Assembly (NCBI GenBank): GCA_007753675.1
Contig: CP036432.1
Location: forward strand, 7,690,233 to 7,754,232
Source of the DNA: Stieleria magnilauensis
GTDB taxonomy: Bacteria > Planctomycetota > Planctomycetia > Pirellulales > Pirellulaceae
Reading direction: 5' to 3'
Length of the DNA: 64,000 nucleotides
Part shown: piece after piece, positions 1 to 64,000 of the stretch
Position numbering within the stretch: the first letter of the stretch is position 1
How the letters are laid out: every line of letters begins with the position of its first letter
Made by a program: the position numbers and the translations under genes
Notes under the pieces: model-generated
Seen by the model: the letters and a program-made list of their open reading frames with translations, nothing else
What the model was told of the DNA's origin: nothing
The model's database searches: none

Positions 1-1368
1 CGCGAGGCGCTTCGATCGACAGGGCTGACCAGTCACGATTGGCAAGTGGGCGATGCCGACGGTGCTGATCGGCCGAGTAGCGAAACATCCAGCCCCGCGA
101 TCGTTTCGCTCGTGCAGACGCTGCTCGGTCCCACCGAAGACGAACGGTCGCTCGGTCGGCTGGGACGATTTGAAATCTTGGGCGTGGTCGGCAGCGGCGG
201 TATGGGAATCGTGCTCAAGGCACGCAGCGTCGACATGGACCGTGTCGTCGCGATCAAAATTCCGCAGCCCCAGTATTGGCAATCCCCGCAGACCTTGCTG
301 ACGCTTGAACGCGAAGCCCGCTCGGCCGCCGCGGTCGTTCATCCCAACGTGATTTCGATTTATCACGTCGATCGATACCGCGATGTTCCCTATCTGGTGA
401 TGCCGTATTTGGCCGGCCAGTCGTTGGAGCAGCGGATTCGCGATTCGGGTCCGATGCCGCTTGATGAAGCGCTGCGGATCACACGTCAAGTTGCGTCCGC
501 GCTGGCAGCGGCACATGCCTGTGGCGTCGTACACCGAGATGTTAAACCCGCCAACATTCTGTTGAACGCCGGAACCGAACGTGCGGTGTTGTCGGATTTC
601 GGCTTGGCCAAAGTGCAAACCGATGCGACGTGCACTGCGACAGGAACATTTGCCGGCACGCCGATTTATCTGTCGCCCGAACAAGCCTCCGGCTGTGGCG
701 CCGGCCCGGCCGGTGACATCTATTCGTTGGGGACGGTGCTGTGGACCATGCTGGTCGGTCAGCCGCCGATGTCCGGCATGCACACGCACGCGATCGTTCG
801 TCGCATCGCCGATTCCCAGCTTCCGCTGCTATCGGATCATTGCCGCGATCTGCCCGTCTGGGTGAATCGATTGATCGCCAAGCTTCACGCCGACATTCCC
901 GCTGATCGACCGCCGGCTGAACAACTGACTCAGTGGATCGAAGCCTGCCAGCGACATCTCGCCGAAGGCGGGTCCGCCCCGATTCCCAAGGAGTTGTCCG
1001 TGAACGAAGTCAAGTCGAGACGCACTGCGGCGATCGCTGCAATTTGCCTGGCGACGGTGCTGATCGCCGGAGCGGGCTGGATGATGTTCGACGCATTCGG
1101 CGGTGGTTCCGAGACAACACCGCATCGCGAAAAGACGCGCACTGTCCAGCCCCGCAATTCCGGTCCGGTCAAATCAAACGCGTCCGCCCCGCAACCCTCT
1201 AAACCGACAACGCCGACCGAATCCGTCGCCGACGCACCATCCAATTCGATTGCGGACGAAACCGACACGTATCTCGACCAAGTCGAAGCGGAGCTGGACC
1301 TATTGAACCAAATCGCGCTTCCGCGATTGGAATCCGAACTGCAATCGTTACTTCCCGATTCACCGTGA
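1..1368 (+). CDS. Serine/threonine protein kinase with C-terminal membrane helix (5' end outside window)
   Basis: The reading frame is open to the first base of the window, so the true start probably lies upstream; a GTG at 46 is the first start inside the window. Numbering from that GTG, a complete Pkn2-type (Hanks) kinase domain is visible: glycine-rich loop GSGGMG (about 49-54), VAIK with Lys71, HRDVKPAN (His163-Asp165), DFGLAK (184-189) and SPEQASG. One membrane helix follows at about 325-350, then a Pro/Thr/Ser-rich tail ending in a short acidic helix. The kinase domain should be cytoplasmic and the tail extracytoplasmic. Planctomycetes carry many such kinases, often with an N-terminal region before the kinase; here most of that region is outside the window. 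The substrate is unknown. Confidence 0.93.
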   Translation, partial: REALRSTGLTSHDWQVGDADGADRPSSETSSPAIVSLVQTLLGPTEDERSLGRLGRFEILGVVGSGGMGIVLKARSVDMDRVVAIKIPQPQYWQSPQTLLTLEREARSAAAVVHPNVISIYHVDRYRDVPYLVMPYLAGQSLEQRIRDSGPMPLDEALRITRQVASALAAAHACGVVHRDVKPANILLNAGTERAVLSDFGLAKVQTDATCTATGTFAGTPIYLSPEQASGCGAGPAGDIYSLGTVLWTMLVGQPPMSGMHTHAIVRRIADSQLPLLSDHCRDLPVWVNRLIAKLHADIPADRPPAEQLTQWIEACQRHLAEGGSAPIPKELSVNEVKSRRTAAIAAICLATVLIAGAGWMMFDAFGGGSETTPHREKTRTVQPRNSGPVKSNASAPQPSKPTTPTESVADAPSNSIADETDTYLDQVEAELDLLNQIALPRLESELQSLLPDSP

Positions 1369-1623
1369 GGTCTCACCGGGGCTAATCTTCCTGCCTCCAA
1401 AATCTTCCTACCTCTCCACGCAACCGCCGTGCCCTGACGCGTCGGTGGGACTCAGGGGAGGGACGGCAGAATGATTCGGGGCAGAATGATGGAAGCAGAA
1501 TGTTGCAATGCGCGTCGGCTGGCGTCAAACGGCTGATCCCACGAAGCCTCCGTGGACTTGACCCCATCGAAATTCCCCGATCGAAACTTTTTAAATGAAA
1601 ACGCTTATCAACGGAACCGACTC

Positions 1624-3408
1624 ATGAATCGCACGACCCTCTTGATCTTCTTCGGTTGCCTGCTTGGGGCCCCGATCGCCGCGGCAGTCGACATCACGTT
1701 TGTGACACCCGACGGTCAACCGGCCCGCGGCACCAAGTTCTATCGCACCTATCAAGATCCGGGGATGGAGGAAATGGGAATGGACATGATGGGCGGCATG
1801 ATGATGGGCAGCGGTGGCGGCGCCGAAGATGAGATGTATGGCATGGAGATGGGCATGGGAGACGGCATGGGCATGGGCGGGGGCGGGGGCATGGGAATGG
1901 GCATGGGAATGGGCCCTGGGGGGATGCCAACGGCAGGTTTTCCTTCCGCGCCGTACGTTGCATTTCTTGATGGGAAGCCACTGCAACCGATGACCCCGCC
2001 TCGAGGCGAACTGTTGACCGCCGGAGACGACGGCTCCATTGATCTGGACAAGGGGATGCTGGTGCGTCATCGCGGCGTTAGTGTGCACGCGGTGTCGGCG
2101 TTGGCCGTCCATGAATCGGGATTCAGCTTCATTCCGGCACGAACGACGTTCTCACCGAAAGTCACGCTGCGGCGAGGGGGCAAGCTCATTGTATCCCCGC
2201 CGTCGGGTATCGACGCCTCGCGGTATCAAGTCCTGACGTGTTGGCAAAACGGTTTCGCCTATCCCAGCCTGGAAGAATACAAACGGGAACTCAACTCATC
2301 CCAGGCGTTGGGCAAACAACTTGACGCCGACGATTGGCGATTCAGTCCACGGTTTCGATGGTACCAAACCGCCGAGTTGGGCGAAGTGATTTCGGTCCCG
2401 CCGGGTGAGGTTCGGGTGACGATCGTGCCTCGGCTTGCCAACGCACCGGACCCCTCGGATCGTGGTTCGGCGCAGTGGTTCGAATGGCTCACCGCGAGAG
2501 GCCCCAGCACGATCGTTGTGGTTTCGGGCTCGTCACCCGATCCGATCACCGTGGAGTTTCCGGTGTTGCGATCGTTGGTCCTACGTGCCCCAGGAAGGAG
2601 CGACGACACGCTTCCTGAATGGGGCGATCAATCATCGCCTCGCTACTATCTCGAACCGTTCCATCGCCAGTCGTTCGGGGATACGCCGACCCTGACAACA
2701 CCTCCCGCATCGGCCGTGACCTCGCGATCAACGATGGCCAAGTTTTTGAACCAGCGACGCGACGAGCGAGCTGCCTATCAAAAGGTGCGATTGCCTTCGT
2801 CGACCGATGGTCGGAACATCCGGTTCGATCTGCTGCGGCCCGGCTGGTATGTCATCATTCGGGTCGGTGATGACGGTCTCACCACGCGGGGCATTCCCGT
2901 CATCGATTGGGAACAAGGCGATGGCGTCGCCACGGCAGTCTTGGCCGAAGAAAAAATCAAAGGTGTCGATGGGGCTCTGGAATTGGCCGTCACCAAGACC
3001 GGGCAGGCAATCTTTCGCAGCGATCGGTCCGCGGAAAGCGCCGCTGAGGGATCGGCCGACACGCGAAGATCTGACGCCGAGAAATTGAAACTCGTCCAAA
3101 CGCTGCGACGCGATATCGAAGCGACGGTGGCGAGATTGGCCAAGCATCGAAAGCGGTTGATGGAACTCGAAGCCACGCTGCGCCGTAAACTGTTGCCGCC
3201 CAACCCCAATCAAGACCCCTTCGGCGGACCCGGCGTGATGGAAGACCCCTTCGGCGGACCAAGCGGCGGTGCCGATCCATTCGGAGGAGGTGATCCGTTC
3301 GGCGAGGGCGGCGGGACATCGAGCGATGATCCGTTCGGTGGCAGCCCGCAAACGGTTGAACCGTCTGGCGGCGGCGCTTCATTTGGAGCGGACCCGTTCG
3401 GTGGATGA
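1624..3408 (+). CDS. Secreted Gly/Met-rich protein with C-terminal DPFGG repeats, unknown function
   Basis: 594 aa. I chose ATG 1624 over the in-frame GTG 1552 because it begins a clear signal peptide (MNRTTLLIFFGCLLGAPIAAA). A low-complexity segment rich in Gly and Met (about residues 40-95, many GMGMG runs) follows, then a soluble region of about 350 residues with no recognised domain, a predicted coiled-coil (about 490-530, rich in Arg, Glu and Leu), and a tail with at least five DPFGG-type repeats. Secreted or periplasmic location is inferred from the signal peptide. DPFGG-like tails occur in planctomycete secreted proteins. The Met-rich run could bind metal such as copper, but no defined site is visible. 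It lies 255 bp after the kinase and may or may not be co-transcribed. Confidence 0.8.
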   Translation: MNRTTLLIFFGCLLGAPIAAAVDITFVTPDGQPARGTKFYRTYQDPGMEEMGMDMMGGMMMGSGGGAEDEMYGMEMGMGDGMGMGGGGGMGMGMGMGPGGMPTAGFPSAPYVAFLDGKPLQPMTPPRGELLTAGDDGSIDLDKGMLVRHRGVSVHAVSALAVHESGFSFIPARTTFSPKVTLRRGGKLIVSPPSGIDASRYQVLTCWQNGFAYPSLEEYKRELNSSQALGKQLDADDWRFSPRFRWYQTAELGEVISVPPGEVRVTIVPRLANAPDPSDRGSAQWFEWLTARGPSTIVVVSGSSPDPITVEFPVLRSLVLRAPGRSDDTLPEWGDQSSPRYYLEPFHRQSFGDTPTLTTPPASAVTSRSTMAKFLNQRRDERAAYQKVRLPSSTDGRNIRFDLLRPGWYVIIRVGDDGLTTRGIPVIDWEQGDGVATAVLAEEKIKGVDGALELAVTKTGQAIFRSDRSAESAAEGSADTRRSDAEKLKLVQTLRRDIEATVARLAKHRKRLMELEATLRRKLLPPNPNQDPFGGPGVMEDPFGGPSGGADPFGGGDPFGEGGGTSSDDPFGGSPQTVEPSGGGASFGADPFGG

Positions 3409-3516
3409 GGCCGTCGGGGACGACGTGGAAAGTTTGGCTGATGCATTTCGCGTCCCGCGGCGTCGCGGAACCATTCACGGCCGCCGACCCCAACGGGCTA
3501 CGCTGTGACGCAATTT

Positions 3517-3573
3517 TTAGCGGTAGGGCGCGAGCCCTCCGGTGTTTCATGTTTTTAGCGGTAGGGCGCGAGC
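3517..3573 (+). repeat. Hairpin-forming dispersed repeat, left half (split by IS1182 copy 1)
   Basis: The unit TTAGCGGTAGGGCGCGAGC followed by CCTCCGGTGTTTC occurs complete at 3517-3547 and starts again at 3553, where IS1182 interrupts it after AGC (3571-3573). The rest of the second unit resumes at 5568, and a reverse-complement partner (CCGGAGGGCTTGCGCCCTG) lies at 5600-5618. Together they can form a long stem. This is intergenic REP-like sequence. Confidence 0.7.
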
Positions 3574-5567
3574 GGCCTGTCGGTTTAGTGTATCCACAAA
3601 ACGAGGGGAGGTGGCTTAGTAGGCATCGTCACGATGTTTGCTATTCTTGGCGGATCGTCGTCGCGATTCACTTCTCACGCAGGGAGGCTTGCCCAGTGAG
3701 CCAGAGACAACCCAAGACCAGCTATTGGCAGGAAGCTCCTACACCACGCGGGCAACTGGTCCTCATTCCCACCGCCCTGGAGGAACTCATCCCTCAGGAT
3801 CATCCCGTTCGCTTGGTCGACGAGATTCTCGATCAGATGGACTGGACTGATTGGGAGGCGGCCTACAACGGCGGATTCGGTCAGCCGCCGATCCATCCCA
3901 GCGTAATGGCAAAGATCCTGCTGTTTGCCATGATTCGGCGAATCCGATCCAGCCGGAACATTGAATACGAACTCAAGCATTCGATCGATTTTATCTGGCT
4001 TAGCAGCGGTCGCCGCATCGATCACAGCACGATCAGCGACTTCCGCCGAAACAATAGTGATGCAGTCAAAGGCATCTTCAAACAAATGGTCAAGCTGGCG
4101 ATCAACCTGGGGATCGCCAATCTCTCGGAACTGTGCATCGACGGCACACGCATCCTGGCTGACGCCAACAAATACAAGACTTGGACGGCCAAACGATTAG
4201 CCAAAGCACTCGAAGAACTTGACGCGCAAATTGATGAGGCCCTGGAAACCTTCGAAGTCAACGACGCATGCGACGAAGATCTCATCGGCCAGGACGTTTC
4301 GGCGGACCGCCTCCCCGCCGCCGTCGCCAACTTGAAGTCACGCCGCTCACAACTGGCCGCTCATCTGGAGACGGTCAATGCGATGGACGAAGTCCGCAGG
4401 AAAAATGGGACGAAGGGCCCCGCCCAGTTACCCAAGACTGACACGGACAGTCGCATTCTTCCCAATAAGGAGGGTGGTTACGCAGCCAACTTTACTCCGA
4501 TGGCGACGACCGAAACGCAGAGCGGCCTGATCGTTGCGGCGGACGTCTTGATCGGCAACGTCGAACACCACGAATTTGCCACCATCGTCGACTGTGTGGC
4601 CAACGACTTTGGAATTGACATTAAGCGAGTCATGGCTGACTCGGCTTACACGACGGGCAAAAACCTCACTGCGGCTGAGGAAAAACAGATCGAACTGATT
4701 GGCCCGCTTGCCGAAACCAATCGCGAGAACAACCCTGCCGAGCGTTCGGATTTGACTGAGCCCGTTGCCGCCGATCAGATTGATCAGTTGCCGGTTAATC
4801 CACAAACCAAACGATTTGACAAAGCAGCGTTTGTGTACGACGAAGCGAACGACTGCTATTACTGCCCGGCAGGCAAAGTGCTTTCACATCGGACGACCGA
4901 GAACACGACGCATGGCGACGGCTCTCCGGTGCAGCGAAAGGTTTACACCTGTTTTGAATGCGAGGGCTGCACGCTGGCTGGGCGTTGTCGCAAGAACGTG
5001 AAGCCAAAAGACGAGGCAAGCAGCAGCGAGGCATCGTCCCAGGAGTCCAGCGAAGCGACCTCGTCGGACAAGCGAGCGGGCAAGCGACGTGGTCGCAAGC
5101 CTGGCCCGCCACGTGGTCGCGAGACGATGCATGATGAGCATGAAGGAGCGCGACGTCGGCAGCGTGCGCGAATGGAAACGCCTGCAGCCAAAGAGGCTTA
5201 CTCTCGTCGTCAGCATTTCGGTGAAACGCCTTTCGCCGTGATCAAGAGCACGCTTGATATGCGGCGATTCCTGCTTCGAGGTATCGCAGGTGTGAATCAA
5301 GAATGGCGCTGGGCGGCGACCGGATTCAATCTGAAGAAAATCATGAGTTACTTGGCGAAGCTGCGCGCCGCCGCGGCGACACAATCGCTCGGAACAGCAA
5401 ACTAGGGGAGATAGGGGGCATTTCGAACGAAATCCGCCACAAGCGAACGCCACGATCCCGTCAACACGCTTACCAACGACTCTGGATGCCCCGCATAGCA
5501 CCATAAAAGCCTCGTCCGGAACCAAAATCGAATCAACCGTCCCCAGGAACTAAATCGACAGGCCGCG
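3574..5567 (+). mobile_element. IS1182-family insertion sequence, copy 1 (1994 bp)
   Basis: Boundaries were set by comparing this copy with the inverted copy at 25142-27135; similarity stops abruptly at the same bases. The left end reads GGCCTGTCGGTTTAGTG and the right end, reverse-complemented, is CGC followed by GGCCTGTCGATTTAGT, so the inverted ends match well with a 3-bp overhang on the right. AGC is present on both sides (3571-3573 and 5568-5570). Copy 2, read on the element strand, also has AGC on both sides, so a 3-bp target duplication is the simplest reading. The element carries one transposase gene and sits inside a hairpin repeat. Confidence 0.88.
3696..5405 (+). CDS. IS1182-family transposase (copy 1)
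   Basis: 569 aa. The frame is open from 3405, outside the element, but the real start is GTG 3696, preceded by an excellent ribosome binding site (AGGGAGG at 3681-3687). The N-terminal DUF772-type domain reads LIPQDHPVRLVDEI and continues to SSGRRIDHSTISDFRR. Likely catalytic residues are Asp in LCIDGTRILADANKYK, Asp in MADSAYTTGKN and Glu in HFGETPFAVIKS. A Cys-rich insert (CYYCPAG, then CFECEGCTLAGRC) and a basic linker lie before the last acidic residue, as is usual in this family. The product is identical to that of copy 2, so at least one copy is probably recent and active. Confidence 0.95.
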   Translation: MSQRQPKTSYWQEAPTPRGQLVLIPTALEELIPQDHPVRLVDEILDQMDWTDWEAAYNGGFGQPPIHPSVMAKILLFAMIRRIRSSRNIEYELKHSIDFIWLSSGRRIDHSTISDFRRNNSDAVKGIFKQMVKLAINLGIANLSELCIDGTRILADANKYKTWTAKRLAKALEELDAQIDEALETFEVNDACDEDLIGQDVSADRLPAAVANLKSRRSQLAAHLETVNAMDEVRRKNGTKGPAQLPKTDTDSRILPNKEGGYAANFTPMATTETQSGLIVAADVLIGNVEHHEFATIVDCVANDFGIDIKRVMADSAYTTGKNLTAAEEKQIELIGPLAETNRENNPAERSDLTEPVAADQIDQLPVNPQTKRFDKAAFVYDEANDCYYCPAGKVLSHRTTENTTHGDGSPVQRKVYTCFECEGCTLAGRCRKNVKPKDEASSSEASSQESSEATSSDKRAGKRRGRKPGPPRGRETMHDEHEGARRRQRARMETPAAKEAYSRRQHFGETPFAVIKSTLDMRRFLLRGIAGVNQEWRWAATGFNLKKIMSYLAKLRAAAATQSLGTAN

Positions 5568-5624
5568 AGCCCTCCGGTGTTTCGGGAACGATGAGGGACC
5601 GGAGGGCTTGCGCCCTGCCGCTAA
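5568..5624 (+). repeat. Hairpin-forming dispersed repeat, right half
   Basis: This is the continuation of the repeat interrupted by IS1182 copy 1: AGCCCTCCGGTGTTTC at 5568-5583, then the inverted arm CCGGAGGGCTTGCGCCCTG and GCCGCTAA ending near 5624. Removing the element and one AGC rejoins the repeat exactly. Confidence 0.65.
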
Positions 5625-5693
5625 CACCTCGTCAAACACAGGGGAAAAATGCTTCACAGCGTTGCCCGCTGGGGTTCCTTCCCTTCTTTGCTT

Positions 5694-7151
5694 TCACTTG
5701 CCCGGCCGCTTGTTGATCACGATCTCGGCGTCGTTGGTTTGCGGCAATCCGGGAGTGCTGCGGCCGCGTTTGACCTGTTCTTCCAGCAACTCTCGAAGTT
5801 CCTCCACCTTGCCTTGATGGTCTCTCGCCAGATTCGTCTGCTCGCCCAAGTCCCCGTCCATGTCGATCAACTGCACCATCGGCAATCCTTCTTTCTCGTA
5901 TTTTTCCCAGGACTTTTTGGACGGTCGGGCGCCCGTCCATCCTCCGGAATCCGGGCACAGCGAGAGTTTCCAGTTGTGTTGGCGAATCGCAAAGTAGCCG
6001 CTGACGCTGTGATGGATGACGTCCTGTCGATCGTGTTCGGTTTCTCCTTTCAATAACGGCAAAAAGCTGATGCTGTCTTCGGCGGCGTTGTCGGGCAGTT
6101 CCAAATCCAAGATGTCCGCGACCGTGCGTGTGACGTCGGTCAAGCAGACCAGCCCGCTCGATCGGGAACCCGACTGCACCACGCCCGGCCAGGAAACCAG
6201 GAACGGGACGCGGTGGCCGCCGTCCCAAATGTCTGCTTTGGATCCACGCAGATCGCCGCTGGGAAAGTGTCCCATTTCTTGAAGCTGACCGATCTTCGAT
6301 GTCGGTCCCGAGGTTCCGTTGTCGCTGCTACACAAGATCAACGTGTTGTCCAACAGGCCGTTGTCACGGAGCGCGTCAACGACTTTGCCGAAGCTGTCGT
6401 CGGTTTGCATGACGAAGTCCGCGTGTGCATTGAGCCCGCTCTTGCCTTGCCACTGTTTGGTCGGAATGACCGGGCTGTGCGGCGAACTCCAGGGCACGTA
6501 CAGGAAAAACGGTTCCGATTGGTCTTTGCGCGATTCGATGTATTCGACGGCCGTTTTCGTCAGTCGCGGCAGCATCTCGATCGGCTCGATCGTTTCGGTG
6601 ACGACGTCGTTGTCGATCCAGGTTTCGATTTGTCGGGCGTGATGAAAGCCATGGAACTCATCAAATCCGCCGCGGTCGATCGGGCCGTGAGTGACCTTGG
6701 CGCCGACCGGGACCGCTTTGGCAATGTGTTGTCCATCGAACAGCATGCCGAGGTGCCACTTGCCGATGACGGCGGTGTGATACCCCTGAGACGACAGCAG
6801 TTTGGCCAAGGTCAGCCGGTTGGTGTCGATCAAGGACGGACCGCCGGTCAGCACACCGCTTTGCAGGCGCGTTCGCCACGCGTAGCGCCCCGTCAACAGA
6901 CCGTAGCGGGTCGGTGTGCAAACCGATGAACCGCTGTGGGCGTCGGTAAAGACCATGCCGCCGGCGGCGATCGCATCCAATTGCGGCGTCGGGATTTTGC
7001 CACGTCGGGGATTGAGACACTGCAGCTCGCCGAACCCCATGTCGTCGGCCAACATGATCACAATGTTCGGTCGATCGGCGGCACGGCCGTTGGTGGTCAG
7101 CACGATCGAACACGCAAGTAGAGCAACGAAGGCTCGAAGGGTTTGGTTCAT
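5694..7151 (-). CDS. Secreted sulfatase (arylsulfatase A-like), formylglycine type
   Basis: 485 aa, starting at ATG 7151 with a signal peptide that ends near RAADRPN. The alkaline-phosphatase-fold metal site is seen in NIVIMLADDMGFGE. The sulfatase signature CTPTR (in SSVCTPTRYGLLTGRYAWR) carries the Cys that a formylglycine-generating enzyme must oxidise. Later family motifs include GKWHLGM and a metal-site SSDNGTSG. The predicted role is hydrolysis of sulfate esters, probably on marine sulfated polysaccharides, outside the cytoplasm. The substrate class cannot be read from the sequence. The gene is preceded by the 80-bp repeat array. Confidence 0.94.
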   Translation of the reverse strand: MNQTLRAFVALLACSIVLTTNGRAADRPNIVIMLADDMGFGELQCLNPRRGKIPTPQLDAIAAGGMVFTDAHSGSSVCTPTRYGLLTGRYAWRTRLQSGVLTGGPSLIDTNRLTLAKLLSSQGYHTAVIGKWHLGMLFDGQHIAKAVPVGAKVTHGPIDRGGFDEFHGFHHARQIETWIDNDVVTETIEPIEMLPRLTKTAVEYIESRKDQSEPFFLYVPWSSPHSPVIPTKQWQGKSGLNAHADFVMQTDDSFGKVVDALRDNGLLDNTLILCSSDNGTSGPTSKIGQLQEMGHFPSGDLRGSKADIWDGGHRVPFLVSWPGVVQSGSRSSGLVCLTDVTRTVADILDLELPDNAAEDSISFLPLLKGETEHDRQDVIHHSVSGYFAIRQHNWKLSLCPDSGGWTGARPSKKSWEKYEKEGLPMVQLIDMDGDLGEQTNLARDHQGKVEELRELLEEQVKRGRSTPGLPQTNDAEIVINKRPGK

Positions 7152-7204
7152 GACGAGTCACCAAGTGGGAGTCAAAGGAGGATTGATAGTCGATGTTTAA
7201 TTTC

Positions 7205-7548
7205 GCGCAGGTTGGTGTTTAGCCTTTAGGCGATTCTTTTCGCTGCTCCGCAGCGAGCGTGGGCGGCTAAAGCCTGCACACCAGCGCGGGTTGGTGTTTA
7301 GCCTTTAGGCGATTCCGTTTCGCTGCTCCGCAGCGAGCGTGGGCGGCTAAAGCCTGCACACCAGCGCAGGTTGGTGTTTAGCCTTTAGGCGATTCTGTTT
7401 CGCTGCTCCGCAGCGAGTGTGGGCGGCTAAAGCCTGCACACCAGCGCGGGTTGGTGTTTAGCCTTTAGGCGATTCCGTTTCGCTGCTCCGCAGCGAGTGT
7501 GGGCGGCTAAAGCCTGCACACCAGCGCGGGTTGGTGTTTAGCCTTTAG
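7205..7548. repeat. 80-bp palindromic tandem repeat array A, left part
   Basis: Units beginning GTTGGTGTTTAGCC start at 7211, 7290, 7370, 7450 and 7530, giving a period of 79-80 bp. Each unit has outer arms (GTTGGTGTTTAGCC and GGCTAAAGCCTGCACACCAGC) that can pair, and an inner palindrome TCGCTGCTCCGCAGCGA. A single unit can therefore fold as a cruciform or long hairpin. The fifth unit is cut after CTTTAG by the IS1380 element and the array resumes at 9286. Confidence 0.9.
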
Positions 7549-9285
7549 CCCGGATATTGCATCCGCTGACTGGTTGACTCTGATTTTAGACTGAGTTACG
7601 GCGAGGCTGTCCACGATAGCCGGTTTTTGCTGCAATCGATTCGCTGCGGGCAGAGGGCCCCCTACCCCCAGACGACCGGAAGTCGCTGCGCGGTGCCACA
7701 CGATGCGATGGGAGTGGCTAATCGCTACGGCACAGACGTGCCAGCACCTGATTGAACAGCGGTTCCCAGGGGCAATGGCTGCAAAGATGAAATACCACCC
7801 GACGACAAGTCACTCGAACTCGGGCTGCTATTTTCAACAGTCGCAATCGAATCGTGTCCACACGTAGACGACTCTGTTTCGTTCCACTCAGGCCCAGGCG
7901 ACGCAACCCATCGAGTAGAACGTAAGCAAATGATGAAAGCATCACGCGGAACTGATTGGCAATAAAACGGGTGCAACTGGTGCGATCAGCGAACAGACAA
8001 AGCTGTTGCTCTTTGATCCGATTCTCCATCTCGCCACGCATGCAGTAGTGCTCTCGATAAAACTTCTCCGGGTCATAAGCGACAGAGCACCATGTCCCTG
8101 GAGTCTTAACTTGTAGCGGCTGCCTTTTGCCATCGACCATCGGTCGATGGTAGGTCGTGTCGACAATGTCGTCACTTGAGAAACAGTTTGTTACGACGAA
8201 GCGAGGATTGGGGCCTTTGGCGGTATACTCTGCTTTGCCGACCACCCAGCGATGGCGGTCCCACGTCCTGCCGGTGCGATAGCGAAACCACTTGTAAAAG
8301 GCTTGTTTGCCACCACGGTGGAATCTCTCGACTCTTGCGCGAGTCATTTCGCAGGCAATTTGCTTGACCAAAACCTTATTCTTGGGCAAACCAAAGACGT
8401 AGTGGACATCGTTTTTGTCGCACCAGCGCATGAGGCGTTCGATCGCAAAACCTCCGTCACCACGAAGGGTGATTTTGACCCGAGGCCATCGTTGGCGGAT
8501 CCTTGCAACAAGCAATTTTGTGATTCCGCGTGCGTGATGGCCATCACCGAGGTTGGCTGGACGAAGATACGAGACGAGAAGTTGGTCGCCGCAAAACACG
8601 TACAGAGGTTGGAAGCAATAGCTGTCGTAGTAGGCATTGAAAGCCTTTTTATCTTGATCGCCGTGTACCTTGTCGTCCGTTGCGTCTAGATCGAGTGTGA
8701 TTTCATCAGGCGGGGTGTCGAAGCTGTCAAGAAAAATGTCGACGAGGATCTTGCTGAGTTCGAAGAGTTCTTTTTTGGTGATTCGGTTTTCAAATCGGGA
8801 ATGAGTCGAGGGGCTCGCCAGAGTGGGATCCCAATCGTCATCCGACCTGTCATTGATTCGAGGGGGCCGTCCGGCGGCGACTTGAAAGGCGGCATCATCG
8901 CGAAGCTGCTGTTGATCGTTTGCGTCTTCGTATCCGGCCGCGATCGCAAAGATTCGACTGATAAGGATTTCCGCTTGAGAATGAACGGTGTGAATCGGAT
9001 CACGCGGGTCGTGAATCGCTTGGTCGATCCGCTTGATCAAATTGAGCTTTTTGTCGACTTCGCGAAGCAGGACGAGGCCCCCATCGGAAGTGAGCGATCC
9101 GCCGTCGAAATCTACCTCAACGGCCTGCCTTCTGAGGCGTTTCAATGCGGGACGATTTCGTTTACGCTTTGTCATTGCCGAAAGCCTTGGTTTTGTGGTC
9201 TATGAAGTGTCGTAACTCCAATAGATACACGAACTAAGGCTTTCGCGCTATAGGGGCAGTCGAATAAGCGGATGCAATATCCGGG
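7549..9285 (-). mobile_element. IS1380-family insertion sequence (1737 bp)
   Basis: Perfect 19-bp terminal inverted repeats are present: CCCGGATATTGCATCCGCT at 7549-7567 and its reverse complement at 9267-9285. The flanks give a 4-bp target duplication TTAG (7545-7548 and 9286-9289), and deleting the element restores the repeat sequence CTTTAGGCG. It carries one transposase gene on the minus strand. Length, ends and duplication size fit the IS1380 family. Confidence 0.93.
7718..9175 (-). CDS. IS1380-family transposase
   Basis: 485 aa from ATG 9175. It has the IS1380 layout: LTSDGGLVLLREVDKKLN near the N-terminus, then likely catalytic Asp in TLDLDATDDKVHG, Asp in LRGDGGFAIERLMRWC and Glu in MRGEMENRIKEQQLCLF. 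The frame is intact, so the element may be active. It is the only copy in this window. Confidence 0.95.
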   Translation of the reverse strand: MTKRKRNRPALKRLRRQAVEVDFDGGSLTSDGGLVLLREVDKKLNLIKRIDQAIHDPRDPIHTVHSQAEILISRIFAIAAGYEDANDQQQLRDDAAFQVAAGRPPRINDRSDDDWDPTLASPSTHSRFENRITKKELFELSKILVDIFLDSFDTPPDEITLDLDATDDKVHGDQDKKAFNAYYDSYCFQPLYVFCGDQLLVSYLRPANLGDGHHARGITKLLVARIRQRWPRVKITLRGDGGFAIERLMRWCDKNDVHYVFGLPKNKVLVKQIACEMTRARVERFHRGGKQAFYKWFRYRTGRTWDRHRWVVGKAEYTAKGPNPRFVVTNCFSSDDIVDTTYHRPMVDGKRQPLQVKTPGTWCSVAYDPEKFYREHYCMRGEMENRIKEQQLCLFADRTSCTRFIANQFRVMLSSFAYVLLDGLRRLGLSGTKQSRLRVDTIRLRLLKIAARVRVTCRRVVFHLCSHCPWEPLFNQVLARLCRSD

Positions 9286-9604
9286 TTAGGCGCATCCCCA
9301 CTCGCTGCGGAGCAGCGAAATGGGCGGCTAAAGCCTGCACACCAGCAACCGTTGGTGTCCAGCCTTTAGGCGCATCCCCACTCGCTGCGGAGCAGCGAAC
9401 CTGGGCGGCTAAAGCCTGCACACCAGCAACCGTTGGTGTCCAGCCTTTAGGCGATTCCGTTTCGCTGCTCCGCAGCGAGTGTGGGCGGCTAAAGCCTGCA
9501 CACCAGCGCAGGTTGGTGTTTAGCCTTTAGGCGATTCTTTTCGCTGCTCCGCAGCGAGTGTGGGCGGCTAAAGCCTGCACACCAGCGCGGGTTGGTGTTT
9601 AGCC
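9286..9604. repeat. 80-bp palindromic tandem repeat array A, right part
   Basis: Continuation of array A after the IS1380 element. Units starting GTTGGTGT lie at about 9351, 9432, 9512 and 9591. The first two have the central palindrome inverted in context (ACTCGCTGCGGAGCAGCGA) and a CCGTTGGTGTCC variant of the outer arm, while the last two match the left part. The array ends 14 bp before the stop codon of the next minus-strand gene. Confidence 0.88.
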
Positions 9605-9617
9605 ATCGTACTGCAAA

Positions 9618-10907
9618 TTATGCCTGTTTCAGCACCTCGGCGATGTCCAGCAGATAGACCTGGCGGCCTCCATCGTGTGGGCTGTCGATGGCGACTTGGG
9701 TTCCGTCGTTGCTGCTGCGGGGATGCGTGTCACAGCGCCATTCGCCGGTGTACGCCGGTGGCGAGGGGAAGTGGCCGAGGTCAAACCGTCGCCCGCTGGG
9801 GACGTGATACAGATAGACCGTTTGTCGCCGCGTCTTGCGGTCGGGATAGGTGTCGTTGAGGATCCAGTCTTGATAGGGGGCCGGCAGATAGGTGTTGTGT
9901 CCGTTGGTCGGCATCTTGTCATGGCCGACCGGGCGAACGTGATCGGTTTGGTCGACGAATTCGTAGAACCCTGCTTTTTGTCCGGCCGGTTTGGTCCACA
10001 TCGTGACCGCATCGCTGCCTTTCCAGATGAAGTGCGAAGTGTAACCGGACGGATCGAGCACGTATCGGTCCGTGCCGTCGATCGCCGCGGTCAGCATGCG
10101 TGTGACAAACCCGCCTTTGAACTGCAACGTCTTGGGATCAAACTCGGGGCGATAGCGATGCAAGACGATGAAGCGTTGCGCGTCCGGGCTGATCAACAGA
10201 TGGTTGAAGTAGTGCCACGCTTGGGCATGGTTGTCGCCGTCGGGCCAAGGCATCGCCGCGACATCGGCCAACGACAGGATCAGTTCCTCTTGCCCGGTTT
10301 CCAGGTCCACCCGCCAGATCCCCGAATCAGCCGGCGCACGCACGGCAACATTGGGATCGGCCAATCCGTCGTATCCGTAACCGGGACGCAGATTGTCGAT
10401 GCGTCGAAAGTCAGCCGACAAACCAAAGCTGCCGTCCGGCGACACGGTGTAAATCGGTTTGTTGATCGTGCGTGTCGTTTGGGTGTCGGTCGAATAGATG
10501 CGGCAAACGAACGAGTCGCCTTGACGGTCGTTCCACAAGATCCGTTTGCCATCGTCGCCCAACCATTGCAGCATGCAGCCCTGCTGCCATCCCCAGGCCT
10601 TGCTGGTTCCGATGGGGTGCCAGCGATCGCCATTGCCGGTGTCCGCGTAACCCACGGCAATGCTGTCGTCCGCGGTCGGCGAACGGCCTTCGAAGGAAAC
10701 TTCGTTGGAAAGCACGAGCGTGTTGGTCGGATCAAACTCGCGTTTGTCGTAGTAGCCGAACCAATGGTTCTTGGGGCCACGGGTGATCGCTCGGCACGGA
10801 ACGAATGTTTCCAGCGGCCCGGTTTCCGCGGCATCGATTGCGGCGTGGTTGACAGCGATCGCGGACGAGGCGGCGATCGCACCAAATTGGCGTCGAGAGA
10901 GTTTCAT
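9618..10907 (-). CDS. Tat-exported beta-propeller-like protein, unknown function
   Basis: 429 aa from ATG 10907. The N-terminus has a twin-arginine motif (SRRQFGAIAAS) and a short hydrophobic stretch, so Tat export is likely. The body has repeated blade-like segments: DDGKRILWNDRQGD, VSPDGSFGLSADF, ISPDAQRFIVLHRYR and SNDGTQVAIDSPHDG. These resemble TolB/oligogalacturonate-lyase-like propellers. No catalytic residues can be assigned. Neighbouring sulfatases suggest a role around polysaccharide use, but that is only context. Confidence 0.82.
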   Translation of the reverse strand: MKLSRRQFGAIAASSAIAVNHAAIDAAETGPLETFVPCRAITRGPKNHWFGYYDKREFDPTNTLVLSNEVSFEGRSPTADDSIAVGYADTGNGDRWHPIGTSKAWGWQQGCMLQWLGDDGKRILWNDRQGDSFVCRIYSTDTQTTRTINKPIYTVSPDGSFGLSADFRRIDNLRPGYGYDGLADPNVAVRAPADSGIWRVDLETGQEELILSLADVAAMPWPDGDNHAQAWHYFNHLLISPDAQRFIVLHRYRPEFDPKTLQFKGGFVTRMLTAAIDGTDRYVLDPSGYTSHFIWKGSDAVTMWTKPAGQKAGFYEFVDQTDHVRPVGHDKMPTNGHNTYLPAPYQDWILNDTYPDRKTRRQTVYLYHVPSGRRFDLGHFPSPPAYTGEWRCDTHPRSSNDGTQVAIDSPHDGGRQVYLLDIAEVLKQA

Positions 10908-11141
10908 GAAGGAATCGGATCGGTGAAGCTGGGGAAGCAGGTGGGACAGAGAAGATCATAGTCTAACAATCAACCCGGACCCGTTGGATCGACAGACGAT
11001 CGCACTGAAGTTTGGTATGTTGGCAGGGCGTGTTTTCGGGGATGATCGATCAAACCTCTCGCCTGCTCCCCGCGCCCTTTTCGTCCGGTTCATCGTTTTC
11101 AGCGTTCGTCGTTTCGTCACCTCGCAACTTTCGGCCCACTC

Positions 11142-12542
11142 ATGTCTGACGCCAATCCTGATTCCACTCCGGCTTCCGACGATCAACCGCACGGGAATTG
11201 GCTGGCTTATGCGATTTTCTTTTCGATCGTCGCTGCCATCGCACTGGCGCTGATCAGCCCACACCTGGCGGCGTCTCTGGAAATCGGCGGTGAAGTCTTT
11301 TTGCGAATGTTGAAGATGATCGTCGTGCCGCTGGTGTTGACCTCGGTGATGTGCGGCGTGTTGGGCATGGGCGATGTTCGAAAACTCGGACGCCCCGGTG
11401 CTGCGGCGATCGGGTTCTATCTCGTCACCACCATCTTGGCGGTCGTGGTGGGGCTGGTGGTCGTCAACATCGTGCAGCCGGGCGTCGGCACGGTTGACCA
11501 GGCGGCGGTCCAGGCGATGAACACCGAGGGGCAGGGTTCGCCGAAATCCAAGATCGTCGATGCGCTCGCCCAGACGACGGGGCTGAGCAAGGTCGAAGTC
11601 GGAGGCGTGTTGGAGGGTTTGCCGCAAGGCGAGAGCGTGCAGCCGAACATCGGCACGATCTTCAAGAACCTGGTGCTGATGTTGGTGACGGACAACCTGT
11701 TTGTTTCGGCCGCCCAAACACAGTTGTTGCCGATCATCGTGTTCGCGATCGTTTTTGCGGGCATGCTGACGACGATGCACGAGGACGTCAGCAGCATCAC
11801 CCGACTGATCACACAAGCAAACAAGGCGCTGATGCAATTCGTGATGCTGCTGATGAATTTTGCCCCCTTGGGTATTTTTTGTCTGGTCGCGGCGCGTTTC
11901 GGTGAGGCTCAGGCGGAAGGCAAGTTTCTCGAAGAGCTCTCCCAAATCGGCTGGTACTTCGGGACGGTCGTGGGAGGCCTGGCATTCCACGCCCTGATCA
12001 CGTTGCCGGCGATTTTTTATCTGGTCCGACGGGAAAACCCGTATCGGTTTATTCTGGCGATGTCCAAAGCCCTGTTGACCGCGTTTTCGACGGCCAGTTC
12101 TTCGGCGACGTTGCCGGTGACACTCGAATGCGCCGAGGAAGCCGGGATCTCCAAACGTTCAACCGAGTTTGTTATTCCCTTGGGCGCGACGATCAACATG
12201 GACGGGACCGCACTTTACGAAGCCGCCGCCGCCATCTTCATCGCCCAAGCGGTGCCGGGAATCGATCTCGGGTTCTGGGAACAGGTGATCGTGGCGGTGA
12301 CCGCCACGTTGGCCGCGATCGGAGCGGCGGGGATTCCCGAAGCCGGGCTGGTCACGATGCTCATCGTGCTCAACGCCGTCGGGTTGCCGCTGGAATACAT
12401 GGGGCTGATTCTGTCGGTCGACTGGTTGCTCGATCGCTTTCGCACCACCGTCAACGTGTTGGGAGACAGCGTCGGCGCCGCGGTGGTCGAAAAAACGCTT
12501 CCCGATCGGCCCTCCCCCCCTGGACTGGCCGCCGGGGCGTAG
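11142..12542 (+). CDS. Dicarboxylate/amino acid:cation symporter (DAACS/SDF family)
   Basis: 466 aa from ATG 11142. Inner-membrane secondary transporter of the GltP/DctA/GLT fold. Eight or so hydrophobic helices are visible. Re-entrant hairpin 1 has the Ser-rich motif (TASSSATLPVT) and TM7 has the hallmark ATINMDGTALYEA, where the Met-Asp-Gly-Thr segment contributes to cation and substrate binding. An insertion of about 60 residues after the third helix (around residues 110-185) is longer than in E. coli GltP. The likely substrate is a C4-dicarboxylate, aspartate or glutamate, coupled to Na+ or H+; the sequence does not decide. It is divergent from the propeller gene. Confidence 0.93.
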   Translation: MSDANPDSTPASDDQPHGNWLAYAIFFSIVAAIALALISPHLAASLEIGGEVFLRMLKMIVVPLVLTSVMCGVLGMGDVRKLGRPGAAAIGFYLVTTILAVVVGLVVVNIVQPGVGTVDQAAVQAMNTEGQGSPKSKIVDALAQTTGLSKVEVGGVLEGLPQGESVQPNIGTIFKNLVLMLVTDNLFVSAAQTQLLPIIVFAIVFAGMLTTMHEDVSSITRLITQANKALMQFVMLLMNFAPLGIFCLVAARFGEAQAEGKFLEELSQIGWYFGTVVGGLAFHALITLPAIFYLVRRENPYRFILAMSKALLTAFSTASSSATLPVTLECAEEAGISKRSTEFVIPLGATINMDGTALYEAAAAIFIAQAVPGIDLGFWEQVIVAVTATLAAIGAAGIPEAGLVTMLIVLNAVGLPLEYMGLILSVDWLLDRFRTTVNVLGDSVGAAVVEKTLPDRPSPPGLAAGA

Positions 12543-12597
12543 ACGGGCGGGGCGTCGAAGTGAACCCCGCGATGGACCGTTCGACCTCGCTTCGCTC

Positions 12598-12936
12598 GAC
12601 CCTCCTGCCAGGGCATTGGTATCTACATAAGTCACTTTTTGCCCAAAGGGCATGCATATCCATAGCCTGGGGCAAGCAAACCGAGCATTTGCGAGGGTTG
12701 CGCCGCCCCAGGAACCTCATCGCAATGAGGTTTAAATTGGCCAACGGCCATGCACAACCTTCGCGTTTGACGAGGCATTCGTTGATGGCCGTTGGCCAAT
12801 CCCTCTCGTTCTCGTTTGCGGACCTTGGGCGATGCCCAAGGCTATGGATGTGAACGGCCGTTCGCCGAAACCATCCACTCAGAACAGATCTGACATACAA
12901 AAGATGTGTAGATACCTATGCTGCCAGGAGGGTGAC
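12598..12936. repeat. MITE-like 339-bp element with imperfect terminal inverted repeats
   Basis: The left end (ACCCTCCTGCCAGGGCATTG, then GTATCTACA) is matched in reverse complement at the right end (CACCCTCCTGGCAGCATAG, then GTATCTACA, read from 12935 leftwards). Inside is a perfect 16-bp inverted repeat, ATTGGCCAACGGCCAT at 12736-12751 and its complement at 12785-12800. There is also a short palindrome CTTGGGCGATGCCCAAG at 12824-12840. The right third (12825-12936) is repeated on the opposite strand at 53653-53766. No gene is visible. It fills most of the 600-bp gap between the symporter and feoA. Confidence 0.72.
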
Positions 12937-13037
12937 TTTAAAAACGGCACAACCTCTGTGCGGGAGGGTGGCTGCAGATGCGTGGACAACAGCGCGTCCG
13001 GCGAGGTTGACTAACGAGGTGCGACAAGCTGGAACGC

Positions 13038-13083
13038 TTGACAGTTCGGGTGCCGCCTGCCATCCTATTGAGATTGATTCTCA
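13038..13083 (+). promoter_or_regulatory. Putative feoAB promoter with Fur-box-like operator
   Basis: A perfect -35 hexamer TTGACA lies at 13038-13043. The best -10 at 17-bp spacing is weak (CATCCT, 13061-13066). Just downstream is TGAGATTGATTCTCA (13069-13083), a 7-1-7 palindrome with 6 of 7 arm pairs, close to the Fur consensus TGATAATnATTATCA. It is 59 bp upstream of the feoA start. Repression by Fur with iron is the inferred regulation. Confidence 0.6.
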
Positions 13084-13142
13084 TTTCCGGCCGCAGCCTG
13101 CCTTGCGGCTCCCGCCCGCCCACGATCGGATGGTTCAACTCG

Positions 13143-13451
13143 ATGGCAATCGTCCAGGTTCCCCCGGATCAGATTTACTCGACCACCCTCGCTGACATCC
13201 AACCCGGTCAATACGTTTGTAAGGATGTTCACGCCGCAGGCCAGGACGCGGTGCGGCTGAAGCGTTTGGGCGTTTGCCAGGGCCGAACGATCGAACTGGT
13301 GGGGCGAGGCGATCCGATGATTTTGAAGATCGGGACGTCACGTGTCGGCCTCTCGCGTCAGCTGGCCAAGTTGGTCTTGGTCGATCCAGCGTCTGTTTCG
13401 CCTTTGAATCCCGAGTCCGCGCCGGTTTCTCTCCCGGCTTCGGCCCTCTAA
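13143..13451 (+). CDS. feoA: FeoA-domain ferrous iron transport protein A
   Basis: 102 aa from ATG 13143. An in-frame start at 13038 would overlap the Fur-like operator and adds no domain, so I prefer 13143. The SH3-like FeoA fold is recognisable: TLADIQPGQYVCK, VRLKRLGVCQGRTIELVGRGDPMILKIGTSRVGLSRQLAKLV. FeoA is a small cytoplasmic partner of FeoB. The gene ends 39 bp before feoB and the two are clearly one operon. A Ser/Pro-rich tail of about 20 residues follows the domain. Confidence 0.9.
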   Translation: MAIVQVPPDQIYSTTLADIQPGQYVCKDVHAAGQDAVRLKRLGVCQGRTIELVGRGDPMILKIGTSRVGLSRQLAKLVLVDPASVSPLNPESAPVSLPASAL

Positions 13452-13490
13452 GCCAGAGTCCGCCCCTTGAGTCTTCCGACGGTTCGTTCG

Positions 13491-15605
13491 ATGCCCGGGT
13501 CGGACGCTACGGCTACGAAACCGGTGGTGCTGCTGGTCGGCAATCCTAACGTCGGCAAGACGTCGTTGTTCAATGCGCTGGCGGGGATGCGGGCCAAAAC
13601 GGCGAATTACCCCGGCATCACGGTCGACCTGCGCAAGGCGATGATTCACGTCGCGGCGGTGGACCAGGATGCACGCTGCCAGGCGACCAGCGAAATTGAA
13701 CTGGTGGACCTGCCGGGCTTGTACAGCATGGAAACGGCGAGTCCGGAAGAAGAGGTCGCCGCGCGAAGCATTCGGGGAGAATTCCGGGGCGAGCTTAGTC
13801 GTCTGCCCGACGCGGTCGTGGTGGTCGTCGACGCGACGAACATCGCCCGCACGTTGGTGTTGGCCGGCGAGATTCTCGATCGCAATCTGCCGACGATTGT
13901 CGCAGTCAATTTGATCGACGCGGCCGAGTCGTCGGGAACCGAGATCCGGTTCGACGAATTGAGCGAAAAATTGGGCTGTCCGGTGATTCCGGTCAGCGCC
14001 CGCAAAGCGCGTGGGCTGGGCGAGTTGCGTGAAGCGATTTACGAGATGACCAAGCAGGCCAACCCGCTGCTGCCGATCGCACGCGAACCCTGTGTCGCCG
14101 GTTGCGGCGGGTGTCCGTTCGCGGCGCGTTTTGAATGGGCCGACGGCGTGGCGGGCGCGTCGGTCCGCCAGACCCCTGGCAAGGGCGTCAAACTGGAGTG
14201 GCTCGACCGATTGCTGACCTCGCAAGGGGTCGGATTGGTGACGCTGTTGGGCGTGATGCTGTCGGTGTTCTTTTTGATTTTTTCGTTGGCGGATCTGCCG
14301 ATGTCGGCGATCGAAGACGGATTCGGTTGGGCCGGTCGGGTGATCGACAATCTGTTGCCGACCCGTCCGCTGTCCACGGCCATTTGGCTGCCGCTGGCGA
14401 CCGCGATTTCGTTGTCGGTGTTTGCGGTCGCGTACTGGTTGAACGAAACGAAATGGACCCGTTGGTCGGCGTCGGTCGCGGTGTTGACGTCGTTGGTGAT
14501 CGGCAGTTTGCCGCTGGAGGATTTTCGCTCGTTGGCGATCGACGGAGTGGTGGGTGGTATCGCGGGTGTCGTGGTGTTTTTGCCACAGATCTGCATCCTG
14601 TTCTTTTTCATCACGCTGTTGGAAGATTCCGGGTACATGGCCCGTGGGGCGTTTGTGATGGAGCGGTTGATGCGTCGTGTGGGGCTGCCCGGCAAAGCGT
14701 TTGTGCCGATGCTCTCGGCGCACGCGTGTGCGATTCCGGGGATCATGGCCGCCCGCACGATCGAGACATGGCGAGACCGGTTGGTGACGATTCTGGTGTT
14801 GCCGTTGCTGACGTGTTCGGCGCGTTTGCCGGTCTACGTGATGGTCGCGGCGTTGCTGTTTGGCGATAGCCCCTGGAAAGCATCGCTGATGTTTGCCGGT
14901 GCCTATTTGTTGGGGCTGCTGGCCGCGTTTTCCACGGCGTTTTTGTTGAAGAAAACGGTGGTACCGGGCGAAGCGGCGCCGCTGGTGCTGGAGTTGCCTA
15001 ATTATCGGATGCCCAGCTTTCGCAATGCCTGGTTCACGACGGTGGAACGGGCGACGGTCTTCTTGCGTGGCGCGGGGACGACAATCCTGTTGATCTCGGT
15101 GGTCCTGTGGGCCTTGGCAACGTATCCGAAGCTGCCCGATGACCGGACGTTCGCGTCAGACAGAGAACAGGCTCAGGCGGCGCTGGAGTATTCCTTTGCG
15201 GGGCGTTGCGGCCGGATGGTCGAACCCATTTTTGCGCCGCTCGGGTTCGATTGGAAGATCGATGTCGGGATCATCACCTCGTTCGCGGCGCGTGAGGTCT
15301 TGGTGTCAACGCTTTCGATCGTGTACGGTTTGGGCGAAGACGCCGCGGAGGAACCGGCCGGTTTGGTCGAGACGCTGCGGCGGCAACGACGTCCTGACGG
15401 CACGCTGGTGTTTTCAACGGCCACCGGGTTGAGTTTGTTGGTGTTCTTTGTGTTGGCGATGCAGTGTTTGCCGACACAGGTGGTGACCAAGCGTGAGACC
15501 GGAAGCTGGAGATGGGCGGTCTTTCAATTCATCTACATGACCGTCTTGGCCTACGTCGCGGCGTTGATCGTTTTTCAGTCGCTCTCCGCGGCGGGATACG
15601 CCTAG
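13491..15605 (+). CDS. feoB: Ferrous iron transporter FeoB
   Basis: 704 aa from ATG 13491; a TTG at 13467 would add 8 residues. The N-terminal G domain has G1 GNPNVGKTS, switch region NYPGITVD, G3 DLPG and G4 NLID. A hydrophobic C-terminal half holds two Gate repeats (GYMARGAFVMERLMRRVGLP, and SAHACAIPGIMAARTIE followed by PLLTCSARLPVYVM). It imports Fe(II) through the inner membrane. The order feoA-feoB and the upstream Fur-like box support iron control. The gene ends 1 bp before the convergent stop codon of the HD-GYP gene. Confidence 0.96.
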   Translation: MPGSDATATKPVVLLVGNPNVGKTSLFNALAGMRAKTANYPGITVDLRKAMIHVAAVDQDARCQATSEIELVDLPGLYSMETASPEEEVAARSIRGEFRGELSRLPDAVVVVVDATNIARTLVLAGEILDRNLPTIVAVNLIDAAESSGTEIRFDELSEKLGCPVIPVSARKARGLGELREAIYEMTKQANPLLPIAREPCVAGCGGCPFAARFEWADGVAGASVRQTPGKGVKLEWLDRLLTSQGVGLVTLLGVMLSVFFLIFSLADLPMSAIEDGFGWAGRVIDNLLPTRPLSTAIWLPLATAISLSVFAVAYWLNETKWTRWSASVAVLTSLVIGSLPLEDFRSLAIDGVVGGIAGVVVFLPQICILFFFITLLEDSGYMARGAFVMERLMRRVGLPGKAFVPMLSAHACAIPGIMAARTIETWRDRLVTILVLPLLTCSARLPVYVMVAALLFGDSPWKASLMFAGAYLLGLLAAFSTAFLLKKTVVPGEAAPLVLELPNYRMPSFRNAWFTTVERATVFLRGAGTTILLISVVLWALATYPKLPDDRTFASDREQAQAALEYSFAGRCGRMVEPIFAPLGFDWKIDVGIITSFAAREVLVSTLSIVYGLGEDAAEEPAGLVETLRRQRRPDGTLVFSTATGLSLLVFFVLAMQCLPTQVVTKRETGSWRWAVFQFIYMTVLAYVAALIVFQSLSAAGYA

Positions 15606-15606
15606 A

Positions 15607-16788
15607 TCACTGGTCGGCCAAACTGACGACGATCTGTGTCACTTCGTCCAGTCGTGACAGGAACGCGTCCAAGACCTTGGGGTCAAAATGTTTGCCGCGT
15701 TCTTTGCGCATGATTTCGATGCATTGATCCAGCGGCAAGGCGTCTTTGTAACAGCGTTTACTGCTGAGGGCATCGAAGACATCGGCGACGGCGGTGATCC
15801 GGCCGACGATCGGAATTTCCTCGCCGGCGAGTTGTTCCGGGTAGCCCGTTCCGTCCCAGCGTTCGTGGTGTGTTTTGGCGATCACCGATGCCATCCGCAA
15901 CACGGGCGACCGCGTCACGGGACGACGGGAATGGAGAAGAAACGGTTCGCTTTCGTCGCTCGGTTGGGCTTTGAGAATTTTTTCTCCGAACTCACAGTGA
16001 CGCTTCATCATCGCGAACTCGTCCTGGGAAAGCTTGTCCGGTTTCAACAGAATCGAATCGGCGATCCCGATCTTGCCGGCATCATGAAGGATGGCGGCGT
16101 GTTCGATCAGCTCGGAATCGGATTCTGAGCAACCCAGTTCTCGGGCGATGATTCCTGCGAATCGGCCGACCCGAATGACGTGGTTGCCGGTTTCCTGGTC
16201 GCGGTATTCCGCGGCACAGGCCAGCACGTGGATGACCTCTTCACGCGATTGGGCCAGATCGGCGGTCCGCTGGGCGACTTCGGCTTCGAGTCGTTTGGAA
16301 TAGGCGGCCATCTGGTCGTGGTGCGCCTTCAGCACCAACGAGTTGCGGACCCGGGGCAGCAGTTCGGTGGGCTTGACCGGTTTGTGCAAGAAGTCGGTGG
16401 CGCCCAATTCGAGTGCATCGATCTTAGTCTGTTCGTCCGTCGACGCCGTCACGATCAGAACCGGCAAATGCGACTGGTCGGGCGTGTTGCGAATCGTCTC
16501 CAGGATTTCCAGGCCCGTGACGTGCGGCATCACCACGTCTAACACCAGAATGTCCGGACGGGTCGAACGCACCAAATCGACCACCTCGCGAGACTCGCTG
16601 GTGGTGACAAAATCATGGTACCCCGAGCTGCGCAGATACTTCTGAATCAACTTGATGTTGATCGGTTCGTCATCGGCGATCATGACACGACCAGACTTTG
16701 TCGCCTCGGCCTCCTTCGACTTCAACGAAGCAGCACGTGTCATGGGTGCCGCGGCACCGGCTAACGTTGATGGAGTCGTCGCGTTCAT
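15607..16788 (-). CDS. Response regulator with HD-GYP domain (putative c-di-GMP phosphodiesterase)
   Basis: 393 aa. The frame is open from 16929, but ATG 16788 is favoured by a preceding GAAGGGCGG. Receiver domain at about 35-150: acidic pair in MIADDEP, phospho-acceptor Asp in ILVLDVVMPHVTGLE, and Lys in LHKPVKP. A short coiled-coil leads to an HD-GYP domain with HDAGKIGI and HHERWDGTGYP, the residues expected for metal binding and c-di-GMP hydrolysis. The gene follows the M50-HlyD gene on the same strand after a 198-bp gap. Control of surface protein display through c-di-GMP is possible but unproven. No partner kinase is adjacent. Confidence 0.93.
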   Translation of the reverse strand: MNATTPSTLAGAAAPMTRAASLKSKEAEATKSGRVMIADDEPINIKLIQKYLRSSGYHDFVTTSESREVVDLVRSTRPDILVLDVVMPHVTGLEILETIRNTPDQSHLPVLIVTASTDEQTKIDALELGATDFLHKPVKPTELLPRVRNSLVLKAHHDQMAAYSKRLEAEVAQRTADLAQSREEVIHVLACAAEYRDQETGNHVIRVGRFAGIIARELGCSESDSELIEHAAILHDAGKIGIADSILLKPDKLSQDEFAMMKRHCEFGEKILKAQPSDESEPFLLHSRRPVTRSPVLRMASVIAKTHHERWDGTGYPEQLAGEEIPIVGRITAVADVFDALSSKRCYKDALPLDQCIEIMRKERGKHFDPKVLDAFLSRLDEVTQIVVSLADQ

Positions 16789-16986
16789 CCGCCCTTCGGG
16801 TTGGCTAGAAAACTTCGCAGGTACTGTGCTCAAACTAAAACCAGTCTGCAGCAAACCGTAAGTCAATGTGTTGGTGTGAGAGGAGATGTTGGTAGGGCAG
16901 GCCCCGCGAACAAATTGGATTTTCGACACGGGCCCCTCGTTATCGTTAGATTCGATAGGATCCGATGAACGCGTCCGAACATGAAC

Positions 16987-19122
16987 CTACTCCATCCACT
17001 CGGCCAGCCGTTTCCACAGGTGCGATCCCACGGTCTCGTCGAGTGATCCGATCGAAACTTGTGCCCGCTGTCCGCTATACAAATCAACGCCTTGCGACGT
17101 GCTGAGCGGCACAATGGCCTCGAAATGCGGCACCAGCAATTCGAACTCCGGGCCGGATTGCGACGCATCGTTGGCAACTTGTTTGACCGGCAAAGGACCC
17201 CCGTTGGAGGCCAGTAGGGACGGATAATCCACACCCGTTCTGGCGCGGGGAATGATCTTGGCCAAGGACGAGGTGTTCGTCGCGAGTCCGCGGGCGCGAT
17301 AACGCACCGGTGCGCCCACCTGGTCACGAAACTGGTCGAACCGATCCTGCGAGATCAGCACACGCAACTCCTTTTGGGATTCGTCACCGATCACCAGCAA
17401 TTCATCGCCTTGGGCGACGTAGGTCCCTTCCAATTCATTCAACCGGCGACGGACCACGACACCGCTGCGGGGGGCACGGACGATCAGCGAATCGAGTTGT
17501 TCCTTCGCGTCCAGGTGTTGTTTTGTCAGAGCCTGCAGTTCGGTTGCCTCGGCCTGTGCGGCGGCGTGCCGACCTTGCAGCGTTTGTTGGCGGGTGCGGA
17601 GAGTCGATTGCTGGATTTTTGTTTCCAGCTTCCCTGCCTCCAGGACGAGGTCGGGGTTGCGAAGCGTCAACAGTTTTTGGCCCTCGGATACGCGTTGCCC
17701 CGCGGCAACATGGATCGTGTCCACAAAACCCGGCACTTCGGCGCGAATCACTTCGTGCGGTGAATACTCGACCACCGCGGGGACGGGGGCGGCGCCCGGC
17801 CAGGGGATTGCCGCCAACAGCGTCGTCAGCAATGCCGCCGATCCGGTCGCCACGCACGTGAATCGGCGACGTCCGCTGCGGGGAGCCTGGCGGAACAACT
17901 TGGCCACGCGCCAGGCGGGACCACCGATCCAAACGATGCAGGCGACGACGGCCAACAGTGTGCCCAGGCCATGGAACAGTTTCGTCGCGGCAATCGTCAG
18001 CCCGAAACAAACGAAACACTTCCACAGCAGTGCCAGCCAAGCGTAGACGGCAACCGCGATCCGGTAACCATCTTGCCAATTCGGTTCTTTCAACTCACCG
18101 CCGAAGAACCACCGCCGGGCCTGACGGGCCAAGTAGTTTTGGCTGTCTGTGTACAGATTCGGTGCCCGAACCCAATCGGTCAGTACAAAGTAGCCATCGA
18201 ACTTCATCAGCGGATTGGCATTGAAGATCAACGTCGCTACACCGGCCGACAACATCACGCTGATGCAAACGTGTTTGACCAGCGGTGAATCGGCCGATTG
18301 CCAAATCAGCATGGCGGTGGCGGCGACGAGCAGTTCCACATAGATCCCGGCCGACGCAACGTGAATGCGTTGCCAGCGGCGACGAAATCGCCAAACCGAA
18401 CTGACGTCGACGTAAGCCAGTGGCGCCAACAAGATGAACAGGACGCCCATCTGTCCGACATCTCCCCCGTAGCGTTTGCACACGATCGCATGCGCAAACT
18501 CGTGGAAGATCTTCAAGACGATTGTGACGGCCAGCAACAGAGTCAGTGCCGACGACGAAAACAAGTATTCCGAGGAATGCGTCAACTCGTTCCTGTGCAG
18601 GATCGCCAGGCAGCCGCCCAGCAGGATCAGCAAGATGCCGGCGGCGGTCGCCGGAAGCCCGAAGATCCAGCCGACGTACTTCATCATCTGTCCGATCAGG
18701 CGATCGGGATGAATCAGTGGGACACGAATCGCGATCGGATTGGCGTGCTGCTTGATTCGATTCGTTTTCGCTTTTTCGGTGGAGCGGTGAAGTCGAGCGG
18801 AGGATTTGGAGGACTCGGTGTGCGCCAGTTCGTTGTCGATCAGCCACCGACACAGGTCCGCCGCATCCTCTTCGGACAATTGATGGTCGGGATACTGTTC
18901 GCAGACTTCGCGATAGGCTTGGGCGATCGTGCGTGAGGCGGTCAGCCGAATGGCCAGCGCGTATTCGATTCTGCCGAGCCGATAAAACGAGCCCGCGACG
19001 GGGTCTTCGACGATCACGTGCGGTTGCCGTGCATCGTCACACGGTGTCAAACGCAAATCTTGTCGAAAGACGACGGACGTGGTGCTTTGGTCGCTGGCAA
19101 AATGCTGGTGGTTGTCTCGCAT
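16987..19122 (-). CDS. PqqD-like / M50 metallopeptidase / HlyD adaptor fusion protein
   Basis: 711 aa from ATG 19122, preceded by GGTGGTGA; ATG 19143 would overlap the upstream gene by 16 bp. Three parts are visible. Residues about 15-105 resemble a PqqD-like winged helix (VIVEDPVAGSFYRLGRIEY, then a helical part ending near NELAHTE). Residues 150-440 form a polytopic M50 region with HEFAH at 207-211 and NPLMKFDG at 303-310, the expected zinc ligands. From about 452 comes a HlyD/lipoyl-like hairpin (AEVPGFVDTIHVAAGQRVSE) with a coiled-coil. Proteins of this type accompany exporters. It may process or thread a secreted substrate and connect it to TolC. It is the last gene of the tolC-first operon. 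Confidence 0.85.
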   Translation of the reverse strand: MRDNHQHFASDQSTTSVVFRQDLRLTPCDDARQPHVIVEDPVAGSFYRLGRIEYALAIRLTASRTIAQAYREVCEQYPDHQLSEEDAADLCRWLIDNELAHTESSKSSARLHRSTEKAKTNRIKQHANPIAIRVPLIHPDRLIGQMMKYVGWIFGLPATAAGILLILLGGCLAILHRNELTHSSEYLFSSSALTLLLAVTIVLKIFHEFAHAIVCKRYGGDVGQMGVLFILLAPLAYVDVSSVWRFRRRWQRIHVASAGIYVELLVAATAMLIWQSADSPLVKHVCISVMLSAGVATLIFNANPLMKFDGYFVLTDWVRAPNLYTDSQNYLARQARRWFFGGELKEPNWQDGYRIAVAVYAWLALLWKCFVCFGLTIAATKLFHGLGTLLAVVACIVWIGGPAWRVAKLFRQAPRSGRRRFTCVATGSAALLTTLLAAIPWPGAAPVPAVVEYSPHEVIRAEVPGFVDTIHVAAGQRVSEGQKLLTLRNPDLVLEAGKLETKIQQSTLRTRQQTLQGRHAAAQAEATELQALTKQHLDAKEQLDSLIVRAPRSGVVVRRRLNELEGTYVAQGDELLVIGDESQKELRVLISQDRFDQFRDQVGAPVRYRARGLATNTSSLAKIIPRARTGVDYPSLLASNGGPLPVKQVANDASQSGPEFELLVPHFEAIVPLSTSQGVDLYSGQRAQVSIGSLDETVGSHLWKRLAEWME

Positions 19123-19127
19123 GACGT

Positions 19128-21035
19128 TCACCACCAGAACCATTGGGAGAGGGCTTCGATGGGTCGGTGAAACAGAATCCAGCCGAGTGCACGACGACCA
19201 CAAGCGATCTTCAGCGTGCCCTTCATTCCCGGACGCAACAGTTGTTCGTCGTTGGAAAGTTTGCATTCCGCGATGAACACGTTTTCTTCGTCACGAATTT
19301 CACTGCGTGGATTGACGATTCCGATCGTCGTGTCCCAGTTGCGATCGGGATAGGCGTTCAGTCGCAACTGGGCGGTTTGGTCCTTGCGGACGTACGCGAT
19401 CTGATCGTCTTTCACCGCCGCCTCGACGATCATTTCCAGCAGTGGCGCGATTTCAAACAGAGATTGACCGGTGGTCAGTGGGGCACCCTTGACGCGTTTT
19501 AGATCACCGGCGACGACCATCCCGTCGACGGGGCTGCGCAGTTCGAGTTCGCTTAATCGGAGATCCAGCAATTGAAGTTCGGATCGAAGCCCGTCGATTT
19601 CCAACTGGGCGATCCGCTGATCCGCGTAGGCGCGTGAGGCCTGGGCGGCGTCTCGTTTTTTGATCGCCTGGTCATGGTCGGCCTGCAGCGACTCTCGTTT
19701 CCACCTCAATTCGCGGCCGTCGAGCGTCGCCAGCAGATCGCCACGTCGGACAAGGTCGCCGGGCGCGACGAAACAGTCTTTGAGTGTCGCTTCGAAGGGC
19801 GCGGCCACGAAACGTTTGAAGCGGGGTTCGACACGCACGTCACAGCTTTCGCGGTGACGGAGCGGAACAAACATTGCGGCGATCAATGCGATCATGACCG
19901 TCAACGCAATCACGCCACCGCGTGATCGGACCGCTCGGACGCTGCGACGAAGTAAATCGGTTGAACGACGCTGATCGTGTGCGTGCAACACCGCCCCGAG
20001 TGACGGACCGGCCGCTTCGAAGAATTGTCGCATCGGCTGGACAGGCGATTCGGAATCCAAGATCGCCAGAAACACGGCGCACGTGTCTCTGGATTCATCG
20101 ACGAGCGGCACGGCCAAGACGCTGGCGGCATGTTGACGCGCCAATTCGCCGACGCTGCGCGACGCGTCCAGTTGGGTTGTTGTCGGTTCGACGATCGAGA
20201 TGGACCCCTGCATCAACGCTTCGTCCATGGCGTTTTCGATGGACCGTGTCTGGGCGGTCGTCGTATCGATTCGAGTCGAATCGCTGAGTGCGACCAATCG
20301 GCAACTGCCCGCCCCCGATGTCGCGATTCCGATCGCAGCACGGCAAAGGTTCCAGTGATCGGCCAGTTCGGTGACGATCACCTGACAGGCTTCGCTGCGA
20401 GTTTTCGAATCCAACGCCCGGGTGAGCAGGTCGACCGTGGCGGCGGCATGGGACGCGACGGCGGACTGTTGATCCAGGCGATGTTGAACGTTCCAGAGGG
20501 CGAACTGTTGGGCCAATGTGTGGACCGCTCGGGTGAAACCGTGCAAGTCCGCGGGCAACGCTGCGATCAAGCACAGGGCATCGGACGGTTGCCGCCCGGT
20601 GTCGATCGGCACGGCCAGGATGACTCGTTCGGGCTCAAGTTGTCGGCGGGAATGAATCTGGCCGCTGAGAGCAGATTGGTGACAGACCGAAATCAATTGC
20701 GTCCGTTGCGATGGGGACCTTTGTTCGGCCGGGTCGATCCGCAAGTGATGGAGTTGCTGCGACTTGTCGTTTGCGTTCGGCTGACAACGCACCACCGCAA
20801 GGATGGTGGAGAGTTCGTCGAGGCGTTCCAGCAGGATCTGGTCGGCTTCCTGGAGTGTGTTGGCCGATTGAAACGGAGACACGACCGGCGGATCGACGGT
20901 CGGATCAGCGACGTCGCGCGGCGTCGCGTGAATGCGGGTCGGCGTCGTCTCACGCGGGACCGATTCGTGCGTGACGGCGCCCACCAGGATGGGTGCAGCG
21001 AGGCCTGATCCGGCGTTGGGGATCTCGGTCGACAC
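19128..21035 (-). CDS. GAF-domain / HlyD-family membrane fusion protein
   Basis: 635 aa, starting at GTG 21035 with AAGGA about 10 bases upstream. Residues about 200-350 resemble a GAF domain (LLTRALDSKTRSEACQVI, later ASVLAVPLVDESRDTCAVF). A single membrane helix lies at about 374-392. The C-terminal third is a HlyD-type adaptor: lipoyl-like half motif (FEATLKDCFVAPGDLVRRGD), coiled-coil, then a second half (LRSPVDGMVVAGDLKRV) and a beta-barrel. The GAF part should be cytoplasmic and the adaptor periplasmic, so export may be tuned by a cytoplasmic ligand. It is 6 bp from the upstream adaptor gene and 5 bp from the M50 gene, so translation is tightly coupled. Confidence 0.85.
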   Translation of the reverse strand: MSTEIPNAGSGLAAPILVGAVTHESVPRETTPTRIHATPRDVADPTVDPPVVSPFQSANTLQEADQILLERLDELSTILAVVRCQPNANDKSQQLHHLRIDPAEQRSPSQRTQLISVCHQSALSGQIHSRRQLEPERVILAVPIDTGRQPSDALCLIAALPADLHGFTRAVHTLAQQFALWNVQHRLDQQSAVASHAAATVDLLTRALDSKTRSEACQVIVTELADHWNLCRAAIGIATSGAGSCRLVALSDSTRIDTTTAQTRSIENAMDEALMQGSISIVEPTTTQLDASRSVGELARQHAASVLAVPLVDESRDTCAVFLAILDSESPVQPMRQFFEAAGPSLGAVLHAHDQRRSTDLLRRSVRAVRSRGGVIALTVMIALIAAMFVPLRHRESCDVRVEPRFKRFVAAPFEATLKDCFVAPGDLVRRGDLLATLDGRELRWKRESLQADHDQAIKKRDAAQASRAYADQRIAQLEIDGLRSELQLLDLRLSELELRSPVDGMVVAGDLKRVKGAPLTTGQSLFEIAPLLEMIVEAAVKDDQIAYVRKDQTAQLRLNAYPDRNWDTTIGIVNPRSEIRDEENVFIAECKLSNDEQLLRPGMKGTLKIACGRRALGWILFHRPIEALSQWFWW

Positions 21036-21041
21036 GGGAAA

Positions 21042-21875
21042 TCAATCCTTCAATTGGATCGTGCAGCGGGCACCGCTGCGGAGGGTTCCGTCCGGATTGC
21101 TGATCGCAATTTTAACCAAAACGGTTCCGCTTTCGGCATCGGTCACCGGCGAGATGTAGTGGACGCGGCCGGAGATGGATTGCCCCGATTCGGTGAATTG
21201 AAGTTCGATTTCTTGGCCGGTGGTCAGCTGTTCGGCTTGGGGGCCGAGCAGTGAAAAATTGGCTAGCAGCGTGTCCAGCTGGACGAGCGTGATGACATCG
21301 GGTTTATTGGGCGCGACGAATTCACCGGGTTCTTTATGAAGTTCAGTGACGACTCCGCTGACCGGAGCCTGAATCTCGCGTCGCTTCATTTGCGTGAGCA
21401 ATCGTTGGTGTTCCAAACGACGCGTTTCCATTTCTTCGACGACGCTGCGAAGGTTGGCTTGGGCGACTTGGAATTCTTTGGCCGCGCGTTGCAATTCGGC
21501 TTGGCGGGCGTGTCCTGACTGACGCAGCGATTGGAGTTTTTCCAACCGTTGAGAGGTCAATTCGACTTCCGCCCGGGCCGCATCGAGCCGTCCCTCGGCA
21601 TTCATCTGCTGTTTGGCGACCTCCAACTGGGCCAAGTGGACTTGGCTGTTGAGCCGCAGCAACGGTTGGCCTTGCTCGACGGTCTGGCCTTGCCGGACCA
21701 ACACTTCGGCGACGGTCCCTGTTTCGTCCGATGCCACTTCGATCGTCCGGATCGGTTCGGTGTATCCCAGCACCTCGGTGGCGAGGGAATCCCGACATGA
21801 CAGTGCGATGATCGCGATCAAGACGGATTGGAAGGAGCGAATTCGCAGCTTAGAGGGGTGGTGGCAGAGTTTCAT
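21042..21875 (-). CDS. Periplasmic adaptor (HlyD/RND membrane fusion protein)
   Basis: 277 aa from ATG 21875; the frame opens at 21926. A signal sequence or anchor (about residues 10-30) is followed by a lipoyl-like half (ASDETGTVAEVLVRQGQTVEQG), a long alpha-hairpin rich in Glu, Gln and Arg (about 75-150), the second lipoyl half (IQAPVSGVVTELHKEPGEFV) and a beta-barrel domain. It should link an inner-membrane component to the TolC channel. It is shorter than typical RND adaptors (about 370 aa), lacking most of the membrane-proximal domain. It is separated from tolC by the 80-bp repeat array B. Confidence 0.88.
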   Translation of the reverse strand: MKLCHHPSKLRIRSFQSVLIAIIALSCRDSLATEVLGYTEPIRTIEVASDETGTVAEVLVRQGQTVEQGQPLLRLNSQVHLAQLEVAKQQMNAEGRLDAARAEVELTSQRLEKLQSLRQSGHARQAELQRAAKEFQVAQANLRSVVEEMETRRLEHQRLLTQMKRREIQAPVSGVVTELHKEPGEFVAPNKPDVITLVQLDTLLANFSLLGPQAEQLTTGQEIELQFTESGQSISGRVHYISPVTDAESGTVLVKIAISNPDGTLRSGARCTIQLKD

Positions 21876-22010
21876 GGCGTCGCGGCAAGCACAAATGGAG
21901 ACCGGGAAAACAAAGGCGGGCGGCAAGAATCACTTGCTCTGGGCAAGCTTAGGTCACCAATAAGTTGGCAGCACCGAGAAAGTCGCCCCCGTGAGAGGCG
22001 AAACAGCGGG

Positions 22011-22329
22011 ATGCGCCTGAAGGCTGGGCACCAACCTGCGCTGGTGTGCAGGCTTCAGCCGCCCCGTCTTGCTGCTTCGCAGCGCGTGGGGATGCGCCTG
22101 AAGGCTGGACACCAACGGTTGCTGGAGTGCAGGCTTCAGCCGTGCCGTTTCGCTGCTCCGCAGCGAGTGGGAGTCGCCTGAAGGCTGGACACCAACGGTT
22201 GCTGGTGTGCAGGCTTGAGCCGCCCCGTCTTGCTGCTTCGCAGCGATTGGGGATGCGCCTGAAGGCTGGACACCAACCTGCGCTGGAGTGCAGGCTTTGG
22301 CCGCCCGTCTTGCTGCTTCGCAGCGCGGC
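22011..22329. repeat. 80-bp palindromic tandem repeat array B, inside the tolC operon
   Basis: Four units begin with CGCCTGAAGGCTGG near 22013, 22094, 22174 and 22255 (period about 80-81 bp). The arms CGCCTGAAGGCTGGACACCAAC and GCTGGTGTGCAGGCTTCAGCC can pair, and each unit contains the CGCTGCTCCGCAGCG/TGCTGCTTCGCAGC core. It is the same repeat family as array A, mostly read on the other strand. It fills the gap between the tolC stop and the adaptor gene. Confidence 0.88.
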
Positions 22330-22331
22330 AC

Positions 22332-24227
22332 TCAAGGAACGGTGTTGGACGCCGACCCGATCGGTTCGATTTGCAGCAGCGTGCCGGTCGCCCGCTTCAG
22401 CCGTGACGTGCTGAGCGTGTAGTCGATTTGCGCCCTGGCGAATCCGACTTCCTCCACCAGCAAGCGGTCTTGGGCATCGAGCAAGTCCTCCAGCAGGGAG
22501 TTGGCGGAATAGCCGTCTCCGGGCAGTTCACGCCATCGATTGGAGATCAGTTCGACGTATTGTTGTGCGGAAACCATCGCCACGTAGCGTGCTTCGAGTT
22601 CTCGGTGGCTGGTTTCGACTTCGCGGACCGCCGCGGCGACCTCGGCATGGAGTTTGGCGATCGTTTCACTCAACCGACTGGCAAGTTTACGCAGTTCTGC
22701 TTGACGGCGAAGGATGTTGGCCTTGGCGGCGCGGCGCTGCAACGGCACTTCAAACCGCAGCCCGGCGCTGTAGCTCGGTTCGCCGACGCTGAACTGGTCG
22801 ATCCAGGCACGGCCGATGTCTTGGCTGCCACGCAGTCCGCTGAAATAGGTTTCCAACACCAGGTCCAGCATGGGCAGCAGTTCGTTTTGGGCGACGTTCA
22901 AACGCACCCGAGCGGTATCCAGCTCGCGTGCGACTTCATTCATTTCACTCCGCTGTTGCAGGGCCGTGACCACGGCGTCTTCTAGCGACACGGGGACCAG
23001 GGCCAGCGAGGGGGGACGCACCGGGATGATCTCCGCCGTTTTGTCGCTGGTCAGTGCGGGAGAATTGACCAACATGCGGAGCTGATCTTCGGCGTTTCGG
23101 ATCGAAGTCACCGCTCGGGCAAGTTCGGAGTTGCGTGTGGCGACGGCGGCTTCGGCGCGTTTGAGTTGGCTTTGCAAGGCATCCAAACCCTGCCGCTGTT
23201 CCAGCCAATCGTGAATCGACTTGGCTTGATTGAGATGACGGATTCGCAAGAGCAGCGAGGCGCGCTGGTAATACAGGTTCCACATGGATTCCTGGACGGA
23301 AAGCAAGTGGTTTTGGATCGCGGTGGTGGCGGCTTCGCTTGCGATTTGGGTGTCAAGCTTCGCCAACACGATCAGGCTTCGATTGAACGCCCGGCCGGCT
23401 CCGTTGAGCAGCGGTTGATTGAAGCTGAGGGTCAGCCGGGAATTGCCTTGGTTGTTCGGCGTGAAGAATTGCGAACTACTGTCGCGCAACCCGATCTGCT
23501 GTCCGATCTCAAACTCGGCTCCGGTTTGAAGTTTGCGCCGCAGGCCGCCGGAGAACGAAAAATCTTCTTCTCTCAAACGGTCGACGTTGCTGCCCGCGTC
23601 GAGGTCGCTGCCGGTGGGGACGCTGGTGCGCAGGAATTTTGATTCGACAAACGCGGTCGGATCAAAATCGGCGGCCGCGCGAGTGATTCCGGTGCGGGCG
23701 ATGCAGATGTTTTCGTTGACCGCCGAGATGCGATAGCTGTGTCGCAAGGTCTCAAGGATCAGGCTGTCGCCATCGACGACGATCGAGGAAGGCGACAATT
23801 CAAATGGCGCCGTCGCGGTGGTTTCCCACCACGGACGAAAGTTGTCCGCAATCGGGGAACTTTCGGCCTGGGACTTCAAAAACTGGCGTACCGATTCGGG
23901 GGAAAGCGGCGTGTCGGTGTCGGACTTGGCGATCGATGTTTCGTTCAACCACTCGTCCGGCAAAGCACCAACCGTCAACGGAGGTGGTTCCGCACCCGAG
24001 TCGGTTGACGCTGGGGCGGAGTTTTGGGCCACGCGGATGCCGTGCTGCGCTTCGTCGCCGACAATTGGTTCGGCGAATACCTCTGTCAGTTCCGGCGATG
24101 GATCGAGGCTTCGCTGCGTCGGTGCAGAAAGCCACGACGGCAAATCATCCGTTTGCGCACCGGCCGATCCGGCGACCAAGCAGCAGGTCGCGATCGCGAT
24201 GTAGCGTTTGCAAACGGTTCGATTCAT
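22332..24227 (-). CDS. TolC-family outer membrane efflux protein
   Basis: 631 aa. ATG 24227 is chosen over the frame opening at 24344 because it starts a signal peptide (MNRTVCKRYIAIATCCLVAG) after a GGAG site. An N-terminal extension of about 190 residues (Pro/Ser-rich, then a small mixed segment) precedes the outer-membrane efflux region from about 200 on. Two OEP repeats are suggested by paired helical stretches, for example LLSVQESMWNLYYQRASL and ALQQRSEMNEVARELD. TolC proteins form trimeric channels for type I secretion or efflux. As first gene of the operon with three adaptor-type proteins, it probably forms the exit channel. No ABC ATPase gene is nearby. Confidence 0.92.
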   Translation of the reverse strand: MNRTVCKRYIAIATCCLVAGSAGAQTDDLPSWLSAPTQRSLDPSPELTEVFAEPIVGDEAQHGIRVAQNSAPASTDSGAEPPPLTVGALPDEWLNETSIAKSDTDTPLSPESVRQFLKSQAESSPIADNFRPWWETTATAPFELSPSSIVVDGDSLILETLRHSYRISAVNENICIARTGITRAAADFDPTAFVESKFLRTSVPTGSDLDAGSNVDRLREEDFSFSGGLRRKLQTGAEFEIGQQIGLRDSSSQFFTPNNQGNSRLTLSFNQPLLNGAGRAFNRSLIVLAKLDTQIASEAATTAIQNHLLSVQESMWNLYYQRASLLLRIRHLNQAKSIHDWLEQRQGLDALQSQLKRAEAAVATRNSELARAVTSIRNAEDQLRMLVNSPALTSDKTAEIIPVRPPSLALVPVSLEDAVVTALQQRSEMNEVARELDTARVRLNVAQNELLPMLDLVLETYFSGLRGSQDIGRAWIDQFSVGEPSYSAGLRFEVPLQRRAAKANILRRQAELRKLASRLSETIAKLHAEVAAAVREVETSHRELEARYVAMVSAQQYVELISNRWRELPGDGYSANSLLEDLLDAQDRLLVEEVGFARAQIDYTLSTSRLKRATGTLLQIEPIGSASNTVP

Positions 24228-24515
24228 GAAACACTCCGTCCGTGGAGTTGATGACGTGGGACACTTTGATCGTTCATCGGTTCGGAAGACCGTCGTTGGC
24301 TTCCGGCAGATGGCACAAGCCGGCCGCATTTCGGACTCGGTCACGCATCCTCGGAATGAAAGGCAAGCTCTTCAAGACTCGTCCAAACGGCTCAATCGTT
24401 ACGCCTTGCCTTGGCGTTGTCGCCATCTCGGCTTCATTGGCGCATCTTCGCCAATTGCTGACTTAGGGTAGGGGTGAATGGATCAGTTCCTCATCTGAAT
24501 TGTCGGGCTTAGGAA
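24228..24515. other. Divergent intergenic region between the export operon and the giant-protein genes
   Basis: 288 bp separate the tolC start (minus) from the first DUF4347 gene (plus), so promoters for both should lie here. I see no convincing -35/-10 pair or palindromic operator, and no ORF. Its position makes coordinate control of exporter and substrate plausible. Confidence 0.5.
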
Positions 24516-25141
24516 GTGCGCTGGCGTAAACGAAAATCAATTGGCGACTCAAGTTTCGTTCGTTCTACCGGATACCTGCTTGATGCTGCTGTGTTGGAAA
24601 AGCGTCTGTTGTTCAGCGCCACCCCGGTAGTGCCCGCCCCAGTTGACGGCGTCCCCTCCGATCACGAGTTGGCGGTACCGACCGTCGAACTGAATTTCTC
24701 GGACATGGCTTCCGCGGACACGGCTTCATCTGGCAATCCGTCCGGCAATTCGAGTGGTGATGCAGAACAGGCCGAACACGAGCGACAGCGATTGGAACTG
24801 GTCTTCGTCGACGCGGGCGTCCAAGATTATCAACAATTGATCGCCGATCTTCGCAGCGGCAACGAGCACGCCGACTTGGAGATCTATCTGCTCGACGCGA
24901 CGCGCGACGGTGTTCGTCAGATCGGCGAGATTTTGGACGGATATGTCGATGTCGATGCGGTTCACGTGCTTTCGCACGGCAACGACGGCAAGATTCGCCT
25001 CGGCAACACCGTGCTCGACGAACGAAATCTGGCCGGATACGCGGGCGAATTCGCCGGCTGGGCAGGCTCACTAAGTGATGACGCGGACTTGATGTTGTAC
25101 GGCTGTGAGCTGGCCGAAACGGTCGACGGCAGGACGATGCT

Positions 25142-27135
25142 CGCGGCCTGTCGATTTAGTTCCTGGGGACGGTTGATTCGATTTTGGTTCCGGACGAGGC
25201 TTTTATGGTGCTATGCGGGGCATCCAGAGTCGTTGGTAAGCGTGTTGACGGGATCGTGGCGTTCGCTTGTGGCGGATTTCGTTCGAAATGCCCCCTATCT
25301 CCCCTAGTTTGCTGTTCCGAGCGATTGTGTCGCCGCGGCGGCGCGCAGCTTCGCCAAGTAACTCATGATTTTCTTCAGATTGAATCCGGTCGCCGCCCAG
25401 CGCCATTCTTGATTCACACCTGCGATACCTCGAAGCAGGAATCGCCGCATATCAAGCGTGCTCTTGATCACGGCGAAAGGCGTTTCACCGAAATGCTGAC
25501 GACGAGAGTAAGCCTCTTTGGCTGCAGGCGTTTCCATTCGCGCACGCTGCCGACGTCGCGCTCCTTCATGCTCATCATGCATCGTCTCGCGACCACGTGG
25601 CGGGCCAGGCTTGCGACCACGTCGCTTGCCCGCTCGCTTGTCCGACGAGGTCGCTTCGCTGGACTCCTGGGACGATGCCTCGCTGCTGCTTGCCTCGTCT
25701 TTTGGCTTCACGTTCTTGCGACAACGCCCAGCCAGCGTGCAGCCCTCGCATTCAAAACAGGTGTAAACCTTTCGCTGCACCGGAGAGCCGTCGCCATGCG
25801 TCGTGTTCTCGGTCGTCCGATGTGAAAGCACTTTGCCTGCCGGGCAGTAATAGCAGTCGTTCGCTTCGTCGTACACAAACGCTGCTTTGTCAAATCGTTT
25901 GGTTTGTGGATTAACCGGCAACTGATCAATCTGATCGGCGGCAACGGGCTCAGTCAAATCCGAACGCTCGGCAGGGTTGTTCTCGCGATTGGTTTCGGCA
26001 AGCGGGCCAATCAGTTCGATCTGTTTTTCCTCAGCCGCAGTGAGGTTTTTGCCCGTCGTGTAAGCCGAGTCAGCCATGACTCGCTTAATGTCAATTCCAA
26101 AGTCGTTGGCCACACAGTCGACGATGGTGGCAAATTCGTGGTGTTCGACGTTGCCGATCAAGACGTCCGCCGCAACGATCAGGCCGCTCTGCGTTTCGGT
26201 CGTCGCCATCGGAGTAAAGTTGGCTGCGTAACCACCCTCCTTATTGGGAAGAATGCGACTGTCCGTGTCAGTCTTGGGTAACTGGGCGGGGCCCTTCGTC
26301 CCATTTTTCCTGCGGACTTCGTCCATCGCATTGACCGTCTCCAGATGAGCGGCCAGTTGTGAGCGGCGTGACTTCAAGTTGGCGACGGCGGCGGGGAGGC
26401 GGTCCGCCGAAACGTCCTGGCCGATGAGATCTTCGTCGCATGCGTCGTTGACTTCGAAGGTTTCCAGGGCCTCATCAATTTGCGCGTCAAGTTCTTCGAG
26501 TGCTTTGGCTAATCGTTTGGCCGTCCAAGTCTTGTATTTGTTGGCGTCAGCCAGGATGCGTGTGCCGTCGATGCACAGTTCCGAGAGATTGGCGATCCCC
26601 AGGTTGATCGCCAGCTTGACCATTTGTTTGAAGATGCCTTTGACTGCATCACTATTGTTTCGGCGGAAGTCGCTGATCGTGCTGTGATCGATGCGGCGAC
26701 CGCTGCTAAGCCAGATAAAATCGATCGAATGCTTGAGTTCGTATTCAATGTTCCGGCTGGATCGGATTCGCCGAATCATGGCAAACAGCAGGATCTTTGC
26801 CATTACGCTGGGATGGATCGGCGGCTGACCGAATCCGCCGTTGTAGGCCGCCTCCCAATCAGTCCAGTCCATCTGATCGAGAATCTCGTCGACCAAGCGA
26901 ACGGGATGATCCTGAGGGATGAGTTCCTCCAGGGCGGTGGGAATGAGGACCAGTTGCCCGCGTGGTGTAGGAGCTTCCTGCCAATAGCTGGTCTTGGGTT
27001 GTCTCTGGCTCACTGGGCAAGCCTCCCTGCGTGAGAAGTGAATCGCGACGACGATCCGCCAAGAATAGCAAACATCGTGACGATGCCTACTAAGCCACCT
27101 CCCCTCGTTTTGTGGATACACTAAACCGACAGGCC
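25142..27135 (-). mobile_element. IS1182-family insertion sequence, copy 2 (1994 bp, inverted)
   Basis: Same length and ends as copy 1, in opposite orientation. The plus-strand flanks GCT at 25139-25141 and 27136-27138 (AGC on the element strand) are the apparent 3-bp target duplication. The host codon CTT is split after its second base. The end sequences, the transposase and all antisense frames match copy 1, pointing to very recent movement. Confidence 0.93.
25304..27013 (-). CDS. IS1182-family transposase (copy 2)
   Basis: 569 aa from GTG 27013 with the same AGGGAGG ribosome site as copy 1. The protein is identical to the first copy, including the three acidic catalytic candidates and the Cys-rich insert. 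It is transcribed against the disrupted DUF4347 gene. Confidence 0.95.
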   Translation of the reverse strand: MSQRQPKTSYWQEAPTPRGQLVLIPTALEELIPQDHPVRLVDEILDQMDWTDWEAAYNGGFGQPPIHPSVMAKILLFAMIRRIRSSRNIEYELKHSIDFIWLSSGRRIDHSTISDFRRNNSDAVKGIFKQMVKLAINLGIANLSELCIDGTRILADANKYKTWTAKRLAKALEELDAQIDEALETFEVNDACDEDLIGQDVSADRLPAAVANLKSRRSQLAAHLETVNAMDEVRRKNGTKGPAQLPKTDTDSRILPNKEGGYAANFTPMATTETQSGLIVAADVLIGNVEHHEFATIVDCVANDFGIDIKRVMADSAYTTGKNLTAAEEKQIELIGPLAETNRENNPAERSDLTEPVAADQIDQLPVNPQTKRFDKAAFVYDEANDCYYCPAGKVLSHRTTENTTHGDGSPVQRKVYTCFECEGCTLAGRCRKNVKPKDEASSSEASSQESSEATSSDKRAGKRRGRKPGPPRGRETMHDEHEGARRRQRARMETPAAKEAYSRRQHFGETPFAVIKSTLDMRRFLLRGIAGVNQEWRWAATGFNLKKIMSYLAKLRAAAATQSLGTAN

Positions 27136-30100
27136 GCTTGAGGCGTTGGCCGAATTGACCGGTGCGGACATCGCCGCGTCGGTCGATGACACCGGCAGCG
27201 GCTCGCTCGGCGGCGACTGGGAATTGGAGTTTGCGACCGGACGGATTGAATCCGATCCGATCCTTTCCGAATCCTATGATGCGACGTGGAGCGGATTACT
27301 CGCGACGCCGGAAATCGCGACAACGGGTGAACGACTTGTCAATTCGCCGGCGACGGGGAATCAATCGATCCTCAACCCACACCAGTCGGTCGCGGTCGAC
27401 GGACTGGGCAACAGCATCGTCACCTGGATCGATTACAGTGCCGATCTGAGTGGATCGGCCGTGATGGCGCAGCGATTTGATGCTTCGGGGGCAAAGCTGG
27501 GCGGGCAATTCCAGGTCAACGTCACCACCGCCGGGGATCAGACCTTGCCGGTCGTCACCGCCGACGCCAGTGGGCGATTCGCGATCGCCTACGTTTCCGG
27601 CGATGCAGACGGAACGGGCATTTACGTCCGCCGATACGACGCCAGCGGAGCGGCGATCGATGCCGCGGATGTTTTGGTCAACGCGGGTTCGGAATCGGGC
27701 AACCAAACCAACGTTTCCATCGCAAGTAATAGCGTCAACCAAATCGTGCTGTCGTGGGAAAGTAGCGGCGCGACCGAGGGCATCTATGCACGTAATTTCG
27801 ACTACACCTCCACGCCGGTCGGGAACGCGTTGTCCACGACACTGCTGACCGTGGATACTGATTCATCGGCAACCGACGCCGTGATCGACATCAACGAGGG
27901 CGGACGATTTGTCGTGCTTTGGAAGGATGGTTTGAGCTCGTACGCTCGCAAGTACGATTTTGGGTCGGGGACGGCGTTGAATTCGCGCCTTGACGTCAAC
28001 TATCCGGGAGCGAACGACCGGCAGTTGGCGATCGCGGTCAAGCCGAACAATGACTATCTGATTGTGTACCGCGAGGACAATTTCCTGGGACTGGGAATCT
28101 GGACCCGCACCGTGAAGGACGACGGGACGTTGAATTTCCCGGACCGCATCATTTCGGTCGGTTCGGCGGAAGCGCCTTCGATTGCGATGGATGCGGCAGG
28201 CAACTATGTCATCAGCTACACACAGTTGGACGGCAGCGGCATGGGAGTGAAGTACATCTCCTTTGACGCGACCGACTTTCAGGTCAACGGTGTTGAATCG
28301 GTCAGTCAATCCACGTCCGGATCGCAGATCGCCGCCTCGGTTGCGATGCACGATTTGGACAACTTCGTCGTGGTGTGGAGCGGTCAAGGGGACCAACCAG
28401 GGCAAGTCGACTCGGCGGGCGTCTTCGCCAGACAGTACGGAACGGCAGTCGTTGCAAACACGGCTCCCGTCGCAGACCTGACCGCTGGCGCCCCCTACAC
28501 GATCAATGAGGGCGACTCGCTTTCGCTGGACGGTTCCAATTCCTCCGATGCCAACGGGGACACGCTGACGTTTGCCTGGGACTTGGACAACGACGGGAAC
28601 TTTGGCGAGACCAACGAACCGACGACCGCGACGGCAACGGTCGATTGGGCAACGCTGGCCAGTTTCGGGATCGACGACGACGGGACCTACACCATCGGAT
28701 TACGCGTCGACGATGGAAACGGCGGTGTCACGACCCAGACCACCACCGTCACGGTTGAAAACTCCGGTCCCCTGTTGTCGATCACAGGGAGTAGCAATGC
28801 TGTTGCATCCACGGTTTACACCCTCAATCTTTCCGCAACCGACGCCGGCGACGACAGCATCACAAGCTGGCGTGTGGATTGGGGAGATGGAAGCATCGTC
28901 ACGTATGTCGGTAACCCCAGTAGCGTGACGCACACCTACAACGTCGCGGGGCTTTCTCACAATCTCCTCGTCTCCGCTACCGACGAAGATGGGGTCTGGT
29001 TTGATGCAGACCTTTTCATCGCCACTGAAAACTCCACGCCGGTGTACCGATACGATGCCTTGACGGGAACGTTCGAGACCGGGATCGGCAGCGATGTCAC
29101 ACTGACGAAAGCGAGAAACATGATCTTCGGCGCCGACGGATTGCTTTACGTCACCGCATTCGATACAAGCAATGTGCAGCGATTCAATCCCGTGACAGGA
29201 ATGTTCGTCGACGAGTTTGTCATGTCCGGAAGTGGAGGAATGGATCAAGCCGACGGGATCGCCTTTGGCCCTGACGGCAATCTGTACGTCAGTAGCCATC
29301 GCAACGACAATGTGCTTCGCTATGACGGAACGACAGGGGCGTTTATTGATGAGTTTGTCGTGGCAGGTGCGGGCGGAATGGACCACGCCGCATTCCTCGC
29401 GTTCGGGACCGACGGCAATTTGTACGTCGCCAGCGAGCGAACCGATCGCATCTTACGTTTCGACGGAACGACGGGGGCCTACATCGATGACTTTATCGAT
29501 TTTCAAAGTGGTGGACTGACCGATTCCGCCAGTTTCGGGTTCGGCCCTGACGGGAAGTTTTACGTCGTATCAACCGTCACCGACGAAGTGCTTCGCTATG
29601 ATGCCACCGGTACATTCCTCGATGTCTTTATCACCGCGGGACTGGGGGGATTAGACGATCCCGAAGGCTTGGCGTTTGGTCCGGACGGATTGGTCTATGT
29701 CACGTCGAGGGGCAACGACAACGTCTTGCGATTTGATGCGTCCGGAAATTTCGTGGATGAATACATAGCGAGTGCCGCAGGCCTCTCGCGGCCGCGGGCG
29801 TTTGCGTTTTCGCCAACGCATCAAGTCACCGTGTCGGCGAGCAATGTCGCCCCGGTCGCGTCGAACGTCAATCAAGTTAAGAACTATCTCGAAGGTGACG
29901 CTACGGTTGGGTTGGATAACATCGTCGTGACGGAACCCGATAGCGGAGATGCCGTCACTGCAACGTTAACGCTGAATCTTCCCGGGGCAGGCGTTTTGAC
30001 GACGGGCACATTCGGGGCATCCACCAGTTCGTACGACGTGACGAGCGGCGTTTGGACCGTCAGTGGAAGTGTCGCTGATGTCAATGCAGCGCTCGCGGAT

Positions 30101-32206
30101 GTCTCCTTCACTCCCGCAGCCGACAACGACATTGACGCGCAGGTGACCGTTCATCTCGAAGACTCCTTCGGTGCCGGACCAGCCGACGGGCTGATCCAGT
30201 TGAACGTCACGCCACAGAACGACCCGGCCTTCATCGATCTGGACAACGACAATTCGAGTGGGGCGCCCGGAACCGCTTTCAATGCCGCGTTCGTCGAAGG
30301 CGGCGGCCCCGTTTTCATCGCGGATGGGGCCGATGCGGTGATCACCGACATCGACAACTCGACATTGTCTTCCTTGACCGCCACGATCACCAATGCTCTC
30401 GACGGCGTGGCGGAATCCCTGTCGGCCGACACAAGCGGCACCAGCATTACGGCGTCCTTCACGGGCGGGACGTTGACGCTCAGCGGAGTCGACTCCGTCG
30501 CGAACTACCAGCAAGTGTTGCGGACCGTTCGCTACAACAATGCGTCATCGGCTCCCGATCCGACGACTCGGACGATCAGCCTGGTCGCCAACGATGGCTC
30601 CGCGGACAGCAATGTCGCCAGCGCGAACGTCACGGTGACGCCCGTGAACAGTGCTCCCACGATTGTCGTTCCCGGCACCCAATCGCCGACGGAAGACATT
30701 CCCTGGCAGATCAACGGCATCAGCTTTAACGATCTCGATATCGGAACGGGGACCATGCAGTTTTCGTTCGACGTCAGCCGAGGCAGCTTGACGCTGGATC
30801 TCACGATTACCGGTGGAGTGACGGCGGCAAATGTTTCTGGCAACGGCGGTTCTTCGCTGAGAGTCAACGTGTCGCTTGCCCAGATGAACACGACGCTTGC
30901 GGCCACCAACGGGCTGACCTACGCGAGTGATCCGAATGTCAGTGGAGCGGATGCTCTGGTTGTCGGGGCGAGTGATGGGGCGGCATCGAGCCTCGCCAAC
31001 GTCGACATCAACGTGCTGCCGATCAACGATGCACCGGTCGCGGTCGCGGATTTCTATACCATGGACCCCGGCAGCACCTTGAGCCGCGGACCGGCGGGGC
31101 TACTGGCCAACGACTTTGATGCCGACGGCAACACTCTGACCGTGGTTCCGGTCAGCGGACCTTCGTCGGGGACTCTGACGCTGGGATCGGACGGCTCCTT
31201 TCAATTCACGCCGGTCGCATCATTCTCTGGGACGGTGACCTTCTCGTACGCCGTGACCGATGGCATCACCACGAGTGCGCCGGCTACGGTGGTCATTGAA
31301 GTCTCCTTGCCGATCCGTTCGGCAGACATTCAAAGCGTCAGATCCGATCACGAGCCCGAAGCTCCGCCGGAAGAACCGCCGGCCGACGATGCAGAAGACG
31401 CCGACCAGGTTGACGAGCAGGAGGACTTGTTGAACGAGATCTCGGCCACTGATTCGGGGACCGAGGTGCCGCTGGTGTTCACGCCGCGCGGTGTCGTCCA
31501 ATCCGGTGAGGAAACTCTCCTGACCCTCAGCGTGATGTCTCCACGGGCGGCGACGCAGACCGAAGCGGTTGTGGAAGAAGAGGAGGCCCGCACGTCATCG
31601 GACAGCGAGGACGGTAGTCGCTCACGACGGGATCGCAAGGAGTCGTCGCGTGATGGAGTTTCCTTAGTGGGAGTCGCTAAATTCGACAGCAAGCTGCTGT
31701 GGAGTGACATGGAAGAGTTGGAGCAGGAACTCAAGCAGGGCGACAGCACGCCGTACCTCTTCGCCGGTTCCTTCGCCGGGGTCTCCAGTGCGCTCTCGGT
31801 CGGCTACGTGATGTGGACCGTTCGCGGCGGGCTGCTGGCGACGAGTTTGTTGGCTCATTTGCCGGCGTGGAGTTTCGTCGACCCGCTGTTGGTGCTCAAT
31901 GAGTTCGAGGAGGACCAAGACGGCGAGGATGATTCACTCGAAGAGATGCTGGACAAGAGCGAGTCCGGAAAAAAGGAAGCACACAAGACCAGCCCGGAGG
32001 TTTTCGTTACCGCCGCGGACGATCGCACCGCTTCGCCCGCTACCCTCTGCGAGGGGAGGTGATTGACGCGGACAATCAGAAACACCCATTCAATTCATTC
32101 CTTCGTTACCAAGATCTCGGACGTTTCTCATTCACGCCGAGGAATCTGACCTACCTTTTTAGAGACGCGTCCCCCTTCCAGATTCCGGCTCTCCCAAGAT
32201 TCCGCC

Positions 32207-35200
32207 ATGCCCTGGCTCAGTCGTAAACGAAAGAACGATTCTTCGTTGGCAGGCCGAGGCAGGCATTTGCTCGACGCGGCAGTGTTGGAGAAGCGATTGC
32301 TGTTCAGTGCAACGCCGATCGCGCCGCCGGTTGATCTGGCAAGTACGGGGGTGGACGTGGACGAGCCCGAAGCGATCGATGTTACTGCCGCCGACACGGT
32401 GAGTGACGTCGGAAGCGGTAAGCAATCGGACGACCAGTCGCAACAATCCCGTCGTTTGGAACTGGTTTTCGTCGATGCGGGAATCGAGGATTACCAACAA
32501 CTGCTCGACGACTTGCGATCCGATCGCGGAAACGCGGACTTGGAAATCTATTTGCTCGACGGGGCACGCAACGGGATCGACCAGGTCGGCGAGATCCTCT
32601 CCGGCTACACGGACGTGGACGCCGTTCACTTCGTCTCACACGGCACCCAAGGCCAGTTCCAACTGGGCAACACTTGGCTTTCGATTGACAACTTGGATGC
32701 CCACGCTGGATCCATTGCCAGTTGGAACGATTCGCTGCGGGACGGGGCCGACCTGTTGATCTACGGCTGTGACTTGGCGGCGAGTGATGATGGTAGGGCA
32801 CTGGTGCGGTCGCTCGGGGAACTGTGCAACTGTGATGTCGCGGCCAGCGACGACAAGACGGGACAGCAAACGCTAGGGGGCGACTGGGATTTGGAATTTG
32901 TCGTCGGCGGAATCGACACTGACATTGCGTTCGGTTCACCGCTTCAGCGGGAATGGTACGGTTTGCTGGCTGGATCAAGAATCGACGGAAAGATCTATGA
33001 GGACGTTAATGGAAACGGCGACGTCGCAGACGATGGTGTAGGGGTCGGCGGTGTCACGGTCGATATCTACTTGGACGACGGGACGACGGTTGATGCGCCT
33101 GATTCCGGCGACAGTCTTGTCGGTACAGATACCACAAACGTGACGGGCGCGTACTCCATCAACGGTTTGGCCGATGGGACCTACTGGGTGATCGTTCATT
33201 CGCTGCAAATCGCGCCGGATGCGGGATTCAATTTCGGCTATGCCCAGGGCGATGTTTGGGCGGAACAAACGTTCGGCGACACCGGAAGCGTATCGTTCGA
33301 TGGCGTTTCTTACAGTTTTTCTGGGGCAGCGGGCGCCCACTTTGGCGGCATGCAAGCGGGCGTTTCCGATGATGCGACCTCGTTGACCACGGCACAACAC
33401 GTCACACGCGTCGTCCTCTCGGGAAGCAATGTGACCGTCGATTACGGATTTAGTTTTCAATCTGTCTCTCACACCGCTGATGCCGATCACGACCTTGTGA
33501 ACAATCGTTTTTCACAAGGATCGTTGCGACAGGCGGTGCTGAATGACAATGCGGTGGTCGGCGCGAGCACGATTGCGCTGCCGGCAGGGACGTATACGAA
33601 TGCGTTAGCGACCGACATGGGGGTGCTGGATGACCTGACCCTAAACGGTGCCGATCGCAGCACCACGATCATTGACGGAGCCGGCGTCTCCCGAAGCTTT
33701 GACGTCAACGGAACCTTGAACCTCTCCGATGCGACGATTCAGGGTGGCGGTGGTTACACCAAGGGCGGTGCAATCCATGTTAGTTCTGGTGGCGTGGTCG
33801 ATCTCGCCCGAGTCGTGCTGACGGGCAATACGGCGGACCAAGGTGCTGCGATTTTCAATGGTGGAGTGCTTACCGCGACAGATGTTGACATCTCCGGTAA
33901 CACCGGCGGCGGGGGAAGCCCGACCGGCGGTGGGATTCATAACACGGAAGATTTGACGCTCAATCGGGTCACCATTCGCAACAATACGGCCGAATTCGGC
34001 GGCGGGATTTACGTCGCGAATTCGTCATCGAACGTTTCGCTGACGAACGTCACGATCAGCGGCAATTCGGTGTCGGGGGCAGGTGAAGGAGGTGGGATTT
34101 GGACGCGAGCGGCCGTCAACTTGGTGAATTCCACGATCGCGTCCAATACCGCGGTCGACGGTGGCGGCATCTTCAACGATGACAGCGGGCCGGTCGTGAC
34201 GATCACCAACACGTTGATCGGAGACAACACGGCCTCGGTCAATCCTGATGTGTTCGGCGGATTCACCAGCGACGGATCGAATCTGATTGAGAACACAACC
34301 GGAGGCACGGGATTCGATCCGGGCGACATCACCGGCGTCGACCCCAATTTGAATCCGCTGGCCGATAATGGTGGCTACACGCTGACTCATGCCCTCCAGA
34401 GGACCAGTCAAGCGAGAGACAACGGCACCACAGTCGGCGCGCCGGCAATCGATCAGCGAGGCAAGTCGCGTTACGCGGCGTATGACATCGGGGCATTCGA
34501 ATTGCCGTCGCTGATCGTGACGACGGCCGACGATGTGCTGGATGCACCCGACTCGTCAACCATCAGTGCGTTGCTGAGCAACAAGGGCGGCGATGGGGAA
34601 ATCTCGTTGCGTGAAGCGATCCTCGCCGCTAATGGCACCGTCGGGCTGGATGAAATCCATTTCGATATTGCGGGTGCCGGCCCCCATGTCATCAACATCG
34701 ATGCGATCCTCGGCGCGCTGCCGACAATTACAGAAGCTGTTGTCATTGACGGCTACACACAGACGGGGGCATCTGCCAACACGTTGGCAGTGGGCAACGA
34801 CGCGGTATTGAAAATCGCCATCGACGGATTTCCATCTGGTTTGAGCGTGGATGGGTTGACGCTGGCAAGCAGCGGCAGCACGATCCGCGGGCTCAATATT
34901 CGTGGCTTCAAGAAGAGTGGTATCGAGATCACCGCCAACGGCAACACGATCGTCGGCAATTTCATCGGAACCAACATCACCGGTACGTCGGCTATCTCAA
35001 ACGATGACGCCGCGATCAATGTTCTCTCGGCGAACAATCAGATCGGCGGTGCCGCGCCTGCCGACCGCAACGTGATCTCCGGCAACAAACTCGAAGGGAT
35101 TCTGATCGCCGGATCGGGCAACAATGGAAACACGATTCAAGGGAACTATATCGGGACGACCGCCGACGGCCTGTCTAACTTGCAGAACCAAGCCGAGGGA

Positions 35201-38200
35201 ATCTACATCCAAAACGGATCGTCGAACAATCAGATCGGCGGATCGGGGGCAGGCGAAGGCAATCTGATCTCCGGTAACAAGAAGTCGGGAATTCACCTCA
35301 AGGACGCCACGACCACCGGCAACATCATCCAAGGAAACTTAATCGGAGTCGATCGGGACGGCAATTCATCGCTGGCGATGAGTAACGAGGCCAGTGCCAT
35401 AGTGAGTGATGGGAACAATAACGTCTTTGGGGGGAGCGATCCGGGCGAAGGCAACACGATCTCCTCGTTGGAACCGCTCAAACATGGTATCGAACTCGGT
35501 GGTGGTACCGGGAACCTGATTAGCGGCAACAGCATCTTCGATGTCTCGGGATCTGGCATCTTTCTGGTTCCCGCGAGTGGCGCCAACACGGAACCGACGC
35601 CACTGACATTGGCCAATGCCGCTACGACGGGGACGACGCTGAGCATCGATGGCACGTACTCCGAAGGACCAGGAGTCACCTTGATAGTCGATTTCTTCTC
35701 CAATCCCACGTCGGCCACCGAAGAAGGGAAGGTCTATCTCGGCAGCGACACGTTCGTGACCGACGGTTCCGGGACGTTTACCTCGCTAATCACCGCCACC
35801 GTTCCTGTCGGCGATTACATCACCGCAACGCATCGCAATTCCGGCAACAATACAGCGGCATTTAGCAACAACTTCCAAGCCGTCGGTGCCGGGCCTCCGG
35901 TGATCACCGGGCTGGCCGGCGATACGCTCTCTTACAGCGAAGGCGATGGGGCGAAAGTCATCGAGCAGGGCGTCAACGCGGTCGTGACTGACGGCGATTC
36001 GGCTGATTTCGACACCGGCAATCTGACGGTGGCGATTCTCGCAGGCGGTGATGCAAGCGAAGATCTGCTGTCGATCCGTGACCAGGGCCCGGGTGTCGGA
36101 AACATTAGCGTTTCCGGCAGCAACGTCTTGTATGACTTCGGCGGTGGGCCGATCGTGATCGGTTCGTTTACCGGGGGCACGGCGGGTGCCGATCTGGTCG
36201 TGACCTTCAACGCCAATGCCACCGCCGTGTCGGCCGATGCGTTGATCGAAAACATCACCTACCAAAACACCGACACCGACAATCCCACGACCTCCGCCCG
36301 CACGATTCGATTCACGCTCAACGACGGCGACGGCGGAACGTCTGCAAACTATGACACCACGGTGAACGTTGCCGCACAGAACGACGTCCCGACGATCAGC
36401 AACCTGGCCGGTGACACGCTCAATTTCACCGAAGGCAATTCGGCAACAGTCATCGAGCAAGGCGGGGACGTGACGGTCAGCGACGTGGATTCAGCCGACT
36501 TCGCCGCGGGCAGTTTGACCGTGTCGGTCGTCGCCGGTGGCGATGCATCCGAAGACGTGCTGGCAATCCGTGATCAAGGTCCGGGCGTCGGAAACATTTC
36601 CCTTTCCGGCGGCAACGTGCTGTACGACTTCGGCGGCGGTCCGGTCGGGATCGGCACGTCTAGCGGTGGGTCTGCAGGTGCGGATTTGGTGGTGCTCTTC
36701 AATGCCAATGCCAACGCGACCGCCGTCGACGCCTTGATCGAGAACATCACCTACCAGAACGTCGACACCGATAACCCGACCACCGCGTCGCGGACGATTC
36801 GATACACGCTCAACGATGGCGATGGCGGCAGCAGCGCCGACCATGACACCACCGTCAACGTCGCAGCGGTGAACGACGCGGCGACGTTAGCTGACATCGC
36901 CGGTGACGGGTTCGCCTACATCCAGGGTGCCGGTGCCCTGGTGATCGACCAGGGCGGTGATGCGGTAGTGGCTGACGTCGATTCGGCCGATTTCAACTCG
37001 GGTAGCCTGTCGGTTTCGATCGCCGCCGGAAACGACGCCAGTGAAGACGTGCTGGCGATTCGCAACCAGGGAACAAACCCGACTGAAATCAGCGTCGTGG
37101 GCTCCAGCGTCTTCTACAACTTTGGTGCCGGATCGGTGTTGATCGGAACCTGGGCCGGTGGCAGCGGCGGCGCAGACCTGGTCGTGACGCTGAATTCATC
37201 CGCCGACGCGACAGCGACCTCTGCCTTGTTGCGGAACATCACGTACGAGAATACGGACACCGTCGCCGCGACCACGGGAACACGTACGATTCGCTTCACC
37301 GTCAATGACGGCGATGGCGCGGTCAGTTTGAATCACGACGCCACGGTCAACGTCGTGCAAGGTGCACCGGGAGGCGTGTTGAGCGGTCTGGCGTTGTGGT
37401 TGAGGGCTGACGCCGGTGTCACCATCGGCTTGGGCGGGGTCAGCCAATGGGAAAACCAGGTCACCAACGCGACGCTGTCCGATCTGCAACAAGTCCTCGC
37501 CACTCAGCGCCCCGATCTGATCGCGTCCGGCTTGAATTTTAACCCGATCATTTCGTTTGATGGCATCGATGATCATTTGGCGGACCTCACCGTTTTGGGA
37601 TCCGACCTCTTTGGAACCGATTCCGCCTCCCTTTTCCTCGCCGGAAGCACCAACGGTTCCAATGGAGTGATGTTGCAGTGGATTGACACGCTCAGCAACC
37701 GGGTGAATCTCGAAGACGACATTCGATTTGACTTTGGCGATCTGACGAATGATCAATTGACCGCTTCGGCGCCGAGTGCCGGATACCACATTATCAATGC
37801 CCAAACGGCGCCCGGCAGTCCCGCCGGCCTGAGCATCAACATCGATGGTCGGCAAACCGCATCGGGAAATGCAAGCGTCGGCGCTCCACTGGACAACACT
37901 CAATTCGGGCAATTCTTCTTGGGTGAGTATCCGGGCGGAGGATTCAACGATGATCTGGACGTCGGCGAAATCGTGATCTTTAAGACGGACCTCAGTGCGA
38001 CGGATCGATTAAAAGTGGACTCGTATCTGGCCATCAAATATGGTCTCACGCTCGATCAAACCACCGGCACGAACTACCTCGATTCGATGGGGGCGGTCGT
38101 CTGGAACGCTGCGACGAACACCGGATACGACAACGACATCGCCGGAATCGGACAAGACAACGCATCGATGCTGGCTCAGGGACAATCTCGATCCGACAAC

Positions 38201-41038
38201 GGCGATGCCATCGTCACGATGTCGGCCGCGTCCAACCAGGACGATCGGGAGTTCCTGATGTGGGGGAACAACGATGCTGCGTTGGGTGAAGTGACCGCAG
38301 AGCCGGCAGGCGTGGCGGATCGACTCGCCCGCATCTGGCGCGTCGACGAGACGGGCGACGTCGGAACCACGACGATCACGTTTGATCTGAGCGGGTTGAC
38401 CTACACCGGCACAACGGCGGCGGATTTTAATCTCATTGTCGATGGCGATGCGGATTTCAGCAGCGGTGCGTCGCTGGTTGCCGCAACCAGTTACAACGCG
38501 GGATCCAAGCTCGTCACGTTCACGGGCGTCAACCTGGCTGACGGAAACTATTTCTCGTTGGGCACGTCGATTGCGGTCAACGTCGCTCCGACAATCAACA
38601 ACCTGGCCGGCGACACGCTCAATTACAGCGAAAGCGATGCGGCGACGGTGATCGAACAGGGAACCAACGTTACGGTCAGCGATGGCGACTCGACAGACTT
38701 CGACACAGGAAACCTGACCGTGTCGGTTTTCGCCGGAGGTGATGCCGCCGAAGATGTCTTGGCCGTCCGCGATCAAGGCCCTGGCGTGGGCAACATCAGC
38801 GTTTCCGGCAGCAGTGTCTTGTATGACTTTGGCGGCGGCCCCGTCGTGATCGGCACGATGACCGGCGGCACCGCCGGTGCGGATTTGGTGGTCACGTTCA
38901 ACGCCAACGCCACAGCGATCTCCAGCGACGCATTGATCGAGAACATCACCTACCGGAACACCGACACCGACCAACCCACCAATTCGTCGCGAACCATTCG
39001 TTTCACACTCGATGACGGCGACGGCGGCACCAGCGCCGCGCGCGATGTAACGGTGAACGTGGCCTCGGTCAACGATTCGCCGGCGTTCAGTGGCCTTGAC
39101 CATACACCGACGTTTGTCGAAGGCGGATCGGCGGTGATCTTGGACAACAACGCCACCATCGCGGATGCGGAATTGGGGGCGGCCGATGACTTTAGCGGGG
39201 CAACCCTGTCGTTGGTGCGAAACGGCGGCGCCAACGCCGACGACGTGTTTGACGGCAGCGGAACGCTTGATCCGTTGGTCCAGGGCGGCAACCTGGTTGT
39301 CGGCGCGACCACCATCGGAACCGTCACCACGAACAGCGGTGGCCTGTTGGTACTGACGTTTAACAGCAACGCCACTGCCGCACGGGTGAACAGCGTCCTG
39401 CAACAGATTTCGTATGCCAACAGCAGCGTCATGCCGCCATCGAGCGTTCAAGTTGACTTCACATTCGATGACGGAAATGCGGGGGCCCAGGGCAGCGGCG
39501 GTGCTTTGAATGATCTCGGTTCGGTCACCGTCAATCTCACGTCCGTCAATGCGGCTCCGACGATCGATCTGGACGCGAACAATTCCAGCGGTGCGACCGG
39601 TGCAGACTTCGACACAACGTTCACCGAAGGCGGCGGGCCGGTCGCGATCGCCGACTCGGCCGACGCAGTGCTCGCCGACATTGATTCGCCCAGCCTGACC
39701 CAACTGTCCGTCGTGATCAGCAACATGTTCGACGGGGCCAGCGAATCGCTCTCGGCGGACACCAGCGGAACCTCCATCACCGCCACCTATGCCGCCGGCA
39801 CGTTGACACTTTCCGGAACTGACACGGTCGCCAACTACCAGCAAGTCCTGCGAACGATTGCCTACAACAACAGTTCGGCCAATCCGGACGCGACCACTCG
39901 GCTGATTCAATTCGTCGCCCATGACGGTTTAGCCAACAGCAACGTGGCAACGGCTCGCGTCGACATCGTGACCGTCAACGACGCGCCGACGGCAGCGGAC
40001 GACAACTTTGTCACGCAAGTCGGCAAAACACTGACCATCGGTGCCGGCGGATTGCTCGCCAACGACTTCGATTTGGACGGCAATGCGTTGACGGTGATCC
40101 CTGTCTCGGGGCCGATCACGGGGACACTGACACTGGCCGCCGATGGCTCGTTTCAGTTCACGCCGGCGGCAAACTTCACGGGATCGATCACGTTTACCTA
40201 CGCCGTGACCGACGGTATCGCGACGAGCGCCCCGACGACGGTCACGATTCAAGTCGCCAAGCCCAACGACCTCAGCGAGGTCACACCGGCGGACATTTTG
40301 AGTGCCGGCCCCGATCCAGAACCTGAGCCGGAAACATTGCCGGAACCGCCGGTCGACGAAGAGGATTCCGAGGGCGAAAGTGAATCAGAGCTTGCCACGG
40401 CGATTCTTCCAGACGCGATTCTGAACCCTGACGTTCCGTTGGTGTTGACCGGAGGCGCGGTCATTCAGACGACGGACGACGAAATCTTGACGCTGAGCAT
40501 CATGCCCACCAGCACGCCGGACCTGACCGATGCCGTCCAGGAGTCGGAGCGAATCGCCAGTTTGTCCGATAGCGAGACTGGCCGTGTCAGCCGCCAGTCA
40601 CGAATCGACTCAACCCGCGCAAGTGTTTCAATCCTTGGGATCGCCAAATTCGACAGCAAGCTACTTTGGGGCGACATGGAGAATCTGCAAGACGATATCA
40701 AACAATCGGATATCGCGCCGTACTACTTCGCAGGCACGTTCGCGGGTTTCTCCGGCGCCCTTTCGGTCGGCTATGTGATGTGGACCGTTCGTGGTGGTTT
40801 GTTGGCGACCAGCTTATTGGCTCATTTACCGGCCTGGAGTTTTGTCGACCCACTGCTTGTCCTGAACGAATTGGACGATGACGACGACACGGACGACGAC
40901 TCTTTAGAAGAAATGTTGGACAAGACCGAAAAAGAACGAGAGAACAGCGGACCGGTTGAGACGGAGGGCCAGACGGTGCTCCAGCCAGTGCTCCAGCCAG
41001 TGCTTCAGCCAACGGGATCCGGGGAAACCGTTATATGA
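32207..41038 (+). CDS. Giant LEPR-XLL/DUF4347 multidomain surface protein (2943 aa)
   Basis: Intact, from ATG 32207. N-terminus: basic stretch and LLDAAVLEKRLLFSATP (LEPR-XLL-like). DUF4347 at about 83-250 with FVSHG (His145) and YGCDLA (Cys188). Then an SdrD-B/Cna-like domain (256-413), a right-handed beta-helix (425-764), a CSLREA-type segment with a second beta-helix (768-1118), three repeats of about 157 aa (1233-1715), a LamG-like module ending in YLAIKYGLTL and beyond (1723-2123), a fourth repeat (2128-2286), cadherin-like modules and a tandem-type module (2293-2683), and an acidic linker. Near the C-terminus a hydrophobic segment (about 2851-2888) is almost identical to that of the upstream paralogue. 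The protein is probably a cell-surface adhesin or carbohydrate-binding protein. The last 4 bases overlap the histidine kinase gene. Confidence 0.93.
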   Translation: MPWLSRKRKNDSSLAGRGRHLLDAAVLEKRLLFSATPIAPPVDLASTGVDVDEPEAIDVTAADTVSDVGSGKQSDDQSQQSRRLELVFVDAGIEDYQQLLDDLRSDRGNADLEIYLLDGARNGIDQVGEILSGYTDVDAVHFVSHGTQGQFQLGNTWLSIDNLDAHAGSIASWNDSLRDGADLLIYGCDLAASDDGRALVRSLGELCNCDVAASDDKTGQQTLGGDWDLEFVVGGIDTDIAFGSPLQREWYGLLAGSRIDGKIYEDVNGNGDVADDGVGVGGVTVDIYLDDGTTVDAPDSGDSLVGTDTTNVTGAYSINGLADGTYWVIVHSLQIAPDAGFNFGYAQGDVWAEQTFGDTGSVSFDGVSYSFSGAAGAHFGGMQAGVSDDATSLTTAQHVTRVVLSGSNVTVDYGFSFQSVSHTADADHDLVNNRFSQGSLRQAVLNDNAVVGASTIALPAGTYTNALATDMGVLDDLTLNGADRSTTIIDGAGVSRSFDVNGTLNLSDATIQGGGGYTKGGAIHVSSGGVVDLARVVLTGNTADQGAAIFNGGVLTATDVDISGNTGGGGSPTGGGIHNTEDLTLNRVTIRNNTAEFGGGIYVANSSSNVSLTNVTISGNSVSGAGEGGGIWTRAAVNLVNSTIASNTAVDGGGIFNDDSGPVVTITNTLIGDNTASVNPDVFGGFTSDGSNLIENTTGGTGFDPGDITGVDPNLNPLADNGGYTLTHALQRTSQARDNGTTVGAPAIDQRGKSRYAAYDIGAFELPSLIVTTADDVLDAPDSSTISALLSNKGGDGEISLREAILAANGTVGLDEIHFDIAGAGPHVINIDAILGALPTITEAVVIDGYTQTGASANTLAVGNDAVLKIAIDGFPSGLSVDGLTLASSGSTIRGLNIRGFKKSGIEITANGNTIVGNFIGTNITGTSAISNDDAAINVLSANNQIGGAAPADRNVISGNKLEGILIAGSGNNGNTIQGNYIGTTADGLSNLQNQAEGIYIQNGSSNNQIGGSGAGEGNLISGNKKSGIHLKDATTTGNIIQGNLIGVDRDGNSSLAMSNEASAIVSDGNNNVFGGSDPGEGNTISSLEPLKHGIELGGGTGNLISGNSIFDVSGSGIFLVPASGANTEPTPLTLANAATTGTTLSIDGTYSEGPGVTLIVDFFSNPTSATEEGKVYLGSDTFVTDGSGTFTSLITATVPVGDYITATHRNSGNNTAAFSNNFQAVGAGPPVITGLAGDTLSYSEGDGAKVIEQGVNAVVTDGDSADFDTGNLTVAILAGGDASEDLLSIRDQGPGVGNISVSGSNVLYDFGGGPIVIGSFTGGTAGADLVVTFNANATAVSADALIENITYQNTDTDNPTTSARTIRFTLNDGDGGTSANYDTTVNVAAQNDVPTISNLAGDTLNFTEGNSATVIEQGGDVTVSDVDSADFAAGSLTVSVVAGGDASEDVLAIRDQGPGVGNISLSGGNVLYDFGGGPVGIGTSSGGSAGADLVVLFNANANATAVDALIENITYQNVDTDNPTTASRTIRYTLNDGDGGSSADHDTTVNVAAVNDAATLADIAGDGFAYIQGAGALVIDQGGDAVVADVDSADFNSGSLSVSIAAGNDASEDVLAIRNQGTNPTEISVVGSSVFYNFGAGSVLIGTWAGGSGGADLVVTLNSSADATATSALLRNITYENTDTVAATTGTRTIRFTVNDGDGAVSLNHDATVNVVQGAPGGVLSGLALWLRADAGVTIGLGGVSQWENQVTNATLSDLQQVLATQRPDLIASGLNFNPIISFDGIDDHLADLTVLGSDLFGTDSASLFLAGSTNGSNGVMLQWIDTLSNRVNLEDDIRFDFGDLTNDQLTASAPSAGYHIINAQTAPGSPAGLSINIDGRQTASGNASVGAPLDNTQFGQFFLGEYPGGGFNDDLDVGEIVIFKTDLSATDRLKVDSYLAIKYGLTLDQTTGTNYLDSMGAVVWNAATNTGYDNDIAGIGQDNASMLAQGQSRSDNGDAIVTMSAASNQDDREFLMWGNNDAALGEVTAEPAGVADRLARIWRVDETGDVGTTTITFDLSGLTYTGTTAADFNLIVDGDADFSSGASLVAATSYNAGSKLVTFTGVNLADGNYFSLGTSIAVNVAPTINNLAGDTLNYSESDAATVIEQGTNVTVSDGDSTDFDTGNLTVSVFAGGDAAEDVLAVRDQGPGVGNISVSGSSVLYDFGGGPVVIGTMTGGTAGADLVVTFNANATAISSDALIENITYRNTDTDQPTNSSRTIRFTLDDGDGGTSAARDVTVNVASVNDSPAFSGLDHTPTFVEGGSAVILDNNATIADAELGAADDFSGATLSLVRNGGANADDVFDGSGTLDPLVQGGNLVVGATTIGTVTTNSGGLLVLTFNSNATAARVNSVLQQISYANSSVMPPSSVQVDFTFDDGNAGAQGSGGALNDLGSVTVNLTSVNAAPTIDLDANNSSGATGADFDTTFTEGGGPVAIADSADAVLADIDSPSLTQLSVVISNMFDGASESLSADTSGTSITATYAAGTLTLSGTDTVANYQQVLRTIAYNNSSANPDATTRLIQFVAHDGLANSNVATARVDIVTVNDAPTAADDNFVTQVGKTLTIGAGGLLANDFDLDGNALTVIPVSGPITGTLTLAADGSFQFTPAANFTGSITFTYAVTDGIATSAPTTVTIQVAKPNDLSEVTPADILSAGPDPEPEPETLPEPPVDEEDSEGESESELATAILPDAILNPDVPLVLTGGAVIQTTDDEILTLSIMPTSTPDLTDAVQESERIASLSDSETGRVSRQSRIDSTRASVSILGIAKFDSKLLWGDMENLQDDIKQSDIAPYYFAGTFAGFSGALSVGYVMWTVRGGLLATSLLAHLPAWSFVDPLLVLNELDDDDDTDDDSLEEMLDKTEKERENSGPVETEGQTVLQPVLQPVLQPTGSGETVI
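35905..39069 (+). repeat. Four in-gene repeats of about 475 bp
   Basis: Repeats at about 35905-36375, 36390-36865, 36880-37350 and, after a LamG-like insertion, 38590-39069. Each encodes LAGDTL...VIEQG, ASEDVLAIRDQGPGVGNIS, LYDFGGGP, GADLVVTFNAN, ALIENITYQNTDTD and RTIRFTLNDGDGG. Repeats 1, 2 and 4 are closest; 3 is most diverged and lacks the GPGVGN segment. Confidence 0.9.
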
Positions 41039-44025
41039 ATTTTTTGAGACTCAACGCCAAAACGCGTATCTCGCTCGGGTTGGTCTGCATGCTGCTGTCG
41101 GTGCTGTCCGGAGCGATGATGCTGGGACTGGTGCCGGAACGCGAGTCGGCGATTCGTGAAGGACGCGGTAATCTTTGCGAAACAATCGCGCTGACCAGTT
41201 CGGAATACATCTCGTACGGCGAAACCCGTCGCTTGGACCAATTGCTTGAGGCGGTGGTCGAGCGAAACGATGATGTCGTTTCCGCTGGTGTTCGCCGGGC
41301 CAACGGAGACTTGGTGTCGGTGTTCGGTCATCACGAATCGGTCTGGCCGAAGGATGAATCGAGTCGGTCGACCGACACGCACGTCCGCGTTCCGATTCGT
41401 AGCGGCAAGGACCGCTGGGGAGCGGTGGAGTTGTGTTTTCGTTCGTTGCATGACGACAGTTGGATGGCAACGTTCACCGACCCTTGGATGCTGCTGACCG
41501 TATTCGTCTGCCTAGCGAGCTTTCTGCTGTTTCAGCTCTACTTGAAGAAGATGCTGGCCCACTTGGATCCCTCCAAAACGGTTCCCAAGCGAGTGCGGAC
41601 GGCACTCGACAATCTCGCCGAAGGTCTGCTGGTGTTGGATCGACAGGGGCGTGTCGTGTTGGCCAATCAGTCCTTCGCCGATTGGGTCGGCAGCGAAGCC
41701 GACAAGCTATTGGGCAAGAAAGCAGACGAGTTGCCCTGGAATTTGGATCACCTGGAAGGTTCGCCGTGGCACGAAGCGGTGATCTCCGAATCGGTGGTTT
41801 CGGGGGGCATGATCGAGCTGAAGCAACCCGGACAACCGGCTCGGACGCTGATCGCAAACGCCTCGCCCGTGCAGGGCAGCGAAGGCAAGTGTCGTGGCGT
41901 GCTGGTCAGTTTCGATGACGTGACTCAATTGGAGGAAACCAAACGTGATCTGACCGTCGCCAAGCGCGCCGCCGACGATGCCAATCGCGCCAAGAGCGAG
42001 TTCTTGGCACGCATGAGCCACGAAATCCGAACGCCGATGAATGCCATCTTGGGCTACACCGACGTGCTGCGTCGCGGGTTCGACACGTCCGTGACCGATC
42101 GCCAGGAATACCTTGATACGATTCATGGCAGCGGCGAACACCTGCTCGCGTTGATCAACGACATCTTGGATTTGTCCAAGGTCGAATCCGGGCAGATGGA
42201 ACTGGAACTGGGGCCTTGCTCGCCGTACAAATTGATCAAAGAAGTCGTTTCCTTGCTCCGCAGCAAGGCCGACGAGAAAGGCATCTCGCTCAAATTCCGC
42301 AATGAAGGTCTGTTGCCCAAGACGATGCAGGGCGACTCGGTTCGTCTGCGGCAAGCGATCATGAACCTCGCCGGCAACGCGATCAAGTTTACCGACCAAG
42401 GCGGTGTTGAAATCGTCGCGCGGATCGATCAAGACGCGTCCAAGCGACGAAGCGACGAAAACCTGGTCTTGGCCATCGACGTCACCGATACCGGGATCGG
42501 GATTTCACCCGAAGCCCAAGCCAAGGTGTTTGAGCCGTTCGCCCAAGCGGACACGTCGATCACCCGGCGGTTCGGCGGCACCGGGCTCGGGCTGGCGATC
42601 AGCAAGCAACTCGCCGAAGCGATGGGCGGCGATATTTCATTGGTCAGCACACCGGGCGAAGGCACCACCTTTACGATTCGAATCACCATCGGAAGCGCCG
42701 ACGAACTGGAACTGGTTGACCCCGCCGACCAGGCCGAGGCCGAAGAGGAATCCGCGTCGGGCAAAGCCAAGGTGCGGCAGTTGCCGCCCTGCAAGATCCT
42801 GGTCGCCGACGACGGTTCTCCCAACCGAAAACTGTTGCAGTTGGTACTCGGCCAAGCCGGCGCCGAAGTTGTCGCGGTGGAAAACGGCCAGCAGGCCATC
42901 GACGCGACGAACGAACAGTCATTCGACATCATCCTGATGGACATGCAGATGCCGGTGATGGACGGTTACACCGCGACGCGCCAGTTGCGTTGCTCCGGGT
43001 ACAGCAAACCGATTTTTGCACTGACCGCCAACGCGATGCAGGGCGATCAGGAAAAGTGCTTCGATGCGGGCTGCAGCGGGTTCTTGTCCAAGCCGATCAA
43101 AATCGATCATCTGCTGGAAACCTTGGCCGAGGAACTCGGAGACGAACCGGGCGCAGTAACCACCGAGGCCACTCAGGCCGATGGGGCCACGGCCGACGAG
43201 TCCATGGCCGACGAGTTACAGTCCGTGCCCTCACCGGAGAGTGGTGCGGTCGACCCGCCGGTTGAGACCGCCGCCGAAGACGAAGGGAGAATCACGTGCA
43301 GTTATCCCCTGGATGATCCCGACTTCTTGGAAATCGCGCAGGACTTTGTCGACGCATTGCGTTCGCGATTGCCCCAGCTCGATCAGCTGCTCGACGATTG
43401 TGACTTTGATGCCCTGGCCGCTGAATCACACTGGCTCAAAGGCGTCAGCGGAAGCGCGGGCTTTGAACAGTTCGTCGATCCCGCCTTTGCCCTCGAGCGG
43501 CACGCCAAGGCCGGTGATGCCGCCGCCTGTCAGCAGCCACTGAAACGACTGCACAACCTCGCCTCACGCATCGATCTGCCCGGTGACGTCGCCGATTCAC
43601 CACTTGAGACAATCGAGCCGAGTCGCGAGACGCCCCGGCAAGAGTCGCCGCGGCAAGACGTTCCCTCAGGAGCCGTTTCGGTGCCAACTGTTTCAAGCGA
43701 ATCAGCAGATCAACCCGAGCAGCCGATTCACTCCACGCTGCCGATGGATGACCCGGAGTACCGCGAGATCGTGATCGATTTCCTGCAGCGATTGGACGGC
43801 AAACTGTTGGACATGGATGCTGCCATTGATCGGCAGCAATGGGACGACGTGGCGTCGCTGGCACACTGGCTTCGCGGAACCAGCGGTTCGCTGGGGCTGC
43901 CGCAGTTCAGTACACCGACGTTGGCGATGGAGCGATTCGCCGAGTCGGCCGATCCGCAGGCAACCCGGTTGATCATGCAGGATATCCACGGGATCGCCAA
44001 GCGAATTGTGGTTCCGGTCGCTTGA
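41035..44025 (+). CDS. Hybrid sensor histidine kinase with receiver and two HPt domains
   Basis: 996 aa; ATG 41035 overlaps the stop of the giant protein gene (ATGA), so the two are co-transcribed and translationally coupled. Two membrane helices (11-33 and 150-169) enclose an extracytoplasmic sensor region of about 115 residues. A PAS-like domain lies at 185-300. HisKA carries His329 in ARMSHEIRTPMN, and HATPase_c has N-box NLAGNAIKF, DTGIGI (485-490) and GGTGLGL (514-520). The receiver has Asp636 in ILMDMQMPVMDGY and Lys in LSKPIK. Two HPt domains carry His799 (HWLKGVSGSAG) and His944 (HWLRGTSGSLG). All phosphorelay residues are present. The output regulator is not encoded next to it. The signal may be the state of the giant protein. 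Confidence 0.95.
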   Translation: MNFLRLNAKTRISLGLVCMLLSVLSGAMMLGLVPERESAIREGRGNLCETIALTSSEYISYGETRRLDQLLEAVVERNDDVVSAGVRRANGDLVSVFGHHESVWPKDESSRSTDTHVRVPIRSGKDRWGAVELCFRSLHDDSWMATFTDPWMLLTVFVCLASFLLFQLYLKKMLAHLDPSKTVPKRVRTALDNLAEGLLVLDRQGRVVLANQSFADWVGSEADKLLGKKADELPWNLDHLEGSPWHEAVISESVVSGGMIELKQPGQPARTLIANASPVQGSEGKCRGVLVSFDDVTQLEETKRDLTVAKRAADDANRAKSEFLARMSHEIRTPMNAILGYTDVLRRGFDTSVTDRQEYLDTIHGSGEHLLALINDILDLSKVESGQMELELGPCSPYKLIKEVVSLLRSKADEKGISLKFRNEGLLPKTMQGDSVRLRQAIMNLAGNAIKFTDQGGVEIVARIDQDASKRRSDENLVLAIDVTDTGIGISPEAQAKVFEPFAQADTSITRRFGGTGLGLAISKQLAEAMGGDISLVSTPGEGTTFTIRITIGSADELELVDPADQAEAEEESASGKAKVRQLPPCKILVADDGSPNRKLLQLVLGQAGAEVVAVENGQQAIDATNEQSFDIILMDMQMPVMDGYTATRQLRCSGYSKPIFALTANAMQGDQEKCFDAGCSGFLSKPIKIDHLLETLAEELGDEPGAVTTEATQADGATADESMADELQSVPSPESGAVDPPVETAAEDEGRITCSYPLDDPDFLEIAQDFVDALRSRLPQLDQLLDDCDFDALAAESHWLKGVSGSAGFEQFVDPAFALERHAKAGDAAACQQPLKRLHNLASRIDLPGDVADSPLETIEPSRETPRQESPRQDVPSGAVSVPTVSSESADQPEQPIHSTLPMDDPEYREIVIDFLQRLDGKLLDMDAAIDRQQWDDVASLAHWLRGTSGSLGLPQFSTPTLAMERFAESADPQATRLIMQDIHGIAKRIVVPVA

Positions 44026-44136
44026 GTGTGTCATAGTCGCTCGCGGCAGCCGAAGCGTTGAATTGGAACGCACACCCTGTGACGCCGACGCACGTTTCTG
44101 TGCGGTGATCGTCGGACTTTCATTTTTTGTTCTTGC

Positions 44137-44151
44137 TGGCACGGCATGTGC
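44137..44151 (+). promoter_or_regulatory. Sigma-54 (-24/-12) promoter-like site upstream of the CBS gene
   Basis: TGGCACGGCATGTGC matches the consensus TGGCACG-N4-TTGC at all positions except one (GTGC for TTGC), with the GG and GC dinucleotides correctly spaced. A T-rich run lies just upstream. Transcription would start about 50 bases before ATG 44213. No enhancer site was identified. Confidence 0.45.
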
Positions 44152-44212
44152 GGAAAGCGATCGGTATAACAAGTTCTGCACTCGCCGACGTTTTTTCACA
44201 AGGGACTCAACG

Positions 44213-44695
44213 ATGGTTGCCCAACAAGATGTTTATACCCGGCCAATCAAAGACATCATGAACCGTGATGTCGTCACGATCAACGCGGCGGGGACGATTC
44301 ATGAAGCCTTGATCTTGATGGAAGAAAACCGTGTCTCCACGCTTCCGGTGGTCGACAATGATGATCACTGTGTCGGAATCCTGTCGACGTCGGATTTGGT
44401 CGACATGACCCGCGATGTCGATGATGACGTCTACGAGCTGGATCATGCCGATCCGGCCAGCCAACGGTTCTTGGTGGAAAAACTGATCCACAGCATGGGC
44501 AGTGAGTCGGTGCAGTCGTTCATGAGCGAATCGGTCTCGACGGTGGACGCCAAGGCGACGATCATCAAAGCGGTGCGAAGAATGCTGAAGGATCAAATCC
44601 ACCACTTGCCGGTCCTGGATGAGAACGGCCGATTGGTCGGAATTGTCTCCACGATGGATATCTTGGGGGAGTTTGCAGACGCGTCCACGGAATAG
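44213..44695 (+). CDS. CBS-pair domain protein
   Basis: 160 aa from ATG 44213; the frame opens at 44006 but that part has no domain and includes the promoter-like site. Two CBS motifs: residues 10-66 (IKDIMNRDVVTINAAGTIHEAL, then LPVVDNDDHCVGILSTSDL) and about 97-155 (VQSFMSESVSTVDAKATI, then LPVLDENGRLVGIVSTMDILGEF). Such stand-alone pairs usually bind adenine nucleotides in the cytoplasm and act as energy sensors. It follows the histidine kinase by 187 bp. The partner is unknown. Confidence 0.92.
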   Translation: MVAQQDVYTRPIKDIMNRDVVTINAAGTIHEALILMEENRVSTLPVVDNDDHCVGILSTSDLVDMTRDVDDDVYELDHADPASQRFLVEKLIHSMGSESVQSFMSESVSTVDAKATIIKAVRRMLKDQIHHLPVLDENGRLVGIVSTMDILGEFADASTE

Positions 44696-44752
44696 TCTAA
44701 TATCAGGTGTGTCCCACCCCTGTGAAAGCGATTTGGCGAGAACAGCTCTGCA

Positions 44753-45010
44753 ATGCGAAACGAACTCGAAGAAGCCCTCCGACAACTGCATACGGCGCTG
44801 GAGTCGATTGAGACCCTGGAGCCCGATGAGGCGGAGCGGCTTCGTCGTGCCGTGGCTGAGATTTCCGGCACCCTGGACGAACAGGAAGTCGATTCGGCGA
44901 CCCTGGCCAAACGGTTGCAGGAGCAAACCGATGCGTTCCAGGAGTCCCATCCCGTGCTGACCCAAACCGTCGGCCGGATCGCCGACATGTTGGCGCAGAT
45001 GGGCATCTAA
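44753..45010 (+). CDS. DUF4404 family protein
   Basis: 85 aa from ATG 44753. An all-helical, Glu- and Leu-rich small protein (LRQLHTALESIETLEPDEAERL near the start, ESHPVLTQTVGRIADMLAQMGI at the end) that matches the DUF4404 pattern. Function is unknown; the composition suggests a helical bundle or coiled-coil oligomer in the cytoplasm. It starts 57 bp after the CBS gene and is probably in the same operon. Confidence 0.88.
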   Translation: MRNELEEALRQLHTALESIETLEPDEAERLRRAVAEISGTLDEQEVDSATLAKRLQEQTDAFQESHPVLTQTVGRIADMLAQMGI

Positions 45011-45105
45011 CAAACCCGCGTTTTCCTGGTTCCGCGGCCTCCTGCGGCTCTTTGTTTGCGTCAGCGCGCGGGCGCAATACCGCTGAATCGACATTGATGG
45101 GTGCC

Positions 45106-45162
45106 GCTCGCGCTAGCGCGAACCGGCTGATGTCAATTGAGCATCAGCCGACTGGCGCGAGC
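45106..45162. repeat. Intergenic inverted repeat (hairpin)
   Basis: GGCTGATG at 45125-45132 pairs with CATCAGCC at 45142-45149, and outer GC-rich segments (GCTCGCGC at 45106 and GGCGCGAGC ending 45162) extend the stem. It lies in the 319-bp gap between the DUF4404 gene and the sulfatase. The rest of the gap shows no gene. It may serve as a terminator, but there is no T-run. Confidence 0.55.
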
Positions 45163-45329
45163 CTACGGGCCCTGCGCTGGTCAAGACCTTGTCGATTTAG
45201 CGGAATAGGCCACGAGCCCTCGGGCTTTCCAGCTGCCACCGGCCCCACCGCGCTCGACGGTCTGGATTCGATTAGAATACCGAGTCTGCCATGGTTCCCC
45301 TCCTTTCTCGCCCCCCAAGCAAATTTCCG

Positions 45330-46862
45330 ATGTCCGCACGAATTGCGTTTTCTCTACTCGTCGCACTGACTTCTTGGCTCTCCTTGACAACGGCAGGCCG
45401 CGCCGCCGAACGGAACGTCATCTTTATCATCACCGACGATGAGAGTCCGACGCTCGGCTGTTACGGCGACACGGCTGCGAGAACCCCGGCGATCGACGCG
45501 TTGGCTGCCGATGGCGTCGTTTTCCGAAACGCGTTTGCGACCACCGCGTCTTGCAGCGCCAGCCGAAGTGTGGTGATGAGCGGTTTGCACAATCACCGCA
45601 ACGGACAATTCGGGCACCAACATCACTACCACAAATTCGCGTCGTTTCATGACGTCGTTTCACTCGCGCTGCCGCGCGTGATGCAGCGAGCCGGCTATCG
45701 CACCGGTCAGATCGGAAAGTACCACGTCGCTCCGGAGACGGTTTATCAGTTCGAAACCTACCTCAACGCGAATTCACGAAACGCCGTCGAGATGGCCGAG
45801 ACGTCCAAAGCATTCTTGACCAATCGTGACGACGAACGGCCGTTCTTTCTGTACTTTGCGACGTCCGATCCCCACCGCGGCGGCGGGGTGGATCAGTCCA
45901 GCGAGCGAGAGCTGAAACCGAACCTGTTCGGGAACAAACCGAATCGCGGATCGTTCCCCGGTGTCAACGAAGTCTTTTTTGATCCTGCCGATGTGACCGT
46001 GCCGCCGTTCTTGCCCGATACGCCTGAAACGCGCGAAGAGTTGGCGCAGTACTACCAGTCCTGTTCGCGAGTCGACGCGGGGGTGGCGCGATTGGTCGAA
46101 ATCTTGAAAGAGGCCGACTTGTTCGACAAAACCATGATCGTCTTCACCAGTGACCATGGGATGGCGTTCGCCGGTGGGAAAACGACCGTTTACGAAGGCG
46201 GATTACGGGTGCCGTTTGTCGTCCGCGATCCGTATCAAACCCGCCGCGGCGTCGAATCCCAAGCGTTGATCAGTCACATCGATATCACGCCCAGCCTGCT
46301 CGATTTTGCCGGCGGATTGGACGCCAAAACCAACGGCCCCAAGAACCCACTCAATCCCAACAAGTTCTGGAAAGAACGCGACGAGGCGCTGAAGGAGAAT
46401 CGAAACGGAAACAAGCCGTTTGTTTCGTACCACGGCAAATCATGGATGCCTGTGTTGGCCGATCCGACGAAGCCGCATCATGAAACGATCATGGCCTCGC
46501 ACACGTTTCATGAAATCCAGATGTACTATCCGATGCGCGTCGTCCGCGACAACGACTACAAATTGATCTGGAACATCGCCCACCCGCTTCCCTACCCATT
46601 CGCGTCGGACCTGTGGGCTGCCAGCAGCTGGCAAGCCCAATTGGCCAAGGGCGATGACGCGCCGTACGGGCAGATGACGGTCGGACGCTACGTGCAACGA
46701 CCGGAGTTTGAGTTGTACGACATGCGAACCGATCCGAACGAGTCGACGAACCTGGCAACCAGTTCCGGTCACGCGGATGTCCTGGAAAAGTACAAAGCCA
46801 AACTGAAGGCGATGCAAAAGGAGTTTGACGACCCTTGGATTTTGAAATGGACCTATGAGTGA
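45330..46862 (+). CDS. Secreted sulfatase (arylsulfatase A-like), formylglycine type
   Basis: 510 aa from ATG 45330, which starts a signal peptide ending near GRAAERN; an ATG at 45291 would add 13 residues before it. Metal site NVIFIITDDESPTLGCYG; active-site signature CSASR in TTASCSASRSVVMSGLHNH. Further motifs are QIGKYHVAP and FTSDHGMAFAGGKTTVYEGGLRVPF. The Ser-type second residue and the HNHRNGQFGH segment place it in a different sulfatase subgroup from the one at 5694-7151. Substrate unknown, probably a sulfated glycan. It converges on the nucleotidyltransferase gene with a 2-bp gap. Confidence 0.94.
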   Translation: MSARIAFSLLVALTSWLSLTTAGRAAERNVIFIITDDESPTLGCYGDTAARTPAIDALAADGVVFRNAFATTASCSASRSVVMSGLHNHRNGQFGHQHHYHKFASFHDVVSLALPRVMQRAGYRTGQIGKYHVAPETVYQFETYLNANSRNAVEMAETSKAFLTNRDDERPFFLYFATSDPHRGGGVDQSSERELKPNLFGNKPNRGSFPGVNEVFFDPADVTVPPFLPDTPETREELAQYYQSCSRVDAGVARLVEILKEADLFDKTMIVFTSDHGMAFAGGKTTVYEGGLRVPFVVRDPYQTRRGVESQALISHIDITPSLLDFAGGLDAKTNGPKNPLNPNKFWKERDEALKENRNGNKPFVSYHGKSWMPVLADPTKPHHETIMASHTFHEIQMYYPMRVVRDNDYKLIWNIAHPLPYPFASDLWAASSWQAQLAKGDDAPYGQMTVGRYVQRPEFELYDMRTDPNESTNLATSSGHADVLEKYKAKLKAMQKEFDDPWILKWTYE

Positions 46863-46864
46863 GC

Positions 46865-47467
46865 TTAGTGTTCATCGCTGATCTGCGCCGCTTGCCACAT
46901 CTCGCAAAACTTTTCGGCGACGTACGGTTCCAACTTGTCGGCGAAGTCTTTTGGCAAGCTGTTGGCGCGGACCAACTGAATGACATCATCAAGGTCTCTG
47001 GGGCGATGCGGCGCCGTCATGCCACTGGCCAGCTTCAGCTCCAGTAGCGTCTTGAGCGAGACGAACGGAATTCCGTCCTCCTTGACTTCCGAGACCTGTT
47101 CCGGTTCGGGGAACGAAACCGGTTTGGGCAGCCCATCACCTGGGTAGCCACCGACAAGGAGCGCGTCGATATCGACCGCACACACGGCATCACGAAAGTT
47201 CTTGGAGCCTTCGAATTTATTGATCCAGCCGCGTCCGATGTAATGCGTTTTAAACTTTTCCAATTCTTCGGCGCGAATCAAAATGTTGATGTCGGCCGTC
47301 GTCCGCCGGTGGCCGTGCGCATTGGAGGCCATGGCGCCGGCGATCGCGAACGGGATTTTCAGCTCGCCAAGCGCCTTGGTCAGACGCAGCATGGCCTGGT
47401 GAATCGGTGATTTTCCCCTAAAGAATTGCCCCGCACGCTCGGCCACTTTGGAGATCGATTCTGTCAT
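46865..47467 (-). CDS. Nucleotidyltransferase-fold protein
   Basis: 200 aa from ATG 47467. The N-terminal half resembles the MNT/AbiEii-type nucleotidyltransferase fold: FAIAGAMASNAHGHRRTTADINILI, with a T-x-D-x-N arrangement where canonical enzymes have D-x-D, and later AVDIDALLVGG supplying further acidic residues. The C-terminal half (LKLASGMTAPHRPRDLDDVIQLV) matches the pattern seen in this family. It could modify a nucleotide, antibiotic or RNA, or be the toxin half of an AbiE-like system. No antitoxin gene is adjacent, so that is not supported. Confidence 0.78.
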   Translation of the reverse strand: MTESISKVAERAGQFFRGKSPIHQAMLRLTKALGELKIPFAIAGAMASNAHGHRRTTADINILIRAEELEKFKTHYIGRGWINKFEGSKNFRDAVCAVDIDALLVGGYPGDGLPKPVSFPEPEQVSEVKEDGIPFVSLKTLLELKLASGMTAPHRPRDLDDVIQLVRANSLPKDFADKLEPYVAEKFCEMWQAAQISDEH

Positions 47468-47882
47468 CGGTTTGCTGACGAAGGGAATGGAGCCGACGCT
47501 TCATCCTGAACCATCGCGCTGCGTCCATCAAGTCTGTTTCGTCGCCGCATGCCCGATCAGAGCCCAAACGGCGCCGGCATCCGTCGTGACATCGTCCCAA
47601 CGCCCCGCAAAACGCCCACAGAATGGACTCATGGGATCAGCCGTCGAAAGCGAACCGAGCGACGGACAGACCCCCATGAGTCAGACAAGCCGGGGACCGA
47701 TCCGGACCCGTTCAACACTGCTGGTAGCATTGATCGCGACCGATCGGACACCTCCGGTCAATTGGGGTTCGCGCCCTGGCCGTCACAGACGGTGCGGAGG
47801 GATTCGGTGCCGGTGGCGTCTGGATCGATTACAATTCGGGTCCCTCCGCCAATCCCACCACCCCACTGGCCCACATTCGAAC
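47468..47882. other. 415-bp divergent gap without a recognisable gene
   Basis: The downstream gene's reading frame is open through this stretch from 47448, but that part overlaps the opposite gene's start, has no signal peptide and has Arg/Pro/Thr-rich shadow composition. I treat it as untranslated. Promoters for both flanking genes should lie here. I saw no clear hexamers or repeats. Confidence 0.5.
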
Positions 47883-50198
47883 ATGATTCTTTTTCGCGTT
47901 TTCTGCGCCGCTGTTCTCGCCGGATCGACTTTTGCAGGTCTCCACGCCGCGGATGCCGCGGATGCCGCGGATGCTGCGGATGCTGCGGAGACCGATTCCG
48001 TTGCCGCCGGCCACAGCTACCACGGGGAAGCGTTTAACGAAGGCCCACGACAAGCCGCGGTGATGATGCCGGGGATGGCGCCGATCGAGTTTCCCACCTC
48101 GACCAAGTCCGAGGCGGCGCAAGGGTTCACCGAACAGGGAATCGCTCAGCTTCACGGATTCTGGTACCTGGAAGCCGAACGTTCGTTCCGCCAAGCCGCC
48201 AAGGAGGATCCCGAGCTGGCGATCGCGTACTGGGGAATGGCGATGGCCAATGTCAACAACGACGACCGGGCGCGAGGGTTTATCGACCAGGCCAAAGCGA
48301 AATCCGCCAAAAATACTTCGAATCGGGAAAAGCTGTACATCGACGCGCTCGATCGTTTCTTGCCCAAGCAGGACAAGGGCGACGGCAAAAAGGACGGCGA
48401 GTCGGCGAAAGACCAGAGGGACCGTGAGAAAGAAGAAAAGAAGAAACGCGGTGAACGTTACGTCGCCGATCTGGAAAAAATCTTGCACGAGTCTCCCGAT
48501 GACATCGAAGCCAAAGCATTTCTCGTCGTCCAGCTTTGGATGGGCGACCGCTACGGTGTCAAACTGACCAGCCGTTATGCCGTCGACGCGTTATTGGGTG
48601 AAATCTTTGCCGCCAACCCGGCGCATCCCGCTCATCACTACCGAATTCACTTGTGGGATTCGGCACGCCCGGACAACGCACTCGTTTCGGCTGCCCAGTG
48701 CGGACCGGCCAGTCCAGGCATCGCGCACATGTGGCACATGCCCGGTCACATCTATTCCAAGCTGAAACGGTATTCCGATGCCGCCTGGCAACAAGAGGCT
48801 TCTGCGCGGGTCGATCATGCGCACATGATTCGCACGCGATTGATGCCCGACCAGATTCATAACTTTGCCCACAACAACGAATGGCTGGTTCGCAATCTGA
48901 TTCACATTGGCCGCGTTGAGGACGCTTTGGATTTGTCACGCAATCTGGTGTCGTTGCCCCAGCATCCGAACTACAACTCGTTGGAGAAACGTGGCAGCCA
49001 CAAGTATGGGCGTCAACGTCTGGTCCAAACGTTGACCCGTTTCGGGTTGTGGCAGAAATTAATCGATGAAATGGGCGGTCCGTCGTTGCTGCCGACCGAT
49101 CATCAAGAGACCCGTCGCGATGAACTGGGATGGCTCGGCGTGGCACAATTCATGGCCGGGCACAAATCCGAAGGCGCAAAAACGCTTCGGCGATTGCAGC
49201 GCGAACGAATCGAATTGCAAAGCCGCCTGCTGGACGTGGCCGATCGCGACGGCACCGAGGCTGACACGTCAAAGGTTGACGATCCGAAGGAGTTGAAGAA
49301 AGAGTTGGATTCATTGCGAGCAGTGATCGCACGGGTCGCTGCGGCTGCCGCGGCCAAACGCAAGGACGTGGCGACGTTTAACAAGCATCTCAAGGCCGCA
49401 AAACTTGACGCGACGATGGAGGCTCAGTGGCTGGGGCTGGCCGGAGATCGCTCCGCCGGGATCAAAGCCGCCGAGCGGGCGGTCAAGTCGGGACCGTCCG
49501 AAGTGCTGCCGTTGGCGGTGCTGGTCGATTTGCTCTGGACGGACGGCAAGCAGGACGAGGCGAAAAAGCAATTTGTAACACTGCGAACCGTCGCCGCCGA
49601 CGCGGATCTGGACACCCCGATCTTGGCCGGGCTGTCGGAGTTGGCGAAGTCGGTCGGAGCGGAGGGCGACTGGAGGAAGAAGCCCGAACCGGCGAGCGAT
49701 CTCGGCCCGCGTCCTCCGTTGGACGAGTTGGGGCCGTTTCGATGGCAGCCTTACATGGCCGAATCGTGGCAAGCGAAAACGCCTGAGGGCGACGTCATCA
49801 CGGACGTCGAGTTGGGCAACGGCCCCAAAGTCTTGATTTTTTATCTCGGTTTTGGATGCTTGCACTGCGTCGACCAACTGCACGCGTTCGCGCCGCATGT
49901 GGAAGCGTTTCGCAAGGCGGGTATCGATCTGGTCGGTATCAGCACCGAGACGACCGACGACCTGATCACGGGCATCAAAGCGTTCGACAAGAAGCTCGAG
50001 TTGCCCTTGTATTCTGATGGCGAGCAGCAAGTCTTCAAGACGTTTCGTTGCTGGGATGATTTCGAAGACCAGCCGTTGCACGGTACGTTTTTGATCGACG
50101 CGACCGGTCGCGTCCGCTGGCAAGACATCAGCTACGAGCCGTTCATGGACGCCGAGTTTCTGTTACAAGAATCGAAGCGTCTGTTGGAACTGCCGTAG
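47883..50198 (+). CDS. Secreted TPR / thioredoxin-fold (AhpC/TSA-like) protein
   Basis: 771 aa from ATG 47883, which starts a clear signal peptide (MILFRVFCAAVLAGSTFAG). A low-complexity AAD repeat follows the cleavage region. Residues about 50-600 are TPR-like helical repeats (HGFWYLEAERSFRQAAKEDP, AHMWHMPGHIYSKLKRYSDA). A Lys/Glu-rich charged insert lies at about 165-190. The C-terminal 150 residues form a thioredoxin-like domain with Cys-Leu-His-Cys in GFGCLHCVDQL and the usual GTFLIDATGRVRW strand. It probably acts as a periplasmic thiol-disulfide or peroxiredoxin-type protein with a protein-binding scaffold. Substrate is unknown. Confidence 0.85.
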   Translation: MILFRVFCAAVLAGSTFAGLHAADAADAADAADAAETDSVAAGHSYHGEAFNEGPRQAAVMMPGMAPIEFPTSTKSEAAQGFTEQGIAQLHGFWYLEAERSFRQAAKEDPELAIAYWGMAMANVNNDDRARGFIDQAKAKSAKNTSNREKLYIDALDRFLPKQDKGDGKKDGESAKDQRDREKEEKKKRGERYVADLEKILHESPDDIEAKAFLVVQLWMGDRYGVKLTSRYAVDALLGEIFAANPAHPAHHYRIHLWDSARPDNALVSAAQCGPASPGIAHMWHMPGHIYSKLKRYSDAAWQQEASARVDHAHMIRTRLMPDQIHNFAHNNEWLVRNLIHIGRVEDALDLSRNLVSLPQHPNYNSLEKRGSHKYGRQRLVQTLTRFGLWQKLIDEMGGPSLLPTDHQETRRDELGWLGVAQFMAGHKSEGAKTLRRLQRERIELQSRLLDVADRDGTEADTSKVDDPKELKKELDSLRAVIARVAAAAAAKRKDVATFNKHLKAAKLDATMEAQWLGLAGDRSAGIKAAERAVKSGPSEVLPLAVLVDLLWTDGKQDEAKKQFVTLRTVAADADLDTPILAGLSELAKSVGAEGDWRKKPEPASDLGPRPPLDELGPFRWQPYMAESWQAKTPEGDVITDVELGNGPKVLIFYLGFGCLHCVDQLHAFAPHVEAFRKAGIDLVGISTETTDDLITGIKAFDKKLELPLYSDGEQQVFKTFRCWDDFEDQPLHGTFLIDATGRVRWQDISYEPFMDAEFLLQESKRLLELP
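47946..47990 (+). repeat. 9-bp coding microsatellite (GCCGCGGAT)
   Basis: Five tandem units of GCCGCGGAT (the last two with GCT, the final one imperfect) encode Ala-Ala-Asp repeats immediately after the predicted signal peptide. Copy-number change would alter the mature N-terminus by three residues at a time without changing frame. Confidence 0.85.
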
Positions 50199-50287
50199 CT
50201 GCCTACTGTGGCGTACGCTTCCAGCTTGCGTCGCTCATGCTTTGCCTGAAGCCCGATCGGCATGCACAGCATGCCCTACCTGAATGA

Positions 50288-52102
50288 TCAGCTATTCTCT
50301 TTTGCAAAGGTTCGCATGTCGGATTCCAGCGATTGGAGTCGCTGACCGAGTTTGGTTGCGGCGGCGTCCAGGTCTTGCGACTCGTCGGCGGCCAATTTGG
50401 TGAACACATAGAGTTTGATCTTGGGTTCGGTGCCGCTGGGACGTGCGGCCACATAGTTGCCTGCTTCGGCCAGGTCCATGATGATCAGGTTGCCGACCGG
50501 ACCGTCCAGCGGCGATTGTTCTCCCGTGGTGGTGTCGGTGGCGACGCTGTTGAGGTAATCGCGAACGCGTGTGACGGGGATCCCGGCCATCGACTTTGGC
50601 GGGGTTTCGCGGAACGCCTTCATCAGCCGTTGCATCGCGGCCATCCCCTCGCTGCCTTCCATCACCAGATTGATCAAGTATTCCTGGTGCAGTCCGTGAG
50701 TGCGATACAGTTCGGCGAGGTGGTCGTGCATCGACACGCCGCGTTGTTTCAGTTCGGCAGCCAGTTCGCTGAGCAGCATGCAGGCGACCGCGCCGTCTTT
50801 GTCACGACAATACTGTCCGACCAAGTAGCCGTGCGATTCTTCGGTTCCGAAGACGAACTTGTCGGGGCCGTTGGCGTCCATGGCTTCGGCGATGTACTTG
50901 AACCCGACCAACAGGTCGCTGATGCATTTGACGCCGTAGCTGTCGCACAGGCTGCGGATCAGTTCGGTCGTGACCAGGGTCTTGACGACGTAGTGGTCGG
51001 CTGACAGCGTGCCCGCTTCTTTGCGTTTGCCCAGGATGTAGTCGGCCAACAGGGCGCCGATTTGGTTTCCGTTGAACGTTCCCCACTCTCCCGAGGCATC
51101 CAGGGTCTTGGGGGCGGCGACACCCAATCGGTCGCAGTCGGGATCGGTGGCCAGGATCAGATCGAATCCGTTGGCTTTGGCATGTTCGATCGGCGCTTCG
51201 AAGACCGCTTTATTTTCGGGGTTGGAAACGTGTCCGGGGACGTTGGGAAAGTCACCGCTTTTTTCGGCGTGCGGTCCATAGACTTCGACGTCGGAAAAAC
51301 CATCGGCGGCCAGCAACGGCATCACGGCTTCGGCACCGACACCGTGCAGCGGCGTGTACAGGATCCGAACGTCACGCGATCCTTCGAATGCCTGCTCGGA
51401 GGTGACTTTTAAGAACGCCTCGTCGATTTCTTGGGTGATCATTTCGACTTTTCCGTCGGCCAGTGCCTGGTCGAAGGGCGTGACGCGAATTTCTTCGCAG
51501 CTCATCACCCTGTCGATGATCGCCTTGTCGTGTGGCGGCAGCACTTGGGCGCCGCTGGACCAATAGACTTTGACGGCATTGTCGCTGGGCGGGTTGTGGC
51601 TGGCGGTGACCATGATGCCGCAATCGCACTGTTTGTAACGGACCGCGTACGACAGCTGCGGCGTGGCACGGTAGTCGTCCAGGAAATACACCTTGAATCC
51701 CGCCGCGACCATGATGCCGGCACACAGCTCGGCGAAGTGTCGCGATTTGTGCCGGGTGTCGTAGGCGATCACGCACGACAGGTCTTTTTGGCCCTTGTGG
51801 TATTCGACGACGTAGTCGGCCAGTCCCTGGGCACTTTCGCCGATCGTTCGGTCGTTGATGGCGTTGGAGCCGATCGGGTACATTCGGCCGCGGCGGCCGC
51901 CGGTTCCGAACGGGATAATGGTCCAGAACGCATCGTCGAGCGCTTGCCACTTTTCCTGGGCGATCTCGGCGGCGACCTGATCGCGGTACAGTGCATAGCG
52001 ATCCTCGGTCAGCCAACATTGGATGTTCTCGACGGCAGTTTCGCTCAGTTTTCCGTCGGACGAGGCTTGTTTTGCGGCGGCCAGGGCATCGGTAGCGTTC
52101 AT
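50288..52102 (-). CDS. Phospho-sugar mutase (phosphoglucomutase/phosphomannomutase family)
   Basis: 604 aa; ATG 52102 is preferred to the frame opening at 52234, whose extra 44 residues are not family-like. Active-site TASHNPPSDN with the phosphoserine, metal-binding loop DPDCDR (usual DPDGDR), sugar-specificity loop GTEESHG and phosphate-binding RPSGTEPK are all present in order. The length and GTGGRRGRMYP start fit the PGM2-like group that converts glucose-1-phosphate and glucose-6-phosphate (or ribose phosphates). Cytoplasmic. Divergent from the second mutase gene with a 183-bp intergenic region. Confidence 0.94.
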   Translation of the reverse strand: MNATDALAAAKQASSDGKLSETAVENIQCWLTEDRYALYRDQVAAEIAQEKWQALDDAFWTIIPFGTGGRRGRMYPIGSNAINDRTIGESAQGLADYVVEYHKGQKDLSCVIAYDTRHKSRHFAELCAGIMVAAGFKVYFLDDYRATPQLSYAVRYKQCDCGIMVTASHNPPSDNAVKVYWSSGAQVLPPHDKAIIDRVMSCEEIRVTPFDQALADGKVEMITQEIDEAFLKVTSEQAFEGSRDVRILYTPLHGVGAEAVMPLLAADGFSDVEVYGPHAEKSGDFPNVPGHVSNPENKAVFEAPIEHAKANGFDLILATDPDCDRLGVAAPKTLDASGEWGTFNGNQIGALLADYILGKRKEAGTLSADHYVVKTLVTTELIRSLCDSYGVKCISDLLVGFKYIAEAMDANGPDKFVFGTEESHGYLVGQYCRDKDGAVACMLLSELAAELKQRGVSMHDHLAELYRTHGLHQEYLINLVMEGSEGMAAMQRLMKAFRETPPKSMAGIPVTRVRDYLNSVATDTTTGEQSPLDGPVGNLIIMDLAEAGNYVAARPSGTEPKIKLYVFTKLAADESQDLDAAATKLGQRLQSLESDMRTFAKENS

Positions 52103-52285
52103 CAAGAGGGTGCCTGTGTTGAAGGGGAGAGGCAAAAACGTCTTCTTGTCGATTCTGTTGCTGGCGATTCTATTTGTTTTTTGATGTGCTTTGCAACGAC
52201 CGGTGGTCCGAATGACCGGTCGGTCAAGTGCCATGGGCGGTAACGGCGCCTTGTCCCGAATCTCTAGCGCAATCGGAACCTTTGG

Positions 52286-53626
52286 ATGAGCAATTTGATC
52301 ATCAGTGTCAGCGGACTACGCGGAATTGTCGGCGAAACATTGACGCCCGTGGTCGCGGGCAGCTTTGTGGCGGCCTTCGCGGCGGAATTGCCTGCCGGCA
52401 GCATCATCGTCGGGCGAGACGGCCGCAGCAGCGGTCCGATGCTGCGGGACGCGATCGTCGCGTCGCTGCGGGCGTGTGGTCGCGACGTGATCGATGCCGA
52501 TGTGGCGTCGACGCCGACCATCGGTGTGCTGGTGAAGCAAACGGGTGCCGCCGGGGCCGTCCAGATCTCCGCCAGCCATAACCCGCCGCCGTACAACGGC
52601 ATCAAGCTGTTCGGCGGCGACGGGCGGGTGCTCGACGCGGTCACCGGCGCGAAAATCCGTGATGCGTATCTCAACGGGACCGCCGCCTGGTGTCCGTTCG
52701 ACCAAATCGGAGACGCTCAAACGGAACCCGATCCACACGCGCCCCACCTGGAGGCTGTGCTGAAGACGGTGGACGTCGATGCGATCCGGGCGGCAAAGTT
52801 CCGCGTGCTGATCGACAGCAATCACGGGGCCGGAGGCTTGTTGGGTGTGCGACTGTTGACGGCGCTCGGTTGCGACGTGACCGCGTTGGGCGAGACACCC
52901 GACGGCCAATTTGAACATGTCCCCGAGCCGACCGCCGAGAATCTGGCCGGGGTCGCCGAAACGGTCGCCCAGTCGGGATGTGTGGTGGGATTCTGCCAAG
53001 ATCCCGACGCCGATCGGTTGGCGTTGATCGATGGCGAGGGACGCTACATCGGCGAAGAGTACACGTTGGCGCTGTGTGTTCAACGCGCGCTGGCTGACGA
53101 CGCCACTCGCGGTCCAATCGTGATCAACGGGGCCACCAGCGGAATGAGCGAGCGTTTGGCCGCGGCGGCCGGAGTTGCTGCCTATCGCAGTGCCGTCGGG
53201 GAAGCCAACGTCGCCGACAAGATGATCGCCAGCAAGGCGACCTATGGCGGCGAAGGCAACGGCGGACCGATCGACCCGCGTGTCGGTTACGTCCGTGATA
53301 GCTTTGTCGCCATGGCCCAGGTCTTGGATCTGATGGCGTCGACGGGAAAGTCGCTGGCGGAATTAGCCGATGCCCTGCCGAAACTGGCGATCTGTAAAGA
53401 CAAAGCCGCGGTGTCGACCGATGGCTTGCCGGAGCTTTTTCAGAAACTGCGCGAAAAATACGCCGATGCCAGCGCCGACGAGAGCGACGGGCTGCGTCTG
53501 GCCTGGCCCGATCGCTGGTTGCTGGTTCGCGGCAGCAACACCGAACCGATCGTGCGGATGATCGCCGAAGCCGAGTCGGAGACCGACGCGCAAGCGTTGT
53601 GCGACGCGGCCAAGCGGCTGATCTGA
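52286..53626 (+). CDS. glmM: Phosphoglucosamine mutase-like phosphohexomutase
   Basis: 446 aa from ATG 52286, the typical GlmM length. SGLRGIVGE at the N-terminus, active-site SASHNPPPYNG with the phosphoserine, metal loop DPDADR, specificity loop GGEGNGGP and phosphate loop RGSNTEP. It interconverts hexose (probably glucosamine) 1- and 6-phosphates, feeding UDP-GlcNAc for envelope and exopolysaccharide synthesis. The EGNGG loop resembles archaeal-type GlmM more than EMSGH of bacterial GlmM or GEMSGH of AlgC, so substrate specificity (GlcN, Glc or Man) is not certain. Confidence 0.88.
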   Translation: MSNLIISVSGLRGIVGETLTPVVAGSFVAAFAAELPAGSIIVGRDGRSSGPMLRDAIVASLRACGRDVIDADVASTPTIGVLVKQTGAAGAVQISASHNPPPYNGIKLFGGDGRVLDAVTGAKIRDAYLNGTAAWCPFDQIGDAQTEPDPHAPHLEAVLKTVDVDAIRAAKFRVLIDSNHGAGGLLGVRLLTALGCDVTALGETPDGQFEHVPEPTAENLAGVAETVAQSGCVVGFCQDPDADRLALIDGEGRYIGEEYTLALCVQRALADDATRGPIVINGATSGMSERLAAAAGVAAYRSAVGEANVADKMIASKATYGGEGNGGPIDPRVGYVRDSFVAMAQVLDLMASTGKSLAELADALPKLAICKDKAAVSTDGLPELFQKLREKYADASADESDGLRLAWPDRWLLVRGSNTEPIVRMIAEAESETDAQALCDAAKRLI

Positions 53627-53652
53627 AAACGATCTGCCGATGCACTGCAAGA

Positions 53653-53766
53653 GTCACCCTCCCTGGCAGCATTAGTATCTACAGATCTTTTGCATGTCAG
53701 ATCGATTTTGAGTGGATGGTTTCGGCCAACGGCCCTTTACATCCATAGCCTTGGGCATCGCCCAAG
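53653..53766 (+). repeat. Partial copy of the MITE-like element
   Basis: Matches, in reverse orientation, the right third of the element at 12825-12936: the end CACCCTCCCTGGCAGCATTA, GTATCTACA, GAGTGGATGGTTTCGGC, ACATCCATAGCC and the palindrome CTTGGGCATCGCCCAAG. The other end is not found nearby, though GGGTCGAGCGCAGCAAGG follows. It lies between the mutase gene and the ComEA-like gene. Confidence 0.75.
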
Positions 53767-53884
53767 TCCGCTGCCCTGGCAAAAAGGGTCGAGCGCAGCA
53801 AGGGGAGGGTCGAAACGTGAGAAACCAAAACCCGATCGTCGCGACGCCCGACGGGTCTCTCCGTCAGCCTAACGGGCAGCGATC

Positions 53885-54292
53885 TCATCGCTCGGCGAAC
53901 AGTGTTTCCTGGTGCGGTGCGATTGTCTCGACGATCGGCAGGCAATGCGGGGCGATTTCTTGGATCGTTTTGGGGCCGATCCCAGGCACGCGTTGGAGAT
54001 CGTCGAGTGAAAGAAATGGGCCATTCGTTTGTCGGTCCTCCAAAATCCGCTCGGCGGTCCGCGGCCCGACGCCCGGCAACAGCATCAATTCGTGCACGGC
54101 GGCGCGATTGAGATCGACTTGGAAGGGATGCAGCGTGATAGGAGACTCGTCGTGGTGGCGACCTCGGGCCGCCCAACCCGAATACAACGCCAATCCGACG
54201 ATTGCGATCAATGACAGCGCACGGGTCGCGTTCTGAATGGCCGGATGAAGCAGCGATGGTAAACTCTTGTTCGTTTCAGCGTTCATCCGCAT
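53885..54292 (-). CDS. ComEA-like helix-hairpin-helix DNA-binding protein
   Basis: 135 aa from ATG 54292 (ATG 54286 is also possible; the frame opens at 54337). One membrane helix (about residues 22-45) anchors a C-terminal pair of helix-hairpin-helix motifs: VDLNRAAVHELMLLPGVGPRTAERI and SLDDLQRVPGIGPKTI. This is the ComEA layout of a membrane-bound, outward-facing DNA-binding domain used in DNA uptake. No other competence gene is near, so a role in transformation is inference. The protein is short but complete. Confidence 0.87.
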   Translation of the reverse strand: MRMNAETNKSLPSLLHPAIQNATRALSLIAIVGLALYSGWAARGRHHDESPITLHPFQVDLNRAAVHELMLLPGVGPRTAERILEDRQTNGPFLSLDDLQRVPGIGPKTIQEIAPHCLPIVETIAPHQETLFAER

Positions 54293-54474
54293 TCGCCTTT
54301 TTGGCGTCTCCTGCGGCGCCTGCTTGGACGCCGCCACTGTGTCGCGTTAGAGTTTCTGCCACCGCCTTCATGTTTTTGCATCGTTGCGTGAGCCGCAAGG
54401 CGCCAGGAGTGGTCTGCCGTCGACTTTCGCGAAATAGATGTTGCTAGCGTTTTTCCCAACCCCACCAAACCGTC

Positions 54475-55404
54475 ATGTCCGATTACGTCACCGTCACCCC
54501 CGATTCGTCCCTCGAGAACGACACCCGCTTGCTAGTTCGACTGGCGATCGCCGAGGACCTCAGCGATTCGGTCGACTGGACCAGTGTTTGCATGGTCGAT
54601 GATGAGCAACGTGGCGGGTGTGAAATCGTGCCGCGGGAATCGGGCGTCTGTGCCGGGTTGGCGATCTTGCCGTGGATCGTCGATGAATTCGAAGCCGACC
54701 TAGAATTGGAAGTGCTCTCGGACGATGGCAGCGCGTTGGTTCCCGGACAAGCGATCGCGCGGTTGCGTGGGAATGTCCGCGACTTGCTGACCAGTGAACG
54801 GACCATTTTGAATCTGCTGTCCCGTCTGTGCGGCGTGGCGACGCAAGCCAAAACGTACGTCGATGCGATCGCCGGGGCAAAGGCGTCTGTTTTTGACACC
54901 CGGAAAACGACGCCCGGTTGGCGGTTGTTGGAAAAGTACGCCGTGGTTTGTGGCGGCGGTCGCAATCATCGTCGCGGGCTGTACGACGGATTTCTGATCA
55001 AGGACAACCACTTGCAACTCGGTGGTACCGCTGGCCAGCCGATGTCGCCTCGGGAAGCGGTCGAAAAAGCGTTGAAGTGGCGTGGCGGTCAGGTCCAGCG
55101 AATGACGGCCCCGTCGATCGTCGAGATCGAAGTCGACACGCTGGATCAATTGCGTGATGTTCTGTCGGCCGGCCCCGATATCGTCTTGATCGACAATTTC
55201 TCACTCGATGACATTCGAGCCGCCGTTGCGCTTCGCGATCAATTGAATCCCAACGTCGAATTGGAAGTTTCCGGTAACGTTACGATCGACACCATCGCTG
55301 CCATTGCTGCGACCGGTGTGGAACGCATCAGCAGCGGCGCGTTGACGCACCAAGCGACGTCGTTGGACCTGGGGCTGGATTGGTACGACGCAGCAGCGAG
55401 CTAG
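54475..55404 (+). CDS. nadC: Nicotinate-nucleotide pyrophosphorylase (carboxylating)
   Basis: 309 aa from ATG 54475, near the family length of about 290. It converts quinolinate and PRPP to nicotinate mononucleotide, CO2 and PPi in de novo NAD synthesis. Visible motifs: ERTILNLLSRLCGVATQAK, DTRKTTPGWRLLEKYAV, GGGRNHRRGLYDGFLIKDNH and IEVDTLDQLRDVL, then ISSGALTHQATSLDLGLDW at the end. All are quinolinate phosphoribosyltransferase signatures. Cytoplasmic. The gene starts 70 bp before the next one and is divergent from the ComEA-like gene. Confidence 0.96.
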   Translation: MSDYVTVTPDSSLENDTRLLVRLAIAEDLSDSVDWTSVCMVDDEQRGGCEIVPRESGVCAGLAILPWIVDEFEADLELEVLSDDGSALVPGQAIARLRGNVRDLLTSERTILNLLSRLCGVATQAKTYVDAIAGAKASVFDTRKTTPGWRLLEKYAVVCGGGRNHRRGLYDGFLIKDNHLQLGGTAGQPMSPREAVEKALKWRGGQVQRMTAPSIVEIEVDTLDQLRDVLSAGPDIVLIDNFSLDDIRAAVALRDQLNPNVELEVSGNVTIDTIAAIAATGVERISSGALTHQATSLDLGLDWYDAAAS

Positions 55405-55474
55405 GCTTCCAACGAGACTCCGATCGGGTCTCGTTTCGATACGCCGCCCCTGTCCTGTCCAGACCTCGCTCGCC

Positions 55475-56944
55475 ATGCCTGAACGTTCTTTCGACAAACA
55501 CTCGTCCATCGCGGGTGAACGCCACCCGTTGGATTTGCTGCAACCGACCCTCGATGCGTTCTCCATTTTGGGGGCGCTGTATGCGGTCAAAATCGTGGCG
55601 CGAGGCTGGATGGACGATGCGGGAATCGTGCTCGGCTTGCTGGCCGTGATCATTTTCCTGATCCTGTCCAAGATCACCGGGCTGGCGCGAACGCGTGACC
55701 GTGGCAACGCGGACTATGAAATCACCGCGATCATGATCACTTGGGTGATGACGGTGATGTCACTATCGGTGATCGGATTTGCGACGCGTTATGGTGAGGT
55801 GTTTGCCCGCAGCGTGATGTTCACCTGGGCGATTCTGGCGCCGATGACGGTCGCGCTTTGCCGGATGTTGTTGCGGATTGTCCAGCAGTCGGCCAAACGT
55901 CGTGGATACGGGACGCGTCGGGTGGCGATCGCCGGGCTCAACACGCTCGGTCGACAAACGGCCCAGAACATCGATGCCGAGCCCGCACTCGGGTTCAACC
56001 TGGTCGGATTCTTTGACGATCGCGTCGAAGACCGCCCCTCGTTGTCCGTTTCGGACATGAAAGACAAACTCGCCGCGGACAGCGGTGACGGTGAGTCACA
56101 CGACGAGGCCACTCTGTCGGGAAACCTGAGTGAATTGGTCGATCAATGTCGCGCCGGACAGATCGACACCGTGATGGTGACCTTGCCGATGCGCGCCGAA
56201 GATCGCATCCGATACCTGCTGGACCAACTCAGCGATTCGACAGTCTCGGTCTACATCGTTCCCGATTTTTTCGTGTTCGAATTGCTGCACTCTCGCTGGA
56301 CCAACATGGGCGGCTTGCCCGCGGTCAGCGTGTTCGAGAACCCGTTGTTCGGCGTCGATGGTGCCTTGAAACGCATCGCCGACGTGGCGATCGCATCGGC
56401 AGGCTTGCTGGTCGCGGCGATTCCCATGATGTTGATTGCGTTCGGAATCAAGCTGACCAGCAAAGGTCCCGTTTTCTTTCGGCAAAAACGATACGGTTTG
56501 GACGGGAAAGAAATTCTGGTCTGGAAGTTTCGCTCGATGCGAACGTGCGACAACGGGCCGGTCGTCAAACAGGCGACCAAGGGCGATCCACGCATCACAC
56601 CGCTGGGCGGCATCTTGCGAAAAACCAGTCTGGACGAGTTGCCGCAACTGTTCAATGTGATCGAAGGCACGATGTCGTTGGTCGGCCCACGGCCCCACGC
56701 GACCGCCCACAACGAACAGTATCGAGGATTGATTCGCGGGTACATGCTGCGGCACAAGGTCAAGCCGGGCATCACCGGGCTGGCACAGGTCAACGGTTGC
56801 CGCGGCGAAACCGAGACGATCGAAAAGATGGAGCAGCGGATTCAATGGGACCACCAATACATTCGACGCTGGTCGATGTGGCTGGATCTGAAAATTCTGT
56901 TCAAGACCGTGCTGGTGGTCTGGAAACAGGACACCGCGTATTAG
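55475..56944 (+). CDS. Exopolysaccharide initiating sugar-phosphate transferase (polyprenyl glycosylphosphotransferase)
   Basis: 489 aa from ATG 55475. Four N-terminal membrane helices, a Rossmann-like CoA-binding type domain (RRVAIAGLNTLGRQTAQNI), a fifth helix (DVAIASAGLLVAAIPMMLIA) and a C-terminal bacterial sugar transferase domain with KGPVFFRQKRYGLDGK, VWKFRSMRT, DELPQLFNVIEGTMSLVGPRP and KPGITGLAQVNG. It transfers a hexose-1-phosphate from a UDP-sugar to undecaprenyl phosphate, the first step of exopolysaccharide assembly at the inner membrane (WcaJ/CpsE type). No flippase or polymerase genes are adjacent, but a TPR-methyltransferase gene follows. Confidence 0.94.
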   Translation: MPERSFDKHSSIAGERHPLDLLQPTLDAFSILGALYAVKIVARGWMDDAGIVLGLLAVIIFLILSKITGLARTRDRGNADYEITAIMITWVMTVMSLSVIGFATRYGEVFARSVMFTWAILAPMTVALCRMLLRIVQQSAKRRGYGTRRVAIAGLNTLGRQTAQNIDAEPALGFNLVGFFDDRVEDRPSLSVSDMKDKLAADSGDGESHDEATLSGNLSELVDQCRAGQIDTVMVTLPMRAEDRIRYLLDQLSDSTVSVYIVPDFFVFELLHSRWTNMGGLPAVSVFENPLFGVDGALKRIADVAIASAGLLVAAIPMMLIAFGIKLTSKGPVFFRQKRYGLDGKEILVWKFRSMRTCDNGPVVKQATKGDPRITPLGGILRKTSLDELPQLFNVIEGTMSLVGPRPHATAHNEQYRGLIRGYMLRHKVKPGITGLAQVNGCRGETETIEKMEQRIQWDHQYIRRWSMWLDLKILFKTVLVVWKQDTAY

Positions 56945-57077
56945 CCCGCGTATTAGCCCGAGTACTCGTCTGAAATCGCCTCCAGACAAGACGCTCATGT
57001 GCGTGGAGCGGGTGTGGCCCCCCTCACGCGGATCTTTGATACACTGACGGTCGAACACAGGTCGATTACACCGTCAA

Positions 57078-58406
57078 GTGAGTCGTGTCGTGGCAACATC
57101 GGAACCGTCTTTGGCGTCGGCAATTGAGTCCTTGGGGCAAGGTGATTTCACGGAGGCGGAAAGCATTTGCAATCGCCTGCGGGCAACCGATCCCGAAAAC
57201 GCCAAAGTCTGGCATCTGTCGGGGATCGTGTACGCACAGCAGAACGAATTGGCCGAGGCGACCGAGTGCTTTCAGAAAGCGATTCAGCTCCGCGACGATG
57301 TCGCGATCTATCACTACAACCTCGGCCTGGCCTGTCAAAACCTGATGGACCGTGACGGAGCGCTGCAAGCGTATCGGGCCGCGGTAGCGATCCAGCCGGA
57401 GTTCCTCGAAGCCCAGAACAACTTGGGGAATTGTCTGATCGACCTGGGCGAAACCACCGCTGCGGTCGACCATTTCCGGGAGCTCGGAAACGAGTTTCCC
57501 GACGAGAGTATCGTTCACTACAACCTGGCCAACGTGTTGCAGGACGCGGGCGAGTACAACGATTCGATCGACGAGTTTCGACGGGCGATCGAATTGGATC
57601 CGGATTTCGCCAGCGCGCGCGAAAACCTCGGCCGCGCACTTTCAGACGTCACCCGTTATGACGAAGCGTTGGAGGTGTGGAGGGCGTGGTTGGAACATGA
57701 TCCCGACAACGCCGTCGCGCGACACATGGTCGCTTCGATCACCGGCGAAGGGGCGCCCGAGCGATGTGACGACGATTACGTCCGCGAGACCTTCGACGAG
57801 AACTTTGCAAAGTCCTACGAGAAACAATTGCAGCGAATCCAGTACCGGGTGCCGGAGTTGGTGGCTCAAGCGATCCAGTCGATCGGGATCGATGGGAGAG
57901 AGCTGGACGTGTTGGATGCCGGATGCGGCACCGGTTTGTGTGCCGAGGCGTTGCGACCGTTGGCCCGGCATCTGGTCGGCGTCGATCTGTCCGACGACAT
58001 GTTGCAAGAAGCCAAGAAGCGGAACACCTATGACGAGCTTTACGAGCGTGAGTTGACGCAGTTTCTGATGTCCGGCGCCGGCCCCTTTGACTTGATCGTT
58101 TGCGGCGACACGCTGTGCTACTTCGGAGCGTTGGACGATGTCTTGTCCGGATTTTACAAGTGCCTGAAGCCGAATGGGAAGTTGGTCGTTACCGTTGAAC
58201 GGATTGACCCAGAGGAGGAAACCAGCGAGCAAGTGTTTGAGTTGCAACCACACGGTCGCTACCGTCATCGCGAAATTTACATCCGCGACACGCTTTCCCA
58301 AGCCGGCTTTGATGCCATCAACATTGATATCGATACGCTGCGACTGGAACGTGGACGCGACGTCGTCGGTATGGTTGTCAGTGCGACGCGTCCGTCCATG
58401 GAATGA
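57078..58406 (+). CDS. TPR-methyltransferase fusion protein
   Basis: 442 aa from GTG 57078. Residues about 10-215 are five or six tetratricopeptide repeats (AIYHYNLGLACQNLMDRDGA, then AEN-like repeats). Residues about 250-440 form a class I SAM methyltransferase with motif I VLDAGCGTGLCAE, acidic post-motif GVDLSDDM and ICGDTLCYFGALDDVL. It methylates an unknown small molecule, sugar or protein; TPR-methyltransferases of this kind occur near polysaccharide genes. It follows the sugar transferase by 133 bp. Start choice is not firm because no strong ribosome site is visible. Confidence 0.88.
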   Translation: MSRVVATSEPSLASAIESLGQGDFTEAESICNRLRATDPENAKVWHLSGIVYAQQNELAEATECFQKAIQLRDDVAIYHYNLGLACQNLMDRDGALQAYRAAVAIQPEFLEAQNNLGNCLIDLGETTAAVDHFRELGNEFPDESIVHYNLANVLQDAGEYNDSIDEFRRAIELDPDFASARENLGRALSDVTRYDEALEVWRAWLEHDPDNAVARHMVASITGEGAPERCDDDYVRETFDENFAKSYEKQLQRIQYRVPELVAQAIQSIGIDGRELDVLDAGCGTGLCAEALRPLARHLVGVDLSDDMLQEAKKRNTYDELYERELTQFLMSGAGPFDLIVCGDTLCYFGALDDVLSGFYKCLKPNGKLVVTVERIDPEEETSEQVFELQPHGRYRHREIYIRDTLSQAGFDAINIDIDTLRLERGRDVVGMVVSATRPSME

Positions 58407-58465
58407 CCGGCTCGCTCCAGACACTCCAACAGGCCTGGTCGGCGTCCAGCGGCGAGGCCTTTACG

Positions 58466-59068
58466 CTACCGCCTTCGTCTCCGCCGCAATCCCAACGAGG
58501 TTCCCAGGGCCACGAGTAGAAACCCTGAAGACGCTTCCGGAATCGCAGTGATGGTGCTGGTCTGGAAGGTAAACGCGTAGCCGAACGTTTCGAACTGTGT
58601 TTCTTGCAGCCAAATCGTGTAGTCGCCAGGACCGAGCGGCGCTGAAATTCCTAACGTGTCCGGCGCGAACGGATCGTCGTTGGTCAGCAAGTTGTCGTTC
58701 GCTTGCGAGCTGCTGATCAGTCGCGCCGTCAGCATGGTGTTACTTTCGGTCGGACTGATTTGAGTCCCTTCGGAGATTGCGAGAAAGTGTCGATCGCCGT
58801 CGACAGAAAGCAGGATCGAATCGAGGGCCAGATTCGTATCAACCGTGAACGTAAAAATGTCGATGTCACTTCGTTGGGCGTTCTCGATGAATCCGGCGAC
58901 CAAACTTTCACCGAGAGGCAGCGATCCGAGCACTGTCGGGGCGGAATGAGTGTCGCTTAAATCTGTTCCCAGATCACCGAACTCCTCCAGATAAAAATTA
59001 ACGGGATCTGCAACCGAAGTCGCGGCGAGACCGCAGCTCATTGCGGCCAAAAGCATGAAACGTAACAT
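58466..59068 (-). CDS. PEP-CTERM-like secreted protein
   Basis: 200 aa from ATG 59068. A signal peptide (MLRFMLLAAMSCGLAATSVA) is followed by a beta-rich domain (ADPVNFYLEEFG to TIWLQETQFETFGYAFTF) that resembles prepeptidase C-terminal (PPC)-like modules. The C-terminus has a short IPEAS motif, a hydrophobic helix and a run of Arg, as in PEP-CTERM sorting signals recognised by exosortase. PEP-CTERM systems are linked to exopolysaccharide, and the sugar transferase is two genes away. No exosortase gene is in the window. Confidence 0.82.
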   Translation of the reverse strand: MLRFMLLAAMSCGLAATSVADPVNFYLEEFGDLGTDLSDTHSAPTVLGSLPLGESLVAGFIENAQRSDIDIFTFTVDTNLALDSILLSVDGDRHFLAISEGTQISPTESNTMLTARLISSSQANDNLLTNDDPFAPDTLGISAPLGPGDYTIWLQETQFETFGYAFTFQTSTITAIPEASSGFLLVALGTSLGLRRRRRR

Positions 59069-59179
59069 TTGAATAAGCGACCAACGACGAGAGGAGAATG
59101 GAGGATCGATCCCAGGTCAGGTCAACAGAGTATAGCCACCCGGCGTGGCCACGCCAAAGAATGGCCGGCGAATCGTTGA

Positions 59180-60079
59180 TCAAAACCTGGGCGAGGGACG
59201 CCGCCATTGCAGGTCGCTGTCGCCACTGGTGGTCGTGGACGGAAAGGGTTCGGTCGACGGCAGGGTCGCGCTGTTGGGACGGCCGGCGGTTTGCACGTTC
59301 GAGCGGTCGCCAAAACTGGTCGCGTCCGAAAAGCCGTTCGCCGTTCGGACAAAGGTCGAGTTGGTCGGCTGACCGAAGCCCGGTTGGCTGTTGGGAAACT
59401 GGTTGCTCTGCGTCTGGGGGGCCGTCTGTGGATAGGGTGCGGACGCGGGGAACGCTCCGGCACCGGGGCGGTTCTGCGGAGGAACATAGCCGGGGGGGTA
59501 AGGGGCATGCGTCAAGTCGATCACCTGCATCCCTCCCGCACGAGGGCTGGCCGCCGGATCTGCCGTCGGGGTTGCTTGGTTTGCCGGGGACAGTCGCGGA
59601 TCGACTCCGTTTCCGAATCCGTTGTTGCCTTGCGATGCGTCGCCGATCCAACCCGTTTGACGGACGCCACTGCCCGATCCCACGCCGCCGGCGTAGGCGG
59701 CCGGTGCACTCAGGTCGGTCAAACCACGCGTCATTCCGTTGGAGCCCAGCGTGGCTCCCGAAGGTGATGGACCGTTGGGGACTGATCCGCCGGGGGCGTA
59801 GTTACCCGTCGGGGCACCATAGGTGGAGGGTGCGCCGTAGTTGCCCGGCGAGCGATAGGATCCCGTGGGCGGCGGGGGCACGCGGGTGGGGGCTCCAAAC
59901 GTTCCGATGCCCGAGGTCGGCTGAATCGGTGACAGCGTCGCGGTGCCTTGAACAGGCGACAGCGGTGAGAGCAGCGACGAGCCGCCGAGCGGCGAGACGG
60001 GCGTACTGGTCGTGTTGCGGCAGCCCGCCATGACCAGCAACGCCCCTGCGGTCAGCAGCACGCGGGTCAATGTGGTCAT
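59180..60079 (-). CDS. Pro/Gly/Ser-rich lipoprotein, unknown function
   Basis: 299 aa. ATG 60079 gives a lipoprotein signal peptide (MTTLTRVLLTAGALLVMAGC) with the lipobox LVMAGC; the frame opens at 60154. The mature protein is almost entirely low-complexity: Pro-, Gly-, Ser-, Thr-rich, with SPLSP, YGAPS, YGAPT and similar short repeats and little hydrophobic content. It is probably disordered and membrane-anchored, perhaps as a spacer or adhesin. No known domain is seen. No partner can be named. Confidence 0.75.
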   Translation of the reverse strand: MTTLTRVLLTAGALLVMAGCRNTTSTPVSPLGGSSLLSPLSPVQGTATLSPIQPTSGIGTFGAPTRVPPPPTGSYRSPGNYGAPSTYGAPTGNYAPGGSVPNGPSPSGATLGSNGMTRGLTDLSAPAAYAGGVGSGSGVRQTGWIGDASQGNNGFGNGVDPRLSPANQATPTADPAASPRAGGMQVIDLTHAPYPPGYVPPQNRPGAGAFPASAPYPQTAPQTQSNQFPNSQPGFGQPTNSTFVRTANGFSDATSFGDRSNVQTAGRPNSATLPSTEPFPSTTTSGDSDLQWRRPSPRF

Positions 60080-60464
60080 TGGGACTGTCCCCAAACGTCT
60101 TGGATTGTTTCGTCGCATGATCGGAAAGCCTGTGCGGAAAAGAAAATGCACCACGGCTTTAACAAAACGACAGATTTTGTTGAAAGTCCAACCAACGCGA
60201 AAACCTGGTTTTTCGGCCTGAAATCCGTAGAACCGTTAAAGTTCGCGTGAATCGGGGGGCCGAATCGTGTCGGCCTTGCGACGCGTCGGGATTCGTACGC
60301 CGCATGAAAGTCCGTGAGGTAAACCCTAAACAGTGTTCGCTTGTGATCCCAAACCACAGGTGGGAAGCCGATTGCCCGGTGATGACACCGCCATCGATTG
60401 ACCGCGTTTGCCAGCTCGCCCCTCGCCGTCATCGCAGTTCCCCATTTATCAATAGACCAACCCC
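60080..60464. other. 385-bp gap without a recognisable gene
   Basis: It separates the minus-strand lipoprotein gene from the plus-strand glycosyltransferase gene and must hold both promoters. It is locally more A/T-rich around 60140-60215, with a small stem AAAACCTGGTTTT at about 60201-60213. No ORF, tRNA or operator was recognised. Confidence 0.5.
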
Positions 60465-61676
60465 ATGATGTTTCGTCGTAGGTGGAGAAGTGGTCCGCCA
60501 CCACAACCCCACCGCCCCTTGCGGATGCAGTTTGTGATCACCAGCATGCCGGTCGGCGGTGCCGAGACGTTGTTGGTCAACCTGCTGCGGCGGATGGATC
60601 GCAGTGTGGTCTGTCCGGAAGTGATTTGTTTGAAGCAGCCGGGCCCACTGGGCGAGGCGATTGCCGATGAGTTTCCCGTGCACAGCCAGTTGATCGGCGG
60701 CAAATATGACGTCAGCGTGCTGTTCCGGCTGGTTCGGCTGATGCGGCGGCGTCAGACCGATGTGGTGATCACCGTTGGTGCGGGCGACAAAATGTTCTGG
60801 GGGCGTCTGGCCGCCTTCCTGGCCGGAGTGCCTGTGATTGCGTCGGCGCTGCACAGCACCGGATGGCCCGACGGCGTGGGGCGTTTGAATCGAACCTTGA
60901 CGCCGTTGACCGATGCCTTCATCGCGGTGGCCCAATCACACGGCGAATTCTTGCATCAGTTCGAAGGCTTTCCCCAGGGCAAGGTCCACGTGATTCGCAA
61001 TGGGGTGGATTGTGAACGGTTTGGACCCAATGAAGCCTATCGCCGGGAGGTGCGTGAGGAATTGAAGCTCGATCCGGGCGCGCAGCTGGTGGGCATCGTG
61101 GCGGCACTTCGCAGCGAAAAAAATCATTCGCTGTTGGTTCGCGCCGCGGCGCAACTGCGTGATCGTCATCCACAGTTGCATTGGTTAATCGTCGGTGACG
61201 GACCCGAGCGTGGTGCCATCGAACGGCTCGCCGAAGCGCTTCAGGTGGCGGATCGAATTCACCTGTTAGGAACACGTCACGACACACCGCGGCTGCTTTC
61301 GGCGTTGGACGTCTTCACGTTGTGTTCGCTCAATGAAGCCTCGCCGGTCTCGATCCTGGAAGCGTTTGCCTGCGAAGTGCCGGTGGTGGCGAGCGACGTC
61401 GGCTCAGTCGGCGAGACCGTCATCGACGATCGCACCGGCCGTCTGTTCGCATCCGAAGATCTCGATGCGATGTCCCAGGCGATCGAGCAACTGCTCGGCG
61501 ATCCGGCGCTGCGGCGTCGCATGGGCCAGGCCGGACGGGACTTGGTGCTTCGTACCGGATCGCTCGAGTCGATGGTTGCCGGCTATCAAAATCTGGCCAC
61601 GTCGCTCTATGACCGAGCCTGCCCACAACAAGCCCCGGTTGCCAAAGCGGACCCGGCGGTCATGCGGTCGCAGTAG
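60465..61676 (+). CDS. Glycosyltransferase family 4 (GT-B) protein
   Basis: 403 aa from ATG 60465; ATG 60525 (MQFVITSMPVGGAET) is an equally plausible start, since the GT-B core begins there. N-terminal motif PVGGAETLLVNLLRRM; the C-terminal GT1-type domain has VGIVAALRSEKNHSLLV, LIVGDGPERGAIE, and the E-x7-E motif NEASPVSILEAFACEVPVVA. It should be a retaining transferase using an NDP-sugar, probably in envelope or exopolysaccharide assembly. The sequence does not give donor or acceptor. Confidence 0.94.
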   Translation: MMFRRRWRSGPPPQPHRPLRMQFVITSMPVGGAETLLVNLLRRMDRSVVCPEVICLKQPGPLGEAIADEFPVHSQLIGGKYDVSVLFRLVRLMRRRQTDVVITVGAGDKMFWGRLAAFLAGVPVIASALHSTGWPDGVGRLNRTLTPLTDAFIAVAQSHGEFLHQFEGFPQGKVHVIRNGVDCERFGPNEAYRREVREELKLDPGAQLVGIVAALRSEKNHSLLVRAAAQLRDRHPQLHWLIVGDGPERGAIERLAEALQVADRIHLLGTRHDTPRLLSALDVFTLCSLNEASPVSILEAFACEVPVVASDVGSVGETVIDDRTGRLFASEDLDAMSQAIEQLLGDPALRRRMGQAGRDLVLRTGSLESMVAGYQNLATSLYDRACPQQAPVAKADPAVMRSQ

Positions 61677-61737
61677 GCCGGTCGGAGTCAGGCTGCGACC
61701 ACTTATTCTCGCTGCAAACGATGATTAGACTTGGGGC

Positions 61738-62343
61738 ATGACCCTCACTAGTCATGTCATCGTTCTGTTGGCGAAGCTGTTTAGCGGCTTCACCGTGCGC
61801 TGGGTGGATTGTCAGCCCGACACCTGTCAGCGCATCTATTTTGCCAATCACACCAGCCATTTGGATGCGGTGGTGTTGTGGTCTGCGCTGCCCAAAGAAA
61901 TCCGTGCGGTCACCCGCCCCGTGGCGGCCAAGGACTATTGGAGTTCTGGCTGGGTCAAGCCGCACATGGCGGCCAGTTTCAACGCGCTGTTGATCGACCG
62001 CAAGGAGATCAAGGTGCACCGCAGTCCGATCGATATCATGCTGGAAGAAATGGGGGACATTTATTCGCTGATCGTGTTTCCCGAAGGCGGACGCAGTGCC
62101 GGCGACGAAATGGGCGAATTCAAAAGCGGGCTATATTACATGGGCAAGAAACGTCCCGATTTGGAGCTGGTGCCGGTTTACATCGACAACGTCAATCGGA
62201 TTTTGCCGCGGGGCGAAGTGTTGCCGGTGCCGCTGTTGAGTTGCATCACGATAGGGGCGCCGATTTTCCTGGAGGCCGGCGAGCCGAAAAACGCGTTCCT
62301 GAAGCGTGCCAAAGAGGCAGTTCAGCGGTTGAAGGATCTGTGA
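61738..62343 (+). CDS. PlsC-like acyltransferase (1-acylglycerol-3-phosphate acyltransferase family)
   Basis: 201 aa from ATG 61738. The acyltransferase block [11 protein letters not shown] (catalytic HX4D) and block [14 protein letters not shown] are present, with IFLEAGEP near the end. It is shorter than classic PlsC (about 240 aa) and has one N-terminal hydrophobic segment. It should add an acyl chain to lysophosphatidate or a related lipid at the membrane. It lies 61 bp after the glycosyltransferase gene, so lipid-linked glycan or lipid A related roles are possible, and KdsA follows. Confidence 0.88.
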
Positions 62344-62461
62344 GGCGGATGCCGCGCGATGGTGTTCGGTCTTCAGGCGGTCTCTCGGCTCTTGCCCGAC
62401 CGGAGAACAACGCCTCGCACTGCGATTGCCAGAACTCAGCGAATCGCCCAAACTCACGGGT

Positions 62462-63340
62462 ATGAGTAATTCAGAGACTTCCGCAGGTGTCCGATCCGTT
62501 TCCGTCGGCCCGTATCGGTGCGGCGACCGACAGCCGTTGTTGTTGATCGCCGGTCCGTGCGTCTTGCAATCGGATGAGATTTCATCGCAGATCGCCGACG
62601 TTCTGACCCGAATCAACGCGCGAGACGACGTCAATGTCGTCTTCAAAGCTTCATTCGACAAAGCCAATCGCACCAGCGCTGCGGCGATTCGTGGACCCGG
62701 CATGGAGCAGGGGCTGGCGATGCTCGACCGGATCGCGCGCCGAACCGGGTTGCCGGTGACGACTGACGTCCACTTGCCCGACCAGGCCCAGGCGGTCGCG
62801 GAGGTCTGTGATCTGCTTCAAATCCCCGCGTTTTTGGCCCGCCAGACGGATTTGATCGTTGCCGCGGCGGAAACCGGGCGGCCCCTGAATGTCAAAAAAG
62901 GCCAGTTCATGGCTCCCGAAGACATGCGATACGTGGTCGACAAAGCCAACGCCGCGGGAGATGGGGGCGTGATGCTCTGCGAACGGGGGACCTTTTTCGG
63001 CTACGGCCGACTGGTCAATGACATGCAAGCCCTGCCGGTCATGCGGTCGCTCGGCGTGCCAGTCGTGTTCGATGCAACGCACAGCGTGCAGCGGCCCGGA
63101 TCGGGGCAGGGATCCACGGGGGGAAACCGGGAAATGGTCGAACCATTAGCCCGCGCGGCCGTAGCAATCGGTATCGACGCGATCTTTTTCGAGACCCATC
63201 CGGATCCAGATTCCTCCCCGAGTGATGGTGCCAACATGGTGCCCCTGGACCGATTCGAGGGCTTGGTCGATCGCCTGCTCCAGATTCGACACACGATCCT
63301 CTCCGTTGGCCAATTGAATGGCACCGACCAAGCTCCCTAG
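62462..63340 (+). CDS. kdsA: 3-deoxy-8-phosphooctulonate synthase (KdsA)
   Basis: 292 aa from ATG 62462; a TTG at 62426 would add 12 residues. It condenses phosphoenolpyruvate with arabinose-5-phosphate to Kdo-8-phosphate, for lipopolysaccharide. Motifs: [85 protein letters not shown] and FFETHPDPD. Cytoplasmic. Its presence fits planctomycetes that make LPS-like lipid. The last 23 bases overlap the next gene. Confidence 0.96.
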
Positions 63341-64000
63341 GTTTTGCTTCACCTTCCCCGTTCCAAACCGCAGTCGCGGTGGCGTCCATCGATGGGGAGC
63401 CCTGTGGATTGGCGTGGCGAGCCTGTTGACCGTCGGGTGTCAGGACGACACGGCGCTGGTCCGTGAAATCCAAAGTCGCCGGCAAGCCCAGCAAGAAACG
63501 CTCTCGCGACGCGATCACCTCGGTGAATCATTTGTGTTGCTGCGAAAGTACGTCGAACTCGATCCGCAAAAGGCGCAGGAGCAGATCGCGTTTCATCTCA
63601 ACGGCTGGAGTGCCACCCGGCCGCCGAGTGAAGTCACCGAACCCAAGCTGGTCGACACCCTCGGCGATTTAATCTCGCAAAACGAATTGGCCGACCGTGT
63701 CACCGGCCGGACCTTTTTGCCTAGCGATGTAGTGCATCTGCGTGACAGCTACCTGTTCCACTCGCTGTACAGTTGGGTGGACGTGCCGCAGCAGGACGAG
63801 TCTCTGTTGACCGATTGGTTCAAGCAGCAGCGTGAAACGCTTCCGGCCGAGACGGTCGATCGGCTGGTCACGGCGACGCGTTTGTTCGACTGGACGATTC
63901 GCAACATCGCCTTGGAGCCGAACCAGCCGTTGAATCCCGCGCCGCAAGGACCCGACTTTCCTGCGGGCATCGAATTTCGCGGCGCAGGCTATCGTCAGAC
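63318..64000 (+). CDS. Lipoprotein, unknown function (3' end outside window)
   Basis: A frame with no stop runs from ATG 63318 to the window end (227 codons seen) and overlaps kdsA by 23 bp. A signal segment ([13 protein letters not shown]) ends with a lipobox-like Cys followed by Gln-Asp-Asp. The mature part is helix-rich ([20 protein letters not shown], then [20 protein letters not shown] and [16 protein letters not shown]). The last segment resembles the region just before transglutaminase-like domains, which would lie beyond the window. That guess cannot be tested here. The overlap suggests coupling to kdsA, or a later start. Confidence 0.7.

Follow-up and report, generated by a model that had tools for sequence, protein, structure and literature searches.

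The four-gene minus-strand operon (16987-24344) of the 64,000-nucleotide stretch of Stieleria magnilauensis DNA analyzed here (the window) faces two genes for giant LEPR-XLL/DUF4347 proteins, and comparison of gene content across genomes makes it probable (roughly 0.7) that the operon encodes the envelope part of a dedicated exporter with the adjoining giant as its cargo. LEPR-XLL giants are among the largest bacterial proteins. The core operon has been known since 2015, and the addition of the present work is its probable cargo, the LEPR-XLL giants, as suggested by gene neighborhoods. This link gives two orphan groups, the 2015 locus and the giants, a testable function and leads to the prediction that proteins of ~2,000 to 14,000 residues take a route independent of Sec and ABC systems, with the involvement of a relative of SecA and of a membrane protease that is active.

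Profile matches from Pfam and NCBIfam confirm three of the genes that the initial annotation had placed on the minus strand: a TolC-family outer membrane protein (22332-24344; TolC/OEP, Pfam, 1.1e-19), a short periplasmic adaptor (21042-21926; RND_mfp, 3.9e-39) and P0005 (16987-19266), in which the predicted fusion of PqqD-like, M50 site-2-protease and HlyD domains is borne out by matches to HlyD_3 (1.1e-12) and Peptidase_M50 (2.7e-6), by the match of the family profile for the PqqD-like N-terminus to the solved PqqD structure 3g2b (E 1.9e-4) and by a confident structural model (mean pLDDT 87.8) in which the N-terminal domain is ordered. The translation start of P0005 probably lies inside the ORF. 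The fourth protein, P0006 (19128-21035, minus strand), is a large adaptor of the GAF-HlyD family; its HlyD domain is present as described, but no GAF domain is reported in this copy at a limit of E 1, although relatives show one (5.1e-13 in L117, 3.2e-8 in L145). The description of the four genes as a tight operon holds for three of them, whereas the TolC gene is set off from the short adaptor gene by 405 bp. Neither ABC nor RND families were reported among the window proteins scanned, in agreement with the original reading, and the latter result sets the locus apart from an RND tripartite efflux pump with its inner-membrane pump. P0005 resembles the daptide and epipeptide M50 proteases (NF041824, NF058609) in its M50 core and in the PqqD-like region ahead of that core, but differs in its C-terminal HlyD fusion and, despite an E-value of 1.7e-49, remains below the curated cut-off of NF041824 (169 versus 300 bits). 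In a Foldseek search with the model of this protein, the M50 and PqqD-like parts were not placed because the best 50 of 482 matches are membrane-fusion proteins.

Type I secretion systems (HlyB-HlyD-TolC, and LapBCE for giant adhesins) employ an ABC exporter and handle giant repeat cargo devoid of a Sec signal peptide. The present system is similar in its HlyD adaptors and TolC, and in its putative cargo, giant repeat proteins without a Sec signal peptide, but differs in the lack of an ABC ATPase among the scanned window proteins, in the SecA-like ATPase of most loci and in the fusion of an adaptor to a site-2 protease. The earlier statement that no named system has this composition needs correcting, since the core locus, albeit unnamed, has been in print since 2015 (Kamneva, Poudel and Ward, 2015; PMC4452313). 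According to the accessible part of that paper, the core operon includes a SecA-like ATPase and its role was considered 'completely unknown'; the secondary SecA_DEAD or type-I-like locus comprises M50-HlyD, GAF-HlyD, an HlyD adaptor and sometimes OEP, with no ABC transporter, and SecA was already proposed as the motor and M50 as the membrane part (PMC4452313). Methylobacterium extorquens AM1 is among the bacteria with the locus, and its genes META1p2399-2402 are named in that paper. The window shares M50-HlyD, the HlyD adaptor and OEP with this locus, and differs in the LEPR-XLL/DUF4347 giants, in the pairing of a giant with a sensor and in the occurrence of SecA-less operons, its own included. 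That part of the text names no cargo, and the words DUF4347, cadherin and giant are absent from it in a term search; likewise, we found no cargo of the locus in print in the open-access literature. The suggestion that the M50 fusion replaces an inner-membrane pump agrees with the idea put forward in that paper. The ATPase missing from the window is a SecA relative, which occurs in 75 of 80 loci retrieved from GTDB by way of M50-HlyD; 77 of these loci have the large HlyD adaptor and 3 an ABC sequence motif.

The window itself contains no detectable SecA (best match, E 0.61), and a SecA remnant between the TolC and adaptor genes was considered and rejected on the same value; two secondary SecA copies are located elsewhere on the same chromosome, at 10.38 and 8.04 Mb. 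Given that the window locus encodes no SecA_DEAD protein lacking SecA_SW, it is classed as a SecA-less relative, not a full member, of the 2015 locus. Of 20 related loci, 11 lack SecA, a count that does not represent prevalence because these loci were drawn from M50 matches, many of them for a nearby DUF4347 gene. One genome (G079) has four M50-HlyD genes and no clear secondary SecA, the best match being 80% complete (4.7e-107).

The second giant gene (32207-41038, plus strand) is intact and encodes P0002, a protein of 2943 amino acids with an LExRxLL segment (LEKRLLFSA, 32285-32311), a DUF4347 domain (PF14252; 6.7e-52, 176 bits against a gathering cut-off of 24.6), cadherin/Ig-like domains and a conserved C-terminal helix module (40607-40921). 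The LExRxLL N-terminus is visible by eye in both giant genes. A hydrophobic signal-peptide core was not found near the motif of the second gene, nor in any of the 23 LEPR N-termini inspected. The stop codon of this gene overlaps by 4 bp (41035-41038) the start of a hybrid histidine kinase gene, as had been noticed initially; the kinase (41035-44025, plus strand) combines a membrane/periplasmic-type N-terminus with PAS, HisKA, HATPase, REC and two Hpt domains. A sensor is encoded within 2 kb after the C-terminal helix module in 50 of 77 giants, in 30 genomes (4 of 86 sensor entries, all fragments, were left out of these counts). The proposed pairing of the kinase with the surface protein thus stands as a conserved gene pair, through which the kinase would sense the giant, and judging by its position and domains the window kinase is one form of the putative sensor that follows giants with the conserved C-terminal helix. 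Most of the sensor outputs examined involve HD-GYP domains. The helix is only moderately hydrophobic, and its predicted model is weak (pLDDT 62.5). We considered it as a universal export signal and rejected this role, given that it is absent by eye from the E. coli giant L113 and from L126, L134 and L137; a search of the 80 GTDB loci with its profile matched no more than two, L213 and L176.

The foremost alternative, which we consider improbable albeit deserving attention, is that these genes form a processing or release module: the giants would leave the cytoplasm by other means, and the M50 protein and the adaptors would trim, retain or release them in the envelope, in a Lap-like manner. In the Lap system (LapA/LapD/LapG), the retention of a giant adhesin is controlled by a protease and c-di-GMP signaling. 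The likeness includes a giant adhesin-like protein, an envelope protease and, as far as the genes indicate, c-di-GMP signaling; however, the protein families are different, and the putative anchor here is a helix at the C-terminus, whereas Lap uses an N-terminal retention module. Proteolysis as the main activity would be consistent with the HExxH and NxN...D motifs of M50, which are invariant in all 54 aligned M50-HlyD relatives, with the similarity of the M50 core to proteases that process RiPP leaders (the NF041824 match above), with the HD-GYP and GGDEF domains that occur in genes adjoining the giants and with the absence of SecA from the window operon. Against this explanation, the SecA-like ATPase of the wider loci, together with a set of three adaptors and TolC, has the appearance of a conduit with a motor, the ABC motif is confined to 3 of these 80 loci and the giants have no Sec-type hydrophobic core.

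The assignment of the giants as cargo of the exporter is based on gene linkage. In the eight single-contig genomes of the window's family, 12 of the 22 listed M50-HlyD genes that score at least 230 bits are located within 20 kb of a DUF4347 gene, compared to 0.65 expected, and none of 20,000 random placements gave as high a number. The initial annotation had suggested such a permutation test, and the conserved neighborhood that emerges from it argues well for a module dedicated to giant proteins, the function of which we infer to be export. The test employed 154 M50-HlyD genes among the matches listed and left out 11 of 134 DUF4347 entries (second fragments, partial or weak, including G022); the length of one genome (G072) was rounded to 7.5 Mb. 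Across all 80 genomes of the family, 70 of the listed M50-HlyD genes reach 230 bits, and 27 of these have DUF4347 no more than 20 kb away; DUF4347 and a close M50-HlyD gene co-occur in 35 genomes (Fisher test, 1.3e-9). In a tree of 57 M50-HlyD sequences, all 14 DUF4347-linked ones fall into one supported group of 21, together with 7 unlinked ones, and the linkage label requires 7 changes, whereas none of 500 shuffles gave a number as low. Given that L101 belongs to the close set by bits yet falls outside this group, the 230-bit split is a score cut rather than a clade. The 80 genomes contain 123 DUF4347 genes, only 29 of which have a close M50-HlyD gene at a distance of up to 20 kb, and in the window's own genome only one of the seven M50-HlyD genes adjoins a DUF4347 gene, so that many giants would depend on machinery acting in trans or on some other arrangement.

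A second family (around L151) was picked as module-rich, with 3 of its 198 genomes (G237, G240 and G247) known beforehand to hold the module, and provides a test that is independent of the choice of GTDB loci described below. LEPR-XLL was detected in 22 and M50-HlyD in 26 of the 198 genomes, with 18 genomes containing both, 8 M50-HlyD only, 4 LEPR only and 168 neither (p 6e-16); 17 of the 26 LEPR genes share a contig with an M50-HlyD gene and lie no more than 4 kb from it. Among the 80 GTDB loci, 48 were chosen, largely for a big ORF beside the module, which favors finding giants, and after removal of L149 (47 loci, 46 genomes) LEPR-XLL was detected at E<=0.05 in 41 of the 46 genomes, as opposed to 1 of 14 controls. 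By coordinates alone, LEPR-XLL lies at most 6 kb from the module in 38 of the 47 loci; for L200 and L204 the match used is probably on another contig, and another match from the same genome also fits the 6 kb limit. The linkage of the module and the giant spans several phyla with differing gene orders, and on an E. coli plasmid the genes for the giant, TolC, the adaptor, HlyD and M50-HlyD are collinear. A far less probable explanation is shared mobility, whereby giants and operon would be brought together in surface-protein islands or plasmids and work apart, the operon exporting small molecules or peptides. The plasmid-borne copies and the many DUF4347 and M50-HlyD genes that are not neighbors are compatible with this possibility, but it is disfavored by the linkage across phyla in different arrangements, by the joint presence and absence over 198 genomes and by the more distant M50-HlyD genes of the window's family, 0 of 84 of which lie near DUF4347 among the matches listed. 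Maturation of an unannotated short ribosomal peptide, with M50-HlyD and its PqqD-like domain acting as in the epipeptide and daptide pathways, is very improbable in spite of the PqqD-like domain and the similarity to daptide proteases, given that the shared neighbor found is the giant gene.

Under the export reading, the unfolded giant would be presented by its N-terminal LExRxLL segment, not by a Sec signal peptide, and pushed by the SecA-like ATPase without the scaffold/wing domain that is encoded in most related loci and that, for the window, would presumably act in trans from the copy at 10.38 or 8.04 Mb. At the inner membrane, the giant would be taken up and perhaps cut by the PqqD-like/M50/HlyD protein and then led out of the cell through the HlyD adaptors and TolC. 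The conserved C-terminal membrane-type helix of one class of giants may tether these proteins to the inner membrane, and the sensor encoded directly downstream would read their state and change c-di-GMP through HD-GYP or GGDEF-HD-GYP domains; the pairing thus suggests how cells may read whether the giant is in place. With odds somewhat short of even, we tentatively propose that these loci represent a separate Gram-negative secretion class, with a SecA-derived motor, a LEPR-XLL leader read by the PqqD-like domain, cleavage of the cargo by M50, a fusion of site-2 protease and adaptor working with TolC and, for cargo of one class, a C-terminal helix that holds the giant in the inner membrane and reports to a paired c-di-GMP sensor.

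The CBS, DUF4404 and HD-GYP proteins that had been described as flanking the set are all present in the window according to the profile scan. The HD-GYP protein, a REC-HD-GYP response regulator of the c-di-GMP phosphodiesterase type (15607-16929, minus strand; Pfam), is encoded at a distance of 57 bp from the 3' end of the M50-HlyD gene and, because its relatives (47-62% identical) directly follow the sensor kinase gene in four loci (L124, L128, L129 and L135), probably belongs to the set. In contrast, tblastn at E 1e-8 against 53 loci of 14-20 kb, either related or from the window's own genome, yielded no match for CBS, DUF4404 or FeoB, although a protein as short as DUF4404 could escape detection at this limit, and weak matches only for a sulfatase (two in L140, one in L099); the four were rejected as parts of the module, and in this comparison CBS and DUF4404 look like bystanders.

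Of the two tandem giant DUF4347 proteins originally described, the second is intact but the first is broken by an insertion element of the IS1182 family (25149-27131, minus strand; transposase, 25304-27121, NF033551, 5.7e-98). The N-terminal piece of this gene (24516-25148, plus strand) includes the LExRxLL segment (LEKRLLFSA, 24594-24620) and DUF4347 positions 1-111, and the remainder (27137-32062, plus strand) includes the end of DUF4347 (positions 110-164), PKD, cadherin/Ig-like domains and the C-terminal helix module (31625-31960). The LEPR-XLL model NF012209 is not reported on the N-terminal piece at E 0.001 and, across the whole genome, yields a single match, located in a different giant (E 9.8e-4). 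It was rejected as a means of counting LEPR proteins across the window's phylum: it detects no more than 9 genomes out of 157 from the Planctomycetota group and, with 24 positions, is too short for the planctomycete form of LEPR. The element is flanked by GGCC (25145-25148 and 27132-27135), a probable target duplication, and by coordinate arithmetic the halves of the gene are one base out of frame even after removal of the element and one GGCC. Identical copies of the element are present at 3571-5570 of the window and at L023.

The locus type represented in the window is already known, though uncharacterised. Kamneva, Poudel and Ward (2015; PMC4452313) reported this conserved locus, proposed SecA as its ATPase and the M50 protein as its membrane part, and termed its broader role "completely unknown"; the terms DUF4347, cadherin and giant are absent from that paper, and no later publication naming the cargo was found in the open-access literature searched. 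New here are the probable cargo, which comparison of gene content indicates to be very large LEPR-XLL (LExRxLL N-terminus)/DUF4347 proteins (hereafter giants), a SecA-less form of the locus, and the pairing of giants with sensors.

The window spans 7,690,233-7,754,232 of its host genome (10.77 Mb, single contig). In it, the genes for TolC/OEP, a short adaptor, a large HlyD adaptor and the PqqD-like/M50/HlyD fusion P0005 run on the minus strand from 24344 to 16987, and two LExRxLL/DUF4347 genes are oriented divergently from them. The first giant gene is disrupted, with an IS1182-family element within its DUF4347 domain; the second (32207-41038) is intact, codes for a protein of 2943 aa and shares 4 bases with the gene of a hybrid sensor kinase. 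A REC-HD-GYP regulator gene lies 57 bp beyond the M50-HlyD gene.

The initial annotation had read this set as a dedicated export module for the giants, and permutation of the DUF4347/M50-HlyD neighbourhood agrees with that reading: M50-HlyD genes with a score of 230 bits or more (hereafter close, a score cut and not a clade) number 22 in the 8 single-contig genomes of the window's family, and 12 of them lie within 20 kb of a DUF4347 gene vs 0.65 expected, a count not reached in any of 20,000 random placements. Across all 80 genomes of the family, 27 of 70 close genes and 0 of 84 more distant ones, among the matches listed, are near DUF4347. M50-HlyD is present in 79 of these genomes and DUF4347 in 42; DUF4347 and close M50-HlyD occur together in 35 genomes, DUF4347 only in 6, close M50-HlyD only in 7 and neither in 32, the 41 DUF4347 genomes of this count leaving out G022, which has a partial match. 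Two counts speak against the link: just 29 of 123 DUF4347 genes in the 80 genomes are near a close M50-HlyD gene, and in the window's own genome one of 7 M50-HlyD genes is near a DUF4347 gene. Taken together, linkage and co-occurrence lend good support to a dedicated module for the putative export of giants. Among 20 mapped family loci, many selected for a nearby DUF4347 gene, the giant gene usually points away from those for TolC, adaptor, large adaptor and M50-HlyD, and other orders occur. Tandem DUF4347 giant genes, two or three each, are found at 9.73-9.76 Mb of the same genome (L030-L032), in G077 (C3, 476-544 kb) and in G013 (C1, 802-840 kb). In the window's genome, another giant, with a LETRRVLN N-terminus and no DUF4347 match, adjoins an M50-HlyD operon of the more distant type (L025, 13634 onward).

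The M50-HlyD alignment was run against 84,980 species genomes, yielding at least 590 relatives, of which 80 were kept, mostly from Pseudomonadota but also from Myxococcota, Thermodesulfobacteriota, Nitrospirota, Omnitrophota and Rokubacteria. From the 80 loci fetched around them (hereafter GTDB loci), 48 were chosen, largely for a big ORF adjoining the module, and 47 loci in 46 genomes were searched for LEPR-XLL. Matches (E<=0.05) were obtained in 41 of the 46 genomes vs 1 of 14 controls, usually within open frames of 2,000 to 14,400 aa, and by coordinates lay within 6 kb of the module in 38 of the 47 loci. A test independent of this choice was made in a second, module-rich family of 198 genomes (around L151), where LEPR-XLL occurs in 22 and M50-HlyD in 26: both in 18, M50-HlyD only in 8, LEPR-XLL only in 4 (three of them weak matches) and neither in 168 (Fisher p 6e-16). 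In this family M50-HlyD lies on the same contig within 4 kb of 17 of 26 LEPR genes and within 12 kb of 18. The E. coli plasmid pABWA45_1 (L113) carries a collinear set including a 4457-aa DUF4347/Ig-like protein, and the four-gene part of this set matches 25 places in 24 genomes, out of 5,426 complete ones for E. coli; plasmids account for 21 of those places. In L113 the giant gene is followed by those for TolC, adaptor, HlyD and M50-HlyD; the analysed stretch of the plasmid yielded no SecA, and no SecA or ABC gene adjoins the set. In two alphaproteobacterial loci (L116, L117), a DUF3467 gene is immediately ahead of the large HlyD adaptor gene.

ORFs of ~650 residues in many related operons encode relatives of SecA that have DEAD, preprotein-binding and P-loop domains. 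Eight of nine ORFs tested were of the SecA_DEAD type without a SecA_SW match, the ninth, a wrong-strand ORF, matching nothing; a GEGKT stretch is identical throughout 10 aligned copies. SecA was found in 75 of the 80 GTDB loci and in 9 of the 20 family loci (many picked for a nearby DUF4347 gene). No SecA gene was found within the window, and two secondary copies are located elsewhere in its genome, at 10.38 Mb (in another M50-HlyD operon) and at 8.04 Mb. G022 (91% complete), the sole family genome lacking M50-HlyD, has a canonical-type SecA match only; G079 (80% complete) is a contrary case, in which M50-HlyD is encoded four times and no secondary SecA could be clearly recognised. Proteolytic cutting by M50-HlyD appears likely because the HExxH and NxN...D motifs are unchanged in 54 of 54 aligned proteins; the structure model of P0005 is confident (pLDDT 87.8).

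No hydrophobic core was detected around LExRxLL in 23 giants (top 19-residue mean 0.29 to 1.23, with start codons set by rule), many of which have a K/R-rich stretch ahead of the motif. A C-terminal module with an invariant P.W...DP is common to 20 aligned giant C-termini; it had no Pfam match in the window copies, is predicted as a single long helix in a low-confidence model, and was located at 77 places in 35 of the 80 family genomes and in 2 of the 80 GTDB loci (L213, L176). A second giant class (L126, L134, L137) has a different C-terminus. These DUF4347 giants resemble one another in that region, and all adjoin SecA-retaining modules (L098, L094, L096).

At 50 of the 77 places, in 30 genomes, a sensor gene follows the C-terminal module within 2 kb on the same strand; in single-contig genomes, this is the case within 3 kb for 14 of 25 modules vs 0.03 expected, and in L213 the sensor frame starts right after the stop of the giant. 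The sensor N-terminus occurs in two fusions, one with kinase, receiver and Hpt domains and one with GGDEF-HD-GYP. Five kinase loci outside the window were covered in full, and four of these (L124, L128, L129 and L135; not L133) encode a relative of the window REC-HD-GYP protein immediately 3' of the kinase. Given these fusions and downstream genes, c-di-GMP is likely to be the shared output of the sensors.

The IS1182-family element is present in three identical copies (window 3571-5570 and 25149-27131; locus L023, 3063-5057), each bordered by GCGGCC and GGCCGC, which suggests recent activity and a palindromic target; the copy in the first giant gene has GGCC on both flanks.
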